A program made the translations under genes and the position numbers. From Microbacterium cremeum (GTDB lineage: Bacteria > Actinomycetota > Actinomycetes > Actinomycetales > Microbacteriaceae), in assembly GCF_015277855.1 (NCBI RefSeq), contig NZ_CP063812.1, positions 1,426,001 through 1,490,000 on the forward strand: a stretch of DNA of 64,000 nt, read 5' to 3'. Numbering within the stretch: the stretch's first letter is position 1; every line of letters begins with the position of its first letter. This document shows positions 1 to 64,000 of this stretch, piece by piece. Under the pieces are notes generated by a model. The model made no database searches and was not told the DNA's origin. It worked only from the letters and a program-made list of their open reading frames with translations.

Positions 1-2
1 GC

Positions 3-308
3 GCGTCGCGCACCGAGGCGCTCCGGACGGCCGCCGACCAGTGGCGGCAGGCGACCGTCCCCGCGGACCTCATGTGGGATCTCATGCAGCCGGAGGACTT
101 CGACCGTCTGGCGGATCCCTCCGACGTCGGGGCCGTCGAACGCGGTGTGCTCGTCGCCACCGACGATCAGGAGGTGGCCGAGCGCGTGGCTGCGATCGCC
201 GCCGCCGGCGCCGATCGGCTCTACCTGCACGACGTCGCCCAGGATCAGCGGCCCTTCCTCGACCGCGCGCGAGACGGTCTCCTCGACGGGATCAGGGAGC
301 TCTCGTGA
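3..308 (+). CDS. LLM-class (F420/FMN-dependent) oxidoreductase, C-terminal part
   Basis: The window opens inside this gene, so the start and most of the TIM-barrel are missing; about 101 C-terminal residues are visible. The tail alternates short helices and strands (VLVATDDQEVAERVAAIAAAG, then DRLYLHDVAQDQRPFLD) and ends in LLDGIRELS. This is the usual C-terminus of luciferase-like F420-dependent oxidoreductases of the glucose-6-phosphate-dehydrogenase-like branch, where the last helix packs against the barrel. The reaction and substrate cannot be judged from this fragment. The stop codon overlaps a GTG (305) that opens a 44-codon frame with no recognisable product. Confidence 0.6.
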   Translation, partial: ASRTEALRTAADQWRQATVPADLMWDLMQPEDFDRLADPSDVGAVERGVLVATDDQEVAERVAAIAAAGADRLYLHDVAQDQRPFLDRARDGLLDGIRELS

Positions 309-435
309 TCGCCGTCGCCGCGTTCGCACCGCCGGTGAGGGCGCGTGAGGAACGGACACCATGGACGCCCGCGGATGTCAAGCCCCTGGCGCTGCGGGGC
401 CGACCAGGAGAGGGTGCAGAAGCAGGAGGATCGCC

Positions 436-669
436 ATGACCCCGAGGTTCGCCTTGACGCCGAGGTTCACTAAGAAGCAGGGGAGCCCGTCGCAACGGAC
501 GGACTCACGAACCGGACGCCAGGACACGGCGGCGACGGAGCATCCGCGCAACGACGAGCGGACCGCCGACCCGGGCCGCGGCACCGAGGAGGAGCGCGGC
601 GCAGAGCGGGCCGCGCGCGAGCGCCTGTTCCAGCGTTCCCGCCCGATGCCGGCCGATCGGCACGAGTGA
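436..669 (+). CDS. Small disordered hypothetical protein
   Basis: This is a 77-residue protein of unknown function. The start is chosen because a perfect AGGAGG (424-429) lies 6 nt before ATG 436. The N-terminus carries a short duplication (TPRF-AL-TPRF), and the rest is rich in Arg, Glu, Asp, Thr and Pro with no hydrophobic segment, so it is probably disordered and cytosolic. It ends just before the next Shine-Dalgarno site and may be co-transcribed with the following gene. I do not recognise a family. The strong ribosome binding site is the main support; a chance frame in GC-rich DNA remains possible. Confidence 0.42.
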   Translation: MTPRFALTPRFTKKQGSPSQRTDSRTGRQDTAATEHPRNDERTADPGRGTEEERGAERAARERLFQRSRPMPADRHE

Positions 670-689
670 AGCACCACCAGGAGGAATCC

Positions 690-980
690 ATGCCACACGA
701 CGACGTGCACCAACTCGTGCTCACGCCGTTGTCCGAACGTTCGTGGCGGCTCTGCGACCGCAGCGTCGCGCGCAACGACGCCGCCAGCGTGGTCGCCTAC
801 GTCGAGCTGCTCGACACCGGCATGTACGAGGCGATCTGGGTCTCGGTCGGTTTCGGCTCGACGCGCTACCCGTCGATGGAGGGTCTCTTCCGTGCCGCCG
901 TGCGGATGCTCGCGAGCACGCGAAGCTCGGGCGCCCTCAAGCCGCAGCCGATCCCGCATCGCCCGCCCGCGCACGTGTGA
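690..980 (+). CDS. Conserved-looking small hypothetical protein
   Basis: This is a 96-residue protein. ATG 690 is preferred over ATG 666 because AGGAGG (680-685) sits 4 nt upstream of it. The middle part (residues ~10-70) looks folded, with aromatic and hydrophobic spacing around LSERSWRLCDRSV and MYEAIWVSVGFGSTRY; the last ~20 residues are Pro/His-rich and probably disordered. There is no signal peptide or membrane segment. No family is recognised. It lies between the 77-residue protein and the DNA glycosylase gene, in the same direction. Confidence 0.6.
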   Translation: MPHDDVHQLVLTPLSERSWRLCDRSVARNDAASVVAYVELLDTGMYEAIWVSVGFGSTRYPSMEGLFRAAVRMLASTRSSGALKPQPIPHRPPAHV

Positions 981-1036
981 CGGCGCTCGCAGGCGCGCAC
1001 CGCGCGCGTGTCGGCCGCCGGTGGCAGGATGGGCGC

Positions 1037-1864
1037 ATGCCTGAGTCCCCCGAAGTCGAGGCCCTCGCCCGGTTCCTCGACGTCGAGGCATCCGGTCGTG
1101 AGATCCGTGGTGTCGACGTGCTCGAGTTCCGCACGGTCAAGACGCGTGCCACGCCGCCGTCGACCCTCGTGGGCCGCACGATCGCGGGCGCGGCCCGTCG
1201 CGGCAAGCATGTCGAGCTGAGGCTCGACGAGGGCAGCCTCGTCGTGTCGCTCGGCCGTCACGGCTGGGTGCGCTGGCTCGTCGGCGGCGAGCCGGCGCCT
1301 GCCGCCGAGGCGCCTCCGGCTCTCGCCGCCCTCGAGCTCTCCGACGCGGCGGCGCTGCAGGTGACGGATGCCGGGACGTGGGTCTCGCTCGGGCTGTTCG
1401 TCGTGACGGATGCCGCCGAGGTTCCGGCGATCGCCAAGCTCGGTCCTGATCCGGCCGACGCACGCTTCACCCCGGCTGACTTCGATCGCGCGCTGGGCGG
1501 CCGGCGCAAGCAGGTCAAGGCGATCCTGCAGGAGCAGGAATCGCTGGCGGGAATCGGGAACGCCTACTCCGACGAGATCCTCCACCTCGCACGCCTCTCG
1601 CCCGTCGCCCACGCGGCCGCGCTCGACGAGGCCGAGCGTGAGCGGCTCTTCGATGCCACGGTCATCACGGTGCGAGAGGCCATCGACGCTCGTATCGGCA
1701 TCCCCATCGATCAGCTCAAGGCTGCCAAGGTCGGCGCGATGCGGGTGCACGGTCGCACCGGCGAGACGTGTCCGGTGTGCGGCGACACGATCCGCGACTT
1801 CACGTTCTCGGGCACGTCGGCGCAGTACTGCCCGACCTGCCAGACCGGGGGCGTGCTCCTGTGA
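1037..1864 (+). CDS. Fpg/Nei-family DNA glycosylase (AP lyase)
   Basis: This 275-residue protein belongs to the family of bifunctional base-excision-repair glycosylases that remove oxidised bases and cut the abasic strand by beta/delta-elimination. Visible family residues are Pro2 (catalytic N-terminus after Met removal) and Glu3 in MPESPEVE, Lys57 in RRGKHVEL, the helix-two-turn-helix around residues 160-185 (SLAGIGNAYSDEILHLARLSP), and a C-terminal zinc finger with Cys245, Cys248, Cys265 and Cys268. The finger hairpin reads SGTSAQYC where E. coli Fpg has GGRGTHYC, so the Arg that contacts DNA phosphate is replaced by Thr. That puts the protein in an actinobacterial side branch rather than classical MutM. 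The start is fixed by the PE motif; upstream CAGGAT-6 nt-ATG may be a leaderless promoter variant. Confidence 0.9.
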   Translation: MPESPEVEALARFLDVEASGREIRGVDVLEFRTVKTRATPPSTLVGRTIAGAARRGKHVELRLDEGSLVVSLGRHGWVRWLVGGEPAPAAEAPPALAALELSDAAALQVTDAGTWVSLGLFVVTDAAEVPAIAKLGPDPADARFTPADFDRALGGRRKQVKAILQEQESLAGIGNAYSDEILHLARLSPVAHAAALDEAERERLFDATVITVREAIDARIGIPIDQLKAAKVGAMRVHGRTGETCPVCGDTIRDFTFSGTSAQYCPTCQTGGVLL

Positions 1865-1891
1865 CACGCGCCGGGGGCGCGCATCGCGGGT

Positions 1892-1897
1892 TAGCAT
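1892..1897 (+). promoter_or_regulatory. -10 box of leaderless promoter for the Cys-rich micropeptide
   Basis: TAGCAT is followed by exactly 7 nt and then ATG 1905, so transcription should start at or next to the start codon. The same geometry recurs at a dozen other genes in this window. Confidence 0.55.
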
Positions 1898-1904
1898 GGA
1901 CGCC

Positions 1905-2027
1905 ATGACGACGTCGCCTCTCCCCGCCCCGAACACGCTCGCCCCCGTCTCCGACGAGAAGAACCTGCTCACCGTCGTGGAGTCCGCCGGCGCCTGCTGC
2001 GGCGGCGGCAGCTGCGGCACCGTCTGA
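1905..2027 (+). CDS. Cys-rich micropeptide (40 aa), unknown function
   Basis: This 40-residue frame reads from ATG 1905 to TGA 2025-2027. The first ~28 residues are plain and soluble-looking (PLPAPNTLAPVSDEKNLLTV); the C-terminus is VVESAGACCGGGSCGTV, with three Cys in a CCGGGSC cluster. It could be a metal-binding peptide or a ribosomal peptide precursor with a Cys/Gly core; neither is shown. Support comes from the leaderless -10 box placed 7 nt upstream and from the tight spacing to the membrane-protein gene that follows (21 nt). An in-frame ATG at 1896 lies inside the -10 box and is therefore less likely as start. No modification enzyme is encoded nearby. Confidence 0.6.
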   Translation: MTTSPLPAPNTLAPVSDEKNLLTVVESAGACCGGGSCGTV

Positions 2028-2048
2028 GCCACTGACGGCTCGCGCGCG

Positions 2049-2555
2049 ATGGCCGACGACCTCCGGATCACCCCGCGCGTCGCGCGGATCCTCACGTCCG
2101 AGGAATCCGTCTACGGACTCATCCTCGTCTCGGGCATGATCGTCGTCAGCGGCACCGTCGCCGGCACGTCGATCAACGCCCTCGTGACGGTGGCCGTCAC
2201 GGTCATCGTCTTCTACCTGGCCCACGTGTACGCGGGTACGCTCGGTCGCCTCGCGGCCACCGACGGCAGCGCCGGGCTGGGCGCGAGCATCAGGGCGGCG
2301 GCCCGGCACTCGCGCGGCATGCTGGCCGCCTCGGTCGCGCCGCTGGCGATTCTGCTGCTCGGCACGACCGACCTCGTCGACGACACCGTCGCCATCTGGT
2401 CGGCGCTCATCGCCAACACGGTGCTGCTGGGCGTGCTGGGCTGGATCGTCGTGGCGCGGTGGAGCACGCGCTGGTGGCCCCGGCTTCTCAGCGCGGTGAT
2501 CACGGCCGGGTTCGGCCTCGTGCTCATCGCGCTGAAGGCGATCATCCACCACTGA
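2049..2555 (+). CDS. Small integral membrane protein, unknown function
   Basis: This 168-residue protein has about five predicted membrane segments: roughly residues 20-42 and 44-66 (LILVSGMIVVSGTVAGTS, VTVAVTVIVFYLAHVYAG), ~92-106, ~115-138 and ~146-166. A short cytosolic loop with Arg/His residues (~70-90) separates the two halves. No catalytic motif is visible. It lies 21 nt after the Cys-rich micropeptide and may be co-transcribed with it. There is no clear Shine-Dalgarno site before ATG 2049. It is followed by a strong bidirectional terminator. Confidence 0.7.
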   Translation: MADDLRITPRVARILTSEESVYGLILVSGMIVVSGTVAGTSINALVTVAVTVIVFYLAHVYAGTLGRLAATDGSAGLGASIRAAARHSRGMLAASVAPLAILLLGTTDLVDDTVAIWSALIANTVLLGVLGWIVVARWSTRWWPRLLSAVITAGFGLVLIALKAIIHH

Positions 2556-2569
2556 ACCTCACCGCGTGC

Positions 2570-2608
2570 GACGGATGCCTCACCCGCGGTGAGGGTGAGG
2601 CATCCGTC
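2570..2608. terminator. Bidirectional terminator hairpin
   Basis: A 16-bp perfect stem (arms 2570-2585 and 2593-2608) with a 7-nt loop lies between the convergent membrane-protein and MFS genes. Each arm contains one copy of the over-represented heptamer: GGATGCC in the left arm, GGCATCC in the right. No T-tract follows, as is common in high-GC actinobacteria. Confidence 0.75.
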
Positions 2609-2620
2609 CGGCGTGCCGGA

Positions 2621-4141
2621 TCAGTGGGCGACCGGTGCGCCCATCGGCTGGTCGACCGGCTTGCGGACGAGGAACGCCCCCACCAGCAGCGGCAGCGACA
2701 GGATGGCCGCGACGAGGAACGCGGCGTGGGTGCCGGCTGCCTGAGCCGCCAGGTCGTCCGCCCCCGACTCGGCGGCGGACGCCGTGGCGGCCGCCATCAC
2801 GCCGAACATGAGGGCGATGCCCGCGGCACCGGCGACCTGCTGCACCGTGCCGACGACGGCCGAGCCGTACGAGTAGAAGCGCGGCTGCAGCGAGGCCAGC
2901 GACGCGGTGAACAGCGGCGTGAACGACATCGCGAGACCGACCGACAGCACGGTCTGCGCGACCGCGATGACCAGCACCGGGGTCCCGGACGTGAACGTCG
3001 TGTAGAACCACAGCATGGCGCTGGTGATCACGGCGCCCGGCACCAGCAGCACGGTCGTGCCCCAGCGGTCGTAGATGCGACCGATGACCGGGCCGAGCAG
3101 ACCCATCGCGAGCGCGCCGGGGAGCACGATGAGTCCGGTCCCGAGCGGGTCGACCTCGAGCACGTTCTGGACGTAGAGCGGCACCACCGTGATCGCGCCG
3201 AAGAACGCCATGGACATGACGGCCATCTGTGCGATCGACAGCGAGAAGTTGCCCGACCGGAACACCCTCAGATCCAGCAGCGCGTCGTCCTTGCGCTGCA
3301 GGAGCACCTGGCGCCAGCCGAAGAGGCCGAGGGCCACGACGCCGACGGACAGCGCGATGATCAGCGTCGTCGTCGACGTGGCCGTCGCCGCGGCAGCGGC
3401 AGCACCGCCGCCGTGCCCGCCGGCACCGAGCTGGCTGAGCCCGAACACGATGCCGCCGAAGCCGAACGCCGACAGGATCACCGACAGCACATCGATCGGG
3501 GCATGCGTGGTCTCGCCGAGGTTGTGGATCCACCGGGCGCCGACGACGAGCGCGACGAGCGCGATGGGCAGCACGATGCCGAAGATCCAGCGCCACTCGA
3601 AGGTGTTCAGGATCGCGCCGGCGAGCGTCGGGCCGATGGCGGGGGCCAGTGAGATCACGATGCTGACCCGGCCCATCATGCGTCCGCGGATCGCGGGCGG
3701 CACGACGGTCATCAGGGTCGTCATGAGCAGCGGCATCATGATGGCGGTGCCGGATGCCTGCACCACGCGCGCGACCAGCAGCACCGGGAACCCGGGGGCG
3801 AGGAACGCGATGAGCGTGCCCGCCGAGAACAGCCCCATCGCGGCCACGAACATCGTGCGGGTCGTGAATCGGCGCAGCAGGAAGCCGGTGATCGGGATGA
3901 CGACGGCCATCGTCAGCATGAACGCGGTCGTCAGCCACTGGGCCGCCAGAGCGGTGATGCCGAGGTCGTCGATCAGGTGCGGGATCGCCACGCCCATCGT
4001 CGTCTCGTTGAGGATCGCGACGAACGCGGCTGCCAGGAGGAGCCAGATGACGCGGCTCTCCTCGGGGCGCAGCGCGGGCGCGGCCGCGGGGGAGACGGCG
4101 GGGATGCTGCCGGTTCCGGGTGTCGTTTCGATGGCGGCCAT
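2621..4141 (-). CDS. DHA2-family (EmrB/QacA-type) MFS multidrug exporter
   Basis: This 506-residue polytopic protein has about 14 membrane segments, the hallmark of the DHA2 drug:proton antiporter subfamily. After a ~28-residue cytosolic N-terminus, TM1 contains NETTMGVAIPHL, equivalent to the LDxTIVNVALP motif of the family, followed by QWLTTAFMLTMAV. The loop after TM2 (LRRFTTRTMF) corresponds to MFS motif A. A low-complexity Gly/Ala/Thr stretch (residues ~270-290) lies in the central loop. ATG 4141 is supported by GAGGAGA 5-6 nt upstream. It probably exports toxic compounds; the substrate cannot be inferred. It stands alone between a terminator and a 134-nt gap. Confidence 0.88.
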   Translation of the reverse strand: MAAIETTPGTGSIPAVSPAAAPALRPEESRVIWLLLAAAFVAILNETTMGVAIPHLIDDLGITALAAQWLTTAFMLTMAVVIPITGFLLRRFTTRTMFVAAMGLFSAGTLIAFLAPGFPVLLVARVVQASGTAIMMPLLMTTLMTVVPPAIRGRMMGRVSIVISLAPAIGPTLAGAILNTFEWRWIFGIVLPIALVALVVGARWIHNLGETTHAPIDVLSVILSAFGFGGIVFGLSQLGAGGHGGGAAAAAATATSTTTLIIALSVGVVALGLFGWRQVLLQRKDDALLDLRVFRSGNFSLSIAQMAVMSMAFFGAITVVPLYVQNVLEVDPLGTGLIVLPGALAMGLLGPVIGRIYDRWGTTVLLVPGAVITSAMLWFYTTFTSGTPVLVIAVAQTVLSVGLAMSFTPLFTASLASLQPRFYSYGSAVVGTVQQVAGAAGIALMFGVMAAATASAAESGADDLAAQAAGTHAAFLVAAILSLPLLVGAFLVRKPVDQPMGAPVAH

Positions 4142-4275
4142 GGGTCGTCTCCTCGAGGCTCGGACAGGACAGCGAAGCGCCACCCCCCAGGATGGCAAGC
4201 CATCAGGATAACCACAGCCTCCGACATCCCATTCCCGATCCGGGGAACGGGCCGGGAATCCGGGCGGGCCGCGCC

Positions 4276-4488
4276 CTAGTCCTCCAGGGACTCCTCGTCG
4301 TCCGGGCGGTCCCACTTCTCCGAGCCGATCGCGTCGGTGGGGCGCGGCGTGGGCTCGCGCTCCTCGAGGTCGTGGGGGAGCGGGTTCACGATCTCCTCGT
4401 GCGGGATCGCCTTCAGCGCGTCGATCTCTGCACGGAGCTCGGCGAGGTCGCCGCCGTCGTGTTCGGGGGAGCCGCTGGTCGTGGTCAT
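4276..4488 (-). CDS. Small acidic hypothetical protein
   Basis: This 70-residue hydrophilic, strongly acidic protein (PEHDGGDLAELRAEIDALKA, ending DDEESLED) has a short potential amphipathic helix at residues ~14-26 and a Pro-rich middle. It has no membrane segment. No family is recognised. The start ATG 4488 is set by a TAGGCT -10 box 6 nt upstream; a TTG at 4494 would fall on the predicted transcript start. It is divergent from the ABC exporter gene, only 41 nt away. Confidence 0.65.
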   Translation of the reverse strand: MTTTSGSPEHDGGDLAELRAEIDALKAIPHEEIVNPLPHDLEEREPTPRPTDAIGSEKWDRPDDEESLED

Positions 4489-4494
4489 GGCCAA

Positions 4495-4500
4495 AGCCTA
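4495..4500 (-). promoter_or_regulatory. -10 box, leaderless promoter of the small acidic protein
   Basis: On the minus strand, TAGGCT is followed by 6 nt and ATG 4488. Confidence 0.6.
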
Positions 4501-4517
4501 GCGTCGCAGGGCGTCGA

Positions 4518-4523
4518 TAGGCT
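4518..4523 (+). promoter_or_regulatory. -10 box, leaderless promoter of the ABC exporter
   Basis: TAGGCT is followed by 6 nt (GACGAG) and GTG 4530. It is back-to-back with the identical box of the divergent small gene, 17 bp away. Confidence 0.6.
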
Positions 4524-4529
4524 GACGAG

Positions 4530-6593
4530 GTGAGCATGCGCGGGGGCGGAGGGATGAGCCGCGGCGGCGGGGGTGGTCATCCCGGCTTCCGGCCCGTCGA
4601 CACCGAGGCGCAGCGGCGCGAGAACGCCGAGGCTCCGCGCATCCCGAACCTCGGCCGGCGCGTCGTCGGGCTGTTCCGTCCGTACGCGGGGTCGATCGTG
4701 GTCACGGGCATCCTCGTGGTCGTGGGCGCCGCCATCGCGGTGATCCCGGCCCTCCTCGTGCAGCGGATCTTCGACGACGCGCTCTTCCCCGTCGACGGCT
4801 CCGGGCCCGACCTGTCGCTGCTGTGGACGCTCGTCGCGGCGATGATCGGCCTGTTCCTGCTGTCGGCGGTCGTCGGCGTCGCGCAGACATGGCTCACCTC
4901 GACCGTCGGCAACCGGGTCACCGGCGACCTGCGGGTGAAGCTGTTCGACCACCTGCAGGCGATGGAGCTCGCCTTCTTCACGCGGACCAAGACCGGCGTC
5001 ATCCAGTCGCGCCTGCAGAACGACGTGGGCGGTGTCTCGGGCGTGCTCACCAACACGGTGACGAGCATCCTGGGCAATACGGTCACGGTGGTGGCGTCGC
5101 TGGTCGCGATGATCATCATCGACTGGCGCCTCACGATCATCGCGGTGATCCTCATGCCCGGGCTGGTGCTCGTCCAGCGCCGCGTGGGGCAGGTGCGGGC
5201 CCGCATCGCGGGGCAGACGCAGGAGTCCCTGTCGGAGCTCACCGCGATCACGCAGGAGACGCTCAGCGTGTCGGGCATCCTGTTGTCGAAGTCGTTCAAC
5301 CGCCAGCGCGCGGAGTCCGCGCGGTACGCCGACGAGAACCGCAATCAGGTGCGTCTCCAGGTGCGCCGCGCGATGAGCGGTCAGGGCTTCTTCGCCGTCG
5401 TGCAGGTGCTCATGGCGAGCGTCCCCGCCATCATCTATCTCGTCGCCGGCTACTTCATCGTGGGCGGCAGCGACGCGATCACCGCCGGCACCATCGTCGC
5501 CTTCACCACGGTGCAGGCGCGCCTGCTCATGCCGCTCATGGGCCTCATGCGCGTCTCGCTCGACCTGCAGACCTCGGCGGCGCTGTTCGCCCGCATCTTC
5601 GAGTACCTCGATCTGACGCCGGCGATCCGCGACGCTGCGGACGCGGTCGACGTCGACGAGGCCCCCGGTCCGCTCGGCCGCATCGAGTTCCGCGACGTCG
5701 TGTTCCGCTACCCGGATGCCGCGCCCGACACGCGTCCCACGCTGCGCGGCGTGTCGTTCGTGGCCGAGCCCGGTCAGCACGTCGCGTTCGTCGGGCCCTC
5801 CGGCGCCGGCAAGACGACCGTGCTCTATCTCACACCGCGCCTGTACGAGGCATCCGACGGTGCCGTCCTGTTCGCCGGTGAGGACGTGCGGCGGCTGCGG
5901 CTCGAGTCGATCATCGACAACATCGGCATCGTGTCGCAGGAGACCTACCTGTTCCACGCGACGATCCGCGAGAACCTGCGCTACGCCAAGCCGGACGCGA
6001 CGGATGCCGAACTCGAGGCGGCGTGCCGCGCGGCCAGCATCCACCACGTGATCGAGCGGTTCGAGGACGGGTACGACACCGTCGTGGGCGAACGCGGGTA
6101 CCGTCTGTCCGGCGGGGAGAAGCAGCGCATCGCGATCGCCCGCGTGCTACTGAAGGACCCGCCCGTGCTGCTCCTGGACGAAGCGACGTCGGCGCTCGAC
6201 ACCGTGTCGGAGCGCGTCGTGCAAGAGGCTCTGGATGCCGCGGCGCGCGGCCGCACGACGCTGTCGATCGCGCACCGCCTCTCGACGGTGATCGCGGCCG
6301 ACGTCATCCACGTGGTCGAGGCGGGGCGCATCGTCGAGTCGGGCACCCACGCCTCGCTCGTCGCCCGGGGCGGGCTCTACGCCGAGCTCGCCGCGGAGCA
6401 GCTCGCGTCGTCGCGCATCCTCGAGGCCGAGGAGTCCGAGCCGCCGCCCGACCACCCCGACCGTCGCGCGGATCGGCCGCCGCGCGACCCCGCGCCGCCC
6501 GGCGCCACCCCGCCCGGCGAGGCGTCGCCTCCGGCGTCGAGCGGGGAGGCCGCCGCGGGGGACTGGGCGACCGCGGAGCTGCCCGGTCCGTGA
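4530..6593 (+). CDS. ABC exporter, fused permease-ATPase (MsbA/LmrA-like)
   Basis: This 687-residue half-transporter functions as a dimer. It begins with a Gly-rich cytosolic N-terminus (residues 1-45), then six membrane helices (about 55-360), then the ATPase domain with Walker A GPSGAGKTT (422-430), Q-loop SQETYLF, signature LSGGEKQR (near 526), Walker B VLLLDEATSALD and H-loop SIAHRLS. The last ~60 residues form a Pro/Ala/Glu-rich disordered tail beyond the usual family length. GTG 4530 is chosen over the later ATGs because it lies 6 nt after the -10 box. Lipid or drug export is the family role; the substrate is unknown. It ends 1 nt from the convergent glycosyltransferase gene, with no terminator between them. 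Confidence 0.88.
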   Translation: MSMRGGGGMSRGGGGGHPGFRPVDTEAQRRENAEAPRIPNLGRRVVGLFRPYAGSIVVTGILVVVGAAIAVIPALLVQRIFDDALFPVDGSGPDLSLLWTLVAAMIGLFLLSAVVGVAQTWLTSTVGNRVTGDLRVKLFDHLQAMELAFFTRTKTGVIQSRLQNDVGGVSGVLTNTVTSILGNTVTVVASLVAMIIIDWRLTIIAVILMPGLVLVQRRVGQVRARIAGQTQESLSELTAITQETLSVSGILLSKSFNRQRAESARYADENRNQVRLQVRRAMSGQGFFAVVQVLMASVPAIIYLVAGYFIVGGSDAITAGTIVAFTTVQARLLMPLMGLMRVSLDLQTSAALFARIFEYLDLTPAIRDAADAVDVDEAPGPLGRIEFRDVVFRYPDAAPDTRPTLRGVSFVAEPGQHVAFVGPSGAGKTTVLYLTPRLYEASDGAVLFAGEDVRRLRLESIIDNIGIVSQETYLFHATIRENLRYAKPDATDAELEAACRAASIHHVIERFEDGYDTVVGERGYRLSGGEKQRIAIARVLLKDPPVLLLDEATSALDTVSERVVQEALDAAARGRTTLSIAHRLSTVIAADVIHVVEAGRIVESGTHASLVARGGLYAELAAEQLASSRILEAEESEPPPDHPDRRADRPPRDPAPPGATPPGEASPPASSGEAAAGDWATAELPGP

Positions 6594-6594
6594 G

Positions 6595-7548
6595 TCACCA
6601 CAGGCTCGCGGCGGCGAGCGCCGTCGCGGCCGGCTCTCCGAGCACGGCCCCGTCGGCGCGCGCGGCCAGCCTGCGTGCGAAACCGCCCAGATCGCGGCGG
6701 TAGGCGGGGTCGGGGTGCTGGTGGGCGAGCTCCACCAGCGGCGGCAGGTCCATCGCGAGGATGAGGCGTACCCGGGATGCCACCGCCCGCGGGTGGCCGG
6801 CGGCGTCGAGCACCTCGATCCCGCCGGCGAGGGCCTCGACGTAGTCGCGCATCACCGGGAGCTCGCCCTTGTGCTGCGTGATGGACGAGCCGTCGGCCCG
6901 CTCGCGCCACTCCACGACGACGTCGGGGACGACATCGAACGCACGGGCGCGCGTGTACATCTGCTGCGCGACGATCTGGTCCTCGTATGCCTTGCCGACC
7001 GGGAACCGCAGCCCCGCACGTCGCCAGAAGTCGGTGCGGCTCACCTTCGACCACGCCACGATGTTGCCCGACGCGTCGGGGTGGTGTTCGAGGGTCGTGC
7101 CCGTGCGCGCGGGGTCGGTGGCCGCGCTCACCCACGGCTGGACGTGGCCCGCCGTGTAGCCGCCCGCGGTGTCGGGGCGCAGCCGCACGTAGGCGCCGAG
7201 GGCGAAGTCGCTCCCGCTGCCGTCGAGCGTCGTGACGAGCCGCTCCAGGGCGGTCGGGGTCATGCGGTCGTCGGCGTCGAGGAACGCGACGAACGGCGTG
7301 CGCACCCGGTCCAGCCCGGTGTTGCGCGCGGCCCCGAGCCCTGCCTGCTCGGAGTGGTGCACCACCTCGAAGCGCGCATCCTCCGCCGCCGCCCGGTCGA
7401 AGATCGCGCCGGTCGCGTCGGTCGAGGCGTCATCGACCAGCACCGCGACCCAGTCGGTCAGCGTCTGGGCGCGCAGCGACTCGAGCGCATCGGCTGCCCA
7501 CTCCGCCACGTTGTAGCCCGGCACGATGACGGTCACGACGGGGGGCAC
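6595..7548 (-). CDS. Family 2 glycosyltransferase
   Basis: This 317-residue protein has a GT-A fold at its N-terminus: TVIVPGYNVAEWAADALESL (residues ~6-25), LVDDASTDATG, and the metal-binding DXD-type FLDADDRMTP near residue 92. A conserved YEDQIVAQ (near 190) provides the probable catalytic acidic residue. There is no membrane segment, so it acts at the cytosolic face of the membrane on a sugar nucleotide; the acceptor (cell-wall polymer or glycan) is unknown. Start GTG 7548 is 6 nt after TAGGAT. That -10 box contains the TAG stop codon of nadS, so the gene can be read by its own promoter although it lies just downstream of the nad operon. Confidence 0.85.
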   Translation of the reverse strand: MPPVVTVIVPGYNVAEWAADALESLRAQTLTDWVAVLVDDASTDATGAIFDRAAAEDARFEVVHHSEQAGLGAARNTGLDRVRTPFVAFLDADDRMTPTALERLVTTLDGSGSDFALGAYVRLRPDTAGGYTAGHVQPWVSAATDPARTGTTLEHHPDASGNIVAWSKVSRTDFWRRAGLRFPVGKAYEDQIVAQQMYTRARAFDVVPDVVVEWRERADGSSITQHKGELPVMRDYVEALAGGIEVLDAAGHPRAVASRVRLILAMDLPPLVELAHQHPDPAYRRDLGGFARRLAARADGAVLGEPAATALAAASLW

Positions 7549-7554
7549 GTACAG

Positions 7555-7560
7555 ATCCTA
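7555..7560 (-). promoter_or_regulatory. -10 box of glycosyltransferase, overlapping the nadS stop
   Basis: Minus strand TAGGAT is followed by 6 nt and GTG 7548. Its first three bases are the nadS stop codon TAG. Confidence 0.55.
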
Positions 7561-8739
7561 AGGCGCCCTCGTGCCGCCGGTGCCCGAGACGGCGATGACG
7601 GATGCCGCGACCGCGTCCGCGACGGCATCCAGCGGCTCGCTCAGCGAGTGCGGGAACGTGAAGCGCACCGCCGTGCGCGCGATCTCGGGGTCCACGCCCA
7701 TCGCGACCAGCACATGCGAGGGCTCGTCGCTGCCCGCCGCGCACGCCGACCCGCTCGATGACACGACGCCGCGGCGTTCGAGTTCGAGCAGCACGGCCTC
7801 GCCGCTGGTGCCGGCGAACGTGAAGCTCGCGGTGCCGGGGAGCCGGTGCACGGGGTCGCCCGTGAGCGCGGCCGACGGCACGGCGCCGAGCACGCGGGCC
7901 ACGAACCTGTCGCGGATCGCGGAGACGCGGGCCGCCGCCTGCGCGCGTTCGGTCTCGGCGAGCTCGAGTGCCGTGGCGAACCCGACGGCCCCGGCCACGT
8001 TCTCGGTGCCGCTGCGCCGCCCGCGCTCCTGGCCGCCGCCGTGCAGCACCGGCTCCAGCGGCACGCGCCCGCGCACCGCCAGCACCCCGGTGCCCTTGGG
8101 GGCGCCGATCTTGTGCCCGGCGAGCGAGATCGCGTCGTAGCCGAGTTCCGCGGCCGAGAGCGTCAGCCAGCCGGCGGCCTGCACCGCGTCGAGGTGCAGC
8201 GGCGCGCGCCGCTCGTGGGCGACCGCGGCGAGGGCCGCGGCATCCTGCACCGTCCCGACCTCGTTGTTGGCGTACCCGATGCTCACGACCGCGGTGCCGC
8301 CCTCGTCGCTCGGCGAGCGGAGCGCGGCGGCGAGGACGTCCGGCGAGACGCGACCGTGCTCGTCGACGTCGAGGAGGGTGATCGCGAAGCCGTGGAAGCG
8401 CTGCAGGAAGCGGGCGGACTCGAGCACCGCCTCATGCTCGATCGGCGTCGTGATCACGTGCCGCGCGCCGTGGTGCTCGAGCGCCGCGAGGGCGATGCCT
8501 TTGACCGCGAGGTTGTCGGCCTCGGTGCCGCCCGAGGTAAAGACGACATCGCCCGCGCGCATGCCCAGCACCCGTGCGACGCGTCGCCGGGCGTCGTCGA
8601 GCGCGTCGGCGGCGGCCTCGCCCACGGTGTGACGGCTCGACGGATTGCCGAACCAGCGCGTGAGGTACGGCGTCATGGCCTCGAGCACCTCCGGGCGCAC
8701 CGGGGTCGTGGCCGCGTTGTCGAGGTAGAGCATGCTCAT
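7558..8739 (-). CDS. nadS: NadS-type cysteine desulfurase (class V PLP enzyme)
   Basis: This 393-residue IscS/NifS-like enzyme takes sulfur from cysteine. Visible residues are His102 in PIEHEAVLE, the PLP-binding Lys210 in LAGHKIGAPKGTG, and the persulfide Cys333 in SSSGSACAAGS. It is the last gene of the NAD operon, 13 nt after nadC. Such nad-linked desulfurases supply sulfur for the 4Fe-4S cluster of NadA, as in the nadA-nadC-nadS cluster of Corynebacterium; location rather than sequence separates it from the general IscS, so the specific role is an inference. ATG 8739 and ATG 8733 are both possible starts. Confidence 0.88.
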   Translation of the reverse strand: MSMLYLDNAATTPVRPEVLEAMTPYLTRWFGNPSSRHTVGEAAADALDDARRRVARVLGMRAGDVVFTSGGTEADNLAVKGIALAALEHHGARHVITTPIEHEAVLESARFLQRFHGFAITLLDVDEHGRVSPDVLAAALRSPSDEGGTAVVSIGYANNEVGTVQDAAALAAVAHERRAPLHLDAVQAAGWLTLSAAELGYDAISLAGHKIGAPKGTGVLAVRGRVPLEPVLHGGGQERGRRSGTENVAGAVGFATALELAETERAQAAARVSAIRDRFVARVLGAVPSAALTGDPVHRLPGTASFTFAGTSGEAVLLELERRGVVSSSGSACAAGSDEPSHVLVAMGVDPEIARTAVRFTFPHSLSEPLDAVADAVAASVIAVSGTGGTRAP

Positions 8740-8752
8740 GGCGGGACCGCCG

Positions 8753-9628
8753 TCAGGAGGCGTCGATGCGCACGTCGAGACCCAGATCGAGCGCTCGCGC
8801 GGAGTGCGTGAGCGCGCCCACCGAGATCACGTCGACACCGGTCTCGGCGATCGCGCGCACGGTTTCGAGCGACACCCCTCCCGACGCCTCGACCACGGCG
8901 CGTCCGGCGACCTGGGCGACACCTGCCCGCAGCTCGTCGAGCGTGAAGTTGTCGAGCATTATCGTGCCGATCCCGGCCTCGAGCACGGGCTCGATCTGCT
9001 CGAGCCGGTCGACCTCGACCTCGAGGTGCGTCGTGTGCGGGAGCCGGTCCTTCGCCGCCCGCAGGGCCGCCGTGATCGCCGCGCCCCATGCGTCGCCGCG
9101 CGCGCCGCGCGCGAGGACGGCGAGGTGGTTGTCCTTGGCCATCACCGCGTCCGAGAGCGAGTGGCGGTGGTTGCGCCCGCCGCCGTCGCGCACGGCCTTG
9201 CGCTCGAAGGCGCGCAGGCCCGGTGTCGTCTTGCGCGTGTCGGCGATGCGGACGCCGGTGTGCGCCACTTCGGCCACGTATCGTCCGGTGAGCGTCGCGA
9301 TGCCCGACATCCGCTGCGCGAAGTTCAGGCCGATGCGCTCGGCGGTGAGCACGCCGCGCGCCGGGCCGGTGACCACGGCGAGCACCGCGCCCGGCTCGAA
9401 CCATTCGCCGTCTTCGACGACGAGCTGCACCTCGATGCGCGGATCCGTCAGCCGGAACGCCGCCTGGAACACCTCGCCTCCCGAGAAGACCCCGGGCTCG
9501 CGCGCGACGAGGTCGGCACGCGCGGCGGCGGTCTCGGGCAGCAGGTACTCGCTCGTGGCGTCGCCCCAGGGCGCGTCCTCCTCGAGCGCGGCGGCCACGA
9601 CGCGGTCGATGTGGGCGCGGGTCAGCAT
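8753..9628 (-). CDS. nadC: Nicotinate-nucleotide pyrophosphorylase (quinolinate phosphoribosyltransferase)
   Basis: This 291-residue enzyme converts quinolinate and PRPP to nicotinate mononucleotide, CO2 and pyrophosphate. Family signatures are present: ALEEDAPWGDAT at the N-terminus, FAQRMSGIATLT, the substrate-binding DTRKTTPGLRAFERKAVRDGGGRNHR, KDNHL, and the C-terminal VEASGGVSLETV and GVDVISVGALTHS. Length matches the family. ATG 9628 overlaps the nadB stop (9622-9624) by 7 nt, which suggests translational coupling. Confidence 0.95.
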   Translation of the reverse strand: MLTRAHIDRVVAAALEEDAPWGDATSEYLLPETAAARADLVAREPGVFSGGEVFQAAFRLTDPRIEVQLVVEDGEWFEPGAVLAVVTGPARGVLTAERIGLNFAQRMSGIATLTGRYVAEVAHTGVRIADTRKTTPGLRAFERKAVRDGGGRNHRHSLSDAVMAKDNHLAVLARGARGDAWGAAITAALRAAKDRLPHTTHLEVEVDRLEQIEPVLEAGIGTIMLDNFTLDELRAGVAQVAGRAVVEASGGVSLETVRAIAETGVDVISVGALTHSARALDLGLDVRIDAS

Positions 9629-11307
9629 GCGACCGCCGCCTCGGCGACGAGCGAGCCCGCGAGGGCGGTGTCGGAGCGATAGTGGGCGCCGACCGATTCG
9701 CGGCGCTCCCGCGCGGCGGCGACGAGGCGCTCGGCCACCAGCAGCAGGTTCTCGTCCTCGAGCTCGCGCTCGGTGCGCGGGGCGCGCGCCTGCGAGCGCC
9801 AGGCGGCGATGACGGATGCCGCGTGCCCGAGCCCCTGTTCGTCGCGCACGAGTCCCGCGTGATCCCACAGGAGCTCCTGCAGCGCTCGCCGCGAGAACGC
9901 CGGCACCGCCGCCGCCACTCCGGGTTCGTTCGTCGTGGAGGTGCGCGGTACAGCCGCTGCGGTGCGCGCATGCGACGAACCGACCGTGTGGGAGAGGCCC
10001 GGCCACGCCGGAGACGCGGCGTCCGCCGCGATCACGTCTCCCGCGCGGGCGCCGAACACGGCGCCCTCGAGGAGCGAGTTCGACGCGAGCCGGTTCGCGC
10101 CGTGCACGCCGGTGCGCGCGACCTCGCCCACCGCGTACAGACCCGGCAGCGACGTGCGTCCGTGCAGGTCGGTCGACACGCCGCCCATCAGGTAATGCGC
10201 GGCGGGCGTCACCGGGATCGGCTCCCGCGCCCAGTCGAGCCCGCGTTCGCGCACGGCGCGGTCGATGGTGGGGAACCGGCGGGCCAGGAACGCCGCGCGG
10301 GCCGAGGTCGCCCGATCGAGCGCCGCCGACGAAGCCGTGCCTGCGATCGCGTCCGGCGGCGTACCGAGGTCATCGGCCGGGTGCAGGTGCGTCGCGTCGA
10401 GGAGCACCGGGCGCCCGTCCTGCGCCTCCATCTGCCGTGCGATCGCGCGCGCGACGACGTCTCGCGGCGCGAGCTCGCCGTCGGGGTGCGCGTCGAACGC
10501 GAAGCGCCGGCCGTGCTCGTCGACCAGGGTCGCGCCCTCGCCGCGCACCGCCTCCGAGACCAGGAACGACTCGCCCACCGGGAGCACGGTCGGGTGGAAC
10601 TGGAAGAACTCGAGGTCGGCGACGGCGGCACCGGCGCGCAGCGCGGCCGCGATGCCGTCACCGGTGGCCACCGGGGGATTGGTGGAATGCGCGTACAGCT
10701 CGCCGGCGCCGCCGGTGGCGAGCACGACCGCGTCGGCGGCGACGGTCCGGCGCGCGCCGGGCACGGCATCCGTCTCGCCGACCAGCAGGTCGACGCCGGT
10801 CACGGCGCCGGCCGTGACGACGAGGTCGACGAGGAAGGCGTGCTCGATGACCTCGACGGCGCTCGCGCGCAGGCGTGCGACGAGCGCCCTCTCGATCGCC
10901 GTGCCGGTGGCGTCGCCGCCGGCGTGCAGGATGCGGGGGTACGAATGGGCGGCCTCGAGGCCCTTGACGAAGTCGCCGTCGCGGTCGCGGTCGAACGCGA
11001 CGCCGATGTCGATGAGCTCGCGGATGCGGGACGGCCCCTCCTCGACGAGGACGCGCACGGCGTCCGGGTCGCCGAGCCCCGCGCCGGCGGCGAGCGTGTC
11101 GCGGACGTGGTCCTCGGCACGGTCGTCGCCGAACATGACGCCCGCGATGCCGCCCTGCGCGAAACGCGTGTTGGCGTGCTCGAGCACATCCTTCGTGACG
11201 AGCGTCACGCGGCAGCCGCGGTCGACGGCGTGCAGCGCGGTGATGAGCCCCGCGATGCCGGAGCCCACCACGACGACCGCTGGGCCCTGCGGCCCCCGGG
11301 ATGTCAT
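9622..11307 (-). CDS. nadB: L-aspartate oxidase
   Basis: This 561-residue flavoprotein oxidises L-aspartate to iminoaspartate, the first step of de novo NAD synthesis. The N-terminal FAD-binding motif is VVVGSGIAGLITALHA (residues ~12-27), followed by HANTRFAQGGIAGV and the adenine-binding AHSYPRILHAGGDATG. The fumarate-reductase-type signature LEFFQFHPTVL and the C-terminal FAD motif VGEVARTGVHGANRLASNSLLEG are intact. The C-terminal helical domain (from ~430) includes an Ala/Thr-rich linker. ATG 11307 overlaps the nadA stop (ATGA). Confidence 0.95.
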   Translation of the reverse strand: MTSRGPQGPAVVVVGSGIAGLITALHAVDRGCRVTLVTKDVLEHANTRFAQGGIAGVMFGDDRAEDHVRDTLAAGAGLGDPDAVRVLVEEGPSRIRELIDIGVAFDRDRDGDFVKGLEAAHSYPRILHAGGDATGTAIERALVARLRASAVEVIEHAFLVDLVVTAGAVTGVDLLVGETDAVPGARRTVAADAVVLATGGAGELYAHSTNPPVATGDGIAAALRAGAAVADLEFFQFHPTVLPVGESFLVSEAVRGEGATLVDEHGRRFAFDAHPDGELAPRDVVARAIARQMEAQDGRPVLLDATHLHPADDLGTPPDAIAGTASSAALDRATSARAAFLARRFPTIDRAVRERGLDWAREPIPVTPAAHYLMGGVSTDLHGRTSLPGLYAVGEVARTGVHGANRLASNSLLEGAVFGARAGDVIAADAASPAWPGLSHTVGSSHARTAAAVPRTSTTNEPGVAAAVPAFSRRALQELLWDHAGLVRDEQGLGHAASVIAAWRSQARAPRTERELEDENLLLVAERLVAAARERRESVGAHYRSDTALAGSLVAEAAVAC

Positions 11308-12692
11308 GACGCGTTCTCCCAGTCGGCGGCGGGTGCTGCCGGCGGCTTGGCGGCGAGCATGCGCTCGAGCGCGACGCGTGCCGGCTCGGCGACATCGGAC
11401 GGCACCACGATGCGGTTGCGCACCTCGCCGGTCACGAGTCCCTCCAGCACCCATGCGAGGTAGCCGGGGTGGATGCGGTACATCGTCGAGCAGGGGCACA
11501 CGACGGGGTCGAGGCAGAAGATCTCGTGCTGCGGGTGCTGGGCGGCCAGGCGCTGCACGAGGTTCACCTCGGTGCCGATCGCGAAGGCGGTCGGCTCGGT
11601 CGCCGCCTCGATCGCCTTGCGGATGTAGTCGGTCGAGCCGGACTCGTCGGCGGCGTCGACGACGTCCATGGGGCATTCGGGGTGCACGATCACGCGCACG
11701 CCCGGGTGCTCGGCGCGCGCCTTGTCGATCTGGTCGACCGAGAAGCGGCGGTGCACCGAGCAGAAGCCGTGCCACAGGATGACGCGGGCGTCTTCGAGGG
11801 CCTCGGCGGATGCCCCGCCCAGGGGGCGCCGCGGGTTCCACATCGGCATCTGCTCGAGCGGCACGCCCATCGCCTTCGCGGTGTTGCGGCCCAGGTGCTG
11901 ATCGGGGAAGAAGAGCACGCGGCGGCCGCGCTGGAACGCCCACTCCAGCACGGTGCGGGCGTTCGACGACGTGCAGACGATACCGCCGTGGCGCCCCACG
12001 AAGCCCTTGATGGCGGCCGAGGAGTTCATGTACGTGACGGGGATGACGGGCACGAGGCCGTCGGCATCCGGCTTGTCCATGTCGCCGTAGATCTCGGCGA
12101 GCTGCTCCCAGCAGTCCTCGACCTGGTCGATGTCGGCCATGTCGGCCATCGAGCAGCCGGCGGCGAGGTTCGGCAGGATCACGGCCTGCTCGGGACGCGA
12201 GAGCAGGTCGGCGGTCTCGGCCATGAAGTGGACGCCGCAGAACACGATCGCCTCGGCATCCGGGTGCTCCAGCGCGGCGTTGGCGAGCTGGAACGAGTCG
12301 CCCACGTAGTCGGCGTGCACGACGACCTCTTCGCGCTGATAGAAGTGGCCGAGCACGACGACGCGGTCGCCGAGCGTCGCCTTGGCGGCGCGGATCCGGT
12401 TGTCGAGCTCCGCCTCGGACGCCTCGCGGTACTCGCGGGGCAGCTCGCCCTGCCGGGGAGACCCCGTCGGGATGACGTCGCCCATCGACGAGCCCGGCCC
12501 GTACCCGGGACGGATGTCGAAGTCCCACGGGCCGGCGGCGAGGTCGGTGGTGCACGTCTGCGCGGTGGAGGCGCCCGACACGATCGCCTGGATCTCGTGA
12601 TCCACCGAGGCGTCCATGCTGTTCCGCTGCGCGGGGTTTCCCCGCTCCGCGGGGCCGAGCCGGGGCTTGAGGGTGATGTCGACGGCGGGCAT
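11304..12692 (-). CDS. nadA: Quinolinate synthase (4Fe-4S)
   Basis: This 462-residue enzyme condenses iminoaspartate with dihydroxyacetone phosphate to quinolinate. Cluster cysteines occur in the expected contexts: FCGVHFMAETAD, VHPECPMDV and VVCPCSTMY. VLGHFYQREEV and YMNSSAAIKGFVGRHGG are also characteristic. It has about 90 residues before the core (ending near PREYREASEAEL) that E. coli NadA lacks; this extension has little predicted structure. ATG 12692 follows a weak CGGAG site. It lies 23 nt after nrtR and overlaps nadB by 4 nt. Confidence 0.94.
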   Translation of the reverse strand: MPAVDITLKPRLGPAERGNPAQRNSMDASVDHEIQAIVSGASTAQTCTTDLAAGPWDFDIRPGYGPGSSMGDVIPTGSPRQGELPREYREASEAELDNRIRAAKATLGDRVVVLGHFYQREEVVVHADYVGDSFQLANAALEHPDAEAIVFCGVHFMAETADLLSRPEQAVILPNLAAGCSMADMADIDQVEDCWEQLAEIYGDMDKPDADGLVPVIPVTYMNSSAAIKGFVGRHGGIVCTSSNARTVLEWAFQRGRRVLFFPDQHLGRNTAKAMGVPLEQMPMWNPRRPLGGASAEALEDARVILWHGFCSVHRRFSVDQIDKARAEHPGVRVIVHPECPMDVVDAADESGSTDYIRKAIEAATEPTAFAIGTEVNLVQRLAAQHPQHEIFCLDPVVCPCSTMYRIHPGYLAWVLEGLVTGEVRNRIVVPSDVAEPARVALERMLAAKPPAAPAADWENAS

Positions 12693-12715
12693 GTCGGGTG
12701 CTCCGTTCGGGTTCG

Positions 12716-13450
12716 TCAGTCGCGGGCGCCGAGGGGGCCGCGATCGGCCAGCTCGACGTCCTGGTTGTAGCGGTAGAGCCGCGCGGGACGGTGGCTTCCG
12801 GTGCGGAAGCCGTCGGTGGGGATGAGGGTGCCGGAGTTCTCGACCTGACGGCGGAAGTTCGCCGGGTCCAGTCGCCGGCCGAGGATCGCCTCGTACACCT
12901 CGCGCAGCTCCGCGAGGGTGAACTCGTCGGCGAGGAGGCCATGCGCGATGCGGCTGTAGCCGACCTTGTTGCGCAGCCGCCACAGCGCGTACTCGACGAT
13001 CTCGTTGTGGTCGAAGGCGAGCTGGGGCAGTGCTGCGGCGTCGAACCAGCGGACGTTCTCGAACGCGTCGCCGCGATCGCCGAGCCCCGTCGAGACATCG
13101 GGACGGATGAGAGCCCAGTACACGATCGAGACGACGCGCGAGGGGGAGCGGTCGACGGCGCCGAACGCGTACAGCTGCTCGAGATAGCTCGGCGCGAGCC
13201 CGGTGGTCTCGGCGAGGGTGCGGGATGCCGCCGTCTCGAGGTCCTCGGCGACGTCGAGCCATCCGCCGGGAAGCGCCCACTGCCCTTCGTGCGGGTCGCG
13301 CGTACGGCGCACCAGCGGCAGCACGACGCCGGTCGCCTCGCTGCCGGGAAGGGTCCCGAGCGAGAAGATCACGGTCGACACCGCGACGCGCGTCGGCTCG
13401 GCGGCCGTCGCGGCGGGGCGGGATTCGGGGCGGAGGACTGTTCTGGTCAT
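12716..13450 (-). CDS. nrtR: NrtR/NdnR-type Nudix transcriptional repressor of NAD synthesis
   Basis: This 244-residue protein joins a Nudix fold (residues ~22-155) to a C-terminal winged helix (~160-235: TLAELREVYEAILGRRLDPANFRRQV). The Nudix box WALPGGWLDVAEDLETAASRTLAETTGL lacks the catalytic REx2EE glutamates, as expected for a ligand-sensing repressor rather than a hydrolase. C. glutamicum NdnR, first gene of the same operon, represses it when NAD is sufficient; the same role is inferred here from fold and position. ATG 13450 is preferred; a GTG at 13471 in the same frame would overlap the promoter region. Confidence 0.88.
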   Translation of the reverse strand: MTRTVLRPESRPAATAAEPTRVAVSTVIFSLGTLPGSEATGVVLPLVRRTRDPHEGQWALPGGWLDVAEDLETAASRTLAETTGLAPSYLEQLYAFGAVDRSPSRVVSIVYWALIRPDVSTGLGDRGDAFENVRWFDAAALPQLAFDHNEIVEYALWRLRNKVGYSRIAHGLLADEFTLAELREVYEAILGRRLDPANFRRQVENSGTLIPTDGFRTGSHRPARLYRYNQDVELADRGPLGARD

Positions 13451-13452
13451 GG

Positions 13453-13485
13453 TGACTCTAACTCTCGTCACCGATCATAGTGTCA
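13453..13485 (-). promoter_or_regulatory. Candidate promoter and NrtR operator of the nad operon
   Basis: Upstream of nrtR the minus strand contains TATGAT (13479-13474) and TAGAGT (13460-13455), either of which could be a -10 box. They lie inside an imperfect inverted repeat: TGACACTA (13485-13478) and TAGAGTCA (13460-13453), one mismatch in eight, 17 nt apart. An operator overlapping the promoter fits autoregulation by NrtR. This is seen by eye only. Confidence 0.4.
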
Positions 13486-13603
13486 ATGTGACCAGAAGCC
13501 AAACGCCCGCCGTCACACGACACGGGCGACCCGGACGCGCCGGGACGTAGGGTCCTCCCAGACTCCCTGCATAGCCTGGCCGGAGGATTCGGGAGGAGTG
13601 CGG

Positions 13604-14776
13604 ATGATCGTCGTCGACGTGCTGGTCGTGCTCATCCTGGTCGGGGCGCTCGTCGCCGGTCTGCAGCGCGGGTTCTTCGCCAGCATCGGCACCCTCGTGG
13701 GGCTTGCCGCCGGGGCGTTCGCCGCGTACTGGCTGACCCCGCTGGTGAGTTCGTGGGTCGGCTCGCCCGCCTGGCGCGGCCCCGTCGTGCTCGCGACCGC
13801 GATCGGCCTGCTGGGCGTCGGCGCGGCCGCCGGTGCGGCGATCGGAGCGGCGCTGCGCTCGGGCGCCGACCGACTCAAGCTGCGCGGCATCGAACGATTC
13901 CTCGGCGGACTCGCGTCGCTCGTCGTGGCGACGCTCGCGCTCGCACTGGTCGCCCCGGCGATCGCGGTGGCCGGCATCCCGGTCGTGTCGTCGGCCGTCG
14001 CCTCCTCCACCGTGCTGCGCGGGATCGATGCGCTCACCCCCGACCCCGTCGACGCCGCGCTCGCCGAGCTGCGCGGAGCGGTGATCGACGACGGGCTGCC
14101 GCGCTTGGGCGAGCTCCTGGGTCCCGGCGTCGCGGATCCTGCGCCCCCGGTCGCCCTGGACGATCCCGAGCTGGAGCGGGCCGCGGCATCCGTCGCCCGG
14201 GTCTCAGGCACCGCCTACGCGTGCGGGCGGGGATCGACGGGGAGCGGATTCGTCATCGCGCCCGATCGCGTCGTGACCAACGCCCATGTCGTGGCGGGAG
14301 TCGACACGCCGCTCGTCGAGCTTCCGGGCGTGGCCGCGCGCGAGGGGCGCATCGTGTACTTCGATCCGATCGACGACCTCGCGGTGATCGCCGTCGACGA
14401 TCTGGGCGCCGAGCCGCTGCCGTTCAGCGCCACTCTTCCCGCGGGCGCCGCCGCGGCGATCCAGGGCTACCCGCACGGAGGCCCGTTCACGATGGTGACG
14501 GCGGGGGTCCAGTCGGCGGGCACCGCCACGGTGCCCGACATCTACAGCGACTCGTGGAACCCGCGCGAGATCTACGCGCTCGAGGCCGAGGTGCGTCCAG
14601 GCAACTCCGGCGGTCCGCTGCTGACTGCGGACGGTGCCGTCGCCGGCGTCGTGTTCGCGCGCGCCGAGCATGACGCGATGCTCGGATACGCCATGACGAT
14701 GGCCGAGCTCACCCCGGTCGCCGCGCAGGCGCCGTCGCTGCAGAACGAGGTGTCGACGGGTCGCTGCGTGGGTTGA
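13604..14776 (+). CDS. MarP-like membrane serine protease (CvpA + trypsin domains)
   Basis: This 390-residue protein starts with a CvpA/colicin V-type membrane domain of four helices (residues 1-~125, beginning IVVDVLVVLILVGALVAGLQRG) and ends in an extracytoplasmic chymotrypsin-like protease. The catalytic triad is visible: His228 in TNAHVV, Asp257 or Asp258 in DPIDDLAVIAV, and Ser335 in PGNSGGPLL. Two Cys (in TAYACGRGS and near the C-terminus in GRCVG) could form the disulfide known from M. tuberculosis MarP, which protects cells against acid and oxidative stress. ATG 13604 is supported by GGAGGA 6 nt upstream; GTG 13598 abuts that site directly and is rejected. It is divergent from nrtR. 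Confidence 0.88.
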   Translation: MIVVDVLVVLILVGALVAGLQRGFFASIGTLVGLAAGAFAAYWLTPLVSSWVGSPAWRGPVVLATAIGLLGVGAAAGAAIGAALRSGADRLKLRGIERFLGGLASLVVATLALALVAPAIAVAGIPVVSSAVASSTVLRGIDALTPDPVDAALAELRGAVIDDGLPRLGELLGPGVADPAPPVALDDPELERAAASVARVSGTAYACGRGSTGSGFVIAPDRVVTNAHVVAGVDTPLVELPGVAAREGRIVYFDPIDDLAVIAVDDLGAEPLPFSATLPAGAAAAIQGYPHGGPFTMVTAGVQSAGTATVPDIYSDSWNPREIYALEAEVRPGNSGGPLLTADGAVAGVVFARAEHDAMLGYAMTMAELTPVAAQAPSLQNEVSTGRCVG

Positions 14777-14788
14777 CGCGCCGACCGG

Positions 14789-14794
14789 TATGCT
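14789..14794 (+). promoter_or_regulatory. Candidate -10 box for the gcv operon
   Basis: TATGCT lies about 30 nt before the first glycine aptamer and just after the marP stop. No good -35 hexamer is visible at the right spacing. Confidence 0.4.
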
Positions 14795-14824
14795 TGCTGC
14801 GCAAGTCAACACCGGCCAACGACC

Positions 14825-15099
14825 CGGGCGGGAGAGCCTCGGCAGCGATATCGCCGAGCACCGAAGGAGCAAGCCTCCCCGCCAATCTCTCAGGTACGCG
14901 TACCGTTCGGGTGTGGCCGACTCTGGAAAGTGATTCGAGCGAAGCGAGAATCGGTTGAGTACGGCGCGAGCGCCGCATCGAGACCACTCTCGCAAGCCGA
15001 CCGCTACGCGTCTCCACGCGAACGCGACGAATCCGCCGACGGTGAAACCCGGGTGTCCGCACCCGGTGAAACTCTCAGGCCCATGACAGAGGGGGAGTT
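14825..15099 (+). promoter_or_regulatory. Tandem glycine riboswitch upstream of gcvTHP
   Basis: Aptamer 1 (14825-14930) shows the conserved pieces in order: GGGCGGGAGAGCC, CCGAAGGAGCAAGCCTCC, AATCTCTCAGG and CTCTGGAAAG. Aptamer 2 (its conserved 3' part at ~15038-15099) has GGTGAAACCCGGGTG, GGTGAAACTCTCAGG and GACAGAGGGGGAG. The linker between them is unusually long (about 100 nt) and carries a separate REP-like palindrome (14953-14985). A GC-rich short hairpin (15104-15117) lies between aptamer 2 and the gcvT ribosome binding site GGGAGA and may be the expression platform. Glycine binding is expected to turn on the cleavage operon. Confidence 0.88.
14953..14985. repeat. REP-like palindrome inside the riboswitch linker
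   Basis: A 33-bp imperfect palindrome: GGTTGAGTACGGCGC, loop GAG, then CGCCGCATCGAGACC. A second, weaker palindromic piece (GATTC...GAATC, 14932-14952) precedes it. It resembles the intergenic GGTTGAGTA...TCGAAACC hairpins I associate with Microbacteriaceae genomes; no second copy was found in this window. Confidence 0.5.
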
Positions 15100-15144
15100 C
15101 ACAGGCGCCGTCCGGCGTCTGCCCGCCCGCGACCGGGAGAACTC

Positions 15145-16308
15145 ATGCCAGATCAGAACTTGTCGGAGCCCCGCACCACGGTGCTCCACGACCGCCACGA
15201 GGCGCTCGGCGCCTCCTTCACCGACTTCGGCGGCTGGCTCATGCCCGTCCGCTACAGCTCCGATCTCGCCGAGCACCACGCGGTGCGCACCGCTGCCGGA
15301 CTCTTCGACATCTCGCACATGGCGGAGTTCCTCGTGACCGGCGCGGATGCCGCGGTCTTCCTCGACTACGCACTGGCCGGACGCCTGTCGGCGATGCGCG
15401 CGGGCAAGGCGAAGTACTCCCTGGTCCTCGCGGAGTCGGGCGGCATCGTCGACGACGTCATCGTGTACCGCCTCGCCGACGATCGCTTCCTGGTGATCGC
15501 GAACGCCGGAAACCGGGATGCCGTCGCCACGGCGCTCGCCGACCGCGTCTCGGCCTTCCCGGACCCGCAGTCGCTCGACGGGAAGCCGCGGGTCACGGTC
15601 GAGGATGTGACCGACCACTTCGCCCTGATCGCCGTGCAGGGACCGGTGGCCCGTACCGTCCTCGAGTCGACGCCGTCCATCACCGACGTCGAGCCGGCGC
15701 TCGCCGACCTCGGCTACTACGCCTGGGCGTCGGGGTCGTTCGACGGCGAGACGCTGCTCATCGCGCGCACCGGCTACACCGGTGAGGACGGCTTCGAGCT
15801 TCTGGTTCCCCACCGCGCCGCCGGCGCGCTGTGGGACGCGCTCCTCGCGGCGGGCGAGCCGCACGGACTCGTGCCCGCCGGGCTCGCCGCCCGCGACACG
15901 CTGCGCCTCGAGGCGGGCATGCCGCTGTACGGCCACGAGCTGTCGCTCGACATCGTGCCCGCCCAGGCCTGTCTCGGCCGCGTCGTGGCGGCCGACAAGG
16001 ACGAGTTCGTGGGCCAGGCGGGGCTCGCCGCCGTGGTCGCCTCCGACGCCCCGGTGCTCGTGGGCCTGGTCGGCGAGGGCAAGCGGGCGGGGCGCGCCGG
16101 CTACGCCGTGTTCGCCGACGCGGATGCCGCCACCCCGATCGGCGAGATCACCAGCGGCGCGCTCAGCCCGACGCTGGGGCATCCCATCGCCATGGCCCTG
16201 GTGTCGCCCACCGCGACCGAGCCCGGCACCACCCTCTTCATCGACGTCCGGGGGACCCGCATCCCCGCCATTGTGACCGACCTGCCCTTCTACCGGAGGA
16301 ACTCATGA
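15145..16308 (+). CDS. gcvT: Aminomethyltransferase, glycine cleavage T protein
   Basis: This 387-residue enzyme releases ammonia from the aminomethyl group carried by GcvH and transfers the methylene to tetrahydrofolate. Family features are FDISHMAEF (residues ~53-61), the folate-binding domain with [11 protein letters not shown], the [12 protein letters not shown] motif, and the C-terminal domain with [22 protein letters not shown] 15145 has GGGAGA 5 nt upstream. It is the first gene of a riboswitch-controlled operon and overlaps gcvH by ATGA. Confidence 0.95.
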
Positions 16309-16685
16309 CCGACCTCACCAGCCTCAAGTACACCGCCGAGCACGAGTGGGTCGCCCTCGACGGCGACATCGCCACCGTCGGCATCACCGACTACGCCGCC
16401 GACAAGCTCGGCGATGTGGTCTTCGTCGAGCTCCCGGCCGCCGGTTCCGGCGTGACCGCGGCGACCGTGGTCGGCGAGATCGAGTCGACGAAGTCGGTCG
16501 GCGAGCTCTACGCCCCGCTGACCGGCGAGGTCGTCGAGATCAACGACGCCGTCGTCGACGACCCGTCGCTGGTCAACGCCGACCCGTTCGGGGCGGGCTG
16601 GCTCGTGAAGCTGCGGGTCGAGGCGTCGGCCGTGGCCGATCTGCTCGACCGCGACGCGTACGTCGCGCTCACCGGCGGCGCCTGA
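16305..16685 (+). CDS. gcvH: Glycine cleavage H protein (lipoyl carrier)
   Basis: This 126-residue carrier shuttles the aminomethyl group between GcvP and GcvT on a lipoyl arm. The lipoylation site is Lys63 in [12 protein letters not shown]. The flanking beta-strands ([32 protein letters not shown]) and the length match the family. It overlaps gcvT by 4 nt and gcvP by 1 nt (TGATG), so the three proteins are translationally coupled. No lipoate ligase or synthase is encoded nearby. Confidence 0.96.
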
Positions 16686-19594
16686 TGACGGGCCGTTTCG
16701 CCGAGCGTCACATCGGGACGGATGCCGCCGCCCAGCGCACGATGCTCGACGCGCTGGGCTACGACTCCGTCGACGCGCTCGTGCGCGCCGCGGTTCCGGC
16801 ACCCATCCAGTCCCCGCCCCGCTCGACCACCGACATCCCGCCCGCCGCCACCGAGGCCGAGGCGCTCGCCGAGCTGCGTCTGCTCGCGTCGCAGAACCGC
16901 ACCGCGCGGCCCATGATCGGCCTCGGCTACCACGACACCCTGACGCCGTCGGTGATCGCCCGTAACGTGCTCGAGAACCCGTCGTGGTACACCGCGTATA
17001 CGCCGTACCAGCCCGAGATCTCGCAGGGTCGCCTCGAGGCGCTCATCAACTTCCAGACGATGGTGACCGACCTCACGGGCCTCGCCACCGCGAACGCCTC
17101 GATGCTCGATGAGGCGACCGCGGTCGTGGAGGGCATGCTGGTCGCCCGCCGTGCCTCGAAGGCCGCGTCGAACGTGTTCGTCGTCGACGCCGACGCGCTG
17201 CCGCAGACCAAGGCGCTGCTCGCGCACCGCGCCGCCGCCGTCGGCATCGAGCTGGTGGAGCTCGACCTCGCGCACGGCACGGCGTTCCAGGACGCGGCCG
17301 GCGAACCGGTCGAGCCGTTCGGCGTCTTCCTCCAGTATCCGGGGGCGTCCGGACGCGTGTGGGACCCCTCCGGTGTCGTCGACGCCGCCCACCTCGCGGG
17401 CGGCCTCGTCGTGGTCGCCGCGGACCTGCTCGCCCTCACGCTGCTGCGCTCGCCCGGCTCGCTCGGCGCCGACGTCGCGGTGGGCACGACCCAGCGCTTC
17501 GGCGTGCCGCTCGGCTTCGGCGGTCCGCACGCCGGCTACATGGCGGTGCGCCAGGGTCTCGAGCGGCAGCTGCCGGGGCGCCTCGTCGGCGTGTCGCAGG
17601 ATGCCGCCGGCCACCCCGCCTACCGGCTGGCGCTGCAGACCCGCGAACAGCACATCCGTCGCGAGAAGGCGACGTCCAACATCTGCACGTCGCAGGTGCT
17701 GCTGGCCGTCATGGCCGCGATGTACGCGGTGTACCACGGGCCCGACGGCCTCCGCGCGATCGCGACCGACGTCGCCAAGAAGGCGGAGGCGCTGGCCGCG
17801 CGGCTGCGCGAGTACGGCCTGTCGCTCGCCTCCGACTCGTTCTTCGACACCATCCGCGTCACCACCCCCGGGCCGTCCCGCCGCGTGATCGAGCGCGCGC
17901 GTTCGCGCGGCTATCAGCTGTTCCAGGTCGACGATGCGACCGTCGGCGTGTCGGTCGACGAGACCACGACCGCCGACGACCTCGCAGCGGTGGCGTGGGC
18001 GTTCGGTCTGCCCGAGGGGGAGTTCCTCGGCTCCGGCGAGCAGGGCGAGCGCGTCGTGGCGTTCACGGATGCCGAGCCCCTCGCGGGCGTTCCTTCGGCG
18101 CTCCTGCGAGTGGAGGAGTACCTGACGCACCCCGTCTTCAACACGCACCGGTCCGAGACGGCGATGATGCGCTATCTCAAGCAGCTCGCCGACCGGGACT
18201 ACGCCCTGGACCGGGGCATGATCCCGCTCGGGTCCTGCACGATGAAGCTCAACGCGGCGACCGAGATGGCGGCGGTGTCGTGGCCGGAGTTCTCGCGCGT
18301 GCATCCCTTCGCCCCGGAGGACGACGTCCGCGGCTATCTCGCGATGATCGAGCAGCTCGAGGTGTGGCTGGCCGAGGTCACCGGGTACGACGCGGTGTCG
18401 CTGCAGCCCAACGCCGGCTCGCAGGGCGAGCTGGCGGGTCTCATGGCGATCCGCGGCTACCACCGCGCGAACGGCGACGAAGGACGCACGGTGTGCCTCA
18501 TCCCGTCGTCCGCCCATGGCACGAACGCGGCCTCGGCGGTGCTCGCCGGCATGCGGGTCGTCGTCGTCGCATGCGACGATCGCGGGAACGTCGACCTCGA
18601 CGACCTGCGCGCCAAGATCGAGGCGAACGCCGACGAGCTCGCCGCGCTCATGATCACCTACCCCTCGACGCACGGCGTCTACGAGCACGACGTGCTCGAG
18701 ATCACCCAGGCCGTGCACGACGCGGGCGGCCAGGTGTACGTCGACGGCGCGAACCTCAACGCCCTCCTCGGCTACGCCCGCTTCGGCGACCTCGGCGGCG
18801 ACGTGTCGCACCTCAACCTGCACAAGACGTTCGCGATCCCGCACGGCGGCGGCGGCCCGGGGGTGGGCCCCGTCGCGGCGAAGGCGCACCTCGCCCCTCA
18901 CCTCCCGTCGCATCCGTTCTCGCAGCGGGCCGATCACGCCGGCGGAGTGTTCGACGGCGGGCCGATCTCGGCCGCGCCGCACGGTTCGGCCGGCATCCTG
19001 CCGATCTCGTGGGCGTACGTGCGCATGATGGGCGCCGCGGGCCTGCGCGACGCGACGGCGGCGGCGGTGCTGGCCGCGAACTACATCGCCTTCCGCCTCC
19101 GCGACCACTACCCGGTGCTGTACACGGGCGAGGACGGCCTGGTGGCGCACGAGTGCATCCTCGACCTGCGGCCGCTGCGCGAGGCCACCGGAGTCTCGGT
19201 CGACGACGTCGCCAAGCGCCTGATCGACTACGGCTTCCACGCCCCGACGATGTCGTTCCCGGTCGCCGGCACCCTCATGGTCGAGCCGACCGAGTCCGAG
19301 GACCTCGGTGAGATCGAGCGCTTCATCGAGGCGATGATCGCGATCAAGGCCGAGGCGCAGCGCGTGGCGGCGGGGGAGTGGCCCACCGGCGACAACCCGC
19401 TCGTGAACGCCCCGCACACCGCCGAGGCCGTCGTCGCGGGCGACTGGGCGCGTCCGTACTCGCGGGAGACCGCCGTCTACCCGGTGCACTCCCTCGTGCG
19501 CACGAAGTACTGGCCTCCCGTCCGTCGCATCGATCAGGCCTACGGCGACCGCAACCTCGTGTGCGCCTGCCCGCCGATCGAGGCCTTCGCCTGA
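16685..19594 (+). CDS. gcvP: Glycine dehydrogenase (decarboxylating), P protein
   Basis: This 969-residue PLP enzyme decarboxylates glycine and loads the remaining aminomethyl group onto GcvH. It is a full-length single-chain P protein, with both halves of the ancestral duplication. The N-terminal half has FAERHIGT and [16 protein letters not shown]; the C-terminal half has [36 protein letters not shown], and the PLP Lys714 in [21 protein letters not shown] 16685 overlaps the gcvH stop. No classical terminator follows; the nearby palindrome at 19649-19721 may act as one. Confidence 0.96.
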
Positions 19595-19648
19595 CCCACC
19601 CACCCCTCCCGCTCGACCCCCCGGGTCGGCCCTGGAGTCCACCCCTGA

Positions 19649-19721
19649 CCGCGAGAGTGCAGCTGGTGGCCGAGAGATAGGTTGCTTCCCTACTCCTCGG
19701 CTGCCAGATGCTCTCTCGCGG
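19649..19721. repeat. Long imperfect palindrome R1 (pair with R2)
   Basis: A 73-bp palindrome with outer arms CCGCGAGAG...CTCTCGCGG and inner arms GCCGAG...CTCGGC. It aligns along most of its length with R2 (20824-20893), and the pair brackets one gene. R1 spans that gene's stop codon, so its right half encodes the last residues AREHLAAEE. It may also terminate both gcvP and the gene opposite. Confidence 0.75.
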
Positions 19722-20721
19722 ACTCGGAGGGGGCGGTCAGGCGGTGCGGGGCGCGTGTGGAGAGCTCCCGTCTCATGGAGTAGAGCGGCGCCGACTGCTC
19801 CGGGGCGATCGGACGCAGCCCGGCGCCGAGGAGGATGTGCTGCAGGGGCGTGACCGACGTGGTGTCGCCCCACCCCCAGTGCACGACCGCGTTCACTTCG
19901 GCGTGGCTGCGCAGGCGGCGGTCGCGAAGATGCTGACGCCGGTGGATGGTCGCGGCGTCGCCGAACCGGCCGTCGTACTTCAGGTCGCCGTCTGCCTCAC
20001 CGACGATCCCGAGCGAGCGCCAGAGCGTATCGCCGCGGTCCTCCGTACCCGACTCCGATCGGAACACGGCCTGCAGCTCGGGTGCGGGGAACCCGAGCCA
20101 CTCGATGACGCAGAGGCTGACGGACTCGAGCGCCGTCTCTGCGAGAGCCGTGCTGCGGGTGAGGGCCCAGCGCGCGATGTTCCGGCCCCGACTGCTCGCT
20201 CGGGCCTCGTTGCCTGCGATCAGGAGGTCCCGGGTCAGCACGGGGTCGACGCGCAGCGCGGCGTCCGCGGCCGATCGACCGACCGACGGATGGCGATGGC
20301 GTGCCAGGTCGATCGCGGTGTCGGCAGGAGAGGTGAGCGCGAGTCCGTTCGATTCGATGATGGTCCTGTCGTGACCGGCCCGATGCGAGCGCACGCCGGC
20401 GACCAGGCGAGCGGTGCCCGATCTCTCGACGAGGATGTGGACGATGACCGGATCGCCGAAGATCGGCATGCCGAGGAGTGCCGCCGCCGACTCGCAGCAG
20501 AACACCGCTCCCGGCAGCACGAGTGCCACCGCGTGAACGCGCGCCAGGTATCGATCCCACGGTGCAAGCGCCTTCCACAGTCGTGCGGACGCGTAGACCC
20601 CGTGGCGAACCTTCACGAGCACGCCCGCCGCGACTCCCCGCTCGGGATGCGGTACATCCGTCCAACACAGGAGGGGAATCGGACTCGGCCTGACGATCGT
20701 GGACGCGGCGATGAGCGGCAT
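19690..20721 (-). CDS. AbiEi-like / DUF559-type nuclease-fold protein
   Basis: This 343-residue protein fits the actinobacterial family often annotated as type IV toxin-antitoxin AbiEi antitoxin-domain or endonuclease-domain protein. The N-terminal part (~1-90) contains a winged-helix-like region with VKVRHGVYASARLW and LARVHAVALVLPGAVFCCESAAALLGMP. The C-terminal part (~240-300) resembles a Vsr/DUF559 nuclease core: EADGDLKYDGRFG, a region rich in Arg (HLRDRRLRSH) and VVHWGWGD. No active site has been proven in this family. ATG 20721 is preferred because GGAAGGG lies upstream; GTG 20745 is an alternative. It stands alone between two related palindromes, which suggests arrival as a unit. The partner toxin of a two-gene system is not seen. 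Confidence 0.6.
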   Translation of the reverse strand: MPLIAASTIVRPSPIPLLCWTDVPHPERGVAAGVLVKVRHGVYASARLWKALAPWDRYLARVHAVALVLPGAVFCCESAAALLGMPIFGDPVIVHILVERSGTARLVAGVRSHRAGHDRTIIESNGLALTSPADTAIDLARHRHPSVGRSAADAALRVDPVLTRDLLIAGNEARASSRGRNIARWALTRSTALAETALESVSLCVIEWLGFPAPELQAVFRSESGTEDRGDTLWRSLGIVGEADGDLKYDGRFGDAATIHRRQHLRDRRLRSHAEVNAVVHWGWGDTTSVTPLQHILLGAGLRPIAPEQSAPLYSMRRELSTRAPHRLTAPSESAREHLAAEE

Positions 20722-20823
20722 CCGCCCACCCTTCCGGTCCACCACGCCGCCGGGTCGCCCATCCGCGCGATCTGTGGACAGCTCCTCCCCGCCGCCAGCT
20801 GTGGAGGAGTCCGCCCCCCACGC

Positions 20824-20893
20824 CGAGAGTGCACCTGGTGGACGAGGGGTAGGTCAGCTCCCTCACCCTCGTCCACCAGATGCACTCTCGCGG
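20824..20893. repeat. Long palindrome R2 (pair with R1)
   Basis: A near-perfect palindrome: the first 27 nt (from CGAGAGTGCACCTGGTGG) match the reverse complement of the last 27 nt (20864-20890) at 25 positions. The unpaired centre holds GTAGGTCAGCTCCCT. It shares with R1 the blocks GAGAGTGCA, CTGGTGG, CGAG, TAGGT, TCCCT, CCTCG, CCAGATGC and CTCTCGCGG in the same order. Confidence 0.8.
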
Positions 20894-20900
20894 TTGGCAT

Positions 20901-21015
20901 GAGCCGGGGCCGGGGCCGGAGCCGGGGACGGGGGAGCGGGGACGGGGAGCGGGGAGGGGGAGCGGGGCCGGGGGAGCGGGGACGGGGAGCGGGGCGGGCG
21001 GGGGCCCGGGCGCGG
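20901..21015 (+). repeat. G-rich low-complexity tract
   Basis: About 115 nt built of degenerate GGGGACG, GGGGAGC and GGGGCCG units, with more than ten runs of four or more G on the plus strand. It lies between R2 and the 3' end of the CPBP gene and could form G-quadruplexes. No frame crosses it convincingly. Confidence 0.75.
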
Positions 21016-21025
21016 TGCGGACGCG

Positions 21026-21883
21026 TCAGCCCGCAGAGGAGGGAGTGGGCGTGGGCGTGGGCGTCGGAAGCGGGGCGAAGACCCCTGGCCACAGCGCGGC
21101 GGCGAGCGGATAACCGACGAACGCGACGACGTCCAGGAGCGTGTGCGCGATGACCAGCGGCATCACCCGGCCCCAGCGCTGGTAGCACCAGCCGAACACG
21201 ACGCCCATCGCGAAGTTGCCGACGATCGCACCGAACCCCTGGTACGCGTGATACGCGCCGCGCAGCGCGGCGGTGGAGAGGATGATCGTCCACGTTCCCC
21301 AGCCGAGCCGGCGCAGGCGGTCGAACAGGTAGCCGATGAAGACGACCTCTTCGGTCAGCCCTGCCCTCAGCGCCGAGAGCACGAGCAGCGGCACCGTCCA
21401 CCACGCGGTGTCGAGGGGCGAGGCGACGACGGTGACAGTGACGCCCAGGGCGCGACCGGCGGCATACAGCGCGAGGCCCGGCACGCCGATCACGGCGGCG
21501 AGCAGGATGCCGCGACCCAGGTCGCCGCCGAACCGCGAGAAGTCCAGCCCGATGCGGCGGAACGCGCTCATCCCCGGCTCCCACAACAGGTACAGGACGA
21601 GCGCCACCAGCGAGAGCGCGAAGAAGATCGAGAGCAGCTGGTAGACGATGTCCCACAGCGCCTGGGCGTCGCGCGACGGATTGACCTGCGTCTGCTGGGA
21701 TCCGAGCGGCACTGGCGCCAGGAGCCGGCGCACGAGAGACAGCACCGAGTAGAGCGCCGACTGTCCGACCGAGACGGCCAGGACGATCCAGACCTCCCAC
21801 GTCACCCGTCGCCTTCCGGCGCGGTCGAGCGGCGAGGCGATCGTGGGAACCCTCCGATCCGCGAGGGCGTCAGGCACCGTCAT
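21026..21883 (-). CDS. CPBP-family intramembrane metalloprotease (Abi family)
   Basis: This 285-residue membrane protein has about eight helices. The CPBP motifs are in place: LTEEVVFIGYLFDRL (motif 1 with Glu-Glu; the usual Arg after the glutamates is not at its normal place), ALRGAYHAYQG (motif 2, His), NFAMGVVFGWCYQR (motif 3) and VIAHTLLDVVAF (motif 4, His). These residues bind the metal in Rce1/CAAX-type proteases. The C-terminus ends in a Pro-Thr repeat (PTPTPTPTPSSAG) encoded by simple-sequence DNA next to the G-rich tract. The target is unknown; in bacteria such proteins act in bacteriocin self-immunity or membrane signalling. It is divergent from the ABC importer. Confidence 0.85.
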   Translation of the reverse strand: MTVPDALADRRVPTIASPLDRAGRRRVTWEVWIVLAVSVGQSALYSVLSLVRRLLAPVPLGSQQTQVNPSRDAQALWDIVYQLLSIFFALSLVALVLYLLWEPGMSAFRRIGLDFSRFGGDLGRGILLAAVIGVPGLALYAAGRALGVTVTVVASPLDTAWWTVPLLVLSALRAGLTEEVVFIGYLFDRLRRLGWGTWTIILSTAALRGAYHAYQGFGAIVGNFAMGVVFGWCYQRWGRVMPLVIAHTLLDVVAFVGYPLAAALWPGVFAPLPTPTPTPTPSSAG

Positions 21884-21947
21884 CTTGTCAGATTGTCACA
21901 CTTCGCTTCCATTGAGTTAAGGCTCTGTAACGTTTTCTCGGATCGTT

Positions 21948-21976
21948 TTGACCATCTCACACCCGGTGCTTATGGT
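21948..21976 (+). promoter_or_regulatory. Vegetative promoter of the peptide ABC importer
   Basis: TTGACC (21948-21953), a 17-nt spacer and TATGGT (21971-21976) form a good housekeeping-type promoter. The transcript would have a leader of about 60 nt before the lipoprotein start. Confidence 0.7.
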
Positions 21977-22042
21977 TTTCCCATCCGCGCCCCCGTTCGG
22001 CCTTGGCCTGACGTGTGCGCACAACCCTGCACAGGAGGAACA

Positions 22043-23893
22043 GTGAGAATGAAGCGCATCTCGGCCGCGGTGGCGCTCACCGCGGCTGGCGCACTGGTGA
22101 TCTCGGGTTGCGCCGCCGGTGGCGGCGACGACAACGGCGACGACTCCGGTCTCGTCGAGGGCTCGTCGATCACCGCAGCGTGGAACCAGGCGTTCTACTC
22201 GATGAACGGCAACACGTCGTTCGGAAACGCCACAGCCAACAACAACATCAACTACTTGGTGCTGGACGGCTTCAACTACTACAACAACACGCCCGAGCTC
22301 GTGCAGAACGAGTCGTTCGGCTCCTACGAGCTGGTCAGCGAGGACCCGTTGACGGTGACCTACACCATCAACGAAGGCATCAAGTGGTCGGACGGCACCC
22401 CCGTGGACGCTGCCGACATGATGCTGTACTGGGCAGCCGAGTCGCGTGCACTGGACACCCCCGACTTCGACCCGGACGAGTTCATCGACCCCGACACCGG
22501 TGAGTTCACCGACGCCTTCCCGACCGATGTCGTCTACTTCGACTCGGGCGCCACGCCCACGTCGGGCCTCGGCCTCGTGACCGAGACGCCGGAGATCGGC
22601 GAGGACGGCCGTTCGGTCACCATCACCTACGACCAGCCGTTCGTCGACTGGGAGCTCAACTTCGCCACCATGGGCGAGATGCTCCCGGCGCACATCGTCG
22701 CGAAGAAGGCTCTCGACATCGAGGACAACGAGGAGGCCAAGCAGGCTCTTCTCGACGCCATCGAGAACGACGACGCCGCCGCTCTCGCGCCGATCTCGTC
22801 GTTCTGGAACTCGGGCTTCAACTTCACGTCGATGCCCGACGACCCCGACCTGGTGGTCGCGAGCGGTCCGTACATCATCAGCGACTACGAGGCCGACCAG
22901 TTCGTGACGCTCACGGCGAACCCCGAGTACGCCGGTGACAACACCGCGAACATCGAGGAGATCACGATCCGCTTCATCCCCGACCCGCTCGCTGCGGTTC
23001 AGGCGCTGGAGAACGGAGAGGTCGACATCATCCAGCCGCAGGCGACCGCCGACATCACGACGGCGCTCGAGAGCATCGACGGCATCACGGTGAACACCGG
23101 CGTCGGTGGCACGTACGAGCACGTCGACCTGCAGTTCGACCAGGGCAAGAACCCGGAGAACATCTTCTCGAACCCGCTCGTCCGCCAGGCGTTCATGAAG
23201 GTGATCCCGCGTCAGGAGATCGTCGACACGCTGATCAAGCCGATCATCGGCGACGACGCGATCCTCCGCTCCTCGCAGCTGTTCGTCCCGGGCGCCGAGG
23301 GCTACGACGAGGCGGTCGAGACCAACACGTCGGCCGACTACGCCGAGGTCGACATCGAGGGCGCCAAGGCGCTGCTGGCCGAGTCGGGCATCACCGACAC
23401 CTCGGTCTGCATCCTCTACGCCTCGAACAACCCGCGTCGCGTCAACGAGTTCGCGCTGATCCAGGCGTCGGCTGCTGAGGCCGGCTTCAACGTCACCGAC
23501 TGCGGCTCCGAGGAGTGGGGCGGCCTGCTCGGCACGCCCGGCGGCTACGACGCCTCGCTGTTCGGCTGGCAGTCGACGAGCCTCGGCGTGACGAACTCGC
23601 TGCCGACGTTCGAAAAGGGTGGGATCAACAACCTCAACTTCTACTCGAACGCTGAGGTCGACGAGATCATCTCGAAGCTGAACGTCGAGTTCGACGAGCA
23701 GGAGAAGATCGATCTGCAGATCGAGATGGACCGACTGCTGTGGGAGGACTTCTACGGCGTCACCATCTTCCAGTTCCCCGAGGTCACCGCCTTCAGCGAC
23801 CGCGTGACGAACATCGACGCCTCGATCCTCGCTCCCACGATCTTCTGGAACGCGTGGGACTGGGAGGTCACGGACGCCGGTACCGAGGAGTAA
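22043..23893 (+). CDS. Peptide/solute ABC importer, substrate-binding lipoprotein (SBP family 5)
   Basis: This is a 616-residue DppA/OppA-type binding protein. The N-terminus is a lipoprotein signal (KRISAAVALTAAGALVISGC, lipid Cys23), followed by a Gly/Asp-rich linker. Family 5 features follow: NYLVLDGFNYYNNTPELVQNESF, TYTINEGIKWSDGTPVDAADMM and FIPDPLAAVQALENGEVDII. The mature protein is strongly acidic. GTG 22043 and ATG 22049 (second in-frame Met) both lie after AGGAGG (22033-22038), with gaps of 4 and 10 nt, so the exact start is uncertain. It is the first gene of the importer and is separated from the permeases by a hairpin. The ligand (oligopeptide or another compound) cannot be read from sequence. 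Confidence 0.9.
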   Translation: MRMKRISAAVALTAAGALVISGCAAGGGDDNGDDSGLVEGSSITAAWNQAFYSMNGNTSFGNATANNNINYLVLDGFNYYNNTPELVQNESFGSYELVSEDPLTVTYTINEGIKWSDGTPVDAADMMLYWAAESRALDTPDFDPDEFIDPDTGEFTDAFPTDVVYFDSGATPTSGLGLVTETPEIGEDGRSVTITYDQPFVDWELNFATMGEMLPAHIVAKKALDIEDNEEAKQALLDAIENDDAAALAPISSFWNSGFNFTSMPDDPDLVVASGPYIISDYEADQFVTLTANPEYAGDNTANIEEITIRFIPDPLAAVQALENGEVDIIQPQATADITTALESIDGITVNTGVGGTYEHVDLQFDQGKNPENIFSNPLVRQAFMKVIPRQEIVDTLIKPIIGDDAILRSSQLFVPGAEGYDEAVETNTSADYAEVDIEGAKALLAESGITDTSVCILYASNNPRRVNEFALIQASAAEAGFNVTDCGSEEWGGLLGTPGGYDASLFGWQSTSLGVTNSLPTFEKGGINNLNFYSNAEVDEIISKLNVEFDEQEKIDLQIEMDRLLWEDFYGVTIFQFPEVTAFSDRVTNIDASILAPTIFWNAWDWEVTDAGTEE

Positions 23894-23942
23894 AAACCGA
23901 CACGGTTCACGCTGAGCTCGCGCTCGGCTCACACCGAGGTGG

Positions 23943-23970
23943 GGTGCAGGTCCCCGAGGGGGCCTGCACC
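23943..23970 (+). terminator. Intercistronic hairpin after the binding-protein gene
   Basis: Arms GGTGCAGGTCCCC and GGGGCCTGCACC with a GAG loop. No T-run follows. In ABC importer operons such a hairpin often stabilises the binding-protein mRNA and lowers read-through, giving excess binding protein over permease. Confidence 0.55.
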
Positions 23971-23979
23971 TCACCGCGT

Positions 23980-23985
23980 TAGACT
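23980..23985 (+). promoter_or_regulatory. Candidate internal -10 box before the permease genes
   Basis: TAGACT, after the intercistronic hairpin and about 85 nt before the first permease start. No matching -35 is seen. Confidence 0.35.
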
Positions 23986-24069
23986 CCTCTCAGCGGTGGA
24001 GCACGGGGCCTGGCCGTCTCGCCGGCCCCGCCTCCTTCGCTGTTTCATCGATTGGCAGGCGGCCACAAC

Positions 24070-25587
24070 ATGGCTTCATTCATCATCCGGCGGTTGATCG
24101 CGTCGATCTTCGTGCTCTTCGCCGCGACATTCCTGATGTATCTGCTCGTGTCCTTCTCGGGAGACCCCCTGGAAGACCTGCGGCAGAGCAACGCTCCGAA
24201 CAAAGCCGAGCTCATCGAAGCTCGCACCAAGCTCCTCGATCTCGACGTCCCGCCTCCGCTGCGCTACTTCCTGTGGCTCGGCGGCGTGTTCCGCGGCGAC
24301 CTCGGCATCAGCATCCAGAACCAAGCGGTCAACGCGATGCTGGGGAACGCGATCACGTCGACGCTGACGCTGGTCACCACCGCCACGGTCGTGGCGATCG
24401 TCCTCGGCATCTCGGTCGGTATCGTCTCGGCACTGCGTCAGTACACCGGCTTCGACTACGGCGTGACGCTGCTGTCGTTCCTGTTCTTCTCGCTGCCCAT
24501 CTTCTGGGTCGCCGTGCTGCTCAAGCAGTACGGCGCGATCCAGCTGAACAACTGGCTGGCGGACCCCACGATCTCGGTGCCGGTGATCATCGGCATGTCG
24601 ATCGTGGCGGGCCTCATCTGGATGTCCCTCCTGGGCGGCCGCTGGCGACGCCGCCTCACCGTGTTCGGTATCGCCGCCGTCGCGACCGGGGCGGTGCTGA
24701 CCTTCCTGTCGGTCACCGAGTGGTTCGCCGACCCCAGCATCGGGATCGTCGTGTACGCGTTCCTCGCCCTGGGCATCGCCGTCGGCGTGACCGCGGTCTC
24801 GACCGGTCTGCGCAACCGCAAGGCGCTGTACGCCTCGCTCATCGTGGCGGGGATCGGCATCGCGCTGTACTTCCCGATGGTGAACAACATCCTCAACGGG
24901 ATGACGCTGTGGTTCTTCCTGCTGCTGGCGTTGCTGGCCGTCGTCGTCAGCGGTGCGATCGGCTGGTTCATGGGCGCGCCCGACCGCGGGCCGGTGGTGC
25001 GCACCACGGCGATCGTGGGCCTCCTGGTCGCGGCGTTCATCGCACTCGACAAGTACATGTCGTACTGGCAGGCGTATGCCAACTCCAGCCGTGTGCGCGG
25101 CCGGCCGATCGCGACCGTCGGCTCATCGACACCGGGCCTGGGCGGCAACTTCTGGGTGCAGGGCATCGACCTGTACACGCACCTGCTGCTGCCGACCATC
25201 GCGATCATCCTGATCTCGTTCGCGAGCTACACGCGCTACTCGCGCGCGAGCCTGCTCGAGGTCATGAACCAGGACTACATCCGCACCGCGCGCGCGAAGG
25301 GCCTGACCCAGCGCACGGTGGTCGTGCGTCACGCGTTCCGCAACGCACTCATCCCGATCACGACGATCATCGCCTTCGACGTGGGCGCCATCATCGGCGG
25401 CGCGGTCGTGACCGAGACCGTCTTCGGCTGGACCGGCATGGGGCGACTGTTCGTCACCGCCCTCGACGCCCATGACCCGAACCCCGTGATGGCGTTCTTC
25501 GTCGTCACGGGCACGCTCGCGGTCCTGTTCAACCTCATCGCGGACCTCATCTACGCGGCCCTCGACCCGAGAATCAAGGTGGGCTGA
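24070..25587 (+). CDS. ABC importer permease, DppB/OppB type with enlarged middle
   Basis: This 505-residue permease is about 180 residues longer than DppB/OppB. The N-terminal block (residues 1-165) has the usual FIIRRLIASIFVLFAATFLMYLLV and the family LLSFLFFSLPIFWVAVLLKQYG. The insert (about 170-345) adds several hydrophobic helices (VPVIIGMSIVAGLIWM, LIVAGIGIALYF, LWFFLLLALLAVVVSGAIGWFMG). The inner-membrane permease core then resumes with YTRYSRASLLEVMNQDYIRTARAKGL, which contains the EAA loop contacting the ATPase. ATG 24070 is preferred over upstream TTG 24052. It is followed 1 nt later by the second permease. Confidence 0.88.
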   Translation: MASFIIRRLIASIFVLFAATFLMYLLVSFSGDPLEDLRQSNAPNKAELIEARTKLLDLDVPPPLRYFLWLGGVFRGDLGISIQNQAVNAMLGNAITSTLTLVTTATVVAIVLGISVGIVSALRQYTGFDYGVTLLSFLFFSLPIFWVAVLLKQYGAIQLNNWLADPTISVPVIIGMSIVAGLIWMSLLGGRWRRRLTVFGIAAVATGAVLTFLSVTEWFADPSIGIVVYAFLALGIAVGVTAVSTGLRNRKALYASLIVAGIGIALYFPMVNNILNGMTLWFFLLLALLAVVVSGAIGWFMGAPDRGPVVRTTAIVGLLVAAFIALDKYMSYWQAYANSSRVRGRPIATVGSSTPGLGGNFWVQGIDLYTHLLLPTIAIILISFASYTRYSRASLLEVMNQDYIRTARAKGLTQRTVVVRHAFRNALIPITTIIAFDVGAIIGGAVVTETVFGWTGMGRLFVTALDAHDPNPVMAFFVVTGTLAVLFNLIADLIYAALDPRIKVG

Positions 25588-25588
25588 C

Positions 25589-26776
25589 ATGAACACCACA
25601 GTCGTCAACGAACCCGGCGAGCTCGAGACCCAGGCCACGGCCGAGATCTCGATCGAGCAGAAGGAGACCGAGGGCCTCAGCCAGGGCCAGATCGTCCGCC
25701 GGCGGTTCTTCCGCCACCGCGCCGCCCTCACCTCGATGATCGTCCTGGCGTTCATCGTCATCCTCGCGTTCACCTCGGTGGGCGTCGATCTGTGGGGTGT
25801 CCGCATCCCCGGATGGTGGCAGTATTCGTGGAACCAGATCCCCACCAAGGTCAACAACGGCGTCCCCACGATGAGCCTGTGGCCGCTGCAGTTCGGCGAT
25901 CATCCGTTCGGGCAGGATGAGGTCGGTCGCGACATCTTCGCGGTCGTGATGCGCGGCACCCAGCAGTCGATCATGGTGATGGTGATCGCCGGCGTCGTCG
26001 CCACGATCATCGGCGTCGTGATCGGCGCCATCGCGGGCTACTACGGCAAGTGGACCGACTCGGTGCTCATGCGATTCACCGACGTCATCATCACCATCCC
26101 GCTCATCGTGATCGGCGCGGTGCTGGGCAACATGTTCGGCAGCCTCGGCGCCGCAGTGCTGGGCGTGGTCATCGGCCTGTTCGCGTGGACGACGATGGCT
26201 CGACTCGTGCGCGGCGAGTTCCTCACCCTGCGCGAGCGCGAGTTCGTCGATGCCGCACGGGTCTCGGGTGCGCGGGATCGCCGGATCATCTTCCGGCACA
26301 TCCTTCCCAACGCCGTCGGCGTGATCGTCGTGAACGCGACGCTGCTCATGGCGGGTGCGATCCTGCTCGAGTCGTCGCTGAGCTTCCTCGGGTTCGGCGT
26401 GCAGTCGCCCGACACGTCGCTCGGAAAGATCATCTCCGAGAACCAGGCGGCGTTCTCGACGCGCCCGTGGCTGTTCTGGTGGCCGGGTATCTTCATCATC
26501 GCGATCGCGCTGTGCGTCAACTTCATCGGCGACGGTCTGCGCGATGCGTTCGACCCGCGCCAGAAGAAGATGCCGAGCGAGCGCGCCATGGCCCGAGCCG
26601 GCCGCGCAGGCGGCCCGGTGGCTCCGATCCTCGATACGACCGAGCCTGCCGAGGCTCCGGACGTGGTGGTCGGGATGCAGACGGCCTTCACCGGCGACGA
26701 CATCGTCAACTTCAACGACCCGCGTCGTGAGGAGCCGGGCGACGCACAGCACAAGCCGCTCGACCCGGAGCGATGA
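25589..26776 (+). CDS. ABC importer permease, DppC/OppC type
   Basis: This 395-residue second permease has a ~45-residue cytosolic N-terminus (containing RRRFFRHRAALTSMIVLAF, typical of OppC), a periplasmic loop with FGDHPFGQDEVGRDIFA, the core membrane helices, and the EAA loop REFVDAARVSGARDRRIIFRHILPN. The C-terminus continues about 60 residues beyond DPRQKK as an acidic, disordered tail (ending DAQHKPLDPER), longer than in E. coli OppC. It starts 1 nt after the first permease and converges on the PH-domain gene with a 10-nt gap and no terminator. Confidence 0.9.
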   Translation: MNTTVVNEPGELETQATAEISIEQKETEGLSQGQIVRRRFFRHRAALTSMIVLAFIVILAFTSVGVDLWGVRIPGWWQYSWNQIPTKVNNGVPTMSLWPLQFGDHPFGQDEVGRDIFAVVMRGTQQSIMVMVIAGVVATIIGVVIGAIAGYYGKWTDSVLMRFTDVIITIPLIVIGAVLGNMFGSLGAAVLGVVIGLFAWTTMARLVRGEFLTLREREFVDAARVSGARDRRIIFRHILPNAVGVIVVNATLLMAGAILLESSLSFLGFGVQSPDTSLGKIISENQAAFSTRPWLFWWPGIFIIAIALCVNFIGDGLRDAFDPRQKKMPSERAMARAGRAGGPVAPILDTTEPAEAPDVVVGMQTAFTGDDIVNFNDPRREEPGDAQHKPLDPER

Positions 26777-26786
26777 CGTGACGCTG

Positions 26787-27395
26787 CTAGACCAGCAGAC
26801 CGATCGCGGTGGCCGCGGCGAGAGCCGCGACCACCGCGGCGGTGGCCCAGTGCCACGTCACGGTCGCCGCTTCCGGATCGATGCCGCTGGCGAAGGCTCC
26901 GGCATCCCGCAGCCGCTCCCAGTGGCCGCGGATCAGCTGCGCGAGATTGCCGCTCGGGGTCGTGAGCGCGTCGGCGGGGCGCAGTTCGCCCACGCCGCCG
27001 CGAGCCGACTCGCCGACGCCGTCGAAGTCCTTGGCGGCCAGGCCCAGAGTGCGGTGGCGGCCCGGCGCAGGCGCCGCCCACACCGTGACGCGGCCCTGTG
27101 CGGTCCGCAGCGTCAGCGAGTAGCGCGTGTCGATCGACACGATCGACGGCCACGGCACGAAGTGCGTGCGCAGCACGTTCTCGACCGTGATCCCGTGCTC
27201 GGCCACGGTGAGGCTCGGACGCCAGAACAGCGCCCAGGCCACCACCGCGACCAGCAGCACCGGCCACACGTAGCGCCACGCGGCAGCGGGCTCCGACCAG
27301 AACAGCGCGACGACGCCGAGCGCGCACACCACGACGGTCACGACAGCGAGCGTGCGGCCGAACACCGGCCGGTAACGGACCTCCTGGAACGACAT
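26787..27395 (-). CDS. PH-domain membrane protein, antisense within the importer locus
   Basis: This 202-residue protein has two N-terminal membrane helices (~14-34 and ~40-58), then a bacterial PH-like domain (~60-115: LTVAEHGITVENVLRTHFVPWPSIVSIDTRYSLTL...VWAAP), a low-conservation region and a C-terminal membrane helix (~180-201). The layout matches actinobacterial PH-domain-containing membrane proteins of unknown role. ATG 27395 follows TTGAGG; longer starts would run into the divergent ATPase gene. It sits between the second permease and the ATPase gene of the importer, on the opposite strand. Confidence 0.75.
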   Translation of the reverse strand: MSFQEVRYRPVFGRTLAVVTVVVCALGVVALFWSEPAAAWRYVWPVLLVAVVAWALFWRPSLTVAEHGITVENVLRTHFVPWPSIVSIDTRYSLTLRTAQGRVTVWAAPAPGRHRTLGLAAKDFDGVGESARGGVGELRPADALTTPSGNLAQLIRGHWERLRDAGAFASGIDPEAATVTWHWATAAVVAALAAATAIGLLV

Positions 27396-27426
27396 GACCT
27401 CAAGCTTTGCAGATGGGACACCACGA

Positions 27427-29232
27427 ATGACTGACACGACGGGCATGGACGCCGACATCGCGGCGTCGCGAGACGCCCTCCCGGAGACGATCCTCGAGGT
27501 CGACAACCTCGGGGTCGAATTCTGGGTCGAAGGCGAGTTCTACCCGGCCGCGATCGACATGAACTACGAAGTCCGCCGTGGCGAGGTCCTCGCCATCGTG
27601 GGCGAGTCGGGCTCGGGCAAGAGCACGAGCTCGATGGCGCTGCTGGGGCTCCTCCCCGAGAACTCGCGCGTGACCGGCTCGATCAAGCTGCTGGGGCGCG
27701 AGCTGCGCGGGGTCGACGATGCGACGCTGCGGTCGCTGCGCGGCAACGAGATCGCGGTGATCTTCCAGGAGCCGATGACGGCGCTGAACCCGGTGTACAC
27801 GATCGGGTTCCAGATCATGGAGGCGCTGCGCTCGCACGACCGCGACCTCGCGCCGTCCGAGGCGAAGGACAAGGCGATCGAGCTGCTGCGCATGGTCGAG
27901 ATGCCCAGCCCGGAGCAGTCCTTCCACAAGTACCCGCACCAGCTGTCGGGCGGCCAGCGCCAGCGCGCGATGATCGCCCAGTCGATCTCGTGCGACCCGC
28001 TCCTGCTCATCGCCGACGAGCCGACGACGGCGCTGGACGTGACGGTGCAGGCCGAGGTCCTCGATCTGCTGCGCAACCTGCACAAGCGCCTCGACTCGGC
28101 GATCATCCTCATCACCCATGACATGGGAGTCGTCGCCGACCTCGCCGATCGCATCATGGTGATGAAGAACGGCCTCGTGGTCGAGTCCGGCTCCGTGGAG
28201 AAGATCTTCCACGATCCTCAGCATCCGTACACGCAGCAGCTGCTCGCGTCGGTGCCGCACCTCGGCCTCGGTGTTCTCGAGGATGCGGAGCCCGGTCCCG
28301 AGGTCGTCGCGACCGAGACCTCGACCGTGCCGTCGGTGTCGTCGATCCGCGAGCGCGCGTCCGGAGCGGCGGGGGTCACGATCGAGACGCGTACCCCGGT
28401 GCTGCATTTCGAGGACGTCGCGATCGACTACCCCAAGCGGGGGCGCATCCCGGCGTTCCGTGCGGCCGAGCACATCGACCTCGCGATCTACCCGGGCGAG
28501 ATCGTCGGGCTCGTGGGCGAGTCCGGCTCGGGCAAGACGACTCTCGGCCGCGCCGCGATCGGCCTGCTGCCGATCGCGGAGGGCAAGCTCACGGCCGTCG
28601 GCACCGACATCTCGCACGCGTCGCAGAAGGACCTCTTCGCGATCCGCCGCAAGACCGGCATCGTGTTCCAGGATCCGGCGTCGTCGCTGAACCCCCGCAT
28701 GCCGATCGGCCAGTCGATCGGGGAGCCGATCCTCCTCGCCGAGGTCGCCAAGGGCAAGGACCTCGACCGCCGCGTCGAGGAGCTCCTCACCCAGGTCGAG
28801 CTGCCGAGGTCGTACCGCAACCGGTTCCCGCACGAGCTCTCGGGCGGACAGCGCCAGCGCGTCGGCATCGCACGTGCGCTCGCACTGGCACCCGAGCTGC
28901 TGGTCGCCGACGAGCCGACCTCCGCGCTGGACGTGTCGGTGCAGGCTCGATTCCTCGACCTGCTGCAGGAGCTTCAGCAGCAGCTCCAGTTCGCGTGCCT
29001 GTTCATCAGCCACGACCTGGCCGTCGTCGACATCCTGGCGCACCGCATCGCGGTGATGCACCACGGCAAGCTCGTCGAGACGGGTACGCGCGACGAGATC
29101 CTGCGCGGCGCGACCGACCCGTACACGCAGCGTTTGATCGCGGCCGTGCCGGTGCCCAATCCCGAGGAGCAGCGCGTGCGCCGCGAGGCCCGCGCCGCGC
29201 TCCTGCAACGCACCGGGTCGACCGTCAGCTGA
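27427..29232 (+). CDS. ABC importer double ATPase (DppD-DppF fusion)
   Basis: This 601-residue protein carries two complete peptide-type ABC ATPases in one chain. Domain 1 has Walker A GESGSGKST (59-67), signature LSGGQRQRA (~173), Walker B LLIADEPTTALD and ITHDMGVVADLADRIMVM. Domain 2 has Walker A GESGSGKTT (364-372), LSGGQRQRVGIARALA, LLVADEPTSALD and SHDLAVVDILAHRIAVM. Each ends in the peptide-importer C-terminal motif (DPQHPYTQQLLASVP; TDPYTQRLIAAVP). Both sites look catalytically intact. It energises the two permeases upstream despite the antisense gene between them. ATG 27427 is used because an earlier start would overlap the divergent PH gene. Confidence 0.93.
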   Translation: MTDTTGMDADIAASRDALPETILEVDNLGVEFWVEGEFYPAAIDMNYEVRRGEVLAIVGESGSGKSTSSMALLGLLPENSRVTGSIKLLGRELRGVDDATLRSLRGNEIAVIFQEPMTALNPVYTIGFQIMEALRSHDRDLAPSEAKDKAIELLRMVEMPSPEQSFHKYPHQLSGGQRQRAMIAQSISCDPLLLIADEPTTALDVTVQAEVLDLLRNLHKRLDSAIILITHDMGVVADLADRIMVMKNGLVVESGSVEKIFHDPQHPYTQQLLASVPHLGLGVLEDAEPGPEVVATETSTVPSVSSIRERASGAAGVTIETRTPVLHFEDVAIDYPKRGRIPAFRAAEHIDLAIYPGEIVGLVGESGSGKTTLGRAAIGLLPIAEGKLTAVGTDISHASQKDLFAIRRKTGIVFQDPASSLNPRMPIGQSIGEPILLAEVAKGKDLDRRVEELLTQVELPRSYRNRFPHELSGGQRQRVGIARALALAPELLVADEPTSALDVSVQARFLDLLQELQQQLQFACLFISHDLAVVDILAHRIAVMHHGKLVETGTRDEILRGATDPYTQRLIAAVPVPNPEEQRVRREARAALLQRTGSTVS

Positions 29233-29256
29233 CCGGCACGCGACACGGCGTGAAGA

Positions 29257-29292
29257 CACGTGCCGTCCGGGCCTCGTCCCGGGCGGCACGTG
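29257..29292. terminator. Terminator after the ABC importer
   Basis: A 15-bp stem with one mismatch, CACGTGCCGTCCGGG against CCCGGGCGGCACGTG, and a 6-nt loop lies 24 nt after the ATPase stop. Confidence 0.75.
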
Positions 29293-29322
29293 CCGTTCCG
29301 GGGAGTGCTCAGACTGTCCCGG

Positions 29323-29328
29323 TAGACT
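29323..29328 (+). promoter_or_regulatory. Candidate -10 box of typA
   Basis: TAGACT with a predicted start about 42 nt before ATG 29377; the leader contains CCAAGGATT before the start codon. An ATG at 29334 is out of frame with typA. Confidence 0.5.
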
Positions 29329-29376
29329 GACGGATGCCGGCATCCCGGCGCTTCCCCGTACTCCAAGGATTCCCTC

Positions 29377-31293
<1,917 letters not shown>

Positions 31294-31313
31294 TCGAGCG
31301 GATGCCGCGACCC

Positions 31314-31334
31314 GGCCCGCTGCGGAAGCGGGCC
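31314..31334 (+). terminator. Short hairpin after typA
   Basis: GGCCCGC and GCGGGCC separated by 7 nt, 20 nt after the typA stop. A modest candidate. Confidence 0.45.
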
Positions 31335-31377
31335 ACCTCTGGTCTCGTGGACCGGTTCCACCGTCGGAGGCTCTCGC

Positions 31378-31383
31378 TAGCAT
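31378..31383 (+). promoter_or_regulatory. -10 box, leaderless promoter of azlC
   Basis: TAGCAT, 6 nt (GACGGC), then GTG 31390. Confidence 0.6.
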
Positions 31384-31389
31384 GACGGC

Positions 31390-32154
31390 GTGAGTTCCGT
31401 GCCCCACTTCGACGACGCGCACAGTGCCGGCGAGGCGAAGGCGGCGGTGCGCGAGGCGCTCGGGGTTGCACTCGCGACGAGCGCCTACGGCGTCTCGTTC
31501 GGCGCCCTGGCGGTCGCGTCGGGCCTCGACGTCTGGCAGACCTGCGTGCTGAGCCTCGTCATGTTCACCGGCGGCTCGCAGTTCGCCTTCGTCGGGATCG
31601 TCGGCGCCGGGGGACTGGCGGCCGTGCCCTCGGCCATCGCGTCGGCCGCGCTCCTCGGTGTGCGCAACGTCGCGTACGGCATCCGGATGTCGCCCGTTAT
31701 CGGCGCAGGGTTCTGGCGGCGCGCCGCGGCGGCGCAGTTCACGATCGACGAGTCGACCGCCGTCTCTCTCGCGCAGACGAGTCCGCGCGCCCGCACCCTG
31801 GGCTTCTGGGTCACCGGGATCGGGATCTACGTCGGCTGGAACCTCTCGACGCTCGCCGGCGCGCTGCTGGGCGATGTCCTCGGCGATCCGCGTGCGTACG
31901 GCCTCGACGCCGCCGCCGCTGCGGCGTTCCTCGCGCTGCTGTGGCCGCGACTGCGCGCCCGGCAGCCCATCGTGGTGGGTGTCGCGGCGGCCGTCATCGC
32001 GACCGTCCTCACTCCGGTGCTGATGCCGGGGCTCCCGGTCATCATCGCCGCCGTCGTCGCGATCGCCGTCGGCTGGACGAACTGGCTCGGTTCGGCCACC
32101 GAGGACGACACTCGCGAGCCCTCCGACGTCGCCGAGCGCGGGGGACTCCCATGA
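31390..32154 (+). CDS. azlC: AzlC-family branched-chain amino-acid exporter, large subunit
   Basis: This 254-residue membrane protein has about seven helices. The family region ALGVALATSAYGVSFGALAVASGL leads into VMFTGGSQFAFVGIVG, then LLGVRNVAYGIRMSP and FTIDESTAVSL. AzlC with the small AzlD (BrnF/BrnE in Corynebacterium) exports valine, isoleucine, leucine and analogues across the inner membrane. GTG 31390 lies 6 nt after a -10 box. The stop overlaps azlD (ATGA), as usual for the pair. No Lrp-type regulator is adjacent. Confidence 0.9.
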   Translation: MSSVPHFDDAHSAGEAKAAVREALGVALATSAYGVSFGALAVASGLDVWQTCVLSLVMFTGGSQFAFVGIVGAGGLAAVPSAIASAALLGVRNVAYGIRMSPVIGAGFWRRAAAAQFTIDESTAVSLAQTSPRARTLGFWVTGIGIYVGWNLSTLAGALLGDVLGDPRAYGLDAAAAAAFLALLWPRLRARQPIVVGVAAAVIATVLTPVLMPGLPVIIAAVVAIAVGWTNWLGSATEDDTREPSDVAERGGLP

Positions 32155-32465
32155 CGCTGTGGACGGCCGTGCTCGTGGCGGCCATCGTCTGCGTCGCGCT
32201 GAAGACGGTCGGCTATCTCATCCCGCCGAAGTGGGTCGAGGCGCCACGGCCGCTGCGCATCGCGGACCTGCTCACGGTGGCGCTGCTCGCGGCGCTCGTC
32301 GCGGTGCAGACCCTCGGCGACGGCCAGGCGATCGTCGTCGACGCGCGGGTGCCCGCCCTCCTCGTCGCCGCCGGGCTCCTGCTGCTGCGGGCACCCTTCC
32401 TGGTGGTGGTCGCCGCCGCGGCCGTGGTCGCGGCGCTGTTCCGGCTGTGGGGCTGGGCGGCCTGA
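32151..32465 (+). CDS. azlD: AzlD-family small subunit of amino-acid exporter
   Basis: This 104-residue protein has three to four membrane helices: LWTAVLVAAIVCVALKTVGYL, then LLTVALLAALVAVQTL, then VPALLVAAGLLLLRAPFLVVVAAAAVVAALF. It partners AzlC. The start overlaps azlC by 4 nt. A strong bidirectional terminator follows after 43 nt. Confidence 0.88.
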   Translation: MTLWTAVLVAAIVCVALKTVGYLIPPKWVEAPRPLRIADLLTVALLAALVAVQTLGDGQAIVVDARVPALLVAAGLLLLRAPFLVVVAAAAVVAALFRLWGWAA

Positions 32466-32508
32466 CGGCGCCTGGCCGCGCGCCGGGCGAGGCTCGGCGA
32501 GGTTGCAG

Positions 32509-32549
32509 AGGATGGGGGGATGCCTCGGCTCGAGGCATCCCCCCATCCT
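32509..32549. terminator. Bidirectional terminator, very strong hairpin
   Basis: Nineteen bases pair on each side (AGGATGGGGGGATGCCTCG with its complement ending at 32549). The arms carry GGATGCC and GGCATCC, like the terminator at 2570. It separates convergent azlD and the LIV binding-protein gene. Confidence 0.85.
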
Positions 32550-32557
32550 CCCGCCGA

Positions 32558-33892
32558 TCAGCCGGTCGCGACGCAGGCGGCCGAGTAGTCGGTCTGATCG
32601 AACGACGGCCCTTCGTAGAAGGACTCGATCGTGCGCAGTCCGAGGTCGACCTCCGGGTCGGGTACTCCGATGTTGACCGCCTGGTTGGCGTTCGCCTGGG
32701 GGTCGCCACCGTAGGTGTGCGGCTGCACGAGGCCGTCGAAGTCGACGGTGAGACCGTCGATCACCGACGCGATGCCCTGAGGCGTGAGGTCGCCGGCCTC
32801 GGCCGCAGCCTCCAGCGCCGCCTTCAGCGGGTAGCCGATGGCCCAGCCGATGATGTAGCCGCCGTTCGGGGGCAGTTCACCGTCGAGCGACGCCTTGACG
32901 GCTTCGATGGCAGCGCTGGAGCCGTCCCAGTTCTCGTACGGCGTCATGTGGTTGTAGAGCGCCTGCAGCGCGGGAGCGGCCGCCGACCCGAGCAGCGCGG
33001 GGTTCCAGGTCGGAAGCGAACCCAGGAACCGTCCGGTGAAGCCGCTTGCCGCGAGCTTGCCGACGATCTCCGCCGTCTCGGCCGGACCGATGGCGAGCAC
33101 CACGACGTCCGGCTGGCCGGCGAGCACCGCGGCGACCACGGCGTCCTGGTTCCCGACGACCTGGTTCGGGCCGGTGCCGATCGGATCCAGCGCGGTGGCG
33201 CCGTTGACCTCCGCCCACCGCGAGACGCCGACGGCGGAGTCGCCGCCGTAGTCACCGGGGTAGCCGACGGCCTGCACGGTCGACGGCGCGCCGTTGGCCT
33301 CGGCGAACCAGTCCAGTCCGGCCAGTGCCTCGGTGCAGTACGAGTATCCGGTCTCGAGGATGATGCCGCCGTCGTTAGCGTCGAAGGCGTACCCCGACCA
33401 CCACGAGGTGGGCACGGTCACGAGGCTGCGTTCGATCATGTCGGGCAGCACCGACTCGGTGTTCACCGTGCCCAGCGACTGCGCGATGCCGGCGATGCTG
33501 CCGGCGATCTGCTGGTACTGCGCGGCGTGCTCCGCAGCCTGGTACTTGGTGTCGCGGGTGTAGGTGTCGATGTCGATGTCGTATCCGCCGATACCGCCCT
33601 CCTCGTTCACCTCCGCCCAGAACGCACGCTGCGCATCGGTGATGGGCACCGCGAGCGCTGCGAACGGGCCCTCGGTGAGGTCCGAGAGCACACCGAGGTA
33701 GATGCAGCCGTTGTCGTCGTTCACGGCATCCGGACAGGGCTCGGCGGTGACACCGGCGCCCGTGGCGATGTCGCCGTCGTCCCCGTCGCCGGTGGGACCG
33801 GCGTCGGGGGTGACCTGGGTGCAGGCGGAGAGGGTGAGAAGCCCCGCCGCGACGAGGGCGAGTGCCGCGCGGCTTCGTCGACGCATGGACAT
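32558..33892 (-). CDS. LIV-type ABC importer substrate-binding lipoprotein
   Basis: This is a 444-residue periplasmic binding protein type I. The lipoprotein signal SRAALALVAAGLLTLSAC gives lipid Cys24; an acidic Gly/Asp linker follows. The mature domain has LGVLSDLTEGPFAALAVPITDAQRAFWAEVNEEGGI, the LivK/HmuT-like opening of this fold, and later VVVLAIGPAETAEIVGKLAASG. ATG 33892 has AAGGAG 6 nt upstream. It is the last gene of the livF-livG-acyl-CoA ligase-livH-livM-binding protein series and probably defines what the system imports; the acyl-CoA ligase in the operon makes a carboxylic acid more likely than a free amino acid. Confidence 0.88.
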   Translation of the reverse strand: MSMRRRSRAALALVAAGLLTLSACTQVTPDAGPTGDGDDGDIATGAGVTAEPCPDAVNDDNGCIYLGVLSDLTEGPFAALAVPITDAQRAFWAEVNEEGGIGGYDIDIDTYTRDTKYQAAEHAAQYQQIAGSIAGIAQSLGTVNTESVLPDMIERSLVTVPTSWWSGYAFDANDGGIILETGYSYCTEALAGLDWFAEANGAPSTVQAVGYPGDYGGDSAVGVSRWAEVNGATALDPIGTGPNQVVGNQDAVVAAVLAGQPDVVVLAIGPAETAEIVGKLAASGFTGRFLGSLPTWNPALLGSAAAPALQALYNHMTPYENWDGSSAAIEAVKASLDGELPPNGGYIIGWAIGYPLKAALEAAAEAGDLTPQGIASVIDGLTVDFDGLVQPHTYGGDPQANANQAVNIGVPDPEVDLGLRTIESFYEGPSFDQTDYSAACVATG

Positions 33893-33938
33893 GCTGTGCT
33901 CCTTCTGTTGTGGGTGGTGTTCAGTTGTCGGTGCCCGG

Positions 33939-35150
33939 TCAGTAGGAGAACGGCCAGGCCTTGAAGTAGTTGCGCACCCGGACCCAGAGGCCGTAGAGGC
34001 CGCGGGGCTCCAGGGTGATGAAGAGGATGATCAGCACGCCGAAGATGATCGTCTGCAGCTGGAAGACGTTGATCAGCCCGCCGCCCGAGACGGTGATCCA
34101 CGGGATGACGTGGGTGAGCTCTTCGAGCAGGCGCGGGACGAGCACCACGAAGCAGGCGCCGATGATCGTGCCCGAGATCGTCGCGATCCCGCCGATGACG
34201 ATCACCGCGAGGAAGTCGATCGACAGGAACAGGTTCCACTGCTCCGGGGCGATGCGGCCGACGAGCATCGAGAACAGCGCGCCGGCGACGCCCGCGTACG
34301 CCGACGACAGCGTGAACGCGAGTGTCTTGGTGCGCAGCAGGTTCACGCCCATCATCTCGGCGGCGATGTCCCGATCGCGCACGGCGGCGAACGCCCTGCC
34401 GAACCGGCCGCGCATGAGGTTGCGGGCCGCGACGCCCAGTGCCAGCAGCAGCACCAGGCACACCAGGTACAGCGAGACCCACGGCGGGACGAGCACGGGA
34501 CCGATCGCGTAGGTGGCACTCAGGTCCACGCCGAACAGGGTGCGCTGCGCGACGCCGCGGCCGACTCCCTGCCCGCCGGTGATCGGCACCATGACCTTGA
34601 ACAGGTGCTCGCCGAGAATGAGCAGGCCGAGGGTCAGCACGGCGAGGTACAGACCGCGCACCCGCGTGGCGAGCGGCGCCACCATCAGTCCCAGCAGTCC
34701 CGGGACGATCGCTGCGGCCGGCAGCACGATCGCCAGGTCGAGCCCGAGCCCCCACGTGGTGGCGCCGGGGGTGCCGCCCAGGACCGCCGCCGTGTAGGCG
34801 CCGAGGCCCACGAAGAACGCATGGCCGAGCGAGACCTGCCCGGCGTATCCGGTCAGCAGGTTGAGCCCGATTCCGGCGATCGCGTAGATGACGGCGAGCG
34901 TGAGCAGATAGGTCAGGTCTGCGGCGACGAGGAAGGGGGCCGCCACCGCGATCGCGATGAGCACCACCGTCCAGAAGCGCTTCGCGGGCGTGTTCAGCAG
35001 CGCCTGGTCGGCGGCGTAGCTCGTGTACAGCGACGGACGGCCACGGCGGATGCCGCGTGCGACCGTGCCGCGGGACTGCTCGAAGTCCAGCCGTGCGGAG
35101 GAGCCGGTGAGGCGACGGGATGCCTCCGCCAGCGTCTCGGTCGGGGTCAT
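33939..35150 (-). CDS. LIV-type ABC importer permease, LivM-like
   Basis: This 403-residue permease has a ~60-residue cytosolic N-terminus and about ten helices. The family motif is TYLLTLAVIYAIAGIGLNLLTGYAGQVSLGHAFFVGLGAYTAAVL, given here in pieces: IYAIAGIGLNLL, GYAGQVSLGHA and FFVGLGAYTAA. The coupling region AARNLMRGRFGRAFAAVRDRDIAAEMMGVNL is conserved. It overlaps livH by ATGA. The C-terminus ends EPRGLYGLWVRVRNYFKAWPFSY, as in LivM proteins. Confidence 0.9.
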   Translation of the reverse strand: MTPTETLAEASRRLTGSSARLDFEQSRGTVARGIRRGRPSLYTSYAADQALLNTPAKRFWTVVLIAIAVAAPFLVAADLTYLLTLAVIYAIAGIGLNLLTGYAGQVSLGHAFFVGLGAYTAAVLGGTPGATTWGLGLDLAIVLPAAAIVPGLLGLMVAPLATRVRGLYLAVLTLGLLILGEHLFKVMVPITGGQGVGRGVAQRTLFGVDLSATYAIGPVLVPPWVSLYLVCLVLLLALGVAARNLMRGRFGRAFAAVRDRDIAAEMMGVNLLRTKTLAFTLSSAYAGVAGALFSMLVGRIAPEQWNLFLSIDFLAVIVIGGIATISGTIIGACFVVLVPRLLEELTHVIPWITVSGGGLINVFQLQTIIFGVLIILFITLEPRGLYGLWVRVRNYFKAWPFSY

Positions 35151-36085
35151 ACGCGCTGCACCTCCCGGGTGCCGAAGATGCCGTAGGGCCGGATGAGGAG
35201 CACCACGATCATGAGCAGGTAGGGCACGACGTTGTCGAAGTTCGTGCCGAGCCAGGGGGCGACCACGGGCTGATACGTCTTGGTGAGTGCCATGGCGACG
35301 CCCACGATGAGTCCGCCCGCGACAGCGCCCTTGAGGGAGTCCAGCCCACCGATGATGATCGCGGGAAGCGCCACGAGGGCGAACAGCGCATCGGTGGCCT
35401 GCACGACGGATCCGTTGGCGGCCAGGAGCGCTCCGGCCAGCGCGGCCAGGCCGCCGCCGATCGCCCACGAGATCGAGAACATGCGCCCCACCGAGATTCC
35501 CTGCGCGAGTGCGGTCTCCTGGTCGAGCGAGGTCGCGCGCATGGCGAGCCCGAGCTTGGACCGCGTGAGCCACCACCCCAGCAGGCCGATCACCGCCAGA
35601 GAGATGACGAATCGCGCGATCGCGCTCTCGTAGATCTGCACGCCGCCGGTGCACCCGGCCACCCCGAACGACTCGGTCGCCGTTCCGCCGAGGCAGATGG
35701 TCCGCAGCTGCCACGGATCGCCGACGGTGCGAGGCTTCGAGTCGAAGAGCCGGAACGCGACGACCAGCAGCACGATGAAGAGGCCGACCGTCACGATCGC
35801 CGCCGAGAACGCGGGCCGGCCCACCATCGGCCTGATCGCGACCCGCTCGATGCCGGCCGAGAGCAGCGCGATCACGAGCATCGCCGCCGGTACCGCCGCG
35901 AAGAAGGGGAGACCCAGCTGCGTCGCCAGAACGCTGGTGGCGAACGTGCCGAGGATGAGGAGTGCCGGCTGGGCGAAGTTCAGCACGCCGGTCGCGCGAT
36001 AGATGATGACGAAGCCGACCGCGATGAGGGCATACACGGCACCTTGGCCGAGCCCGGTCGCCAGTGAGGACAGCAGGGTCGTCAT
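35147..36085 (-). CDS. LIV-type ABC importer permease, LivH-like
   Basis: This 312-residue permease has about eight helices. It begins LLSSLATGLGQGAVYALIAVGFVIIYRATGVLNFAQP, the LivH opening (seen as GLGQGAVYALIAVGF and YRATGVLNFAQP), and contains LGLAMRATSLDQETALAQGISV, the coupling loop. A periplasmic loop with two Cys (TICLGGTATESFGVAGCTGG, ~165-185) could be disulfide-linked. Start and stop both overlap neighbours by 4 nt. Confidence 0.9.
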   Translation of the reverse strand: MTTLLSSLATGLGQGAVYALIAVGFVIIYRATGVLNFAQPALLILGTFATSVLATQLGLPFFAAVPAAMLVIALLSAGIERVAIRPMVGRPAFSAAIVTVGLFIVLLVVAFRLFDSKPRTVGDPWQLRTICLGGTATESFGVAGCTGGVQIYESAIARFVISLAVIGLLGWWLTRSKLGLAMRATSLDQETALAQGISVGRMFSISWAIGGGLAALAGALLAANGSVVQATDALFALVALPAIIIGGLDSLKGAVAGGLIVGVAMALTKTYQPVVAPWLGTNFDNVVPYLLMIVVLLIRPYGIFGTREVQRV

Positions 36086-38001
36086 CCGTTCCTCCCCAGG
36101 TCGTTCCCGGCGTACGCGGTGGTGCCGGCGTACATGTCGTCGATGAGGTGAGGCACGGTGGCGGCGAACGCCTGGCGCTTGAGCTTCTGGGTGGCGGTCA
36201 ACTCGCCGTCCTCGTGATCGAGCTCCTTGGTGAGCATGCGGAACTTGCGGATCGACTCGACGCGCGCGAAGCGCGTGTTGACGTCCTTGACGATGCCCGA
36301 CACGAGTACGACCACATCGGGCTTCTCCGACAGGTCCCGGTAGGTCGTGAAGTCGATCCGTCGACGCGCCGCCCAATCGGCGACGGTGTCGTACTCGATG
36401 CCGATCAGCGCCGTCAGATAGGGGCGGCGGTCGCCGATGACGACGGCCTCCTTGATGAAGGGCGAGGCCTTCAGCGCGTTCTCGATCTCGCTCGGGGCGA
36501 CGTTCTTGCCGCCCGCGGTGATGATGATGTCCTTGATGCGGTCGACGATGCGCAGATGAGTGCCGTCCACCCACTCGCCGACATCGCCGGTGTGCAGCCA
36601 TCCGTCGGCGTCGAGCGTCTGAGCGGTGGCGTCGGGGCGTCCCCAGTACCCGACGAACGTGCCGGGGTGCCGGGTCAGCACCTCGTTCGTCCCCTCGGCG
36701 AGCTTCACCTCGGCGAAGGGCTGCGCTTCGCCGACCGTGCCGACGATAGAGCGCCCCCGGCGATTCGTCGTCGCGATCGCGGCGTTCTCGGTCATGCCGT
36801 AGGCCTCGTAGAGCGGCACGCCGATGCCGAGGAAGAAGGCGAGCACGTCGGGGGCGATCGGGGCGGCTCCCGAGATCGCGTGCTTGACGTGCAGAAGCCC
36901 GAGGCGCTTTCGCAGCGGCCGGTACAGCGGCAGCCACCCCAGCGCGTACAGCACGCGGGCGCGCGCGGTGAACTCGCCGCCGTGGGCCATGCGGTCGTGG
37001 GCGATGGTCCGGCTCCACCTCATGCCGAGGGCGTACACCGCGCGCTTGAGCCGCGACGCGCCGGCCATCTTGATCGCGACCGCCGCCTGGATCTTCTCCC
37101 AGATCCGCGGGACCGCGAAGAGGATGGTGGGCTGCACCTCGGCCAGGTCCATGGTGACCGTGTCGATCGATTCGGCGAAGTGCACCACGGTGCGCGTCGC
37201 GAGGTTGGCCCAGAGCGAGATCCCGCGCTCCACGACGTGCGAGAGGGGCAGGTAGGACAGCAGTGCATCGCGCGGGCCGACTCCCCGGCCGAGGATCCCG
37301 TCATCGAGCGCCAGGACCATCGACGAGAAGGCGACGTTGCGCGCCGAGAGCATGACTCCCTTCGGCGGTCCTGTCGTGCCCGAGGTGTAGATCAGCGTGA
37401 CGATGTCGTCGGGGGAGCGAACGGCGTCGACCTCCTCGAGCAGGTTCGGATGCGCTTCGCGGTGCCGGTCGCCGCGTTCGAGGAGCTCGTCGATCGAGAG
37501 CAGCTTGGGGTGGTCGTAGGACGCGAGCCCGCGGCCGTTCAGGAACACGATCCACTCCAGGTCGGGGCACTCCGGCTCGGCAGCGAGGGCCTTGTCGACC
37601 TGCTCCTGATCCTCGGCGATGAGCACGCGCGCGCCGGAGTCCTGCAGGAGGTACGCGACCTCGGCCACAGGGTTGGTCGGGTAGAGGCCCACGATCGCGG
37701 CCCGCAGCGACGAGGCGGCGACGTCGGCGAAGAGCCATTCCGGGCGGTTCTCGGACTGGATGGCCACGCGGTCGCCCGGGCCTACGCCGAGCGCGGCCAG
37801 CCCGAAGGCGATCTCGTCGACGAACCGCCGATAGTCCCCCCACGTGATGTCGCGCCACACTCCGGACTGCTTGACCCGCAGCGCGGTGTGGCCGGGGATC
37901 TCCGCCGCCGTCTCGCGCAGCATCCGGGGGAGGTATCGATGCTCGAAGTCGGGCGTCGCCGCCTCGTGGGCGGGGGTCGAGGTCGTGACGGCGTCGCTCA
38001 T
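36082..38001 (-). CDS. Long-chain acyl-CoA ligase (AMP-forming), embedded in the LIV operon
   Basis: This 639-residue enzyme of the ANL superfamily (FadD15-like) activates a carboxylic acid to acyl-AMP and then acyl-CoA. Motifs are the P-loop YTSGTTGPPKGVML (~215-228), LPLSHVVERGISLWANL, YEAYGMTEN, GWLHTGDVGEW, and the hinge and catalytic region DRIKDIIITAGGKNVAPSEIEN with its lysines. Domain order and length match long-chain ligases. It lies between livG and livH, overlapping both by ATGA, so it is made with the transporter. Import followed by CoA trapping of a fatty or aromatic acid is the most economical reading; the substrate is not known. Confidence 0.92.
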   Translation of the reverse strand: MSDAVTTSTPAHEAATPDFEHRYLPRMLRETAAEIPGHTALRVKQSGVWRDITWGDYRRFVDEIAFGLAALGVGPGDRVAIQSENRPEWLFADVAASSLRAAIVGLYPTNPVAEVAYLLQDSGARVLIAEDQEQVDKALAAEPECPDLEWIVFLNGRGLASYDHPKLLSIDELLERGDRHREAHPNLLEEVDAVRSPDDIVTLIYTSGTTGPPKGVMLSARNVAFSSMVLALDDGILGRGVGPRDALLSYLPLSHVVERGISLWANLATRTVVHFAESIDTVTMDLAEVQPTILFAVPRIWEKIQAAVAIKMAGASRLKRAVYALGMRWSRTIAHDRMAHGGEFTARARVLYALGWLPLYRPLRKRLGLLHVKHAISGAAPIAPDVLAFFLGIGVPLYEAYGMTENAAIATTNRRGRSIVGTVGEAQPFAEVKLAEGTNEVLTRHPGTFVGYWGRPDATAQTLDADGWLHTGDVGEWVDGTHLRIVDRIKDIIITAGGKNVAPSEIENALKASPFIKEAVVIGDRRPYLTALIGIEYDTVADWAARRRIDFTTYRDLSEKPDVVVLVSGIVKDVNTRFARVESIRKFRMLTKELDHEDGELTATQKLKRQAFAATVPHLIDDMYAGTTAYAGNDLGRNG

Positions 38002-38846
38002 GCCGGGCGTCCCCTCTCCGCCGCTGCCGTGGAGGACTCGGGCGCGCCCAGGTCATCCATCACCTGCTCGGCGACGTCGCGCGTCGCACCACCGAGATAC
38101 GCGGCGATGACGGCCGGGTCCCGCTGGACCTCCGCGGGGGTGCCGACGGCGATCCTGCGTCCGAAGTCGATGACCATGACGCGGTCGGCGAGGTCCATGA
38201 CCAGTCGCATGTCGTGCTCCACCATGATCATCGAGGTGCCGAGCTCGCTGCGGATGTCGAGGATGAACCGCGCCATGTCCTCGGTCTCCTCCGAGTTCAT
38301 CCCCGCCACCGGCTCGTCCAGCAGCAGGAGCCGCGGTTCCATGGCCAGGGCTCGCCCCAGCTCGATGCGCTTGCGGATGCCGTAGGGCAGGATGCCGACG
38401 GGCATATGCCGGAGGCGCGCCAGGTCGAGGAACTCGATGAGGTCCTCGATGCGCCGGCGCGCGGCGAGCTCGTGCCGCCGGGCGCGGCCGAGCCACAGCA
38501 TCCCCTCCGGCCAGCTGTAGGTCGTCGTCTGGTGGCGTCCCAGCAGGAGGTTGTCCAGCACCGAGAGGTTGTCGAACAGCTCGACATTCTGGAAGCTGCG
38601 CGCGACGCCCCGGCGGGCGATCTCGTCCGGTGCGTGGCCGAGGAGGCTTTCTCCGCCGAGCTGGATCGAGCCCGCCTGAGGCCGGTACACCCCCGAGATG
38701 CAGTTGAACGTGGACGTCTTGCCCGCACCGTTCGGTCCGATGATGGCGAACAGCTCGCCCTCGTCGACATCGAACGAGACGGCGTCGAGCGTGGTCGCGC
38801 CGCCGAAACGCAGGGTCAGGTCCGAGACTTCGAGGAGCCGGCTCAC
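37998..38846 (-). CDS. LIV-type ABC importer ATPase, LivG-like
   Basis: This ATPase of 282 residues (285 if it starts at GTG 38855) has Walker A GPNGAGKTSTFNCISG, signature LPYGIRKRIELGRAL (replacing the usual LSYG form), Walker B LLLLDEPVAGMN, and the LivG-type loop MVEHDMRLVMDLADRVMVIDFG. The start GTG 38846 is chosen because it overlaps the livF stop as GTGA. The C-terminal ~35 residues (YLGGATRDVAEQ... to GRPA) extend past the usual LivG end. Its stop overlaps the acyl-CoA ligase start. Confidence 0.88.
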   Translation of the reverse strand: MSRLLEVSDLTLRFGGATTLDAVSFDVDEGELFAIIGPNGAGKTSTFNCISGVYRPQAGSIQLGGESLLGHAPDEIARRGVARSFQNVELFDNLSVLDNLLLGRHQTTTYSWPEGMLWLGRARRHELAARRRIEDLIEFLDLARLRHMPVGILPYGIRKRIELGRALAMEPRLLLLDEPVAGMNSEETEDMARFILDIRSELGTSMIMVEHDMRLVMDLADRVMVIDFGRRIAVGTPAEVQRDPAVIAAYLGGATRDVAEQVMDDLGAPESSTAAAERGRPA

Positions 38847-39628
38847 GACAGCCACCGCTTGCGTCGCTTGTAGTGCTTGACATCGCGAAGAGTGCCGGCG
38901 CCGGTGCCGGTGCCGAGATAGAACTCCCGGATGTCGTCATCGTCGCGCAGGGCCTGCGCAGGGGCATCCATCACGATCTTCCCGTTCTCCATGACATATC
39001 CGTGGTCGGCGATCGACAGCGCCATCGCCGCGTTCTGCTCCACCAGGAGCACGCCGGTCCCGCTCCGGCGGATGTCGACGACGAGGTCGCGGATCCTCTC
39101 CACCACCTGCGGCGCCAGCCCGAGGCTCGGCTCGTCGAGCAGGATGTACTTGGGGTCTGCCATCAGCGCGCGCCCGATCGCGAGCATCTGCTGCTCGCCG
39201 CCGGAGAGGTAGCCGGCCCGTTGGCTGCGGCGCTCGCCGAGGACCGGGAACATCCCGTAGACCCGATCGAGCTTCTCGGCGATCTCGCCGCGGCCGCGGG
39301 TGTAGGCGCCGACGCGCAGGTTCTCATCGACGGTGAACTCGATGAACACCCGCCGGCCCTCCATCACCTGGCTGACGCCGCTGCGCACGACGTCGGCGGC
39401 GCGGCGCGTGTCGACGGGCGCCCCGTCGATCGACACATGGCCGCGTGTGATGCTGCCGCGGTGCACGTCCAGCAGGCCCGTCATCGCCCGCAGCAGGGTG
39501 GTCTTGCCGGCGCCGTTGGCGCCGAGCAGCGCAACGATCCCGTCGCGAGGAACCCGGATGCTCGCGCCTTTCACGACGAGCATCACGTCCTCATAGACAA
39601 CCTCGATGTTGTGTACGGCCAGGGTCAT
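38843..39628 (-). CDS. LIV-type ABC importer ATPase, LivF-like
   Basis: This 261-residue ATPase has Walker A GANGAGKTTLLRAMTG (~34-49), signature LSGGEQQMLAIGRAL, Walker B ILLDEPSLGLAPQVV and VLLVEQNAAMALSIADHGYVMENG, all typical of LivF. The last ~25 residues (GTGTGAGTLRDVKHYKRRKRWLS) form a basic tail beyond the family core. It is the first gene of the six-gene operon. ATG 39628 has GAAGGGA 4 nt upstream. The 188-nt gap before it (to 39816) contains TAGCTT and TAGGCA as possible -10 boxes, but no clear promoter. Confidence 0.9.
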   Translation of the reverse strand: MTLAVHNIEVVYEDVMLVVKGASIRVPRDGIVALLGANGAGKTTLLRAMTGLLDVHRGSITRGHVSIDGAPVDTRRAADVVRSGVSQVMEGRRVFIEFTVDENLRVGAYTRGRGEIAEKLDRVYGMFPVLGERRSQRAGYLSGGEQQMLAIGRALMADPKYILLDEPSLGLAPQVVERIRDLVVDIRRSGTGVLLVEQNAAMALSIADHGYVMENGKIVMDAPAQALRDDDDIREFYLGTGTGAGTLRDVKHYKRRKRWLS

Positions 39629-39804
39629 GGCGTCCCTTCAGTCGCAGCGCTGCGATGCCTAGAAGCTAACAACGGAGTGCCGCGATTCCGGTGGTCGGTT
39701 ACCGTTTCGTAATGGAACTCAGGTTCAGCAGGCCAGGAATTGAGTGTCAGGCATCGATTCGCGGCGGACGGACCCTCCGCGTGCGGCCGAGCAGGGCCGC
39801 CGCG

Positions 39805-39810
39805 TAGAGT
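39805..39810 (+). promoter_or_regulatory. -10 box, leaderless promoter of the small membrane protein
   Basis: TAGAGT, 6 nt (CGTCGG), GTG 39817. Confidence 0.6.
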
Positions 39811-39816
39811 CGTCGG

Positions 39817-40182
39817 GTGTCCGCATCCGTTCCCGCCCGCATCGCCACCTGGCTCGTCGCGCTGCTCGTCGGACTCGTGTACGGGGCCGCCGGCACGATC
39901 GCGCACGGCTACACCCTGGGCTGGTTCCCGCTCGGCCTGATCCTGGCGGCGATAGGGTGCGGCGCGCTCCTGCTCGCCGTGCGACTGCTGACCTCCGACC
40001 GCTGGTCGACGCTCGGCACGGGACTGGGCATGATCCTCGCCACGCTGATGTTCTCCGGCAGCGGCCCCGGCGGCTCGGTCGTGGTGCCGCAGACCGGCAT
40101 GGCCGTCGCCTGGACGTTCGCCGTGCCGATCCTGGTCGCGCTGGCGGTCGCCTGGCCGGATCGCACCCGGCTCGACCGCTGA
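39817..40182 (+). CDS. Small four-helix membrane protein (DUF6113-like)
   Basis: This 121-residue protein has four membrane helices: ATWLVALLVGLVYGAAGTIAHG, PLGLILAAIGCGALLLAV, TGLGMILATLMFSG and VAWTFAVPILVALAVAW. The loop SGPGGSVVVPQTG between helices 3 and 4 is the most distinctive part. A similar protein lies next to ferredoxin in other actinobacteria, which I recall as DUF6113; this label is tentative. The role is unknown. It is leaderless by promoter geometry. Confidence 0.7.
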   Translation: MSASVPARIATWLVALLVGLVYGAAGTIAHGYTLGWFPLGLILAAIGCGALLLAVRLLTSDRWSTLGTGLGMILATLMFSGSGPGGSVVVPQTGMAVAWTFAVPILVALAVAWPDRTRLDR

Positions 40183-40234
40183 CGGATGCCGCGCCCGTTC
40201 GGCGCTCGCGGCCGACGGGTCGTCCTGCCCGAAC

Positions 40235-40240
40235 TAGACT
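40235..40240 (+). promoter_or_regulatory. -10 box, leaderless promoter of fdxA-dapC
   Basis: TAGACT, 6 nt (GGCACC), GTG 40247. Confidence 0.65.
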
Positions 40241-40246
40241 GGCACC

Positions 40247-40567
40247 GTGACGTACGTGATCGCCCTTCCCTGCGTGGACGTCAAGGACCGCGCCTGCATC
40301 GACGAGTGCCCGGTGGACTGCATCTACGAGGGCGAGCGGTCGCTGTACATCCACCCGGACGAGTGCGTCGACTGCGGAGCGTGCGAGCCGGTCTGCCCCG
40401 TCGAGGCGATCTACTACGAGGACGACCTGCCCGACGAGTGGCAGGACTACTACAAGGCCAACGTCGACTTCTTCGACGACATCGGCTCGCCCGGCGGCGC
40501 CGCCAAGGTCGGCGTGATCCACAAGGACCACCCGATCATCGCCGCACTCCCGCCGCAGGAACACTGA
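40247..40567 (+). CDS. fdxA: Seven-iron ferredoxin (3Fe-4S/4Fe-4S)
   Basis: This 106-residue FdxA/FdxC-type electron carrier has cysteines in the two-cluster pattern: [17 protein letters not shown] in the N-terminal half and [15 protein letters not shown] in the second half. The C-terminal part [18 protein letters not shown] is characteristic of actinobacterial FdxA. It starts at a leaderless GTG and ends 2 nt before dapC, as in mycobacteria, where fdxC (Rv1177) precedes an aminotransferase gene. Confidence 0.95.
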
Positions 40568-40569
40568 TC

Positions 40570-41691
40570 GTGGGGGTCGCCGACCTCGCCGACTACCCCT
40601 GGGACGCGGTGGCGCCGTACGCGGCCCGTGCCCGTTCGCACCCCGGCGGCATCGTCGACCTCTCGATCGGTTCCCCGGTCGATGCCACTCCCGATGTCGT
40701 GGCCGACGCGCTCCGGTCGGCGACCGACGCCCACGCCTACCCGCAGACCGTCGGCACCCCGGCGCTGCGTGCGGCGATCACGCAGTGGTATGCGCGGCGC
40801 CGAGGCGTGCCGGGCCTGGGCGTGGAGCACGTGCTGCCCACCGTCGGCTCGAAGGAGCTCGTCGCGCTGCTCCCGCTGCTGCTCGGACTCGGTCCCGGTG
40901 ACATCGTCGTCCACCCTCGCGCCGCCTACCCCACCTACGAGGTCGGCGCCCGGCTGGTGGGCGCGACGCCCGTCGCCGAGGACGATCCGGCGCGGTGGCC
41001 AGCCGCCACGCGGCTCGCGTGGGTGAACTCGCCGGGCAACCCCGACGGGCGTGTCCTCGACGTCCCTGCGCTGCGAGCCGCGGTGGCGCGCAGCCGGGAG
41101 CTCGGCGCCGTCCTCGCGTCGGACGAGTGCTACGCCGAGCTCGGATGGGAGGCGCCCTGGGATGCCGAGCCCATCCCGTCGGCGCTCGACCCGCGGGTGA
41201 CCGGAGGCGACGTGCGCGGCGTCCTGTCGGTCTACTCGCTCAGCAAGCAGTCGAACCTCGCGGGCTACCGGGCGGCGTTCCTCGCCGGCGATCCGGATGT
41301 CGTGGCGCGGCTGCTCACCGCCCGCAAGCACCTGGGCCTCATGCTGCCGCTGCCGGTGCAATCGGCGATGGCCGTGGCGCTCGCCGACGACGAGCACGTC
41401 GCCCGGCAGAAGGAGCGCTACCGGCGTCGTCGCGACGTGCTGCGCCCCGCCGTCGAGGCGGTGGGCTTCCGTGTCGACGGCAGCGAGGCGGGACTGTACC
41501 TCTGGGCGACCGAGGGGCGCGACGCCTGGGAGAGCCTGGGGCGCCTGGCGGATCTCGGCATCCTCGCCGGTCCCGGGCACTTCTACGGCGCCCATCACCC
41601 GCAGCACATCCGGCTGTCGCTGACCGCGACCGACGAACGCGTCGACACCGCCGCGGCGCGGCTGGCCGAGGCATCCGTCGTCCCTTCCTGA
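40570..41691 (+). CDS. dapC: N-succinyldiaminopimelate aminotransferase
   Basis: This 373-residue class I PLP aminotransferase converts N-succinyl-2-amino-6-ketopimelate to N-succinyl-LL-diaminopimelate, the third step of the succinylase branch of lysine synthesis. Visible are DLSIGSPVDATPDVV, YPQTVGTPALRAAI, VNSPGNPDGRVLD, the PLP site YSLSKQSNLAGYRAAF and the C-terminal HIRLSLTATDERV. GTG 40570 lies 2 nt after the ferredoxin stop. Its neighbours dapD and dapE catalyse the steps on either side. Close relatives are assigned by context. Confidence 0.9.
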   Translation: MGVADLADYPWDAVAPYAARARSHPGGIVDLSIGSPVDATPDVVADALRSATDAHAYPQTVGTPALRAAITQWYARRRGVPGLGVEHVLPTVGSKELVALLPLLLGLGPGDIVVHPRAAYPTYEVGARLVGATPVAEDDPARWPAATRLAWVNSPGNPDGRVLDVPALRAAVARSRELGAVLASDECYAELGWEAPWDAEPIPSALDPRVTGGDVRGVLSVYSLSKQSNLAGYRAAFLAGDPDVVARLLTARKHLGLMLPLPVQSAMAVALADDEHVARQKERYRRRRDVLRPAVEAVGFRVDGSEAGLYLWATEGRDAWESLGRLADLGILAGPGHFYGAHHPQHIRLSLTATDERVDTAAARLAEASVVPS

Positions 41692-41752
41692 GGGTTTCTC
41701 CATCGGATGCGGCGTCCCTTTGGCCGTGTCCGCAGTAGGCGCAGCGGCCCAC

Positions 41753-41758
41753 TAGGCT
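41753..41758 (+). promoter_or_regulatory. Candidate -10 box of gltA
   Basis: TAGGCT with a predicted start about 112 nt before GTG 41877; the gene itself has GAGGAGG 4 nt before the start codon. Confidence 0.45.
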
Positions 41759-41876
41759 GTACAAGGCGGCGACGCGGCATCCCCCCGTCCCGCTCCTCGC
41801 TCCGAAGCGATCGCCGTCTCGGCGTCGCCGAGCGGGACGACACCCCCGGCACGACCAGAAATCGCGAGGAGGCGCC

Positions 41877-43175
41877 GTGAGCGACGCGGGCACCCAGCAG
41901 GAGAAGGCCACCCTCACGATCGGTGAGAAGACCGCCGAATTCCCGCTGCTGCGGGGAACCGATGGCGCGCCGAGCGTGGACATCTCGACGTTCACCCGCC
42001 AGACGGGGTACACCGCGCTCGACTACGGCTTCGTCAACACCGCCGCGACCAAGTCCGCGATCACCTACATCGACGGCGATCAGGGGATCCTCCGCTACCG
42101 GGGATACCCGATCGAGCAGCTGGCGACGAACAGCACGTACCTCGAGGTCGCGTGGCTGCTGATCTACGGCGAGCTGCCGAGCGCCGACGAGCTCGCCGCG
42201 TTCGACGAGCGCATCCGCCACCACACGCTCCTGCACGAGGACCTCAAGCGGTTCTTCTCGGCGCTGCCGCACACCGCGCACCCGATGTCGGTGCTGTCGT
42301 CGGCCGTGTCCGCGCTGTCGACGTACTACGAGCGGGAATCCGACCCGAACAACCCGGAGCACGTGGAGCTCAACACCATCCGCATGCTCGCGAAGCTGCC
42401 GGTGATCGCCGCCTACGCGCACAAGAAGAGCATCGGGCAGGCGTTCCTGTATCCCGACAACTCGCTCGGATTCGTCGACAACTTCCTGAAGCTCAACTTC
42501 GGGGTGCTGAGCGAGCAGTACGAGGTGAACCCCGTCATGTCGCGCGCACTGGAGCGCCTGCTGATTCTGCACGAGGACCACGAGCAGAACGCCTCGACCT
42601 CGACGGTGCGGCTGGTCGGCTCGACGGGCGCGAACCAGTTCTCGTCGATCTCGGCCGGCATCAACGCGCTGTACGGTCCGCTGCACGGCGGCGCCAACGA
42701 GGCGGTCCTCGACATGCTGGGGCGCATCCGCGAATCCGGAGAGAGCGTGGAGCGGTTCGTCGAGCGGGTCAAGAACAAGGAGGACGGTGTGAAGCTCATG
42801 GGCTTCGGGCACCGGGTCTACAAGAACTACGACCCGCGCGCGAAGCTCGTGAAGGAGTCCGCCGACGAGGTGCTCGAGGCCCTCGGCATCAGCGACCCGC
42901 TGCTCGACCTCGCCAAGCAGCTCGAAGAGATCGCTCTGAACGACGACTACTTCAGGGAGCGCCGCCTCTACCCGAACGTCGACTTCTACACCGGCGTCAT
43001 CTACAAGGCGATGGGCTTCCCGACGCGCATGTTCACGGTCCTGTTCGCCATCGGACGCCTGCCGGGCTGGCTCGCGCAGTGGCGCGAGGCCGCCGGCGAC
43101 GCGCAGACCAAGATCGGCCGCCCGCAGCAGCTGTACATCGGCGCCGGCGAGCGCAACTACCCGGGCGTGGGCTGA
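41877..43175 (+). CDS. gltA: Citrate synthase (type II)
   Basis: This 432-residue enzyme joins oxaloacetate and acetyl-CoA to citrate, the entry to the TCA cycle. Catalytic residues are visible in LHGGANEAVLDML (His), MGFGHRVYKNYDPRA (His) and NVDFYTGVIYKAMG (Asp). The N-terminal beta-domain with ITYIDGDQGILRYRGYPI marks a hexameric-type GltA. GTG 41877 follows GAGGAGGC. A strong hairpin follows the stop. Confidence 0.96.
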   Translation: MSDAGTQQEKATLTIGEKTAEFPLLRGTDGAPSVDISTFTRQTGYTALDYGFVNTAATKSAITYIDGDQGILRYRGYPIEQLATNSTYLEVAWLLIYGELPSADELAAFDERIRHHTLLHEDLKRFFSALPHTAHPMSVLSSAVSALSTYYERESDPNNPEHVELNTIRMLAKLPVIAAYAHKKSIGQAFLYPDNSLGFVDNFLKLNFGVLSEQYEVNPVMSRALERLLILHEDHEQNASTSTVRLVGSTGANQFSSISAGINALYGPLHGGANEAVLDMLGRIRESGESVERFVERVKNKEDGVKLMGFGHRVYKNYDPRAKLVKESADEVLEALGISDPLLDLAKQLEEIALNDDYFRERRLYPNVDFYTGVIYKAMGFPTRMFTVLFAIGRLPGWLAQWREAAGDAQTKIGRPQQLYIGAGERNYPGVG

Positions 43176-43196
43176 CGCGAGAGCCGTGGTATCCGC

Positions 43197-43232
43197 GAGA
43201 AGGCCCGGATCGCACGCGATCCGGGCCTTCTC
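43197..43232. terminator. Bidirectional terminator between gltA and dapD
   Basis: GAGAAGGCCCGGATCGC pairs with GCGATCCGGGCCTTCTC around a tiny loop, in the gap between the two convergent genes. Confidence 0.85.
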
Positions 43233-43244
43233 CGCGTGCCGGCG

Positions 43245-44201
43245 TCAGGCGTGGAGCGCCTCGTTCAGGGTGACTCCGACGCCTTCGCGCTTGACGGCCT
43301 CGACGGCGCCCGACAGCGAGTTGCGGCGGAACAGCAGACCGTCGCGCCCCGACAGCTCACCTGCCTTGACGGTCGGACGCGATCCGTCCGCCAGGGGAGG
43401 CTCGTCGGCGAGGACCACCTTCGATCCCGCGGTCACGTAGAGCCCCGCCTCCACGATGCAGTCGTCGCCGAGCGAGATGCCGATGCCCGCGTTCGCGCCC
43501 AGAAGCGTGCGGGCGCCGACCGACACCTTGTGTGCGCCGCCGCCGGAGAGGGTGCCCATGATCGAGGCGCCGCCGCCGACGTCGCTGCCGTCGCCGACCA
43601 CGACGCCCTGCGAGATCCGGCCCTCGACCATGCTCTGGCCGAGGGTGCCGGCGTTGAAGTTCACGAACCCCTCGTGCATCACCGTGGTGCCGGGGGAGAG
43701 GTAGGCGCCCAGACGCACGCGCGAGGCATCCGCGATCCGTACCCCCGGCGGCGTGACGTAGTCGAGCAGGCGCGGGAACTTGTCGAGACCCTGCACCTGG
43801 ATGCCGTCGTGGGCGAGGAACGGCCGCAGGCGCGTGAGCGCGTCCGGATGCATCGGGCCCGCGTTCGTCCACGCGACGGTGGGGAGGTGGCCGAAGACGC
43901 CGTCGAGATTGAGCTCGTTCGGGCGGACCAGCCGGTGCGACAACGCATGCAGACGCAGATAGGCGTCGATCGTCGACGCCGGCGGTGCGTCCAGATCGAT
44001 CTCGAGCGCGACCACCTCCACGCGCACGGCCCGGCGCGGGTCGGCGACGGCGAGGCGGTCCAGCTCGTCGGGGGGCAGCTGCGGGTCGAAGCCGAGCGGG
44101 ACCCGCCCTGCCTCCGGCGCGGGGAACCAGGAGTCCAGCACCGTTCCGTCGTCGGCGAGAGTCGCGAGTCCGACACCCCATACCCATCGTTCTTCGGTCA
44201 T
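43245..44201 (-). CDS. dapD: Tetrahydrodipicolinate N-succinyltransferase
   Basis: This 318-residue enzyme uses succinyl-CoA in the second step of the DAP/lysine branch. It is the actinobacterial DapD type, with a unique N-terminal domain (EERWVWGVGLATLADDGTVLDSWFP) and a left-handed beta-helix of hexapeptide repeats (residues ~165-260: RLGAYLSPGTTVMHEGFVNFNAGT, then VVGDGSDVGGGASIMGTLSGGG). ATG 44201 lies 7 nt after TAGCGT, so it appears leaderless. It is divergent from dapE, with the rrn operon in between. Confidence 0.95.
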   Translation of the reverse strand: MTEERWVWGVGLATLADDGTVLDSWFPAPEAGRVPLGFDPQLPPDELDRLAVADPRRAVRVEVVALEIDLDAPPASTIDAYLRLHALSHRLVRPNELNLDGVFGHLPTVAWTNAGPMHPDALTRLRPFLAHDGIQVQGLDKFPRLLDYVTPPGVRIADASRVRLGAYLSPGTTVMHEGFVNFNAGTLGQSMVEGRISQGVVVGDGSDVGGGASIMGTLSGGGAHKVSVGARTLLGANAGIGISLGDDCIVEAGLYVTAGSKVVLADEPPLADGSRPTVKAGELSGRDGLLFRRNSLSGAVEAVKREGVGVTLNEALHA

Positions 44202-44208
44202 GACATCA

Positions 44209-44214
44209 ACGCTA
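44209..44214 (-). promoter_or_regulatory. -10 box, leaderless promoter of dapD
   Basis: Minus strand TAGCGT, 7 nt (TGATGTC), ATG 44201. Confidence 0.6.
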
Positions 44215-44280
44215 GCGCCGTCCGGCTGCCGCGTGTTTCCGCGGGTGGTGGGGTGCGACACGCCCGGGATGCGGGCTGGA

Positions 44281-44310
44281 TTGGACCGATCGGCGGATCG
44301 CACGTAAAGT
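44281..44310 (+). promoter_or_regulatory. Candidate rrn promoter P1
   Basis: TTGGAC, 18-nt spacer, TAAAGT. The spacer length equals that of P2, about 180 nt downstream. Confidence 0.5.
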
Positions 44311-44459
44311 TTTACTTGTTCGCCCCAAAGGGGAGAGCGGAGAGGCTGAGGCCCCGCACCCCTCAAGTTGGAGAACGAACCCCGACCACTGATCCGGATG
44401 ACGGATCTCCGCGCAAGTGGAACGTGTCGGAAACCCTCACCCGGTGAGGCCCCGTCGGT

Positions 44460-44489
44460 TTGACGGAGCGTCTGTGGGTGGGGTATGGT
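44460..44489 (+). promoter_or_regulatory. rrn promoter P2
   Basis: TTGACG (44460-44465), 18-nt spacer, TATGGT (44484-44489). This is the best vegetative promoter in the 540-nt region before 16S and is followed by the leader element at 44521. Confidence 0.75.
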
Positions 44490-44520
44490 TGTGAAGTTGC
44501 CCTGCTGGGCTGGCTGCTGT

Positions 44521-44574
44521 GTTTTGGTGGTTGGTTGGTGGGTGCGTCCGATCCTTGAGAACTCAACAGCGTGC
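44521..44574 (+). promoter_or_regulatory. rRNA leader element (antitermination/processing), copy 1
   Basis: A T/G-rich block followed by CTTGAGAACTCAACAGCG, the conserved actinobacterial rrn leader sequence. A diverged copy occurs in the 16S-23S spacer (46504-46557). The rest of the 44221-44740 region, apart from P1, P2 and this element, is T/G-rich leader without a gene. Confidence 0.65.
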
Positions 44575-44740
44575 ACTTGTCATATGCCAATTTTTGTCTC
44601 TGCTGACTGCTTTTGTGGTTGGTGGGGGTGGTTTTTGGATCAATTCGATGGGTCATCATTTTTTTGGTGGTCTGTCTTTTTTGGTCAGGTTGAACTCGCA
44701 TGGCTTTCACTGTTTTCCCGGTGGGGTTGTGCATCATTTT

Positions 44741-49747
<5,007 letters not shown>

Positions 49748-49856
49748 CACCCAACACTTCTGCGAGTGTTCGCGTCCACTGAGTGGTTCCCGATGTACGG
49801 TCGGGACACCACACACAATCTTCACGATCATGTGTGTTTGACTGAAACATCAAGAG

Positions 49857-49974
49857 AGTTTCGGCGGCCATAGCGAGAGGGAAACGCCCGGTCCCATTCC
49901 GAACCCGGAAGCTAAGCCTCCCAGCGCCGATGGTACTGCAGGGGAGACCCTGTGGGAGAGTAGGACACCGCCGG
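49857..49974 (+). rRNA. rrf: 5S ribosomal RNA
   Basis: About 118 nt with the typical GTTTCGGCGGCCATAGCG 5' strand, CCCGGTCCCATTCCGAACCC loop and GGGAGAGTAGGACACCGCCG 3' strand, which pairs with the 5' end. It lies about 110 nt after 23S. Ends are approximate. Confidence 0.95.
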
Positions 49975-49985
49975 ACACCCATTAA

Positions 49986-50019
49986 CGGAATGGCCACCCA
50001 ACGCAGGGTGGCCATTCCG
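49986..50019. terminator. rrn operon terminator
   Basis: CGGAATGGCCACCC and GGGTGGCCATTCCG, a perfect 14-bp stem with a 6-nt loop (AACGCA), 11 nt after 5S. Confidence 0.88.
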
Positions 50020-50043
50020 CGTTAACAGCCGTATTCTGCTCGA

Positions 50044-50049
50044 TAGACT
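50044..50049 (+). promoter_or_regulatory. -10 box, leaderless promoter of dapE
   Basis: TAGACT, 6 nt (CGGGGG), ATG 50056. It lies directly after the rrn terminator, so dapE is expressed independently of rrn. Confidence 0.65.
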
Positions 50050-50055
50050 CGGGGG

Positions 50056-51132
50056 ATGCCGGCGCTCGATCTCTCCGTATCCGCTGTCGACCTCACACGC
50101 ACGATCTGCGACATTCCCAGCGTCTCGGACGACGAGAAGCCGCTTGCGGATGCGATCTTCGACGCGATCTCGCCCCTGCCGCACCTCGAGGTGTACCGGG
50201 ACGGCGACACGATCGTCGCCCGTACTCGGCAGGCGCGTGCCCAACGGGTCGTGATCGCCGGGCACATCGACACGGTCCCCATCAACGGCAATGTGCCCAC
50301 GCGCGACATCGAGATCGACGGTCAGCCGTTCATCTGGGGCCGCGGCACTGTCGACATGAAGGCGGGTGTCGCCGTTCAGCTCAAGCTCGCCGCCGAGCTG
50401 ACCGCACCCCGGCTCGACATCACGTGGATGTGGTACGACCATGAAGAGGTCGATGCCGACCGGAACGGACTGACGCGTCTCGCCCTCACCCGGCCCGATC
50501 TGTTCGCGGGCGACTTCGCCATCCTCGGCGAGCCGTCCAACGGCGAGGTGGAGGGCGGTTGCAACGGCAACCTTCGCGCGATCGTGCGCACGGACGGCGT
50601 TCGCGCCCACAGCGCGCGGGCGTGGATCGGTGAGAACGCGATCCACAAGGCCGCGCCGGTGCTCGCGCGGCTCGCCGAGTACCGCCCCCGCGAGATCGCC
50701 GTCGACGGACTGCTGTACCGCGAGGGGCTCAACGCCGTGCGCATCCGCGGCGGTATCGCGGGCAACGTCATCCCCGACCTGTGCGAGGTGGAGGTCAACT
50801 ACCGGTTCGCTCCGAGCCGCGACCTCGAAGAGGCCGAAGCGCATGTGCGCGACGTCTTCTCGGGTTTCGATGTGGAGGTGGTGGATGCCGCTGCCGGCGC
50901 TCGTCCGGGGCTGGACTCCGCGATCGCCCGGGAGTTCCTGACGGCCGTGCGGGCAGAGCCTCGGCCCAAGTACGGCTGGACGGACGTCGCCCGCTTCAGT
51001 GCGCTGGGCGTTCCCGCCGTCAACTACGGTCCCGGCGATCCGCATCTCGCGCACCATGACGAGGAGCGGGTCTCGGTGGCTCAGATCGAGGCAGTGGAAC
51101 GGGGCCTGCGCGAGTGGCTGACGCGCAGCTGA
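50056..51132 (+). CDS. dapE: Succinyl-diaminopimelate desuccinylase
   Basis: This 358-residue M20 metallopeptidase-family enzyme hydrolyses N-succinyl-LL-DAP to LL-DAP and succinate. Zinc ligands and catalytic residues are visible: AGHIDTVP (His, Asp), GRGTVDMKAGVAV (Asp), YDHEEVD (Glu-Glu), LGEPSNGEVEGG and the C-terminal HLAHHDEERV (His). The internal dimerisation domain (~170-280) is present. It is leaderless by promoter geometry. The next gene starts within its last 19 nt. Confidence 0.94.
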   Translation: MPALDLSVSAVDLTRTICDIPSVSDDEKPLADAIFDAISPLPHLEVYRDGDTIVARTRQARAQRVVIAGHIDTVPINGNVPTRDIEIDGQPFIWGRGTVDMKAGVAVQLKLAAELTAPRLDITWMWYDHEEVDADRNGLTRLALTRPDLFAGDFAILGEPSNGEVEGGCNGNLRAIVRTDGVRAHSARAWIGENAIHKAAPVLARLAEYRPREIAVDGLLYREGLNAVRIRGGIAGNVIPDLCEVEVNYRFAPSRDLEEAEAHVRDVFSGFDVEVVDAAAGARPGLDSAIAREFLTAVRAEPRPKYGWTDVARFSALGVPAVNYGPGDPHLAHHDEERVSVAQIEAVERGLREWLTRS

Positions 51133-52334
51133 CCGCGACCGGCGAGCGCGCCGGCTGGGGACGGATCGCGTTGCGCGTCGGCGTGATCTACCTCGTCGCG
51201 CGCGTCGTCACGACGGCGTTCCTGCTTCTCGCCGCGGGGATGTCCGGTCCCGGCTCGCGCATGGGGGCGGGGGCGGACCTCGGCGACGTGGTCGTCGCCT
51301 GGGACGGCACGTGGTACTGGTTCATCGCCGTCACGGGGTACCCGGCAGAGCTCCCGCGGACCGATGACGGGCTGGTCGCCGAGAATGCGTGGGCCTTCAT
51401 GCCCCTGTTCCCGTACCTGGCGCAGCTGGTGTCGTTGCCGTTCGGCTCGTGGGCGGCGGGTGCCAGCATCGTGTCGCTGCTGGCGGGGTACGCGGCATCC
51501 GTCGTCCTCTTCCACCTGCTGCGCACGCGACTCGACGATGCCGCAGCCACGTGGGCGATCGTGTTCTTCGCGTGCGGACCGCTGGCCGCACTCTTCCACG
51601 TCGGGTACGCGGAGACCCTGAACCTCGTGTGGCTGTTCTGCGCGCTGTGGTGCGTCGTCCGGCGGCGATACGCGTGGCTGTACGCGCTCATACCGCTGAT
51701 GGCATTCACGCGGCCCGGTGTTCTCGCGTTCTCGCTGTTCCTGGCCCTGTACGGCATGTGGCGCTGGTTCCACCGGGATCGCGAGCCGCTGCGCACGCCC
51801 GAGATCGCGCACATCGTCGTGCTGGGACTGCTCGCCGCAGCTGCGGGGTTCGCCTGGCAGGTGATCGCCGGGATCGTGACGGGGGAGCCGAGTGCCTACC
51901 TCGCGACAGAACTGGCGTGGCGGCGCAACTGGATTCCGGGCGAGGCGACCTTCGCGCCGTTCGGGGGCTTCCTGAGCGGCGTATCGTTCTGGTTCGGGTC
52001 GATGTGGGGACTTCCGGTGGAGCTCGGGTACGCAGTGCTCGTCGTCGTCGTGGTGCTCGTCGCCGCGGCGCTGCTGCTCGTCCCGCAGGTGAAGCGGCTC
52101 GGTGTGGAGATCCGCCTGTGGAGCGCGAGCTATCTGGTGTATCTGCTGCTGGTGTTCTTCCCGCAGTCGAGCATCTTCCGGTTGCTGCTGCCGCTGTCGC
52201 CGCTGTGGGGTGCCTTCGCGGTCCCGCGCTCCCCGGTGTGGCGGTTGGGGGTCCTCGCGGCATGCCTGATCGGGCAATGGTGGTGGATCTACAACATGTA
52301 CGCACTGGGGAACACCGCGTGGCAGATCCCGTGA
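51114..52334 (+). CDS. PIG-V-like GT-C membrane mannosyltransferase
   Basis: This 406-residue protein has about nine to ten membrane helices. After the first helix the extracytoplasmic loop carries VVAWDGTWYWFIAVTGYP, matching the W-D-x2-W/Y motif of PIG-V-type mannosyltransferases that use lipid-linked sugars. ENAWAFMPLFPYLAQLV and HVGYAETLNLVWLFCALW are also as in that family. It probably adds a sugar to a surface lipid or glycan; donor and acceptor are unknown. GTG 51114 overlaps dapE by 19 nt and implies translational coupling with it. Confidence 0.78.
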   Translation: MADAQLTATGERAGWGRIALRVGVIYLVARVVTTAFLLLAAGMSGPGSRMGAGADLGDVVVAWDGTWYWFIAVTGYPAELPRTDDGLVAENAWAFMPLFPYLAQLVSLPFGSWAAGASIVSLLAGYAASVVLFHLLRTRLDDAAATWAIVFFACGPLAALFHVGYAETLNLVWLFCALWCVVRRRYAWLYALIPLMAFTRPGVLAFSLFLALYGMWRWFHRDREPLRTPEIAHIVVLGLLAAAAGFAWQVIAGIVTGEPSAYLATELAWRRNWIPGEATFAPFGGFLSGVSFWFGSMWGLPVELGYAVLVVVVVLVAAALLLVPQVKRLGVEIRLWSASYLVYLLLVFFPQSSIFRLLLPLSPLWGAFAVPRSPVWRLGVLAACLIGQWWWIYNMYALGNTAWQIP

Positions 52335-52390
52335 TCACCGCCGGCGGCAGCCGCTTTCCCCAGCATGCCCGCCGTCAGCCGCCCTCACGA

Positions 52391-52396
52391 TAAACT
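52391..52396 (+). promoter_or_regulatory. -10 box before DUF3117 gene
   Basis: TAAACT with a predicted start about 27 nt before ATG 52430. The short leader contains AAAAGGAG, one of the better ribosome binding sites in the window. Confidence 0.5.
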
Positions 52397-52429
52397 TGAT
52401 CCGCAGACCATCGATGAAAAGGAGCCGCA

Positions 52430-52603
52430 ATGGCAGCCATGAAGCCGAGAACCGGAGACGGGCCGATGGAGGCCGTGAAGGAGGGTCGCCTCATCATCGT
52501 GCGAGTGCCGCTCGAGGGTGGGGGCCGACTCGTCGTCTCGGTCAACGACGCTGAGGCCAAGGAGCTCTACGACGTTCTGGGCGGCGTCGTCAACGCGGCG
52601 TAG
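52430..52603 (+). CDS. DUF3117 small protein
   Basis: This 57-residue protein is a full match in length to the DUF3117 family, very conserved in actinobacteria (Rv1211 in M. tuberculosis). It opens MAAMKPRTGDGPMEAVKEG and ends in a compact beta-rich segment (RLIIVRVPLEGGGRLVVSV, then NDAEAKELYDVLGGV). The function is unknown. AAAAGGAG lies 5 nt before ATG 52430. It is followed by a terminator with a TTCG tetraloop. Confidence 0.93.
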   Translation: MAAMKPRTGDGPMEAVKEGRLIIVRVPLEGGGRLVVSVNDAEAKELYDVLGGVVNAA

Positions 52604-52615
52604 TCGCATCATTGC

Positions 52616-52648
52616 GTGAACGGTCGGTCTTCGGACCGGCCGTTCACG
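52616..52648. terminator. Bidirectional terminator with TTCG loop
   Basis: GTGAACGGTCGGTC, TTCG, GACCGGCCGTTCAC, then GTTTGTT. It separates convergent DUF3117 and the methyltransferase. Confidence 0.88.
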
Positions 52649-52653
52649 TTTGT

Positions 52654-53289
52654 TCAGGACGCGGCGACGGTGGTCAGCTGCAGGAGACCCTCGCCGGTGA
52701 TCGAGAGGGCTCCGATGACCGCGGGCGAGGCCTGCGTCTCCTGGATGAGCGAGCGGTACGCGGTCGTCACCGGGTCGCGGCGCACGGGGTCGGCGACGGC
52801 ACCTCCGGCCAGCACGCGCGGCACGAGGACCGTGCCTCCCGAGCGGACGAGCCGCAGTCCATGCTCGACGTACTCGATGACGCCCTCCGGGTCGGCGTCC
52901 ACGAGCACGATGTCGTAAGACGCCTCGTTCATACGGGGGAGCACATCGGCCGCGCGGCCGGTGATGAACCGCGCGCGCGCCGCGGGGATCCGAGCCTCGG
53001 CAAACGCCTGGCGGGCGGCACCCAGGTGTTCGGGCTCCTTGTCGATGGTGGTGAGCGTCGCACGCGGCGAACCGTGGAGGAGCCAGAGCCCGGACACGCC
53101 CGCGCCGGTGCCGATCTCGACGATGTTGAGGGCCTGCGAGGCCGCCGCGAGGACGGCGCACTGCGCGCCGATCGCCGCACTGATCGGCGTCGCTCCGAGC
53201 TCGAGGGCGTGGGCGCGAGCGCGCGCGATGTGCTCCGGCTCACTCGTCGCCTCGTCGACGAACCGCTGGCTCGCGTTCACCTCTCCCAT
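52654..53289 (-). CDS. SAM-dependent O-methyltransferase (CCoAOMT-like)
   Basis: This 211-residue class I methyltransferase is similar in layout to M. tuberculosis Rv1220c. The SAM site is NIVEIGTGAGVSGLWLL (~55-71), with TTIDKEPEHLGAARQAF for the ribose acid and YDIVLVDADPEGVIEYVEH (motif IV-like) further on. The substrate is unknown. In mycobacteria this gene lies next to sigE; here the next gene is tatB. ATG 53289 is followed in frame by the natural MGEVNASQRFVDEAT start. Confidence 0.88.
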   Translation of the reverse strand: MGEVNASQRFVDEATSEPEHIARARAHALELGATPISAAIGAQCAVLAAASQALNIVEIGTGAGVSGLWLLHGSPRATLTTIDKEPEHLGAARQAFAEARIPAARARFITGRAADVLPRMNEASYDIVLVDADPEGVIEYVEHGLRLVRSGGTVLVPRVLAGGAVADPVRRDPVTTAYRSLIQETQASPAVIGALSITGEGLLQLTTVAAS

Positions 53290-53349
53290 CCTTCCTCCCC
53301 CTGCGCCAGCCTACGCGGCCGTGCGGCGCGGGCAGCACAGGCGCGGCGG

Positions 53350-53355
53350 TAACCT
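53350..53355 (+). promoter_or_regulatory. -10 box, leaderless promoter of tatB
   Basis: TAACCT, 6 nt (GATGTC), ATG 53362. Confidence 0.55.
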
Positions 53356-53361
53356 GATGTC

Positions 53362-53754
53362 ATGATCTTCGGTCTCACGATCGAGAAGCTCCTGCTGATC
53401 GGTCTCGTCGCTGCGCTCATCGTGGGGCCCGAGCGCCTGCCGCGGTACGCCGAGTCGCTCGCCGGCTTCGCGCGCCGGGCACGCGACTGGCTGACGACGG
53501 CGAAGTCCCGTGTGCGCGACGAGATGGGCGAGGATTTCGACGACGTCGACTGGCGCACGCTCGATCCCCGTCAGTACGACCCGCGCCGGATCATCCGCGA
53601 GGCGCTGCTCGACGACGCGCCGGTGACGACCGTGCGGGCCGCGCAGGCGGGGGCGGCGGCGTCCACGGCGCTGACTCCGCCCGCCACGCCGGTCCGATCG
53701 CCGTTCCGCGGCCCCGCCGACGAGCCTCCGCCGTTCGACTCCGAAGCCACCTGA
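53362..53754 (+). CDS. tatB: Sec-independent translocase subunit TatB
   Basis: This 130-residue protein has the TatA/TatB fold: one N-terminal membrane helix (TIEKLLLIGLVAALIVGP), the hinge GPERLPRYAESLAG, an amphipathic helix (~30-55), and a long charged and Pro-rich C-terminus. The Glu after the helix (IVGPERLP) and length favour TatB over TatA. It acts with TatC/TatA to export folded twin-arginine proteins; tatC and tatA are not in this window. Confidence 0.82.
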   Translation: MIFGLTIEKLLLIGLVAALIVGPERLPRYAESLAGFARRARDWLTTAKSRVRDEMGEDFDDVDWRTLDPRQYDPRRIIREALLDDAPVTTVRAAQAGAAASTALTPPATPVRSPFRGPADEPPPFDSEAT

Positions 53755-53775
53755 GCGACGGGGCCCCGGCGCGGA

Positions 53776-54924
53776 TCACTGCGGCCGGAAGGGGAGCGAT
53801 CGGCCAGACAACCCTCGGGGAGTCGCTGCGAGGGTCGCGGCGACCTCGGCGATCGCCTGGGACGCCGCGTCGTCCGGGTGCGCGAGGACGGCCGGGATGC
53901 CGGCATCCGCGTCCTTGCGCAGCGTCGGGCTGAGCGGGATGGAGGCCAGCAGCGGTACCTCGTGCCCCTCGCTCGACAGCGCCGCAGCGACCGCGGCGCC
54001 CCCGCCCGATCCGAAGAGGTCGAGGGTCGTGCCGTCGGGGAGTGCCATCGCGGCCATGTTCTCGACGACGCCGATGACGCGCTGACCGGTCTGACGGGCG
54101 ACCAGCCCGCTGCGAACGGCGACGTCGGATGCCGCGGTCTGCGGTGTCGTGACGACGAGCACGTCCGCGTTGGGAAGCAGCTGACCGACCGAGATCGCGA
54201 CGTCCCCGGTCCCGGGCGGCATGTCCAGCAGCAGCACGTCGAGGTCGCCGAAGTACACGTCGGTGAGGAACTGCTGCACCGTACGGTGGAGCATCGGGCC
54301 GCGCCACGCCACCGCGCCGAGCGGCGACCTGTCGCCGTCCGCACGCCGCAGGAACATGCCGATCGAGATGACCTTCACGCCGTGGGCGACCGGCGGCAGC
54401 ATGAGGTCGTCGATGCGCGTGGGCTGAGGCGCCGCGCCGTCCGGGGCGACCAGACCGAGCTGCCCCGGGATCGAGAAGCCGTGGACGTCCGCGTCGACGA
54501 GGCCGACGGCCAGGCCCCGCGCCGCCAGCGCGACGGCGAGATTCGCCGTGACCGTCGACTTGCCGACGCCGCCCTTGCCGCTCGTGACGGCGATGACGCG
54601 CGTGAGGGTCCCCGGTCCGAAAGGCATCTCGCGCGCCTTGCCGCCGCGGAGCCGCTCCGTGAGCGCCTGGCGCTCCTGGGGCGTCATGACGCCCACCTCG
54701 AGTGCGACCTCGGCGACTCCGTCGACGGATGCCGCGGCCTGGCGCACGTCGGCGGCGATCCGGTCGGCGGCCGGGCAGCCCACGATGGTCAGGGCGATCG
54801 CGACGTGCGCGACGCCGTCGTCGACCGAGATGTCGCGCAGCATGTCGAGCTCGCCGATCGGCCGGCGCAGCTCGGGGTCCGCGACGGCGCCGACCGCGCG
54901 GCGCACCGCATCTGCGACGGTCAT
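53776..54924 (-). CDS. mrp: Mrp/NBP35-family iron-sulfur carrier ATPase
   Basis: This 382-residue protein has an N-terminal MIP18/DUF59 domain (residues 1-85, with DPELRRPIGELDML and VGCPAADRI) and a P-loop ATPase with deviant Walker A SGKGGVGKST (115-124), DVLLLDMPPGTGDVAI and VVENMAAMALPDGTTLDLFGSGGG. It is thought to carry or insert Fe-S clusters. The CxxC motif found in many Mrp proteins before the FGSGGG motif is missing here (MALPDG), as in M. tuberculosis Mrp. ATG 54924 overlaps the DUF1003 stop by 4 nt. Confidence 0.92.
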   Translation of the reverse strand: MTVADAVRRAVGAVADPELRRPIGELDMLRDISVDDGVAHVAIALTIVGCPAADRIAADVRQAAASVDGVAEVALEVGVMTPQERQALTERLRGGKAREMPFGPGTLTRVIAVTSGKGGVGKSTVTANLAVALAARGLAVGLVDADVHGFSIPGQLGLVAPDGAAPQPTRIDDLMLPPVAHGVKVISIGMFLRRADGDRSPLGAVAWRGPMLHRTVQQFLTDVYFGDLDVLLLDMPPGTGDVAISVGQLLPNADVLVVTTPQTAASDVAVRSGLVARQTGQRVIGVVENMAAMALPDGTTLDLFGSGGGAAVAAALSSEGHEVPLLASIPLSPTLRKDADAGIPAVLAHPDDAASQAIAEVAATLAATPRGLSGRSLPFRPQ

Positions 54925-55448
54925 CGCGCGGAGCCCTCCTCGCGGGCCGGGTCGTTCTCGATCTTCTCGAGCAGGAGGCGCAGCTCGGCGCGCAGCACGT
55001 CGCGTGTGACGGTCTCGGCGGCGAAGTCGTTCACCGCCATGCGCAGCGCGACCACCTCGCGTGCCAGGTACTCGGTGTCGGCCAGGTTGCGCTCGGCACG
55101 CTGGCGGTCCTGCTCGATCTGCACGCGGTCGCGGTCGTCCTGGCGGTTCTGCGCCAGCAGGATGAGCGGCGCGGCATACGACGCCTGGAGCGAGAGGATC
55201 AGCGTCAGCAGGGTGAAGTTCGTCGCGGCGGGGTCGAACTGCAGCTGCGGCGGCGCCCAGATGTTCCAGCTCAGCCACATCAGCACGAAGACCGTCATGC
55301 CGACGAGGAAGCCCGACGTGCCCATGCCGCGCGCGAAGGCCTCCGAGAACCGGCCGAATCGGTCGCGCGACGGCTGCGGGGTGCGCTGCAGCATGCCCGA
55401 CCGACCGCGAGGCGCGTCGAGCGACGGCTGGCGGTTCGTGCGGGCCAT
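54921..55448 (-). CDS. DUF1003 membrane protein
   Basis: This 175-residue protein has two membrane helices: FLVGMTVFVLMWLSWNIW and LLTLILSLQASYAAPLILLA. The DUF1003 signature FTLLTLILSLQASYAAPLILLAQNRQDDRDR is present (pieces LSLQASYAAPLILLAQNRQ and DDRDR). A ~60-residue cytosolic coiled-coil follows (VQIEQDRQRAERNLADTEYLAREVVALR). It lies between mrp and the CBS protein with overlapping ends, as in the mycobacterial order. Function unknown. Confidence 0.9.
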   Translation of the reverse strand: MARTNRQPSLDAPRGRSGMLQRTPQPSRDRFGRFSEAFARGMGTSGFLVGMTVFVLMWLSWNIWAPPQLQFDPAATNFTLLTLILSLQASYAAPLILLAQNRQDDRDRVQIEQDRQRAERNLADTEYLAREVVALRMAVNDFAAETVTRDVLRAELRLLLEKIENDPAREEGSAR

Positions 55449-56743
55449 CAGCGCCTCCTCGGGATCGTCGATGTGTCGGTGGGGCCGGGGGAGGTCGGGC
55501 GTTCATCCTCGGCGTCGTGCGATCGCCAGTCCTCCGGCAGGAGGTAGTCGAGCACATCGTCGACGCTGATGGCGCCGACGAGGCGGTGCGCGGGATCGAC
55601 CACCGGCAGCGACACGAGGTCGTACGAGGCGAGGAGCCGGGCCACCTCCGCCGCGGAGGCGGTGGCCGGCACCGGGTCGAGGGTGTCGTCGATGAGCGCG
55701 CCGAGCCGTTCGTGCGGCGGATAGCGCAGCATCCGCTGGAAGTGGACGGTGCCGAGCAGGCGGCCGGTGGGCGTCTCGTACGGCGGCAGTGTGACGAAGA
55801 CCGCGGCAGCGAGCGCGGGGTGCAGCTCGTGCCGGCGGATGAGGGCGAGCGCCTCGGCGATCGTCGCGTCGGCGGAGAGCACGATGGGCTCGCTGGTCAT
55901 GAGCCCGCCCGCGGTGTCGGGGCTGTACTTCAGCAGCGCACGGACGTCCTCGGCCTCTTCGGGCTCCATGAGATCCAGCAGCTCCTCGCGCTGGTCTTCG
56001 GGGAGCTGCGCGAGCACGTCGGCCGCGTCGTCGGGCTCCATCGCGTCGAGGATGTCGGCGGCGCGCTCGTCGTCGAGGGCCTCGAGGATGTGGACCTGAT
56101 CGTCTTCGGGCATCTCTTCGAGCGCGTCGGCGAGGCGGTCGTCGGGAAGCTCTTCGACGACTTCCAGGAGTCGTTCCTCGGGTAGGTCGAGGAGGGTGTT
56201 CGCGAGGTCGGCGGGCCGCAGCTCGGAGTACGACGCGACGAGCTGCTCGGCCGACTGGGCCTCGCCGGGGATGTTCCGTTCGCGCACGTCCGCCCAGTTC
56301 GCGAACGTCGTCGGACCCTTCGCGAAGGGCGAGGCGCTCGTCTTGGGCTTGCGCAGGAAGAGCTGGCCGATGTCCCACTCGCCGAGGCGGTTGCGCTCGA
56401 TCGCGACGTCCTCGATGACGCCCGTGCCCGAGCCATCCGAGAAGTACACCTTCCGCCCGAGCATCTCGGCCATGACACGCACCTCGCCGCCGCGCTGCTG
56501 GAAGCGGCGCACGTTGATGAGGCCGGTCGTGATGACCTGGCCCGGCGCGATCGAGGTGACGCGGCCGATCGAGACGAAGACGTTGCGGCGGCCGGGGATC
56601 TCGACCACCAGTCCGATGACGCGCGGGGGATCGTCCTTGCGGTAGATGACGACGACGTCGCGGACCTTGCCGAGACGGTCGCCGGCGGGGTCGAAGACCG
56701 AACACCCGGCCAGGCGCGCGACGAAAACCCTCTGCGTGCTCAC
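55448..56743 (-). CDS. PRC-barrel / MgtE_N / CBS regulatory protein (no transporter part)
   Basis: This 431-residue cytosolic protein is built of N-terminal PRC-barrel-like domains (~1-150: GDRLGKVRDVVVIYR, GTGVIEDVAIERNRLG), an acidic helical repeat of the MgtE N-terminal type (~175-285, repeats of LPEERLLEVVEELPDDRLADAL style: EDDQVHILEALDDERAADIL), and a pair of CBS domains (~290-415). The membrane transporter domain of MgtE is absent, so it is more likely a sensor or regulatory partner than a Mg2+ channel; M. tuberculosis Rv1232c has the same layout. Start GTG 56743 lies 7 nt after TACGCT. Confidence 0.85.
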   Translation of the reverse strand: MSTQRVFVARLAGCSVFDPAGDRLGKVRDVVVIYRKDDPPRVIGLVVEIPGRRNVFVSIGRVTSIAPGQVITTGLINVRRFQQRGGEVRVMAEMLGRKVYFSDGSGTGVIEDVAIERNRLGEWDIGQLFLRKPKTSASPFAKGPTTFANWADVRERNIPGEAQSAEQLVASYSELRPADLANTLLDLPEERLLEVVEELPDDRLADALEEMPEDDQVHILEALDDERAADILDAMEPDDAADVLAQLPEDQREELLDLMEPEEAEDVRALLKYSPDTAGGLMTSEPIVLSADATIAEALALIRRHELHPALAAAVFVTLPPYETPTGRLLGTVHFQRMLRYPPHERLGALIDDTLDPVPATASAAEVARLLASYDLVSLPVVDPAHRLVGAISVDDVLDYLLPEDWRSHDAEDERPTSPGPTDTSTIPRRR

Positions 56744-56750
56744 ACGTCTC

Positions 56751-56756
56751 AGCGTA
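56751..56756 (-). promoter_or_regulatory. -10 box, leaderless promoter of the CBS protein-DUF1003-mrp operon
   Basis: Minus strand TACGCT, 7 nt (GAGACGT), GTG 56743. Confidence 0.6.
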
Positions 56757-56783
56757 GTCCGCGTGCCATGGGAGGATGGGGAC

Positions 56784-57458
56784 ATGACCATGATGGGAGG
56801 GCGTTTCCCCCAGGGCTCCGACGAGGTCGGCCAGACAGTGGCGAGCTTTCCCACGTACGAGGCCGCACAGAAGGCCGTGTCGTCGCTGATCGCCGCCGAC
56901 ATCCCGGCGCGCGAGATCGCCATCGTCGGGCAGGGGCTGCGCTCGATCGAACGGGTCACGGGTCGCCTCGGCTATGCGTCGGCCGCGCGCTCGGGTGCCA
57001 TCAACGGCCTGCTGCTGGGCCTGCTGTTCTCGGCGATCCTGGTCATCGGGTCGCCTTCCGTGCCGATCCAGGCGTTCGTCGGCGTGCTGTTCGTGGGCAT
57101 CGCCATCGGCATGCTGATGAGCCTCGTCACCTACTCGTTCGTGCGCCGTCGCCGTGACTACGCGTCGGTCATGCAGGTGGTCGCCGATCACTACGAGGTC
57201 ACCGTCACCTCGGCCAGCGTCCACCGGGCGCGCCAGGTGCTGGGGCCGCAGTCGGCGACGCCGCCCGCGGAGGTCGTCCGTCCTGCCGAAGCGGCGACCG
57301 AACCGCCGAAGTACGGTGAGCGGGTGTCGTCCCCCGATTCGTCCTCGGCGCCGGCAGGGCCCGCACGGCCCGCAGCCGAGCCGGCTCCCGACCACGAGCC
57401 TGCGGGCACACAGGACGACGACGGCGGTTCCCGCGCGTCCGGCGGCCCCGTGTCATGA
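56784..57458 (+). CDS. General-stress-type small membrane protein
   Basis: This 224-residue protein has an N-terminal general-stress (YflT/GSP17M-like) domain: VASFPTYEAAQKAVSSLIAADI and EIAIVGQGLRSIERVTGRLGY. A Gly-hinge then leads to two membrane helices (SGAINGLLLGLLFSAILVIG, PIQAFVGVLFVGIAIGMLMSLV). Residues ~150-224 form a Pro/Ala/Glu-rich disordered tail. ATG 56784 has GGAGG 8 nt upstream, so it may use an SD-led start. It overlaps the hydrolase gene by 4 nt. M. tuberculosis Rv1234 occupies the same place. Confidence 0.8.
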   Translation: MTMMGGRFPQGSDEVGQTVASFPTYEAAQKAVSSLIAADIPAREIAIVGQGLRSIERVTGRLGYASAARSGAINGLLLGLLFSAILVIGSPSVPIQAFVGVLFVGIAIGMLMSLVTYSFVRRRRDYASVMQVVADHYEVTVTSASVHRARQVLGPQSATPPAEVVRPAEAATEPPKYGERVSSPDSSSAPAGPARPAAEPAPDHEPAGTQDDDGGSRASGGPVS

Positions 57459-58135
57459 CCGGCGCGGTCCGCGAGCTGCGCATTCCCGTGGCGCTGCCCA
57501 GCGCCCAGGTCGAGGTCTCGGCCGACGTCACGCAGCCCGGGGACTCGTGGGCGTGCGTCGCACTCGCACACGGCGCGGGGGCCGGGTACCGGCATCCGTT
57601 CCTCGTGGGATTCGCCCGGGGGCTGGCCGGCGAGGGAGTCGCGACGCTGCGGTTCAACTTCCCCTACGTCGAGGCGGGGCGACGGATGCCGGGACCCGCG
57701 GCTCACGCGGTCGCCACGTGGGCGGCGGTCCATGCCGCGGCGGGCGAGCGGGCCGGCGGAGTCCCGGTGTTCGCCGCGGGGAAGTCGTACGGAGGGCGCA
57801 TGGCGTCCATGGCCGCCGCGGAGGGGGTCATCGCACCCGCGGGGCTCGTGTACCTCGGGTACCCGCTGCATCCGCCCGGAAACCCCGAGAAGGCGCGCAC
57901 CGCGCACCTGCCCGACGTGCCGCAGCCGCAGCTGTTCGTCGAGGGCACGACGGATCCGTTCATTGATCCGCACGAGCAGCTGGAGCGGGCCGTGGCATCG
58001 TGCCGGCGGGCGCAGATCGCGTGGGTCGAAGGCGGCGGGCACTCCTTCGAGATCAAGGGGCGCAAGCGCCCCGCGGACGAGGTCGGGGCGGAGCTCGCCC
58101 CCCTCGTCGCGGCATGGATGCGCGGACTCGTCTAG
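57455..58135 (+). CDS. Alpha/beta hydrolase (KAT/dienelactone-hydrolase-like)
   Basis: This 226-residue protein has the alpha/beta hydrolase core with oxyanion-hole strand ACVALAHGAGAGYRHPFL, nucleophile elbow AAGKSYGGRMASM (Ser), Asp in LFVEGTTDPFIDP and His in VEGGGHSFEIKG. It looks catalytically complete; the substrate is unknown. The start overlaps the stress-protein stop (ATGA), so the two are co-translated. Confidence 0.87.
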   Translation: MTGAVRELRIPVALPSAQVEVSADVTQPGDSWACVALAHGAGAGYRHPFLVGFARGLAGEGVATLRFNFPYVEAGRRMPGPAAHAVATWAAVHAAAGERAGGVPVFAAGKSYGGRMASMAAAEGVIAPAGLVYLGYPLHPPGNPEKARTAHLPDVPQPQLFVEGTTDPFIDPHEQLERAVASCRRAQIAWVEGGGHSFEIKGRKRPADEVGAELAPLVAAWMRGLV

Positions 58136-58159
58136 GCGCGTCGGCCGCGGGCCATCGCG

Positions 58160-59980
58160 TCAGCGGCCTGCCGCGTAGCCCTGCATGCCGCGCGGGTTCG
58201 CCGCCGCCCACAACACGCCCGACGCGGCGTCGCGGCCGACCGCCGACACGCGACCGAGCGACCAGTCGCCGGCGCGCGTCACGACATGGCCCCGGCGCTC
58301 GAGGCCCTCGATGACGTCGTCGCCGAGGCGGTCCTCGACGACGGCGCCGGCCGGTGTCCAGGTGCGCGGCCAGAACGACTCGGGCATCGCCGTGGTGTGC
58401 AGGGCGGGGGCGTCGATCGCCTGCTGCGGCGCGTAGCCGCCCACGATGATCCGCAGCAGCGCGAGAAGCTGCCACTGATCCTGCTGGTCTCCTCCGGGCG
58501 ACCCGATGGCGAACTCGGGTGCGCCGTCTCGCAGCACGAGCGTCGGGGTGAGCGTCGTGCGCGGACGGCGGCCCGGGACGAGGGATGACGGATGCCCCGG
58601 TTCGAGCCACGTCATCTGCAGCCGGGTGCCGAGGCAGAAGCCCAGGGCGGGGATCGCGGGGGACGACTGCAGCCAGCCGCCCGACGGCGTCGCCGACACG
58701 ATGTTGCCCCAGCGATCGATCACGTCCAGGTGGCACGTGTCGCCGCGCGTCTCGCCGTTGCGCCCGATGCGGGCTTCGCCGCGCGCGACCGTGGGCTCGC
58801 CCGTACCTGCGACGCCCGGGCCGTACGTCGTGCGCAGCGGCGGCTGGAAGCCGCGGCGGCCGTCGACCGTGCCGGGGCGGAACTGCGCGGACGCGCGTTC
58901 GCCGATGAGGTCGCGCCGCGCCGCGAGGTAGTCGTCGGCGAGGAGCGCCTCGAGGTCGACCTCCGCGTCGCCGAACCACGCGTCGCGATCGGCGAGCGCG
59001 AGCTTCTGCGCCTCGAGGATCGTGTGGGCACCGGCCTCGTGGGAGGGATCGAGCAGGTCGTCGGCGAGCGGCTCGAGGAGGGCGAGTGTCTGCAGCAGCG
59101 CGGGTCCCTGCGTCCACGCGCCCGCCTTGGCGATGGTGCGGCCGCGGAAGTCGCGCGTCACCGCCGGCTCGTATCCGGCCTCGAACGCCGCGAAGTCCTC
59201 GAGGTCCATGACACCGCCGTGGACCGCGCCGTCGGAGTGGCGGTGGGGGGTCGCTCCGAACGCGGTGGCCTCGTGGGCAACGATGCCGGTGCGCCACTCC
59301 CGGCGCGCCGCCTCGATACGGGCCGCACGCCCCACCGGGCCGTCGTCGCGCACCGCGCACGACGCGTGGACGAGCCCGTCGAGCACGGCGGCGTACGCCG
59401 GGTTGCGCACGACGGTCCCCGTTGCGGGCGGCTCGCCATCGGGCATCCACAGTGCGGCGGAGGTCGGCCAATGGTCGCGGAACAGGTCGGCGACGCGCGC
59501 GATCGTCGCCGCGGCGCCCGCGACGAGCGGGTGCCCGTCGCGGGCGTAGCCGATCGCGTAATCCAGGACGTCGGCGAGCTCCCACGTGCCCTTGTCGCGC
59601 AGCAGCAGCAGCCACGCGTCGACCGCGCCCGGGACGGCCGCCGCGAGGGCTCCCGCGCCCGGGACGAGATCCAGGCCCTCGCTGCGGTAGTGCTCGATCG
59701 TGGCGCCGGCCGGCGCCGGCCCCTGACCCATCAGCACGGTCGGGGCCGCGGCATCCCGTTCCTGGAAGATCGCCACCAGGTCGCCGCCCGGCCCGTTCAG
59801 GTGCGGCTCCGCCACGTGCAGCACGAACGCGGCCGCCACGGCGGCATCGAACGCGTTGCCGCCGCGCTCGAGCACGGACTGCGCCGTTCCGGTCGCCAGC
59901 CAGTGCGTCGACGCCGACATGCCGAACGTGCCCGAGAGCGTGGGGCGCGTGGTGAACGCGGAGGGCGACGTGTAGGGCAC
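58160..59980 (-). CDS. Gamma-glutamyltransferase-family Ntn-hydrolase
   Basis: This 606-residue proenzyme-type protein of the GGT family makes its own nucleophile by self-cleavage at Thr. The N-terminal part (FGMSASTHWLATGTAQSVLERGGNAFDAAVAAAFVLHV, seen as HWLATGTAQSVLERGGNAFD) matches the family, and the cleavage region is GETRGDTCHLDVIDRWGNIVS, with Thr in GDTCHL as predicted nucleophile. GSPGGDQQDQW follows in the small subunit. No signal peptide is seen, so it is probably cytosolic, like the GGT-like hydrolases of actinobacteria. GTG 59980 is used so the protein includes the conserved FTTRPTLSGTFG. Confidence 0.85.
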   Translation of the reverse strand: MPYTSPSAFTTRPTLSGTFGMSASTHWLATGTAQSVLERGGNAFDAAVAAAFVLHVAEPHLNGPGGDLVAIFQERDAAAPTVLMGQGPAPAGATIEHYRSEGLDLVPGAGALAAAVPGAVDAWLLLLRDKGTWELADVLDYAIGYARDGHPLVAGAAATIARVADLFRDHWPTSAALWMPDGEPPATGTVVRNPAYAAVLDGLVHASCAVRDDGPVGRAARIEAARREWRTGIVAHEATAFGATPHRHSDGAVHGGVMDLEDFAAFEAGYEPAVTRDFRGRTIAKAGAWTQGPALLQTLALLEPLADDLLDPSHEAGAHTILEAQKLALADRDAWFGDAEVDLEALLADDYLAARRDLIGERASAQFRPGTVDGRRGFQPPLRTTYGPGVAGTGEPTVARGEARIGRNGETRGDTCHLDVIDRWGNIVSATPSGGWLQSSPAIPALGFCLGTRLQMTWLEPGHPSSLVPGRRPRTTLTPTLVLRDGAPEFAIGSPGGDQQDQWQLLALLRIIVGGYAPQQAIDAPALHTTAMPESFWPRTWTPAGAVVEDRLGDDVIEGLERRGHVVTRAGDWSLGRVSAVGRDAASGVLWAAANPRGMQGYAAGR

Positions 59981-60003
59981 GCGTCTGGTCCCGGTCCGCT
60001 CGC

Positions 60004-61455
60004 TCAACGACCGCCGCGGGCGATCCAGGCCTCCACCTCGTCGGCGGTGCGCGGAATGCCGGCCGACAGGTTCACCGCGCCCTCCTCCGTCATGAGGATG
60101 TCGTCCTCGATGCGCACGCCGATGCCGCGGTACTCCTCGGGCACGGTGAGGTCGTCGATCTGGAAGTACAGCCCCGGCTCGATCGTGAAGACCATGCCGG
60201 GCTCGAGGAGGCCGTCGTAGTACATGTCCCGGCGCGCCTGCGCGCAGTCGTGCACGTCGATGCCGAGGTGGTGGCTCGTGCCGTGCACCATGTACCGGCG
60301 GTGATGGCCGCCGCGGTCCGCGTCGAGCGCCTCGTCGGCGGTGACGGGCAGGAGCCCCCACTCGGCGACCCGGGTCGCGATGACGCGCATCGCCGCCTCG
60401 TGCACCGACCGGAACCGAACGCCGGGCTTCGCCGCGGCGAACGCCGCGTCGGCGGCCTCGCGCACCGTCTCGTAGATCTTGCGCTGGATATCGGTGAAGC
60501 GCCCGCTGACGGGAAGCGTCCGCGTGATGTCGGCGGTGTAGAGGCTGTCGACCTCGGCGCCTGCGTCGATGAGGATGAGGTCGCCCGGCATCACCGCACC
60601 GTCGTTGCGCGTCCAGTGCAGGTAGCAGGCGTGCGGCCCGGATGCGGCGATCGTGTCGTAGCCGACGGCGTTGCCGTCGCTGCGTGCCCGCTGGTGGAAC
60701 ACGCCCTCGACGACGCGCTCGCCGCGAGGATGCGCGGCGATGCCCGCCAGGTTGGCGACGATGTCGTCGAAGCCGTTCGCCGTCACCTCGACCGCGAGCC
60801 TCATCTGCTCGATCTCGTACGCGTCCTTGACCAGGCGCAGCTCCGACACGAAACGCGTGAGCTCGTCGTCCTCGTCGAGGACGACATCGCCGTCACGCGA
60901 CTCGAAGTCGTCCACGTGCGCGGTGGCGAGCCCCAGGTCGGCGGCGACGCCGGCCAGCGCCGGCCGCGGGCCGATCCAGAACTCGCCGATCGAGGCATCC
61001 GAGTAGAACTCGCTCGTCGTGCGGTCGGCACGCTCACGGAAGTAGAGCGTGACGTCGTGGCCGCCCTCGGTGCTCGGTTCGAACACCAGCACCGCGCCGG
61101 GCTCGGAGTCGGAGGCCCACCCGGTGAGGTGAGAGAACGCGGAGTGCGCCCGGAACGGGTAGTCGGTGTCGTTGCTGCGCTGCTTGAGCTCACCGGCGGG
61201 GATGACGAGCCGTCGGCCGGGGAACGCCGCCGAGACCGCGTCGCGGCGTGCCGCCGCGAAGGCCGCCTGGGCGCGTGCGGGCGGCGTGGAGTCGGGGCGT
61301 TCCGCCCAGCCGGTCGAGATGGTGTCGAGGAATCCCTGCCCGTAGGGCTGACGCCGGTTGGTGGTGGTCGTGGGCTCGGTCGTGGAGGAGCCGGCTTCGG
61401 GTGCGGCGATCGTGTCGCCCGCGGTGCCCGTGGTCCGGTCGGCTGCGCTGCTCAT
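60004..61455 (-). CDS. pepP: Xaa-Pro aminopeptidase (aminopeptidase P, M24B)
   Basis: This 483-residue enzyme removes N-terminal residues before proline. The N-terminal ~45 residues are Thr/Ser-rich and disordered. An N-terminal AMP_N domain (~50-190, with SNDTDYPFRAHSAFSHLTGW) precedes the pita-bread catalytic domain. Metal ligands are LIDAGAEVDSLYTADITRT (two Asp), HGTSHHLGIDVHD (His), FTIEPGLYF (Glu) and GVRIEDDIL (Glu). ATG 61455 lies 6 nt after CAGACT, a one-base variant of the leaderless box. It lies 23 nt upstream of the GGT gene and probably forms an operon with it. Confidence 0.94.
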   Translation of the reverse strand: MSSAADRTTGTAGDTIAAPEAGSSTTEPTTTTNRRQPYGQGFLDTISTGWAERPDSTPPARAQAAFAAARRDAVSAAFPGRRLVIPAGELKQRSNDTDYPFRAHSAFSHLTGWASDSEPGAVLVFEPSTEGGHDVTLYFRERADRTTSEFYSDASIGEFWIGPRPALAGVAADLGLATAHVDDFESRDGDVVLDEDDELTRFVSELRLVKDAYEIEQMRLAVEVTANGFDDIVANLAGIAAHPRGERVVEGVFHQRARSDGNAVGYDTIAASGPHACYLHWTRNDGAVMPGDLILIDAGAEVDSLYTADITRTLPVSGRFTDIQRKIYETVREAADAAFAAAKPGVRFRSVHEAAMRVIATRVAEWGLLPVTADEALDADRGGHHRRYMVHGTSHHLGIDVHDCAQARRDMYYDGLLEPGMVFTIEPGLYFQIDDLTVPEEYRGIGVRIEDDILMTEEGAVNLSAGIPRTADEVEAWIARGGR

Positions 61456-61494
61456 ACGACAAGTCTGGCACGCCGCGGAACCGGCGGGCAGGCG

Positions 61495-62517
61495 TCAGCC
61501 GGCCGGCTCGTACTGCACGATGAGGGGCCGATGGTCCGACCCCGATTCGTCGAGCGAGCGCAGCACGACCGAGCCGGACGGGCGCCAGTGCCGCGACGCC
61601 ATCACGTGGTCGATCGGGGCGCCGAGGAGCGGGGGAAGGTCGACCGACCAGGTCCCGAGCGCTCCGTTGCCGGTGGCCAGCGCCCCGTCGGTGCAGTGCC
61701 CGAGCGTGGCGTCGCCGATGCCGAGGCCCGACATGTGGTCGACCGTCGCGTTGAAGTCGCCGGCCATGATGACGTTCGCGTCGCCGCACTGGTCGGCGAG
61801 CCAGCGCAGGTCGTCGCGCCAGCTCTCCATGTAGCTCGGCCGGGGAGCGACCGCATGGACGGCGACGACGATCGGCCCGTCGCCGGTGGTGGGCATCGCC
61901 ACCGCGCTGGGGACGGTGGAGGTGTTGCTGCTGCCGTCGAGGGAGGACTCGATGACGGCGTAGTCGCCGAGCTCCGGCGAGATCAGCAGCGTCGTGGAGC
62001 CCGCATCCCACTCGGTGGAGGGGTCTTCGGCGTGATGCGCCCACATCCGGTGCCCGAGATCGCGCATCGCGACGGCGACCCGTTCCCCCGTCTCGATGGT
62101 GGTCTCGGGGAGCGCCACGATGTCGGCATCCATCGCCACCGCGATCTTGGCGATCGTGTCGGGAGAGGTGGCCGGGCCGGCGGTGTTCCACGTCATCACC
62201 CGCACGCTCGTCTCGGTCTTGACGGGGAGCGGTTCGGTGCCGGTGCTGCCCCGCAGCACGATGATGCCGCCGTTCGCGACCGCCGCGAGCCCGGCCACGA
62301 GGGCGAGCGCGAGGGCGAAGCCGCGCACGGGCCGCGCCAGGGCCAGCAGCAGCGCCAGCACGAGGGCGGCGGCGAAGAAGAGGACCACGACCCCGCGGAA
62401 CGAGACGATCTGCGCGATCGGGAAGAGGCGCTCCACGCGGAAGAACCCGGGCCACGTGACGACCGCCGCCGCGATCGCGCAGAGCACGGTCACGAGGATC
62501 CCGAGCAGGCGAAGCAC
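61495..62517 (-). CDS. Membrane-anchored endonuclease/exonuclease/phosphatase-family protein
   Basis: This 340-residue protein has three N-terminal membrane helices (LLGILVTVLCAIAAAVVTWPGF, VVVLFFAAALVLALLLALA, FALALALVAGLAAVANGGII) and an extracytoplasmic EEP domain from ~residue 105: VMTWNTAGPATSPDTIAKI, ADIVALPETT, GDFNATVDHMSG and the catalytic SGSDHRPLIVQ. Such proteins hydrolyse phosphodiesters outside the cell; the substrate is unknown. Start GTG 62517 lies 7 nt after TAGGCT; the longer frame upstream would include the promoter. Confidence 0.85.
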   Translation of the reverse strand: MLRLLGILVTVLCAIAAAVVTWPGFFRVERLFPIAQIVSFRGVVVLFFAAALVLALLLALARPVRGFALALALVAGLAAVANGGIIVLRGSTGTEPLPVKTETSVRVMTWNTAGPATSPDTIAKIAVAMDADIVALPETTIETGERVAVAMRDLGHRMWAHHAEDPSTEWDAGSTTLLISPELGDYAVIESSLDGSSNTSTVPSAVAMPTTGDGPIVVAVHAVAPRPSYMESWRDDLRWLADQCGDANVIMAGDFNATVDHMSGLGIGDATLGHCTDGALATGNGALGTWSVDLPPLLGAPIDHVMASRHWRPSGSVVLRSLDESGSDHRPLIVQYEPAG

Positions 62518-62524
62518 GTCGGCG

Positions 62525-62530
62525 AGCCTA
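62525..62530 (-). promoter_or_regulatory. -10 box, leaderless promoter of the EEP protein
   Basis: Minus strand TAGGCT, 7 nt (CGCCGAC), GTG 62517. Confidence 0.6.
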
Positions 62531-62579
62531 TGCGAGCAGGCTGGGAGATCGGTCAGCACGACCACGCGCGTCGCAGCGA

Positions 62580-62585
62580 TACGCT
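62580..62585 (+). promoter_or_regulatory. -10 box, leaderless promoter of the PHP protein
   Basis: TACGCT, 6 nt (CGGAGG), ATG 62592. The spacer also resembles a Shine-Dalgarno sequence. Confidence 0.55.
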
Positions 62586-62591
62586 CGGAGG

Positions 62592-63455
62592 ATGCCGGGC
62601 ACGCATCGCTTCGAAGGGCCGAGCGACCTGCACCTGCATTCGGCCTACTCCGACGGCACGCAGCCTCCCGCCGAGGTGATGGCCTCCGCGCACGCGCACG
62701 GGCTGCGCACGGTGGCGCTCACCGACCACGACACGACCTCGGGCTGGGCGGAGGCGGCCGAGGCGTCGGCATCCCTCGGCATGACCTTCCTGCCGGGGAT
62801 GGAGCTGTCGGCGCGGCACGAATGGCGCAGCGTCCACGTGCTGGCGTACCTGCCGGACCCCGATGAGCCGGCGCTGCGCGCCGAGACCGCCCGCATCCGC
62901 TCGTCGAGGCTCGATCGCGCGCGACTCATGGCCGATCGCATCGCGCGCGACTACGACCTGGTGTGGGACGACATCCTCGCGCAGACCGGGGACGACGCGA
63001 CGGTCGGCCGCCCCCACATCGCCGACGCGCTCGTCGCGCGGGGCCTCGTGCGCGACCGCGCCGAGGCGTTTGCGGGCATCCTCAGTCCCGCCGGCGACTA
63101 CTACGTCGCGCTCTACGCGCCGGACCCCGTCACGGCCGTGGAGCTCGTGGTCGGCGCCGGGGGAGTGCCGGTGATCGCGCATCCCGCCGGCCGTGCGGGC
63201 CTGCTGCCCGCGAAGCTGCTGGAGCGGATGCTGGATGCCGGCCTCGCCGGGTTCGAGCTCGGTCACCGCGAGAACCGCGAACCGGGACTGCGCACGCTCC
63301 GCGAGATGGCCCGGACGCGGGATCTCATCGTGACGGGGTCGAGCGACTACCACGGACTCGGCAAGCCCAACCAGCCGGGCGAGAACACGACGGACGACGT
63401 CATGGTCGCCCGCATCATCGAGCGCGCGAGCGGCAACGCCCCCGTCTACCCGTGA
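62592..63455 (+). CDS. PHP-domain phosphoesterase (YciV/RNase AM-like)
   Basis: This 287-residue protein carries the four PHP motifs that bind the metal cluster: DLHLHSAYSDG (~12-22), ALTDHDTTSG (~42-51), PGMELSARHEWR, AHPAGRAG (~197-204) and SSDYHGLGKP (~253-262). An insert of ~90 residues between motifs 2 and 3 (~100-190) is typical of the YciV/TrpH branch, which acts as a 5'-3' exonuclease or nucleoside-bisphosphate phosphatase. Which of these applies here is not shown. It ends near the convergent SHOCT gene with a 32-nt gap. Confidence 0.88.
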   Translation: MPGTHRFEGPSDLHLHSAYSDGTQPPAEVMASAHAHGLRTVALTDHDTTSGWAEAAEASASLGMTFLPGMELSARHEWRSVHVLAYLPDPDEPALRAETARIRSSRLDRARLMADRIARDYDLVWDDILAQTGDDATVGRPHIADALVARGLVRDRAEAFAGILSPAGDYYVALYAPDPVTAVELVVGAGGVPVIAHPAGRAGLLPAKLLERMLDAGLAGFELGHRENREPGLRTLREMARTRDLIVTGSSDYHGLGKPNQPGENTTDDVMVARIIERASGNAPVYP

Positions 63456-63487
63456 GGGAGACGAGGGCGCTGCAGGTCACTCCGGCG

Positions 63488-63925
63488 TCAGCCGAGGGCC
63501 TTCGCCTTGAGAGCGTCGTACTCGGCCTGCGAGATGGTGCCCGCGTCGAGGAGCGACTTCGCCTTGGCGATCTCGTCGGCCGGGCTCGCGCCCGAGGCGC
63601 CGCCGGCGACCGACTTGATGTAGGCGTCCTGCGCCTGCTGGATCTGCTGCGCCTCCTTGGCGCTGCGCTCGGCCATCCCCCTGCCCCGGGAGATGAGGTA
63701 GACCAGCAGCGTCAGGAACGGCACGAAGATCAAGAAGATGATCCAGACCGCCTTGAGCCAGCCGTTCAGCTTGTGGTCGCGGAACAGGTCGCCGATGACG
63801 GCGAAGAGCGCGAACAGGTAGGCGACGAAGAAGAACGCCCACAGGAACCACCAGATGATGTCCCAGAACGAGCCCCAGAAGCCCTGGTACTGATACCCGG
63901 TGTTCATGACTTCGATGAACTGCAC
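63488..63925 (-). CDS. SHOCT-domain membrane protein (phospholipase D N-terminal-like helices)
   Basis: This 145-residue protein begins MQFIEVMNTGYQYQGFWGSFWD, has a hydrophobic region with two helices (IIWWFLWAFFFVAYLFALFAVIGDLF, seen as WWFLWAFFFVAYLFALFAV, and LKAVWIIFLIFVPFLTLLVYLI), the PLDc_N-like motif KAVWIIFLIFVPFLTLLVYL, a Gln-rich linker and a C-terminal SHOCT helix pair (EIAKAKSLLDAGTISQAEYDALKAKAL). GTG 63925 is chosen because AAAGG lies 6 nt upstream. The role is unknown; it is common in actinobacteria. Confidence 0.85.
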   Translation of the reverse strand: MQFIEVMNTGYQYQGFWGSFWDIIWWFLWAFFFVAYLFALFAVIGDLFRDHKLNGWLKAVWIIFLIFVPFLTLLVYLISRGRGMAERSAKEAQQIQQAQDAYIKSVAGGASGASPADEIAKAKSLLDAGTISQAEYDALKAKALG

Positions 63926-64000
63926 GATCGGCCTTTCTTGATGCGAGGTGACGGCGCGGATCCGCACCGCTTGCGCTCACGATAGCGCCGTCCTGCGCGC

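Follow-up and report, generated by a model that had tools for sequence, protein, structure and literature searches.

The heptamer GGATGCC is over-represented in Microbacterium cremeum, varies across Microbacteriaceae and may be a DNA-uptake word

The window, a 64,000-nt stretch of the Microbacterium cremeum chromosome, was searched on both strands for exact matches to GGATGCC/GGCATCC, and 75 were found. One of these, at 46670, lies inside the 23S rRNA gene and is to be set aside. Single copies were located on the forward strand at 1366-1372, 1408-1414, 3752-3758, 5714-5720, 6002-6008, 6233-6239, 6775-6781, 7600-7606, 9814-9820, 11808-11814, 13223-13229, 15345-15351, 15516-15522, 16122-16128, 16720-16726, 17599-17605, 18067-18073, 21505-21511, 31300-31306, 35048-35054, 35118-35124, 38375-38381, 38390-38396, 40184-40190, 41160-41166, 43799-43805, 50054-50060, 50883-50889, 54127-54133, 54727-54733, 57684-57690, 58590-58596, 62590-62596 and 63233-63239, and on the reverse strand at 1087-1093, 1697-1703, 4707-4713, 5274-5280, 5849-5855, 7624-7630, 8239-8245, 10765-10771, 12063-12069, 12255-12261, 13973-13979, 14185-14191, 16178-16184, 18992-18998, 20717-20723, 26901-26907, 29949-29955, 31678-31684, 33725-33731, 38963-38969, 41557-41563, 41670-41676, 41776-41782, 43725-43731, 51494-51500, 57591-57597, 59442-59448, 59750-59756, 60994-61000, 62125-62131, 62768-62774 and 63075-63081. 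Two hairpins between convergent predicted genes each carry two inverted heptamers, extended to GGATGCCTC and GAGGCATCC. The hairpin at 2570-2608 has a 16-bp stem and a loop of 7, with heptamers in its arms at 2573-2579 (+) and 2599-2605 (-), and that at 32508-32550 has a 20-bp stem and a loop of 3, with heptamers at 32518-32524 (+) and 32534-32540 (-). Inverted copies abut as GGATGCCGGCATCC at 29332-29345 (29332-29338, +; 29339-29345, -), which is intergenic and upstream of a predicted gene at 29377, and at 53895-53908 (53895-53901, +; 53902-53908, -), within a predicted gene.

The 100 dinucleotide shuffles of the window gave a mean of 15.7 copies (largest 24), and a trinucleotide model gave 17.7. 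Under that model the heptamer had the highest z-score in the window of all 7-mers excluding AT-rich ones. The excess is real and stronger than the initial annotation stated: the over-representation it described holds, but its figure of about 60 copies in 64 kb gives way to the exact count of 75, and its 28 copies in the first 18 kb to 31 that start before position 18,000. The 3.98-Mb chromosome contains 5,342 copies compared to 269 of the reversed word, used as a control, a density of about 1 per 746 bp; GGATGCCTC occurs 654 times compared to 10 for its reversed word. The heptamer was detected in every one of 21 sampled stretches at 0.8-1.75 per kb, with near-exponential, i.e. random, spacing (CV 0.99). 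A 464-kb sample of the chromosome was the basis for the codon, intergenic, flank, hairpin and strand tests reported below. A replichore test on this sample assigned 285 heptamers to the leading and 303 to the lagging strand (p 0.48), with no orientation bias. The octamer CGGGGGAG is strand-skewed in the same sample (49 versus 2). Quantification of the flanks revealed an extended consensus of approximately CGGATGCC[G/T]C followed by weaker C-rich positions. Position +7 is mostly G (72%) or T (21%) among 84 intergenic copies, and the extension by TC that the initial annotation had read from the two hairpins is present in both but is not the rule.

Within genes of the sample, 492 copies were observed compared to 164.8 in a synonymous-codon shuffle (200 shuffles, largest 189), a 3.1-fold excess that reached 13.8-fold for the 10-mer CGGATGCCGC. 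All six frames exceeded the shuffle, the weakest by 17 to 10.8. The excess was 21-fold in the GCA-TCC frame (110 versus 5.3) and considerable in the GAT-GCC frame (185 versus 35.8), and the GGC-ATC frame (154 versus 108.6) was mostly accounted for by codon usage or composition. As had been remarked at the outset, the heptamer forces the rarer codons GCA and GAT: the pair GCA-TCC was seen 125 times compared to 12.8 expected, and GAT-GCC 266 times compared to 88.5. With the codon pair fixed, the preceding base was G in 110 of 124 GCA-TCC compared to 49 of 106 GCG-TCC pairs, and in 185 of 265 GAT-GCC compared to 100 of 449 GAC-GCC pairs. A codon-pair preference cannot produce this bias, which speaks against the codon-context effect that had been offered as an alternative. 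Copies that are not wholly genic numbered 96, compared to 11-13 expected from composition.

Folding of each window hairpin was stronger than that of 200 out of 200 shuffles (z -6.1 for 2570-2608 and -6.9 for 32508-32550). The two structures described as terminators in the initial annotation are hairpins with an inverted heptamer pair but not intrinsic terminators of the classical type: no stem followed by a T-rich tail was detected when the surroundings of both were scanned. Inverted pairs are enriched in the M. cremeum sample. Close opposite-strand pairs touching intergenic DNA were in hairpin order in 13 cases and in the other order in 1, and the heptamer was found in the 5' arm of 12 of 64 intergenic stems, above any unrelated 7-mer. 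All 12 of these stems are near gene 3' ends, but so are 53 of all 64. Only 47 neighbouring heptamer pairs lie within 60 bases of each other. Outside this genome, G145 has 6 hairpin-order pairs of its own word compared to 0, pairs of the word GGAGGCG in G207 plus G133 show a weak preference (9 versus 5), and in G171 a hairpin-order preference was looked for and none was found. Likewise, 80 named comEC loci showed no hairpin-order preference (close pairs 19 versus 16; touching intergenic DNA 4 versus 1). By comparison, the share of terminators that carry the uptake word is reported to reach 22% and 37% in certain Pasteurellaceae and Neisseriaceae (PMC13020248).

The heptamer is present across Microbacteriaceae, alongside lineage-specific variants. 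It exceeded its reversed control in 99 of the 99 Microbacterium genomes searched; its density differs across the family, reaching at least 1000 copies per Mb in 13 of 84 genera. Some genera without a heptamer excess have other words that are over-represented under codon control, namely GGATGCG, GCAGGATC, CGGATCC and GGAGGCG, the last also as GGAGGCG(C); counts of GGAGGCGC and GCAGGATC were made genome-wide. CGGATCC, found in one genus (g35) and among the strong words, has the palindromic core GGATCC. All the alternative words have a common core of only GGA, which could partly be chance. In a sister family of the same order, genome G311 contains 1,361 copies compared to 206 of the control, an excess that is weaker after codon control (26 versus 15) and that leaves the taxonomic edge of the heptamer not sharp. 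The heptamer is nearly absent as an enriched word from four Microbacterium phages: their GCA-TCC frame shows no excess (4 versus 3.8), compared to 84 versus 6.5 in 16 named Microbacterium loci, with 13 versus 7.0 in their GAT-GCC frame and a mild overall excess (86 versus 61).

The M. cremeum genome encodes ComEA- and ComEC-like proteins, Tad genes, a type IVa pilus operon and proteins with prepilin-type N-termini. The NCBIfam matches of ComEA and ComEC were below the full-length cut-offs, and the PF03772 match was above its own. ComEC was detected in 148 and the Tad ATPase in 139 of 150 family genomes, too widespread to discriminate. The type IVa pilus PilB was found in only 79 of the 150; 3 of the 13 genera that reach 1000 copies per Mb lack it, as does G034 of the genus Microbacterium, and in the subset of genomes of 2.4 Mb or more its presence was not significantly associated with heptamer density (p 0.15). 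In Micrococcus luteus, another actinobacterium, Flp/Tad pili are described as serving natural transformation (PMC4322843; PMC6370729).

The reading that we prefer, with about an even chance of being correct, is that GGATGCC is kept at thousands of copies by a sequence-specific reader, most probably the uptake machinery used in natural transformation. Fragments that bear the word would be taken up preferentially, and recombination would copy the word from incoming DNA into the chromosome. It would then build up wherever proteins permit, in synonymous codons, spacers and hairpins between genes, and a change of reader would give the different words of different genera. We infer a single reader behind all the words, the uptake apparatus as that reader and uptake bias as the process. 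The likeness to neisserial uptake sequences drawn in the initial annotation withstands the codon shuffle and the intergenic, own-genome hairpin, replichore, phage, family and dialect tests; it does not extend to hairpin order at the 80 named comEC loci, and the function in uptake is one that we infer. A literature search found no sequence-specific uptake in any monoderm, which we take Microbacteriaceae to be, and the lack of a precedent there gives the uptake reading a low prior.

A Chi-like signal appears rather unlikely. An AddAB/AdnAB-type helicase-nuclease would pause at GGATGCC and start recombination, chromosomes would be selected to be rich in the word, and the words of other genera would be altered specificities of the enzyme. 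Short length, over-representation and turnover from one lineage to another are typical of Chi words, and rarity of the heptamer in phages would fit. RecC (PF04257) was found in 0 of 90 family genomes, in a search in which PF04257 matched only E. coli among 14 control genomes, making RecBCD-Chi unlikely. The lack of leading/lagging bias, in a sample where CGGGGGAG does have one, also argues against a Chi-like signal, as do the inverted pairs in hairpins, an arrangement that Chi is not known to predict. PMC8022716 deals with how Chi evolves. Alternatively, the word may be read by a protein that binds DNA or organises the chromosome, or by an architecture system without polarity, with a specificity of its own in each lineage. 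Copies in 21 of 21 stretches with near-exponential spacing are consistent with this, but alone it predicts neither the near absence from phages nor the hairpin pairing within M. cremeum, and we consider it unlikely; the polar chromosome-architecture signal suggested at first is not supported, as there is no replichore polarity.

Less probable still is a methyltransferase or repair pathway, such as is suspected behind HIP1 of cyanobacteria, whose biased repair or protection would turn near-matches into GGATGCC. Within genes of the sample, heptamer variants with one mismatch fall slightly below expectation (2,029 versus 2,308), among them GGAGGCC (128 versus 297.8), GGACGCC (248 versus 361.4) and GGATACC (16 versus 38.4). 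However, the depleted variants involve more than one kind of substitution, as would be expected if any silent precursor were converted, GGATGCT (76 versus 42.2) and GGATGTC (134 versus 108.8) are raised, and the word is largely missing from phages of the same genus. For the 10-mer, one-mismatch forms are raised (340 versus 167.5), and two-mismatch forms number 1,644 versus 1,488. The uptake reading is itself slightly weakened by the one-mismatch and spacing results, DUS/USS drive being described as raising near-matches (PMC1939737) and even spacing being reported in others' work cited there. A transcript-level element, in which the heptamer would be a favoured terminator stem that spread, has in its favour the 12 of 64 intergenic stems and the strong folding but is very improbable: it is largely refuted by the genic excess, with 492 of 588 sampled copies genic, few neighbouring pairs and no T-rich tail at either window hairpin. 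Codon usage, codon-pair preference or base composition, which covers most of the GGC-ATC frame and of the phage and sister-family background, can hardly explain the heptamer given the shuffles, the rise in all six frames and the excess between genes, and the fixed-pair test and the phages argue against codon-pair preference.

In the papers cited here, self-specific DNA uptake is described for Neisseriaceae and Pasteurellaceae, both of them Gram-negative. If the uptake reading is true, such uptake arose at least one more time, in Gram-positive actinobacteria. We give somewhat less than even weight to the broader proposal of Gram-positive sequence-specific uptake, in which Microbacteriaceae would use GGATGCC tags, certain genera would use four or more different words, the words would act as barriers to gene exchange, and the receptor would be unrelated to ComP. 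Word dialects would then predict which species can exchange genes, and the word could mark foreign DNA in Microbacteriaceae genomes and help to make this large family, whose members live in soil and on plants, accessible to transformation. Whatever the reader, a family-wide word at about 1 copy per kb, swapped in some genera, needs explaining.

Among known systems, KOPS and other architecture-imparting sequences are, like the heptamer, short genome-wide words, but KOPS is strongly strand-skewed and the heptamer is not (285 versus 303). HIP1 is also short and occurs in very large numbers throughout genes; it is a palindrome, whereas GGATGCC reverse-complements to GGCATCC. Chi of RecBCD/AddAB shares shortness, over-representation and lineage specificity with the heptamer, which differs in occurring where 0 of 90 genomes have RecC, in lacking orientation bias and in being hairpin-paired in M. 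cremeum. The USS of Pasteurellaceae is described with non-coding copies above expectation, about 10% in the form of inverted repeats, and no orientation bias (PMC1939737), and the heptamer resembles it in its non-palindromic core with weaker flanks, its lack of orientation bias and its non-coding excess. It differs in word, composition and phylum, in having several unlike words inside one family, in near-matches that are not raised and in spacing that is random rather than even. From the DUS of Neisseriaceae the heptamer differs in its high-GC actinobacterial hosts, an unrelated word, high counts without need for a type IVa pilus and a hairpin-order preference that is not general. Like the DUS, it occurs in thousands of copies, on both strands, in genic and intergenic DNA and, within M. 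cremeum, as inverted pairs between genes, and is rare in foreign DNA, here four phages; its density falls inside the DUS range of 400-1100 bp per copy (PMC7371117). In both, lineage variants share a short core, GGA here and CTG in the DUS dialects (PMC3630211, PMC7371117).

The window, bases 1,426,001-1,490,000 of the chromosome, contains 75 copies of the heptamer GGATGCC/GGCATCC, where 15.7 are expected and the largest of 100 shuffles reached 24. Setting AT-rich words aside, no 7-mer has a higher z-score (75 copies compared with 17.7 under a trinucleotide model), and base composition is ruled out by these shuffles and this model. The single-contig chromosome of 3,982,951 bases carries 5,342 copies compared with 269 of the reversed word, the same letters read backwards, and the 9-mer GGATGCCTC occurs 654 times compared with 10 for its reversed form. 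The over-representation described in the initial annotation thus holds both in the window and chromosome-wide.

The contribution of codon usage was assessed in a 464 kb sample, ~12% of the chromosome, made up of the window and 20 evenly spaced stretches with 415 predicted genes; genes were called by our own prediction script and the assignment of copies as coding or intergenic is approximate. Genes in this sample held 492 copies, compared with 164.8 ± 9.7 in 200 shuffles of synonymous codons within genes. The excess was largest where rare codons are paid for, with 110 copies against 5.3 by shuffle in the GCA-TCC frame and 185 against 35.8 in the GAT-GCC frame, confirming that the word forces rare codons; the CAT frame held 19 against 3.2 and the GGA-TGC frame 7 against 1.1. 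In the GGC-ATC frame, where the word comes cheap, 154 copies were found against 108.6, and in the ATG frame 17 against 10.8. The synonymous shuffles rule out codon usage as the source of the excess.

A codon-context effect, which had been offered as one possible cause, would attribute the word to a preference for certain codon pairs. With the pair fixed, G preceded GCA-TCC in 110 of 124 cases compared with 49 of 106 for GCG-TCC, and preceded GAT-GCC in 185 of 265 compared with 100 of 449 for GAC-GCC. Outside genes, 96 copies were found in 50.5 kb against 11-13 expected; 84 copies in the sample lay wholly outside predicted genes, and the intergenic copies preferred the flanks CGGATGCC[G/T]C, followed by weaker C-rich positions. 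We also examined four Microbacterium phages (Floof, AnnaSerena, RobsFeet and Min1; 171 kb in total), which carry 87 copies; the host of Floof is M. foliorum NRRL B-24224. Under the codon control they held 73 copies against 54.4 in genes and 13 against 6.7 between genes. Most of the genic copies (47 against 37.0) used the GGC-ATC frame, where the word is cheap, with 4 against 3.8 in the diagnostic GCA-TCC frame and 13 against 7.0 in the GAT-GCC frame; the two latter frames held 84 against 6.5 and 141 against 34.0 in sixteen named Microbacterium loci. The phages therefore retain a mild excess without the pattern of the host; a Gordonia phage had a single copy in 40 kb. Codon-pair preference is disfavoured by the preceding base at a fixed pair, by the intergenic excess and by the phages. 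Host mutation bias is likewise disfavoured, because the phages lack the frame-specific excess. GGATGCC is a signal at the DNA level.

All 21 stretches of the sample carry 0.8-1.75 copies per kb, and the spacing of copies is near exponential (CV 0.99). The longest gap without a copy in the window (21504-26900; 5.4 kb, GC 0.656) could be acquired DNA or may be due to chance. One copy, at 46670-46676, lies inside the 23S rRNA gene (46645-49748) and probably does not belong to the signal, and a glycine riboswitch (Rfam RF00504, 66.5 bits) was found at 14819-14915 on the forward strand. A chromosome-architecture signal was another suggestion of the initial annotation; a polar one is not supported, since the copies in the 464 kb are evenly split between the presumed leading (285) and lagging (303) strands (p 0.48). 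The origin was presumed near coordinate 1 and the terminus near 2.1 Mb from gene orientation, supported by a skewed octamer. This KOPS-like polar signal, CGGGGGAG, lies 49 to 2 on the presumed leading strand of the same sample (the window and L009-L028), indicating that the polarity test is able to detect bias. A RecBCD-Chi system was rejected, as RecC was found in 0 of 90 family genomes.

Neighbouring copies on opposite strands show a preferred order in the M. cremeum sample. Among those <60 bases apart and touching intergenic DNA, 13 were in the hairpin order GGATGCC...GGCATCC and one in the reverse order; among all copies the numbers were 27 and 7. The sample has 64 intergenic stems of 9 bp or longer with perfect pairing; 12 carried GGATGCC in the 5' arm and none GGCATCC, and among the 12 commonest 7-mers listed no unrelated one was present in more than 3 of the 64. 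Every one of the 12 word-bearing stems has a gene 3' end no more than 150 bp away, but so have 53 of the full 64. Two of the 12, at 2570..2608 and 32508..32550, had been described as strong terminators with inverted copies of the word. The hairpins and their strong folding were confirmed, but a T-rich tail was sought at both and none was found, and they were rejected as classical intrinsic terminators. In the surroundings of comEC at 80 named loci (1.59 Mb, 1,628 copies), 19 close pairs on opposite strands were in hairpin order and 16 in the other order, and a second count by groups gave 4 against 1 for pairs touching intergenic DNA. Pairing in hairpin order is thus either not a general habit or one that does not show near comEC.

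The range of the word was examined in other genomes, compared with the reversed word, a control that leaves codon usage uncorrected. All 99 genomes of the genus that were searched were above this control, with densities from ~246 per Mb (G043, 812 against 271) to ~1,942 per Mb (G018); the lowest members are no richer in the heptamer than some sister families. Density varies widely across 150 genomes of the family, and one of genus g52 (G149) has no excess (229 against 245). When 84 genera other than Microbacterium were represented by one genome each from this set, 48 had at least 500 copies per Mb, 14 had 300-500 and 22 had fewer. Around comEC, in 57 of the 80 loci, those from MAGs or of uncertain genus being excluded, counts against the trinucleotide model were 404 against 97 in Microbacterium, 322 against 104 in Cryobacterium, 111 against 25 in Agromyces, 68 against 14 in Leifsonia, 69 against 11 in Humibacter, 73 against 20 in Agreia and 7 against 4 in Herbiconiux. 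Under the codon control in seven genera, GGATGCC was among the five top words in Microbacterium, Agromyces, Leifsonia and Humibacter and not in Cryobacterium, Agreia and Subtercola. Other families of the order have lower densities, from which family f4 departs in part (G311, 1,361 against 206 for the reversed word; 26 against 15 under codon control).

Some genera without an excess of GGATGCC have strong words of their own. These were identified by a codon-controlled survey of 27 genome samples (21 from the family, 6 from outside, at 40-160 kb each) and the phage set; sequence from G043 (1.9 kb), G218 (10.6 kb) and G222 (2.8 kb) was excluded as too short, and G148, G250 and G376 contributed none. 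Four genomes were confirmed with 140-160 kb: CGGATCC in G206 (230 against 40), CAGGATC in G145 (129 against 32, with GCAGGATCC at 41 against 2.9), GGATGCG in G171 (151 against 57) and AGGAGGCG in G207 (131 against 33). Whole-genome counts agreed with the survey for two words: GGAGGCGC in G133 (3,062 against 1,191) and G207 (2,722 against 864), and GCAGGATC, with 2,135 copies in G185, 1,559 in G145 and 919 in G102 against 524 in M. cremeum, the reversed control of GCAGGATC being unfairly rare as it contains CTAG. Close opposite-strand pairs touching intergenic DNA were in hairpin order 6 to 0 for GCAGGATC in G145 and 9 to 5 for GGAGGCG in G207 and G133, and no such pairs were found for GGATGCG in G171. 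CGGATCC may be a different phenomenon, because it has a palindromic core, GGATCC, and is scarcely enriched between genes (16 against 11); in G206 (L060, L061, L104-L108) it forms 50 close opposite-strand pairs, mostly genic. Within genus g56, G153 is rich in GGAGGCGC (2,767 against 1,354; GGAGGCG 74 against 44 in 40 kb under codon control) and G222 is not (1,081 against 998), having 52 GGATGCG and 30 GGATGCC in 56 kb as raw counts without codon control. No comparable genic word was found in the five small genomes, several large ones, among them G143, G166 and G195, and the six outgroups, at 40 kb each, where weaker words would escape. The alternative words share only the core GGA. GGATGCC occurs across most of the sampled family, with other words in its place in some genera.

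Further words were observed during the survey. The top codon-controlled words at Cryobacterium loci (L157-L210) were CGGATGC (378 against 121) and ACGGATG (169 against 44), perhaps another variant, and GGATGCT, the top word of Subtercola (S. lobariae, L195; 16 against 4 in 22 kb), is a possible further one. G149 (L029-L033) has intergenic ACGCCAAC (11 against 0.5) and CAACGACG (10 against 0.5) and a weak genic word, TCGGGAA. G207 (L062, L063, L119-L123) has a second word, AGGGCGGGT, beside GGAGGCGC, with 15 copies against 0.5 between genes and 1 in genes. The 0.93-Mb genome G113 (L078-L079) has intergenic CAGGGCC (20 against 1.2) and CCGCACG (17 against 0.7), perhaps a repeat array.

Candidate readers were sought among DNA uptake and pilus genes. 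In M. cremeum, a ComEA-like protein and ComEC are encoded at L132, Tad genes lie at L130 and a second ATPase of the T2SSE family at L131; the named sequences closest to this ComEC are from Microbacterium. A type IVa pilus operon (L129:6818-18169; G000:C1:2251818-2263169) has matches to PilB, PilC, PilT and PilM and codes for three proteins whose N-termini are of the prepilin type. The operon, in an actinobacterium that also carries Tad genes, includes one more protein that has no family match and was judged by eye to resemble a prepilin peptidase. Of 150 family genomes, 148 have ComEC, 139 the Tad ATPase (E up to 1e-60) and 79 PilB (E up to 1e-70); the PilM model, with 77 of 150 and a weak match in M. 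cremeum, is a poor marker. Genera with PilB have a median density of 686 per Mb compared with 377 without it (p 0.001), a link that loses significance once genomes below 2.4 Mb are set aside (p 0.15). Of the 13 genera with the highest density, 3 lack PilB, and on this ground a type IVa pilus was rejected as the required reader. Six of 84 genera are Tad-negative; five have <350 copies per Mb and the sixth is represented by a 90-contig assembly (G164, 939 per Mb), whose congener G227 has the Tad ATPase gene. In the g56 pair with different words, pilin-like proteins share 31-56% and PilM/N/O-like proteins 34-53% identity, and many genes of two other loci share 80-94%. Since the whole pilus cluster is broadly diverged, no receptor candidate is named.

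The initial annotation had likened the word to the DNA uptake sequences (DUS) of Neisseria. Neisserial DUS are described as coming in eight dialects built on a common CTG core, with typical numbers of 2,000-6,000 copies at a density of one per 400-1,100 bp; inverted pairs are frequent and islands are depleted of copies (PMC7371117, PMC3630211). DUS and the uptake signal sequences of Pasteurellaceae are described as having no orientation bias, being over-frequent in non-coding DNA, forming inverted repeats in ~10% of cases, showing a graded rise of near-matches and being evenly spaced (PMC1939737). Up to 22% of terminators in some Pasteurellaceae and 37% in some Neisseriaceae bear the uptake word, according to a study that counted terminator k-mers across thousands of genomes (PMC13020248); a term search of the main text of that study found neither Microbacteri- nor Actino-, and no DUS-like word of Microbacteriaceae was encountered in the open-licence papers searched. 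In M. cremeum genes the exact heptamer is 3.1-fold over shuffle and its pooled one-mismatch forms 0.88-fold, and the 10-mer CGGATGCCGC is 13.8-fold, with 2.0-fold for one mismatch and 1.1-fold for two. The GGATGCC feature is real. Most of the properties tested are like those of DUS; the near-match footprint, the spacing and the hairpin order outside M. cremeum are mismatched or ambiguous, and membership among the DUS is not claimable.
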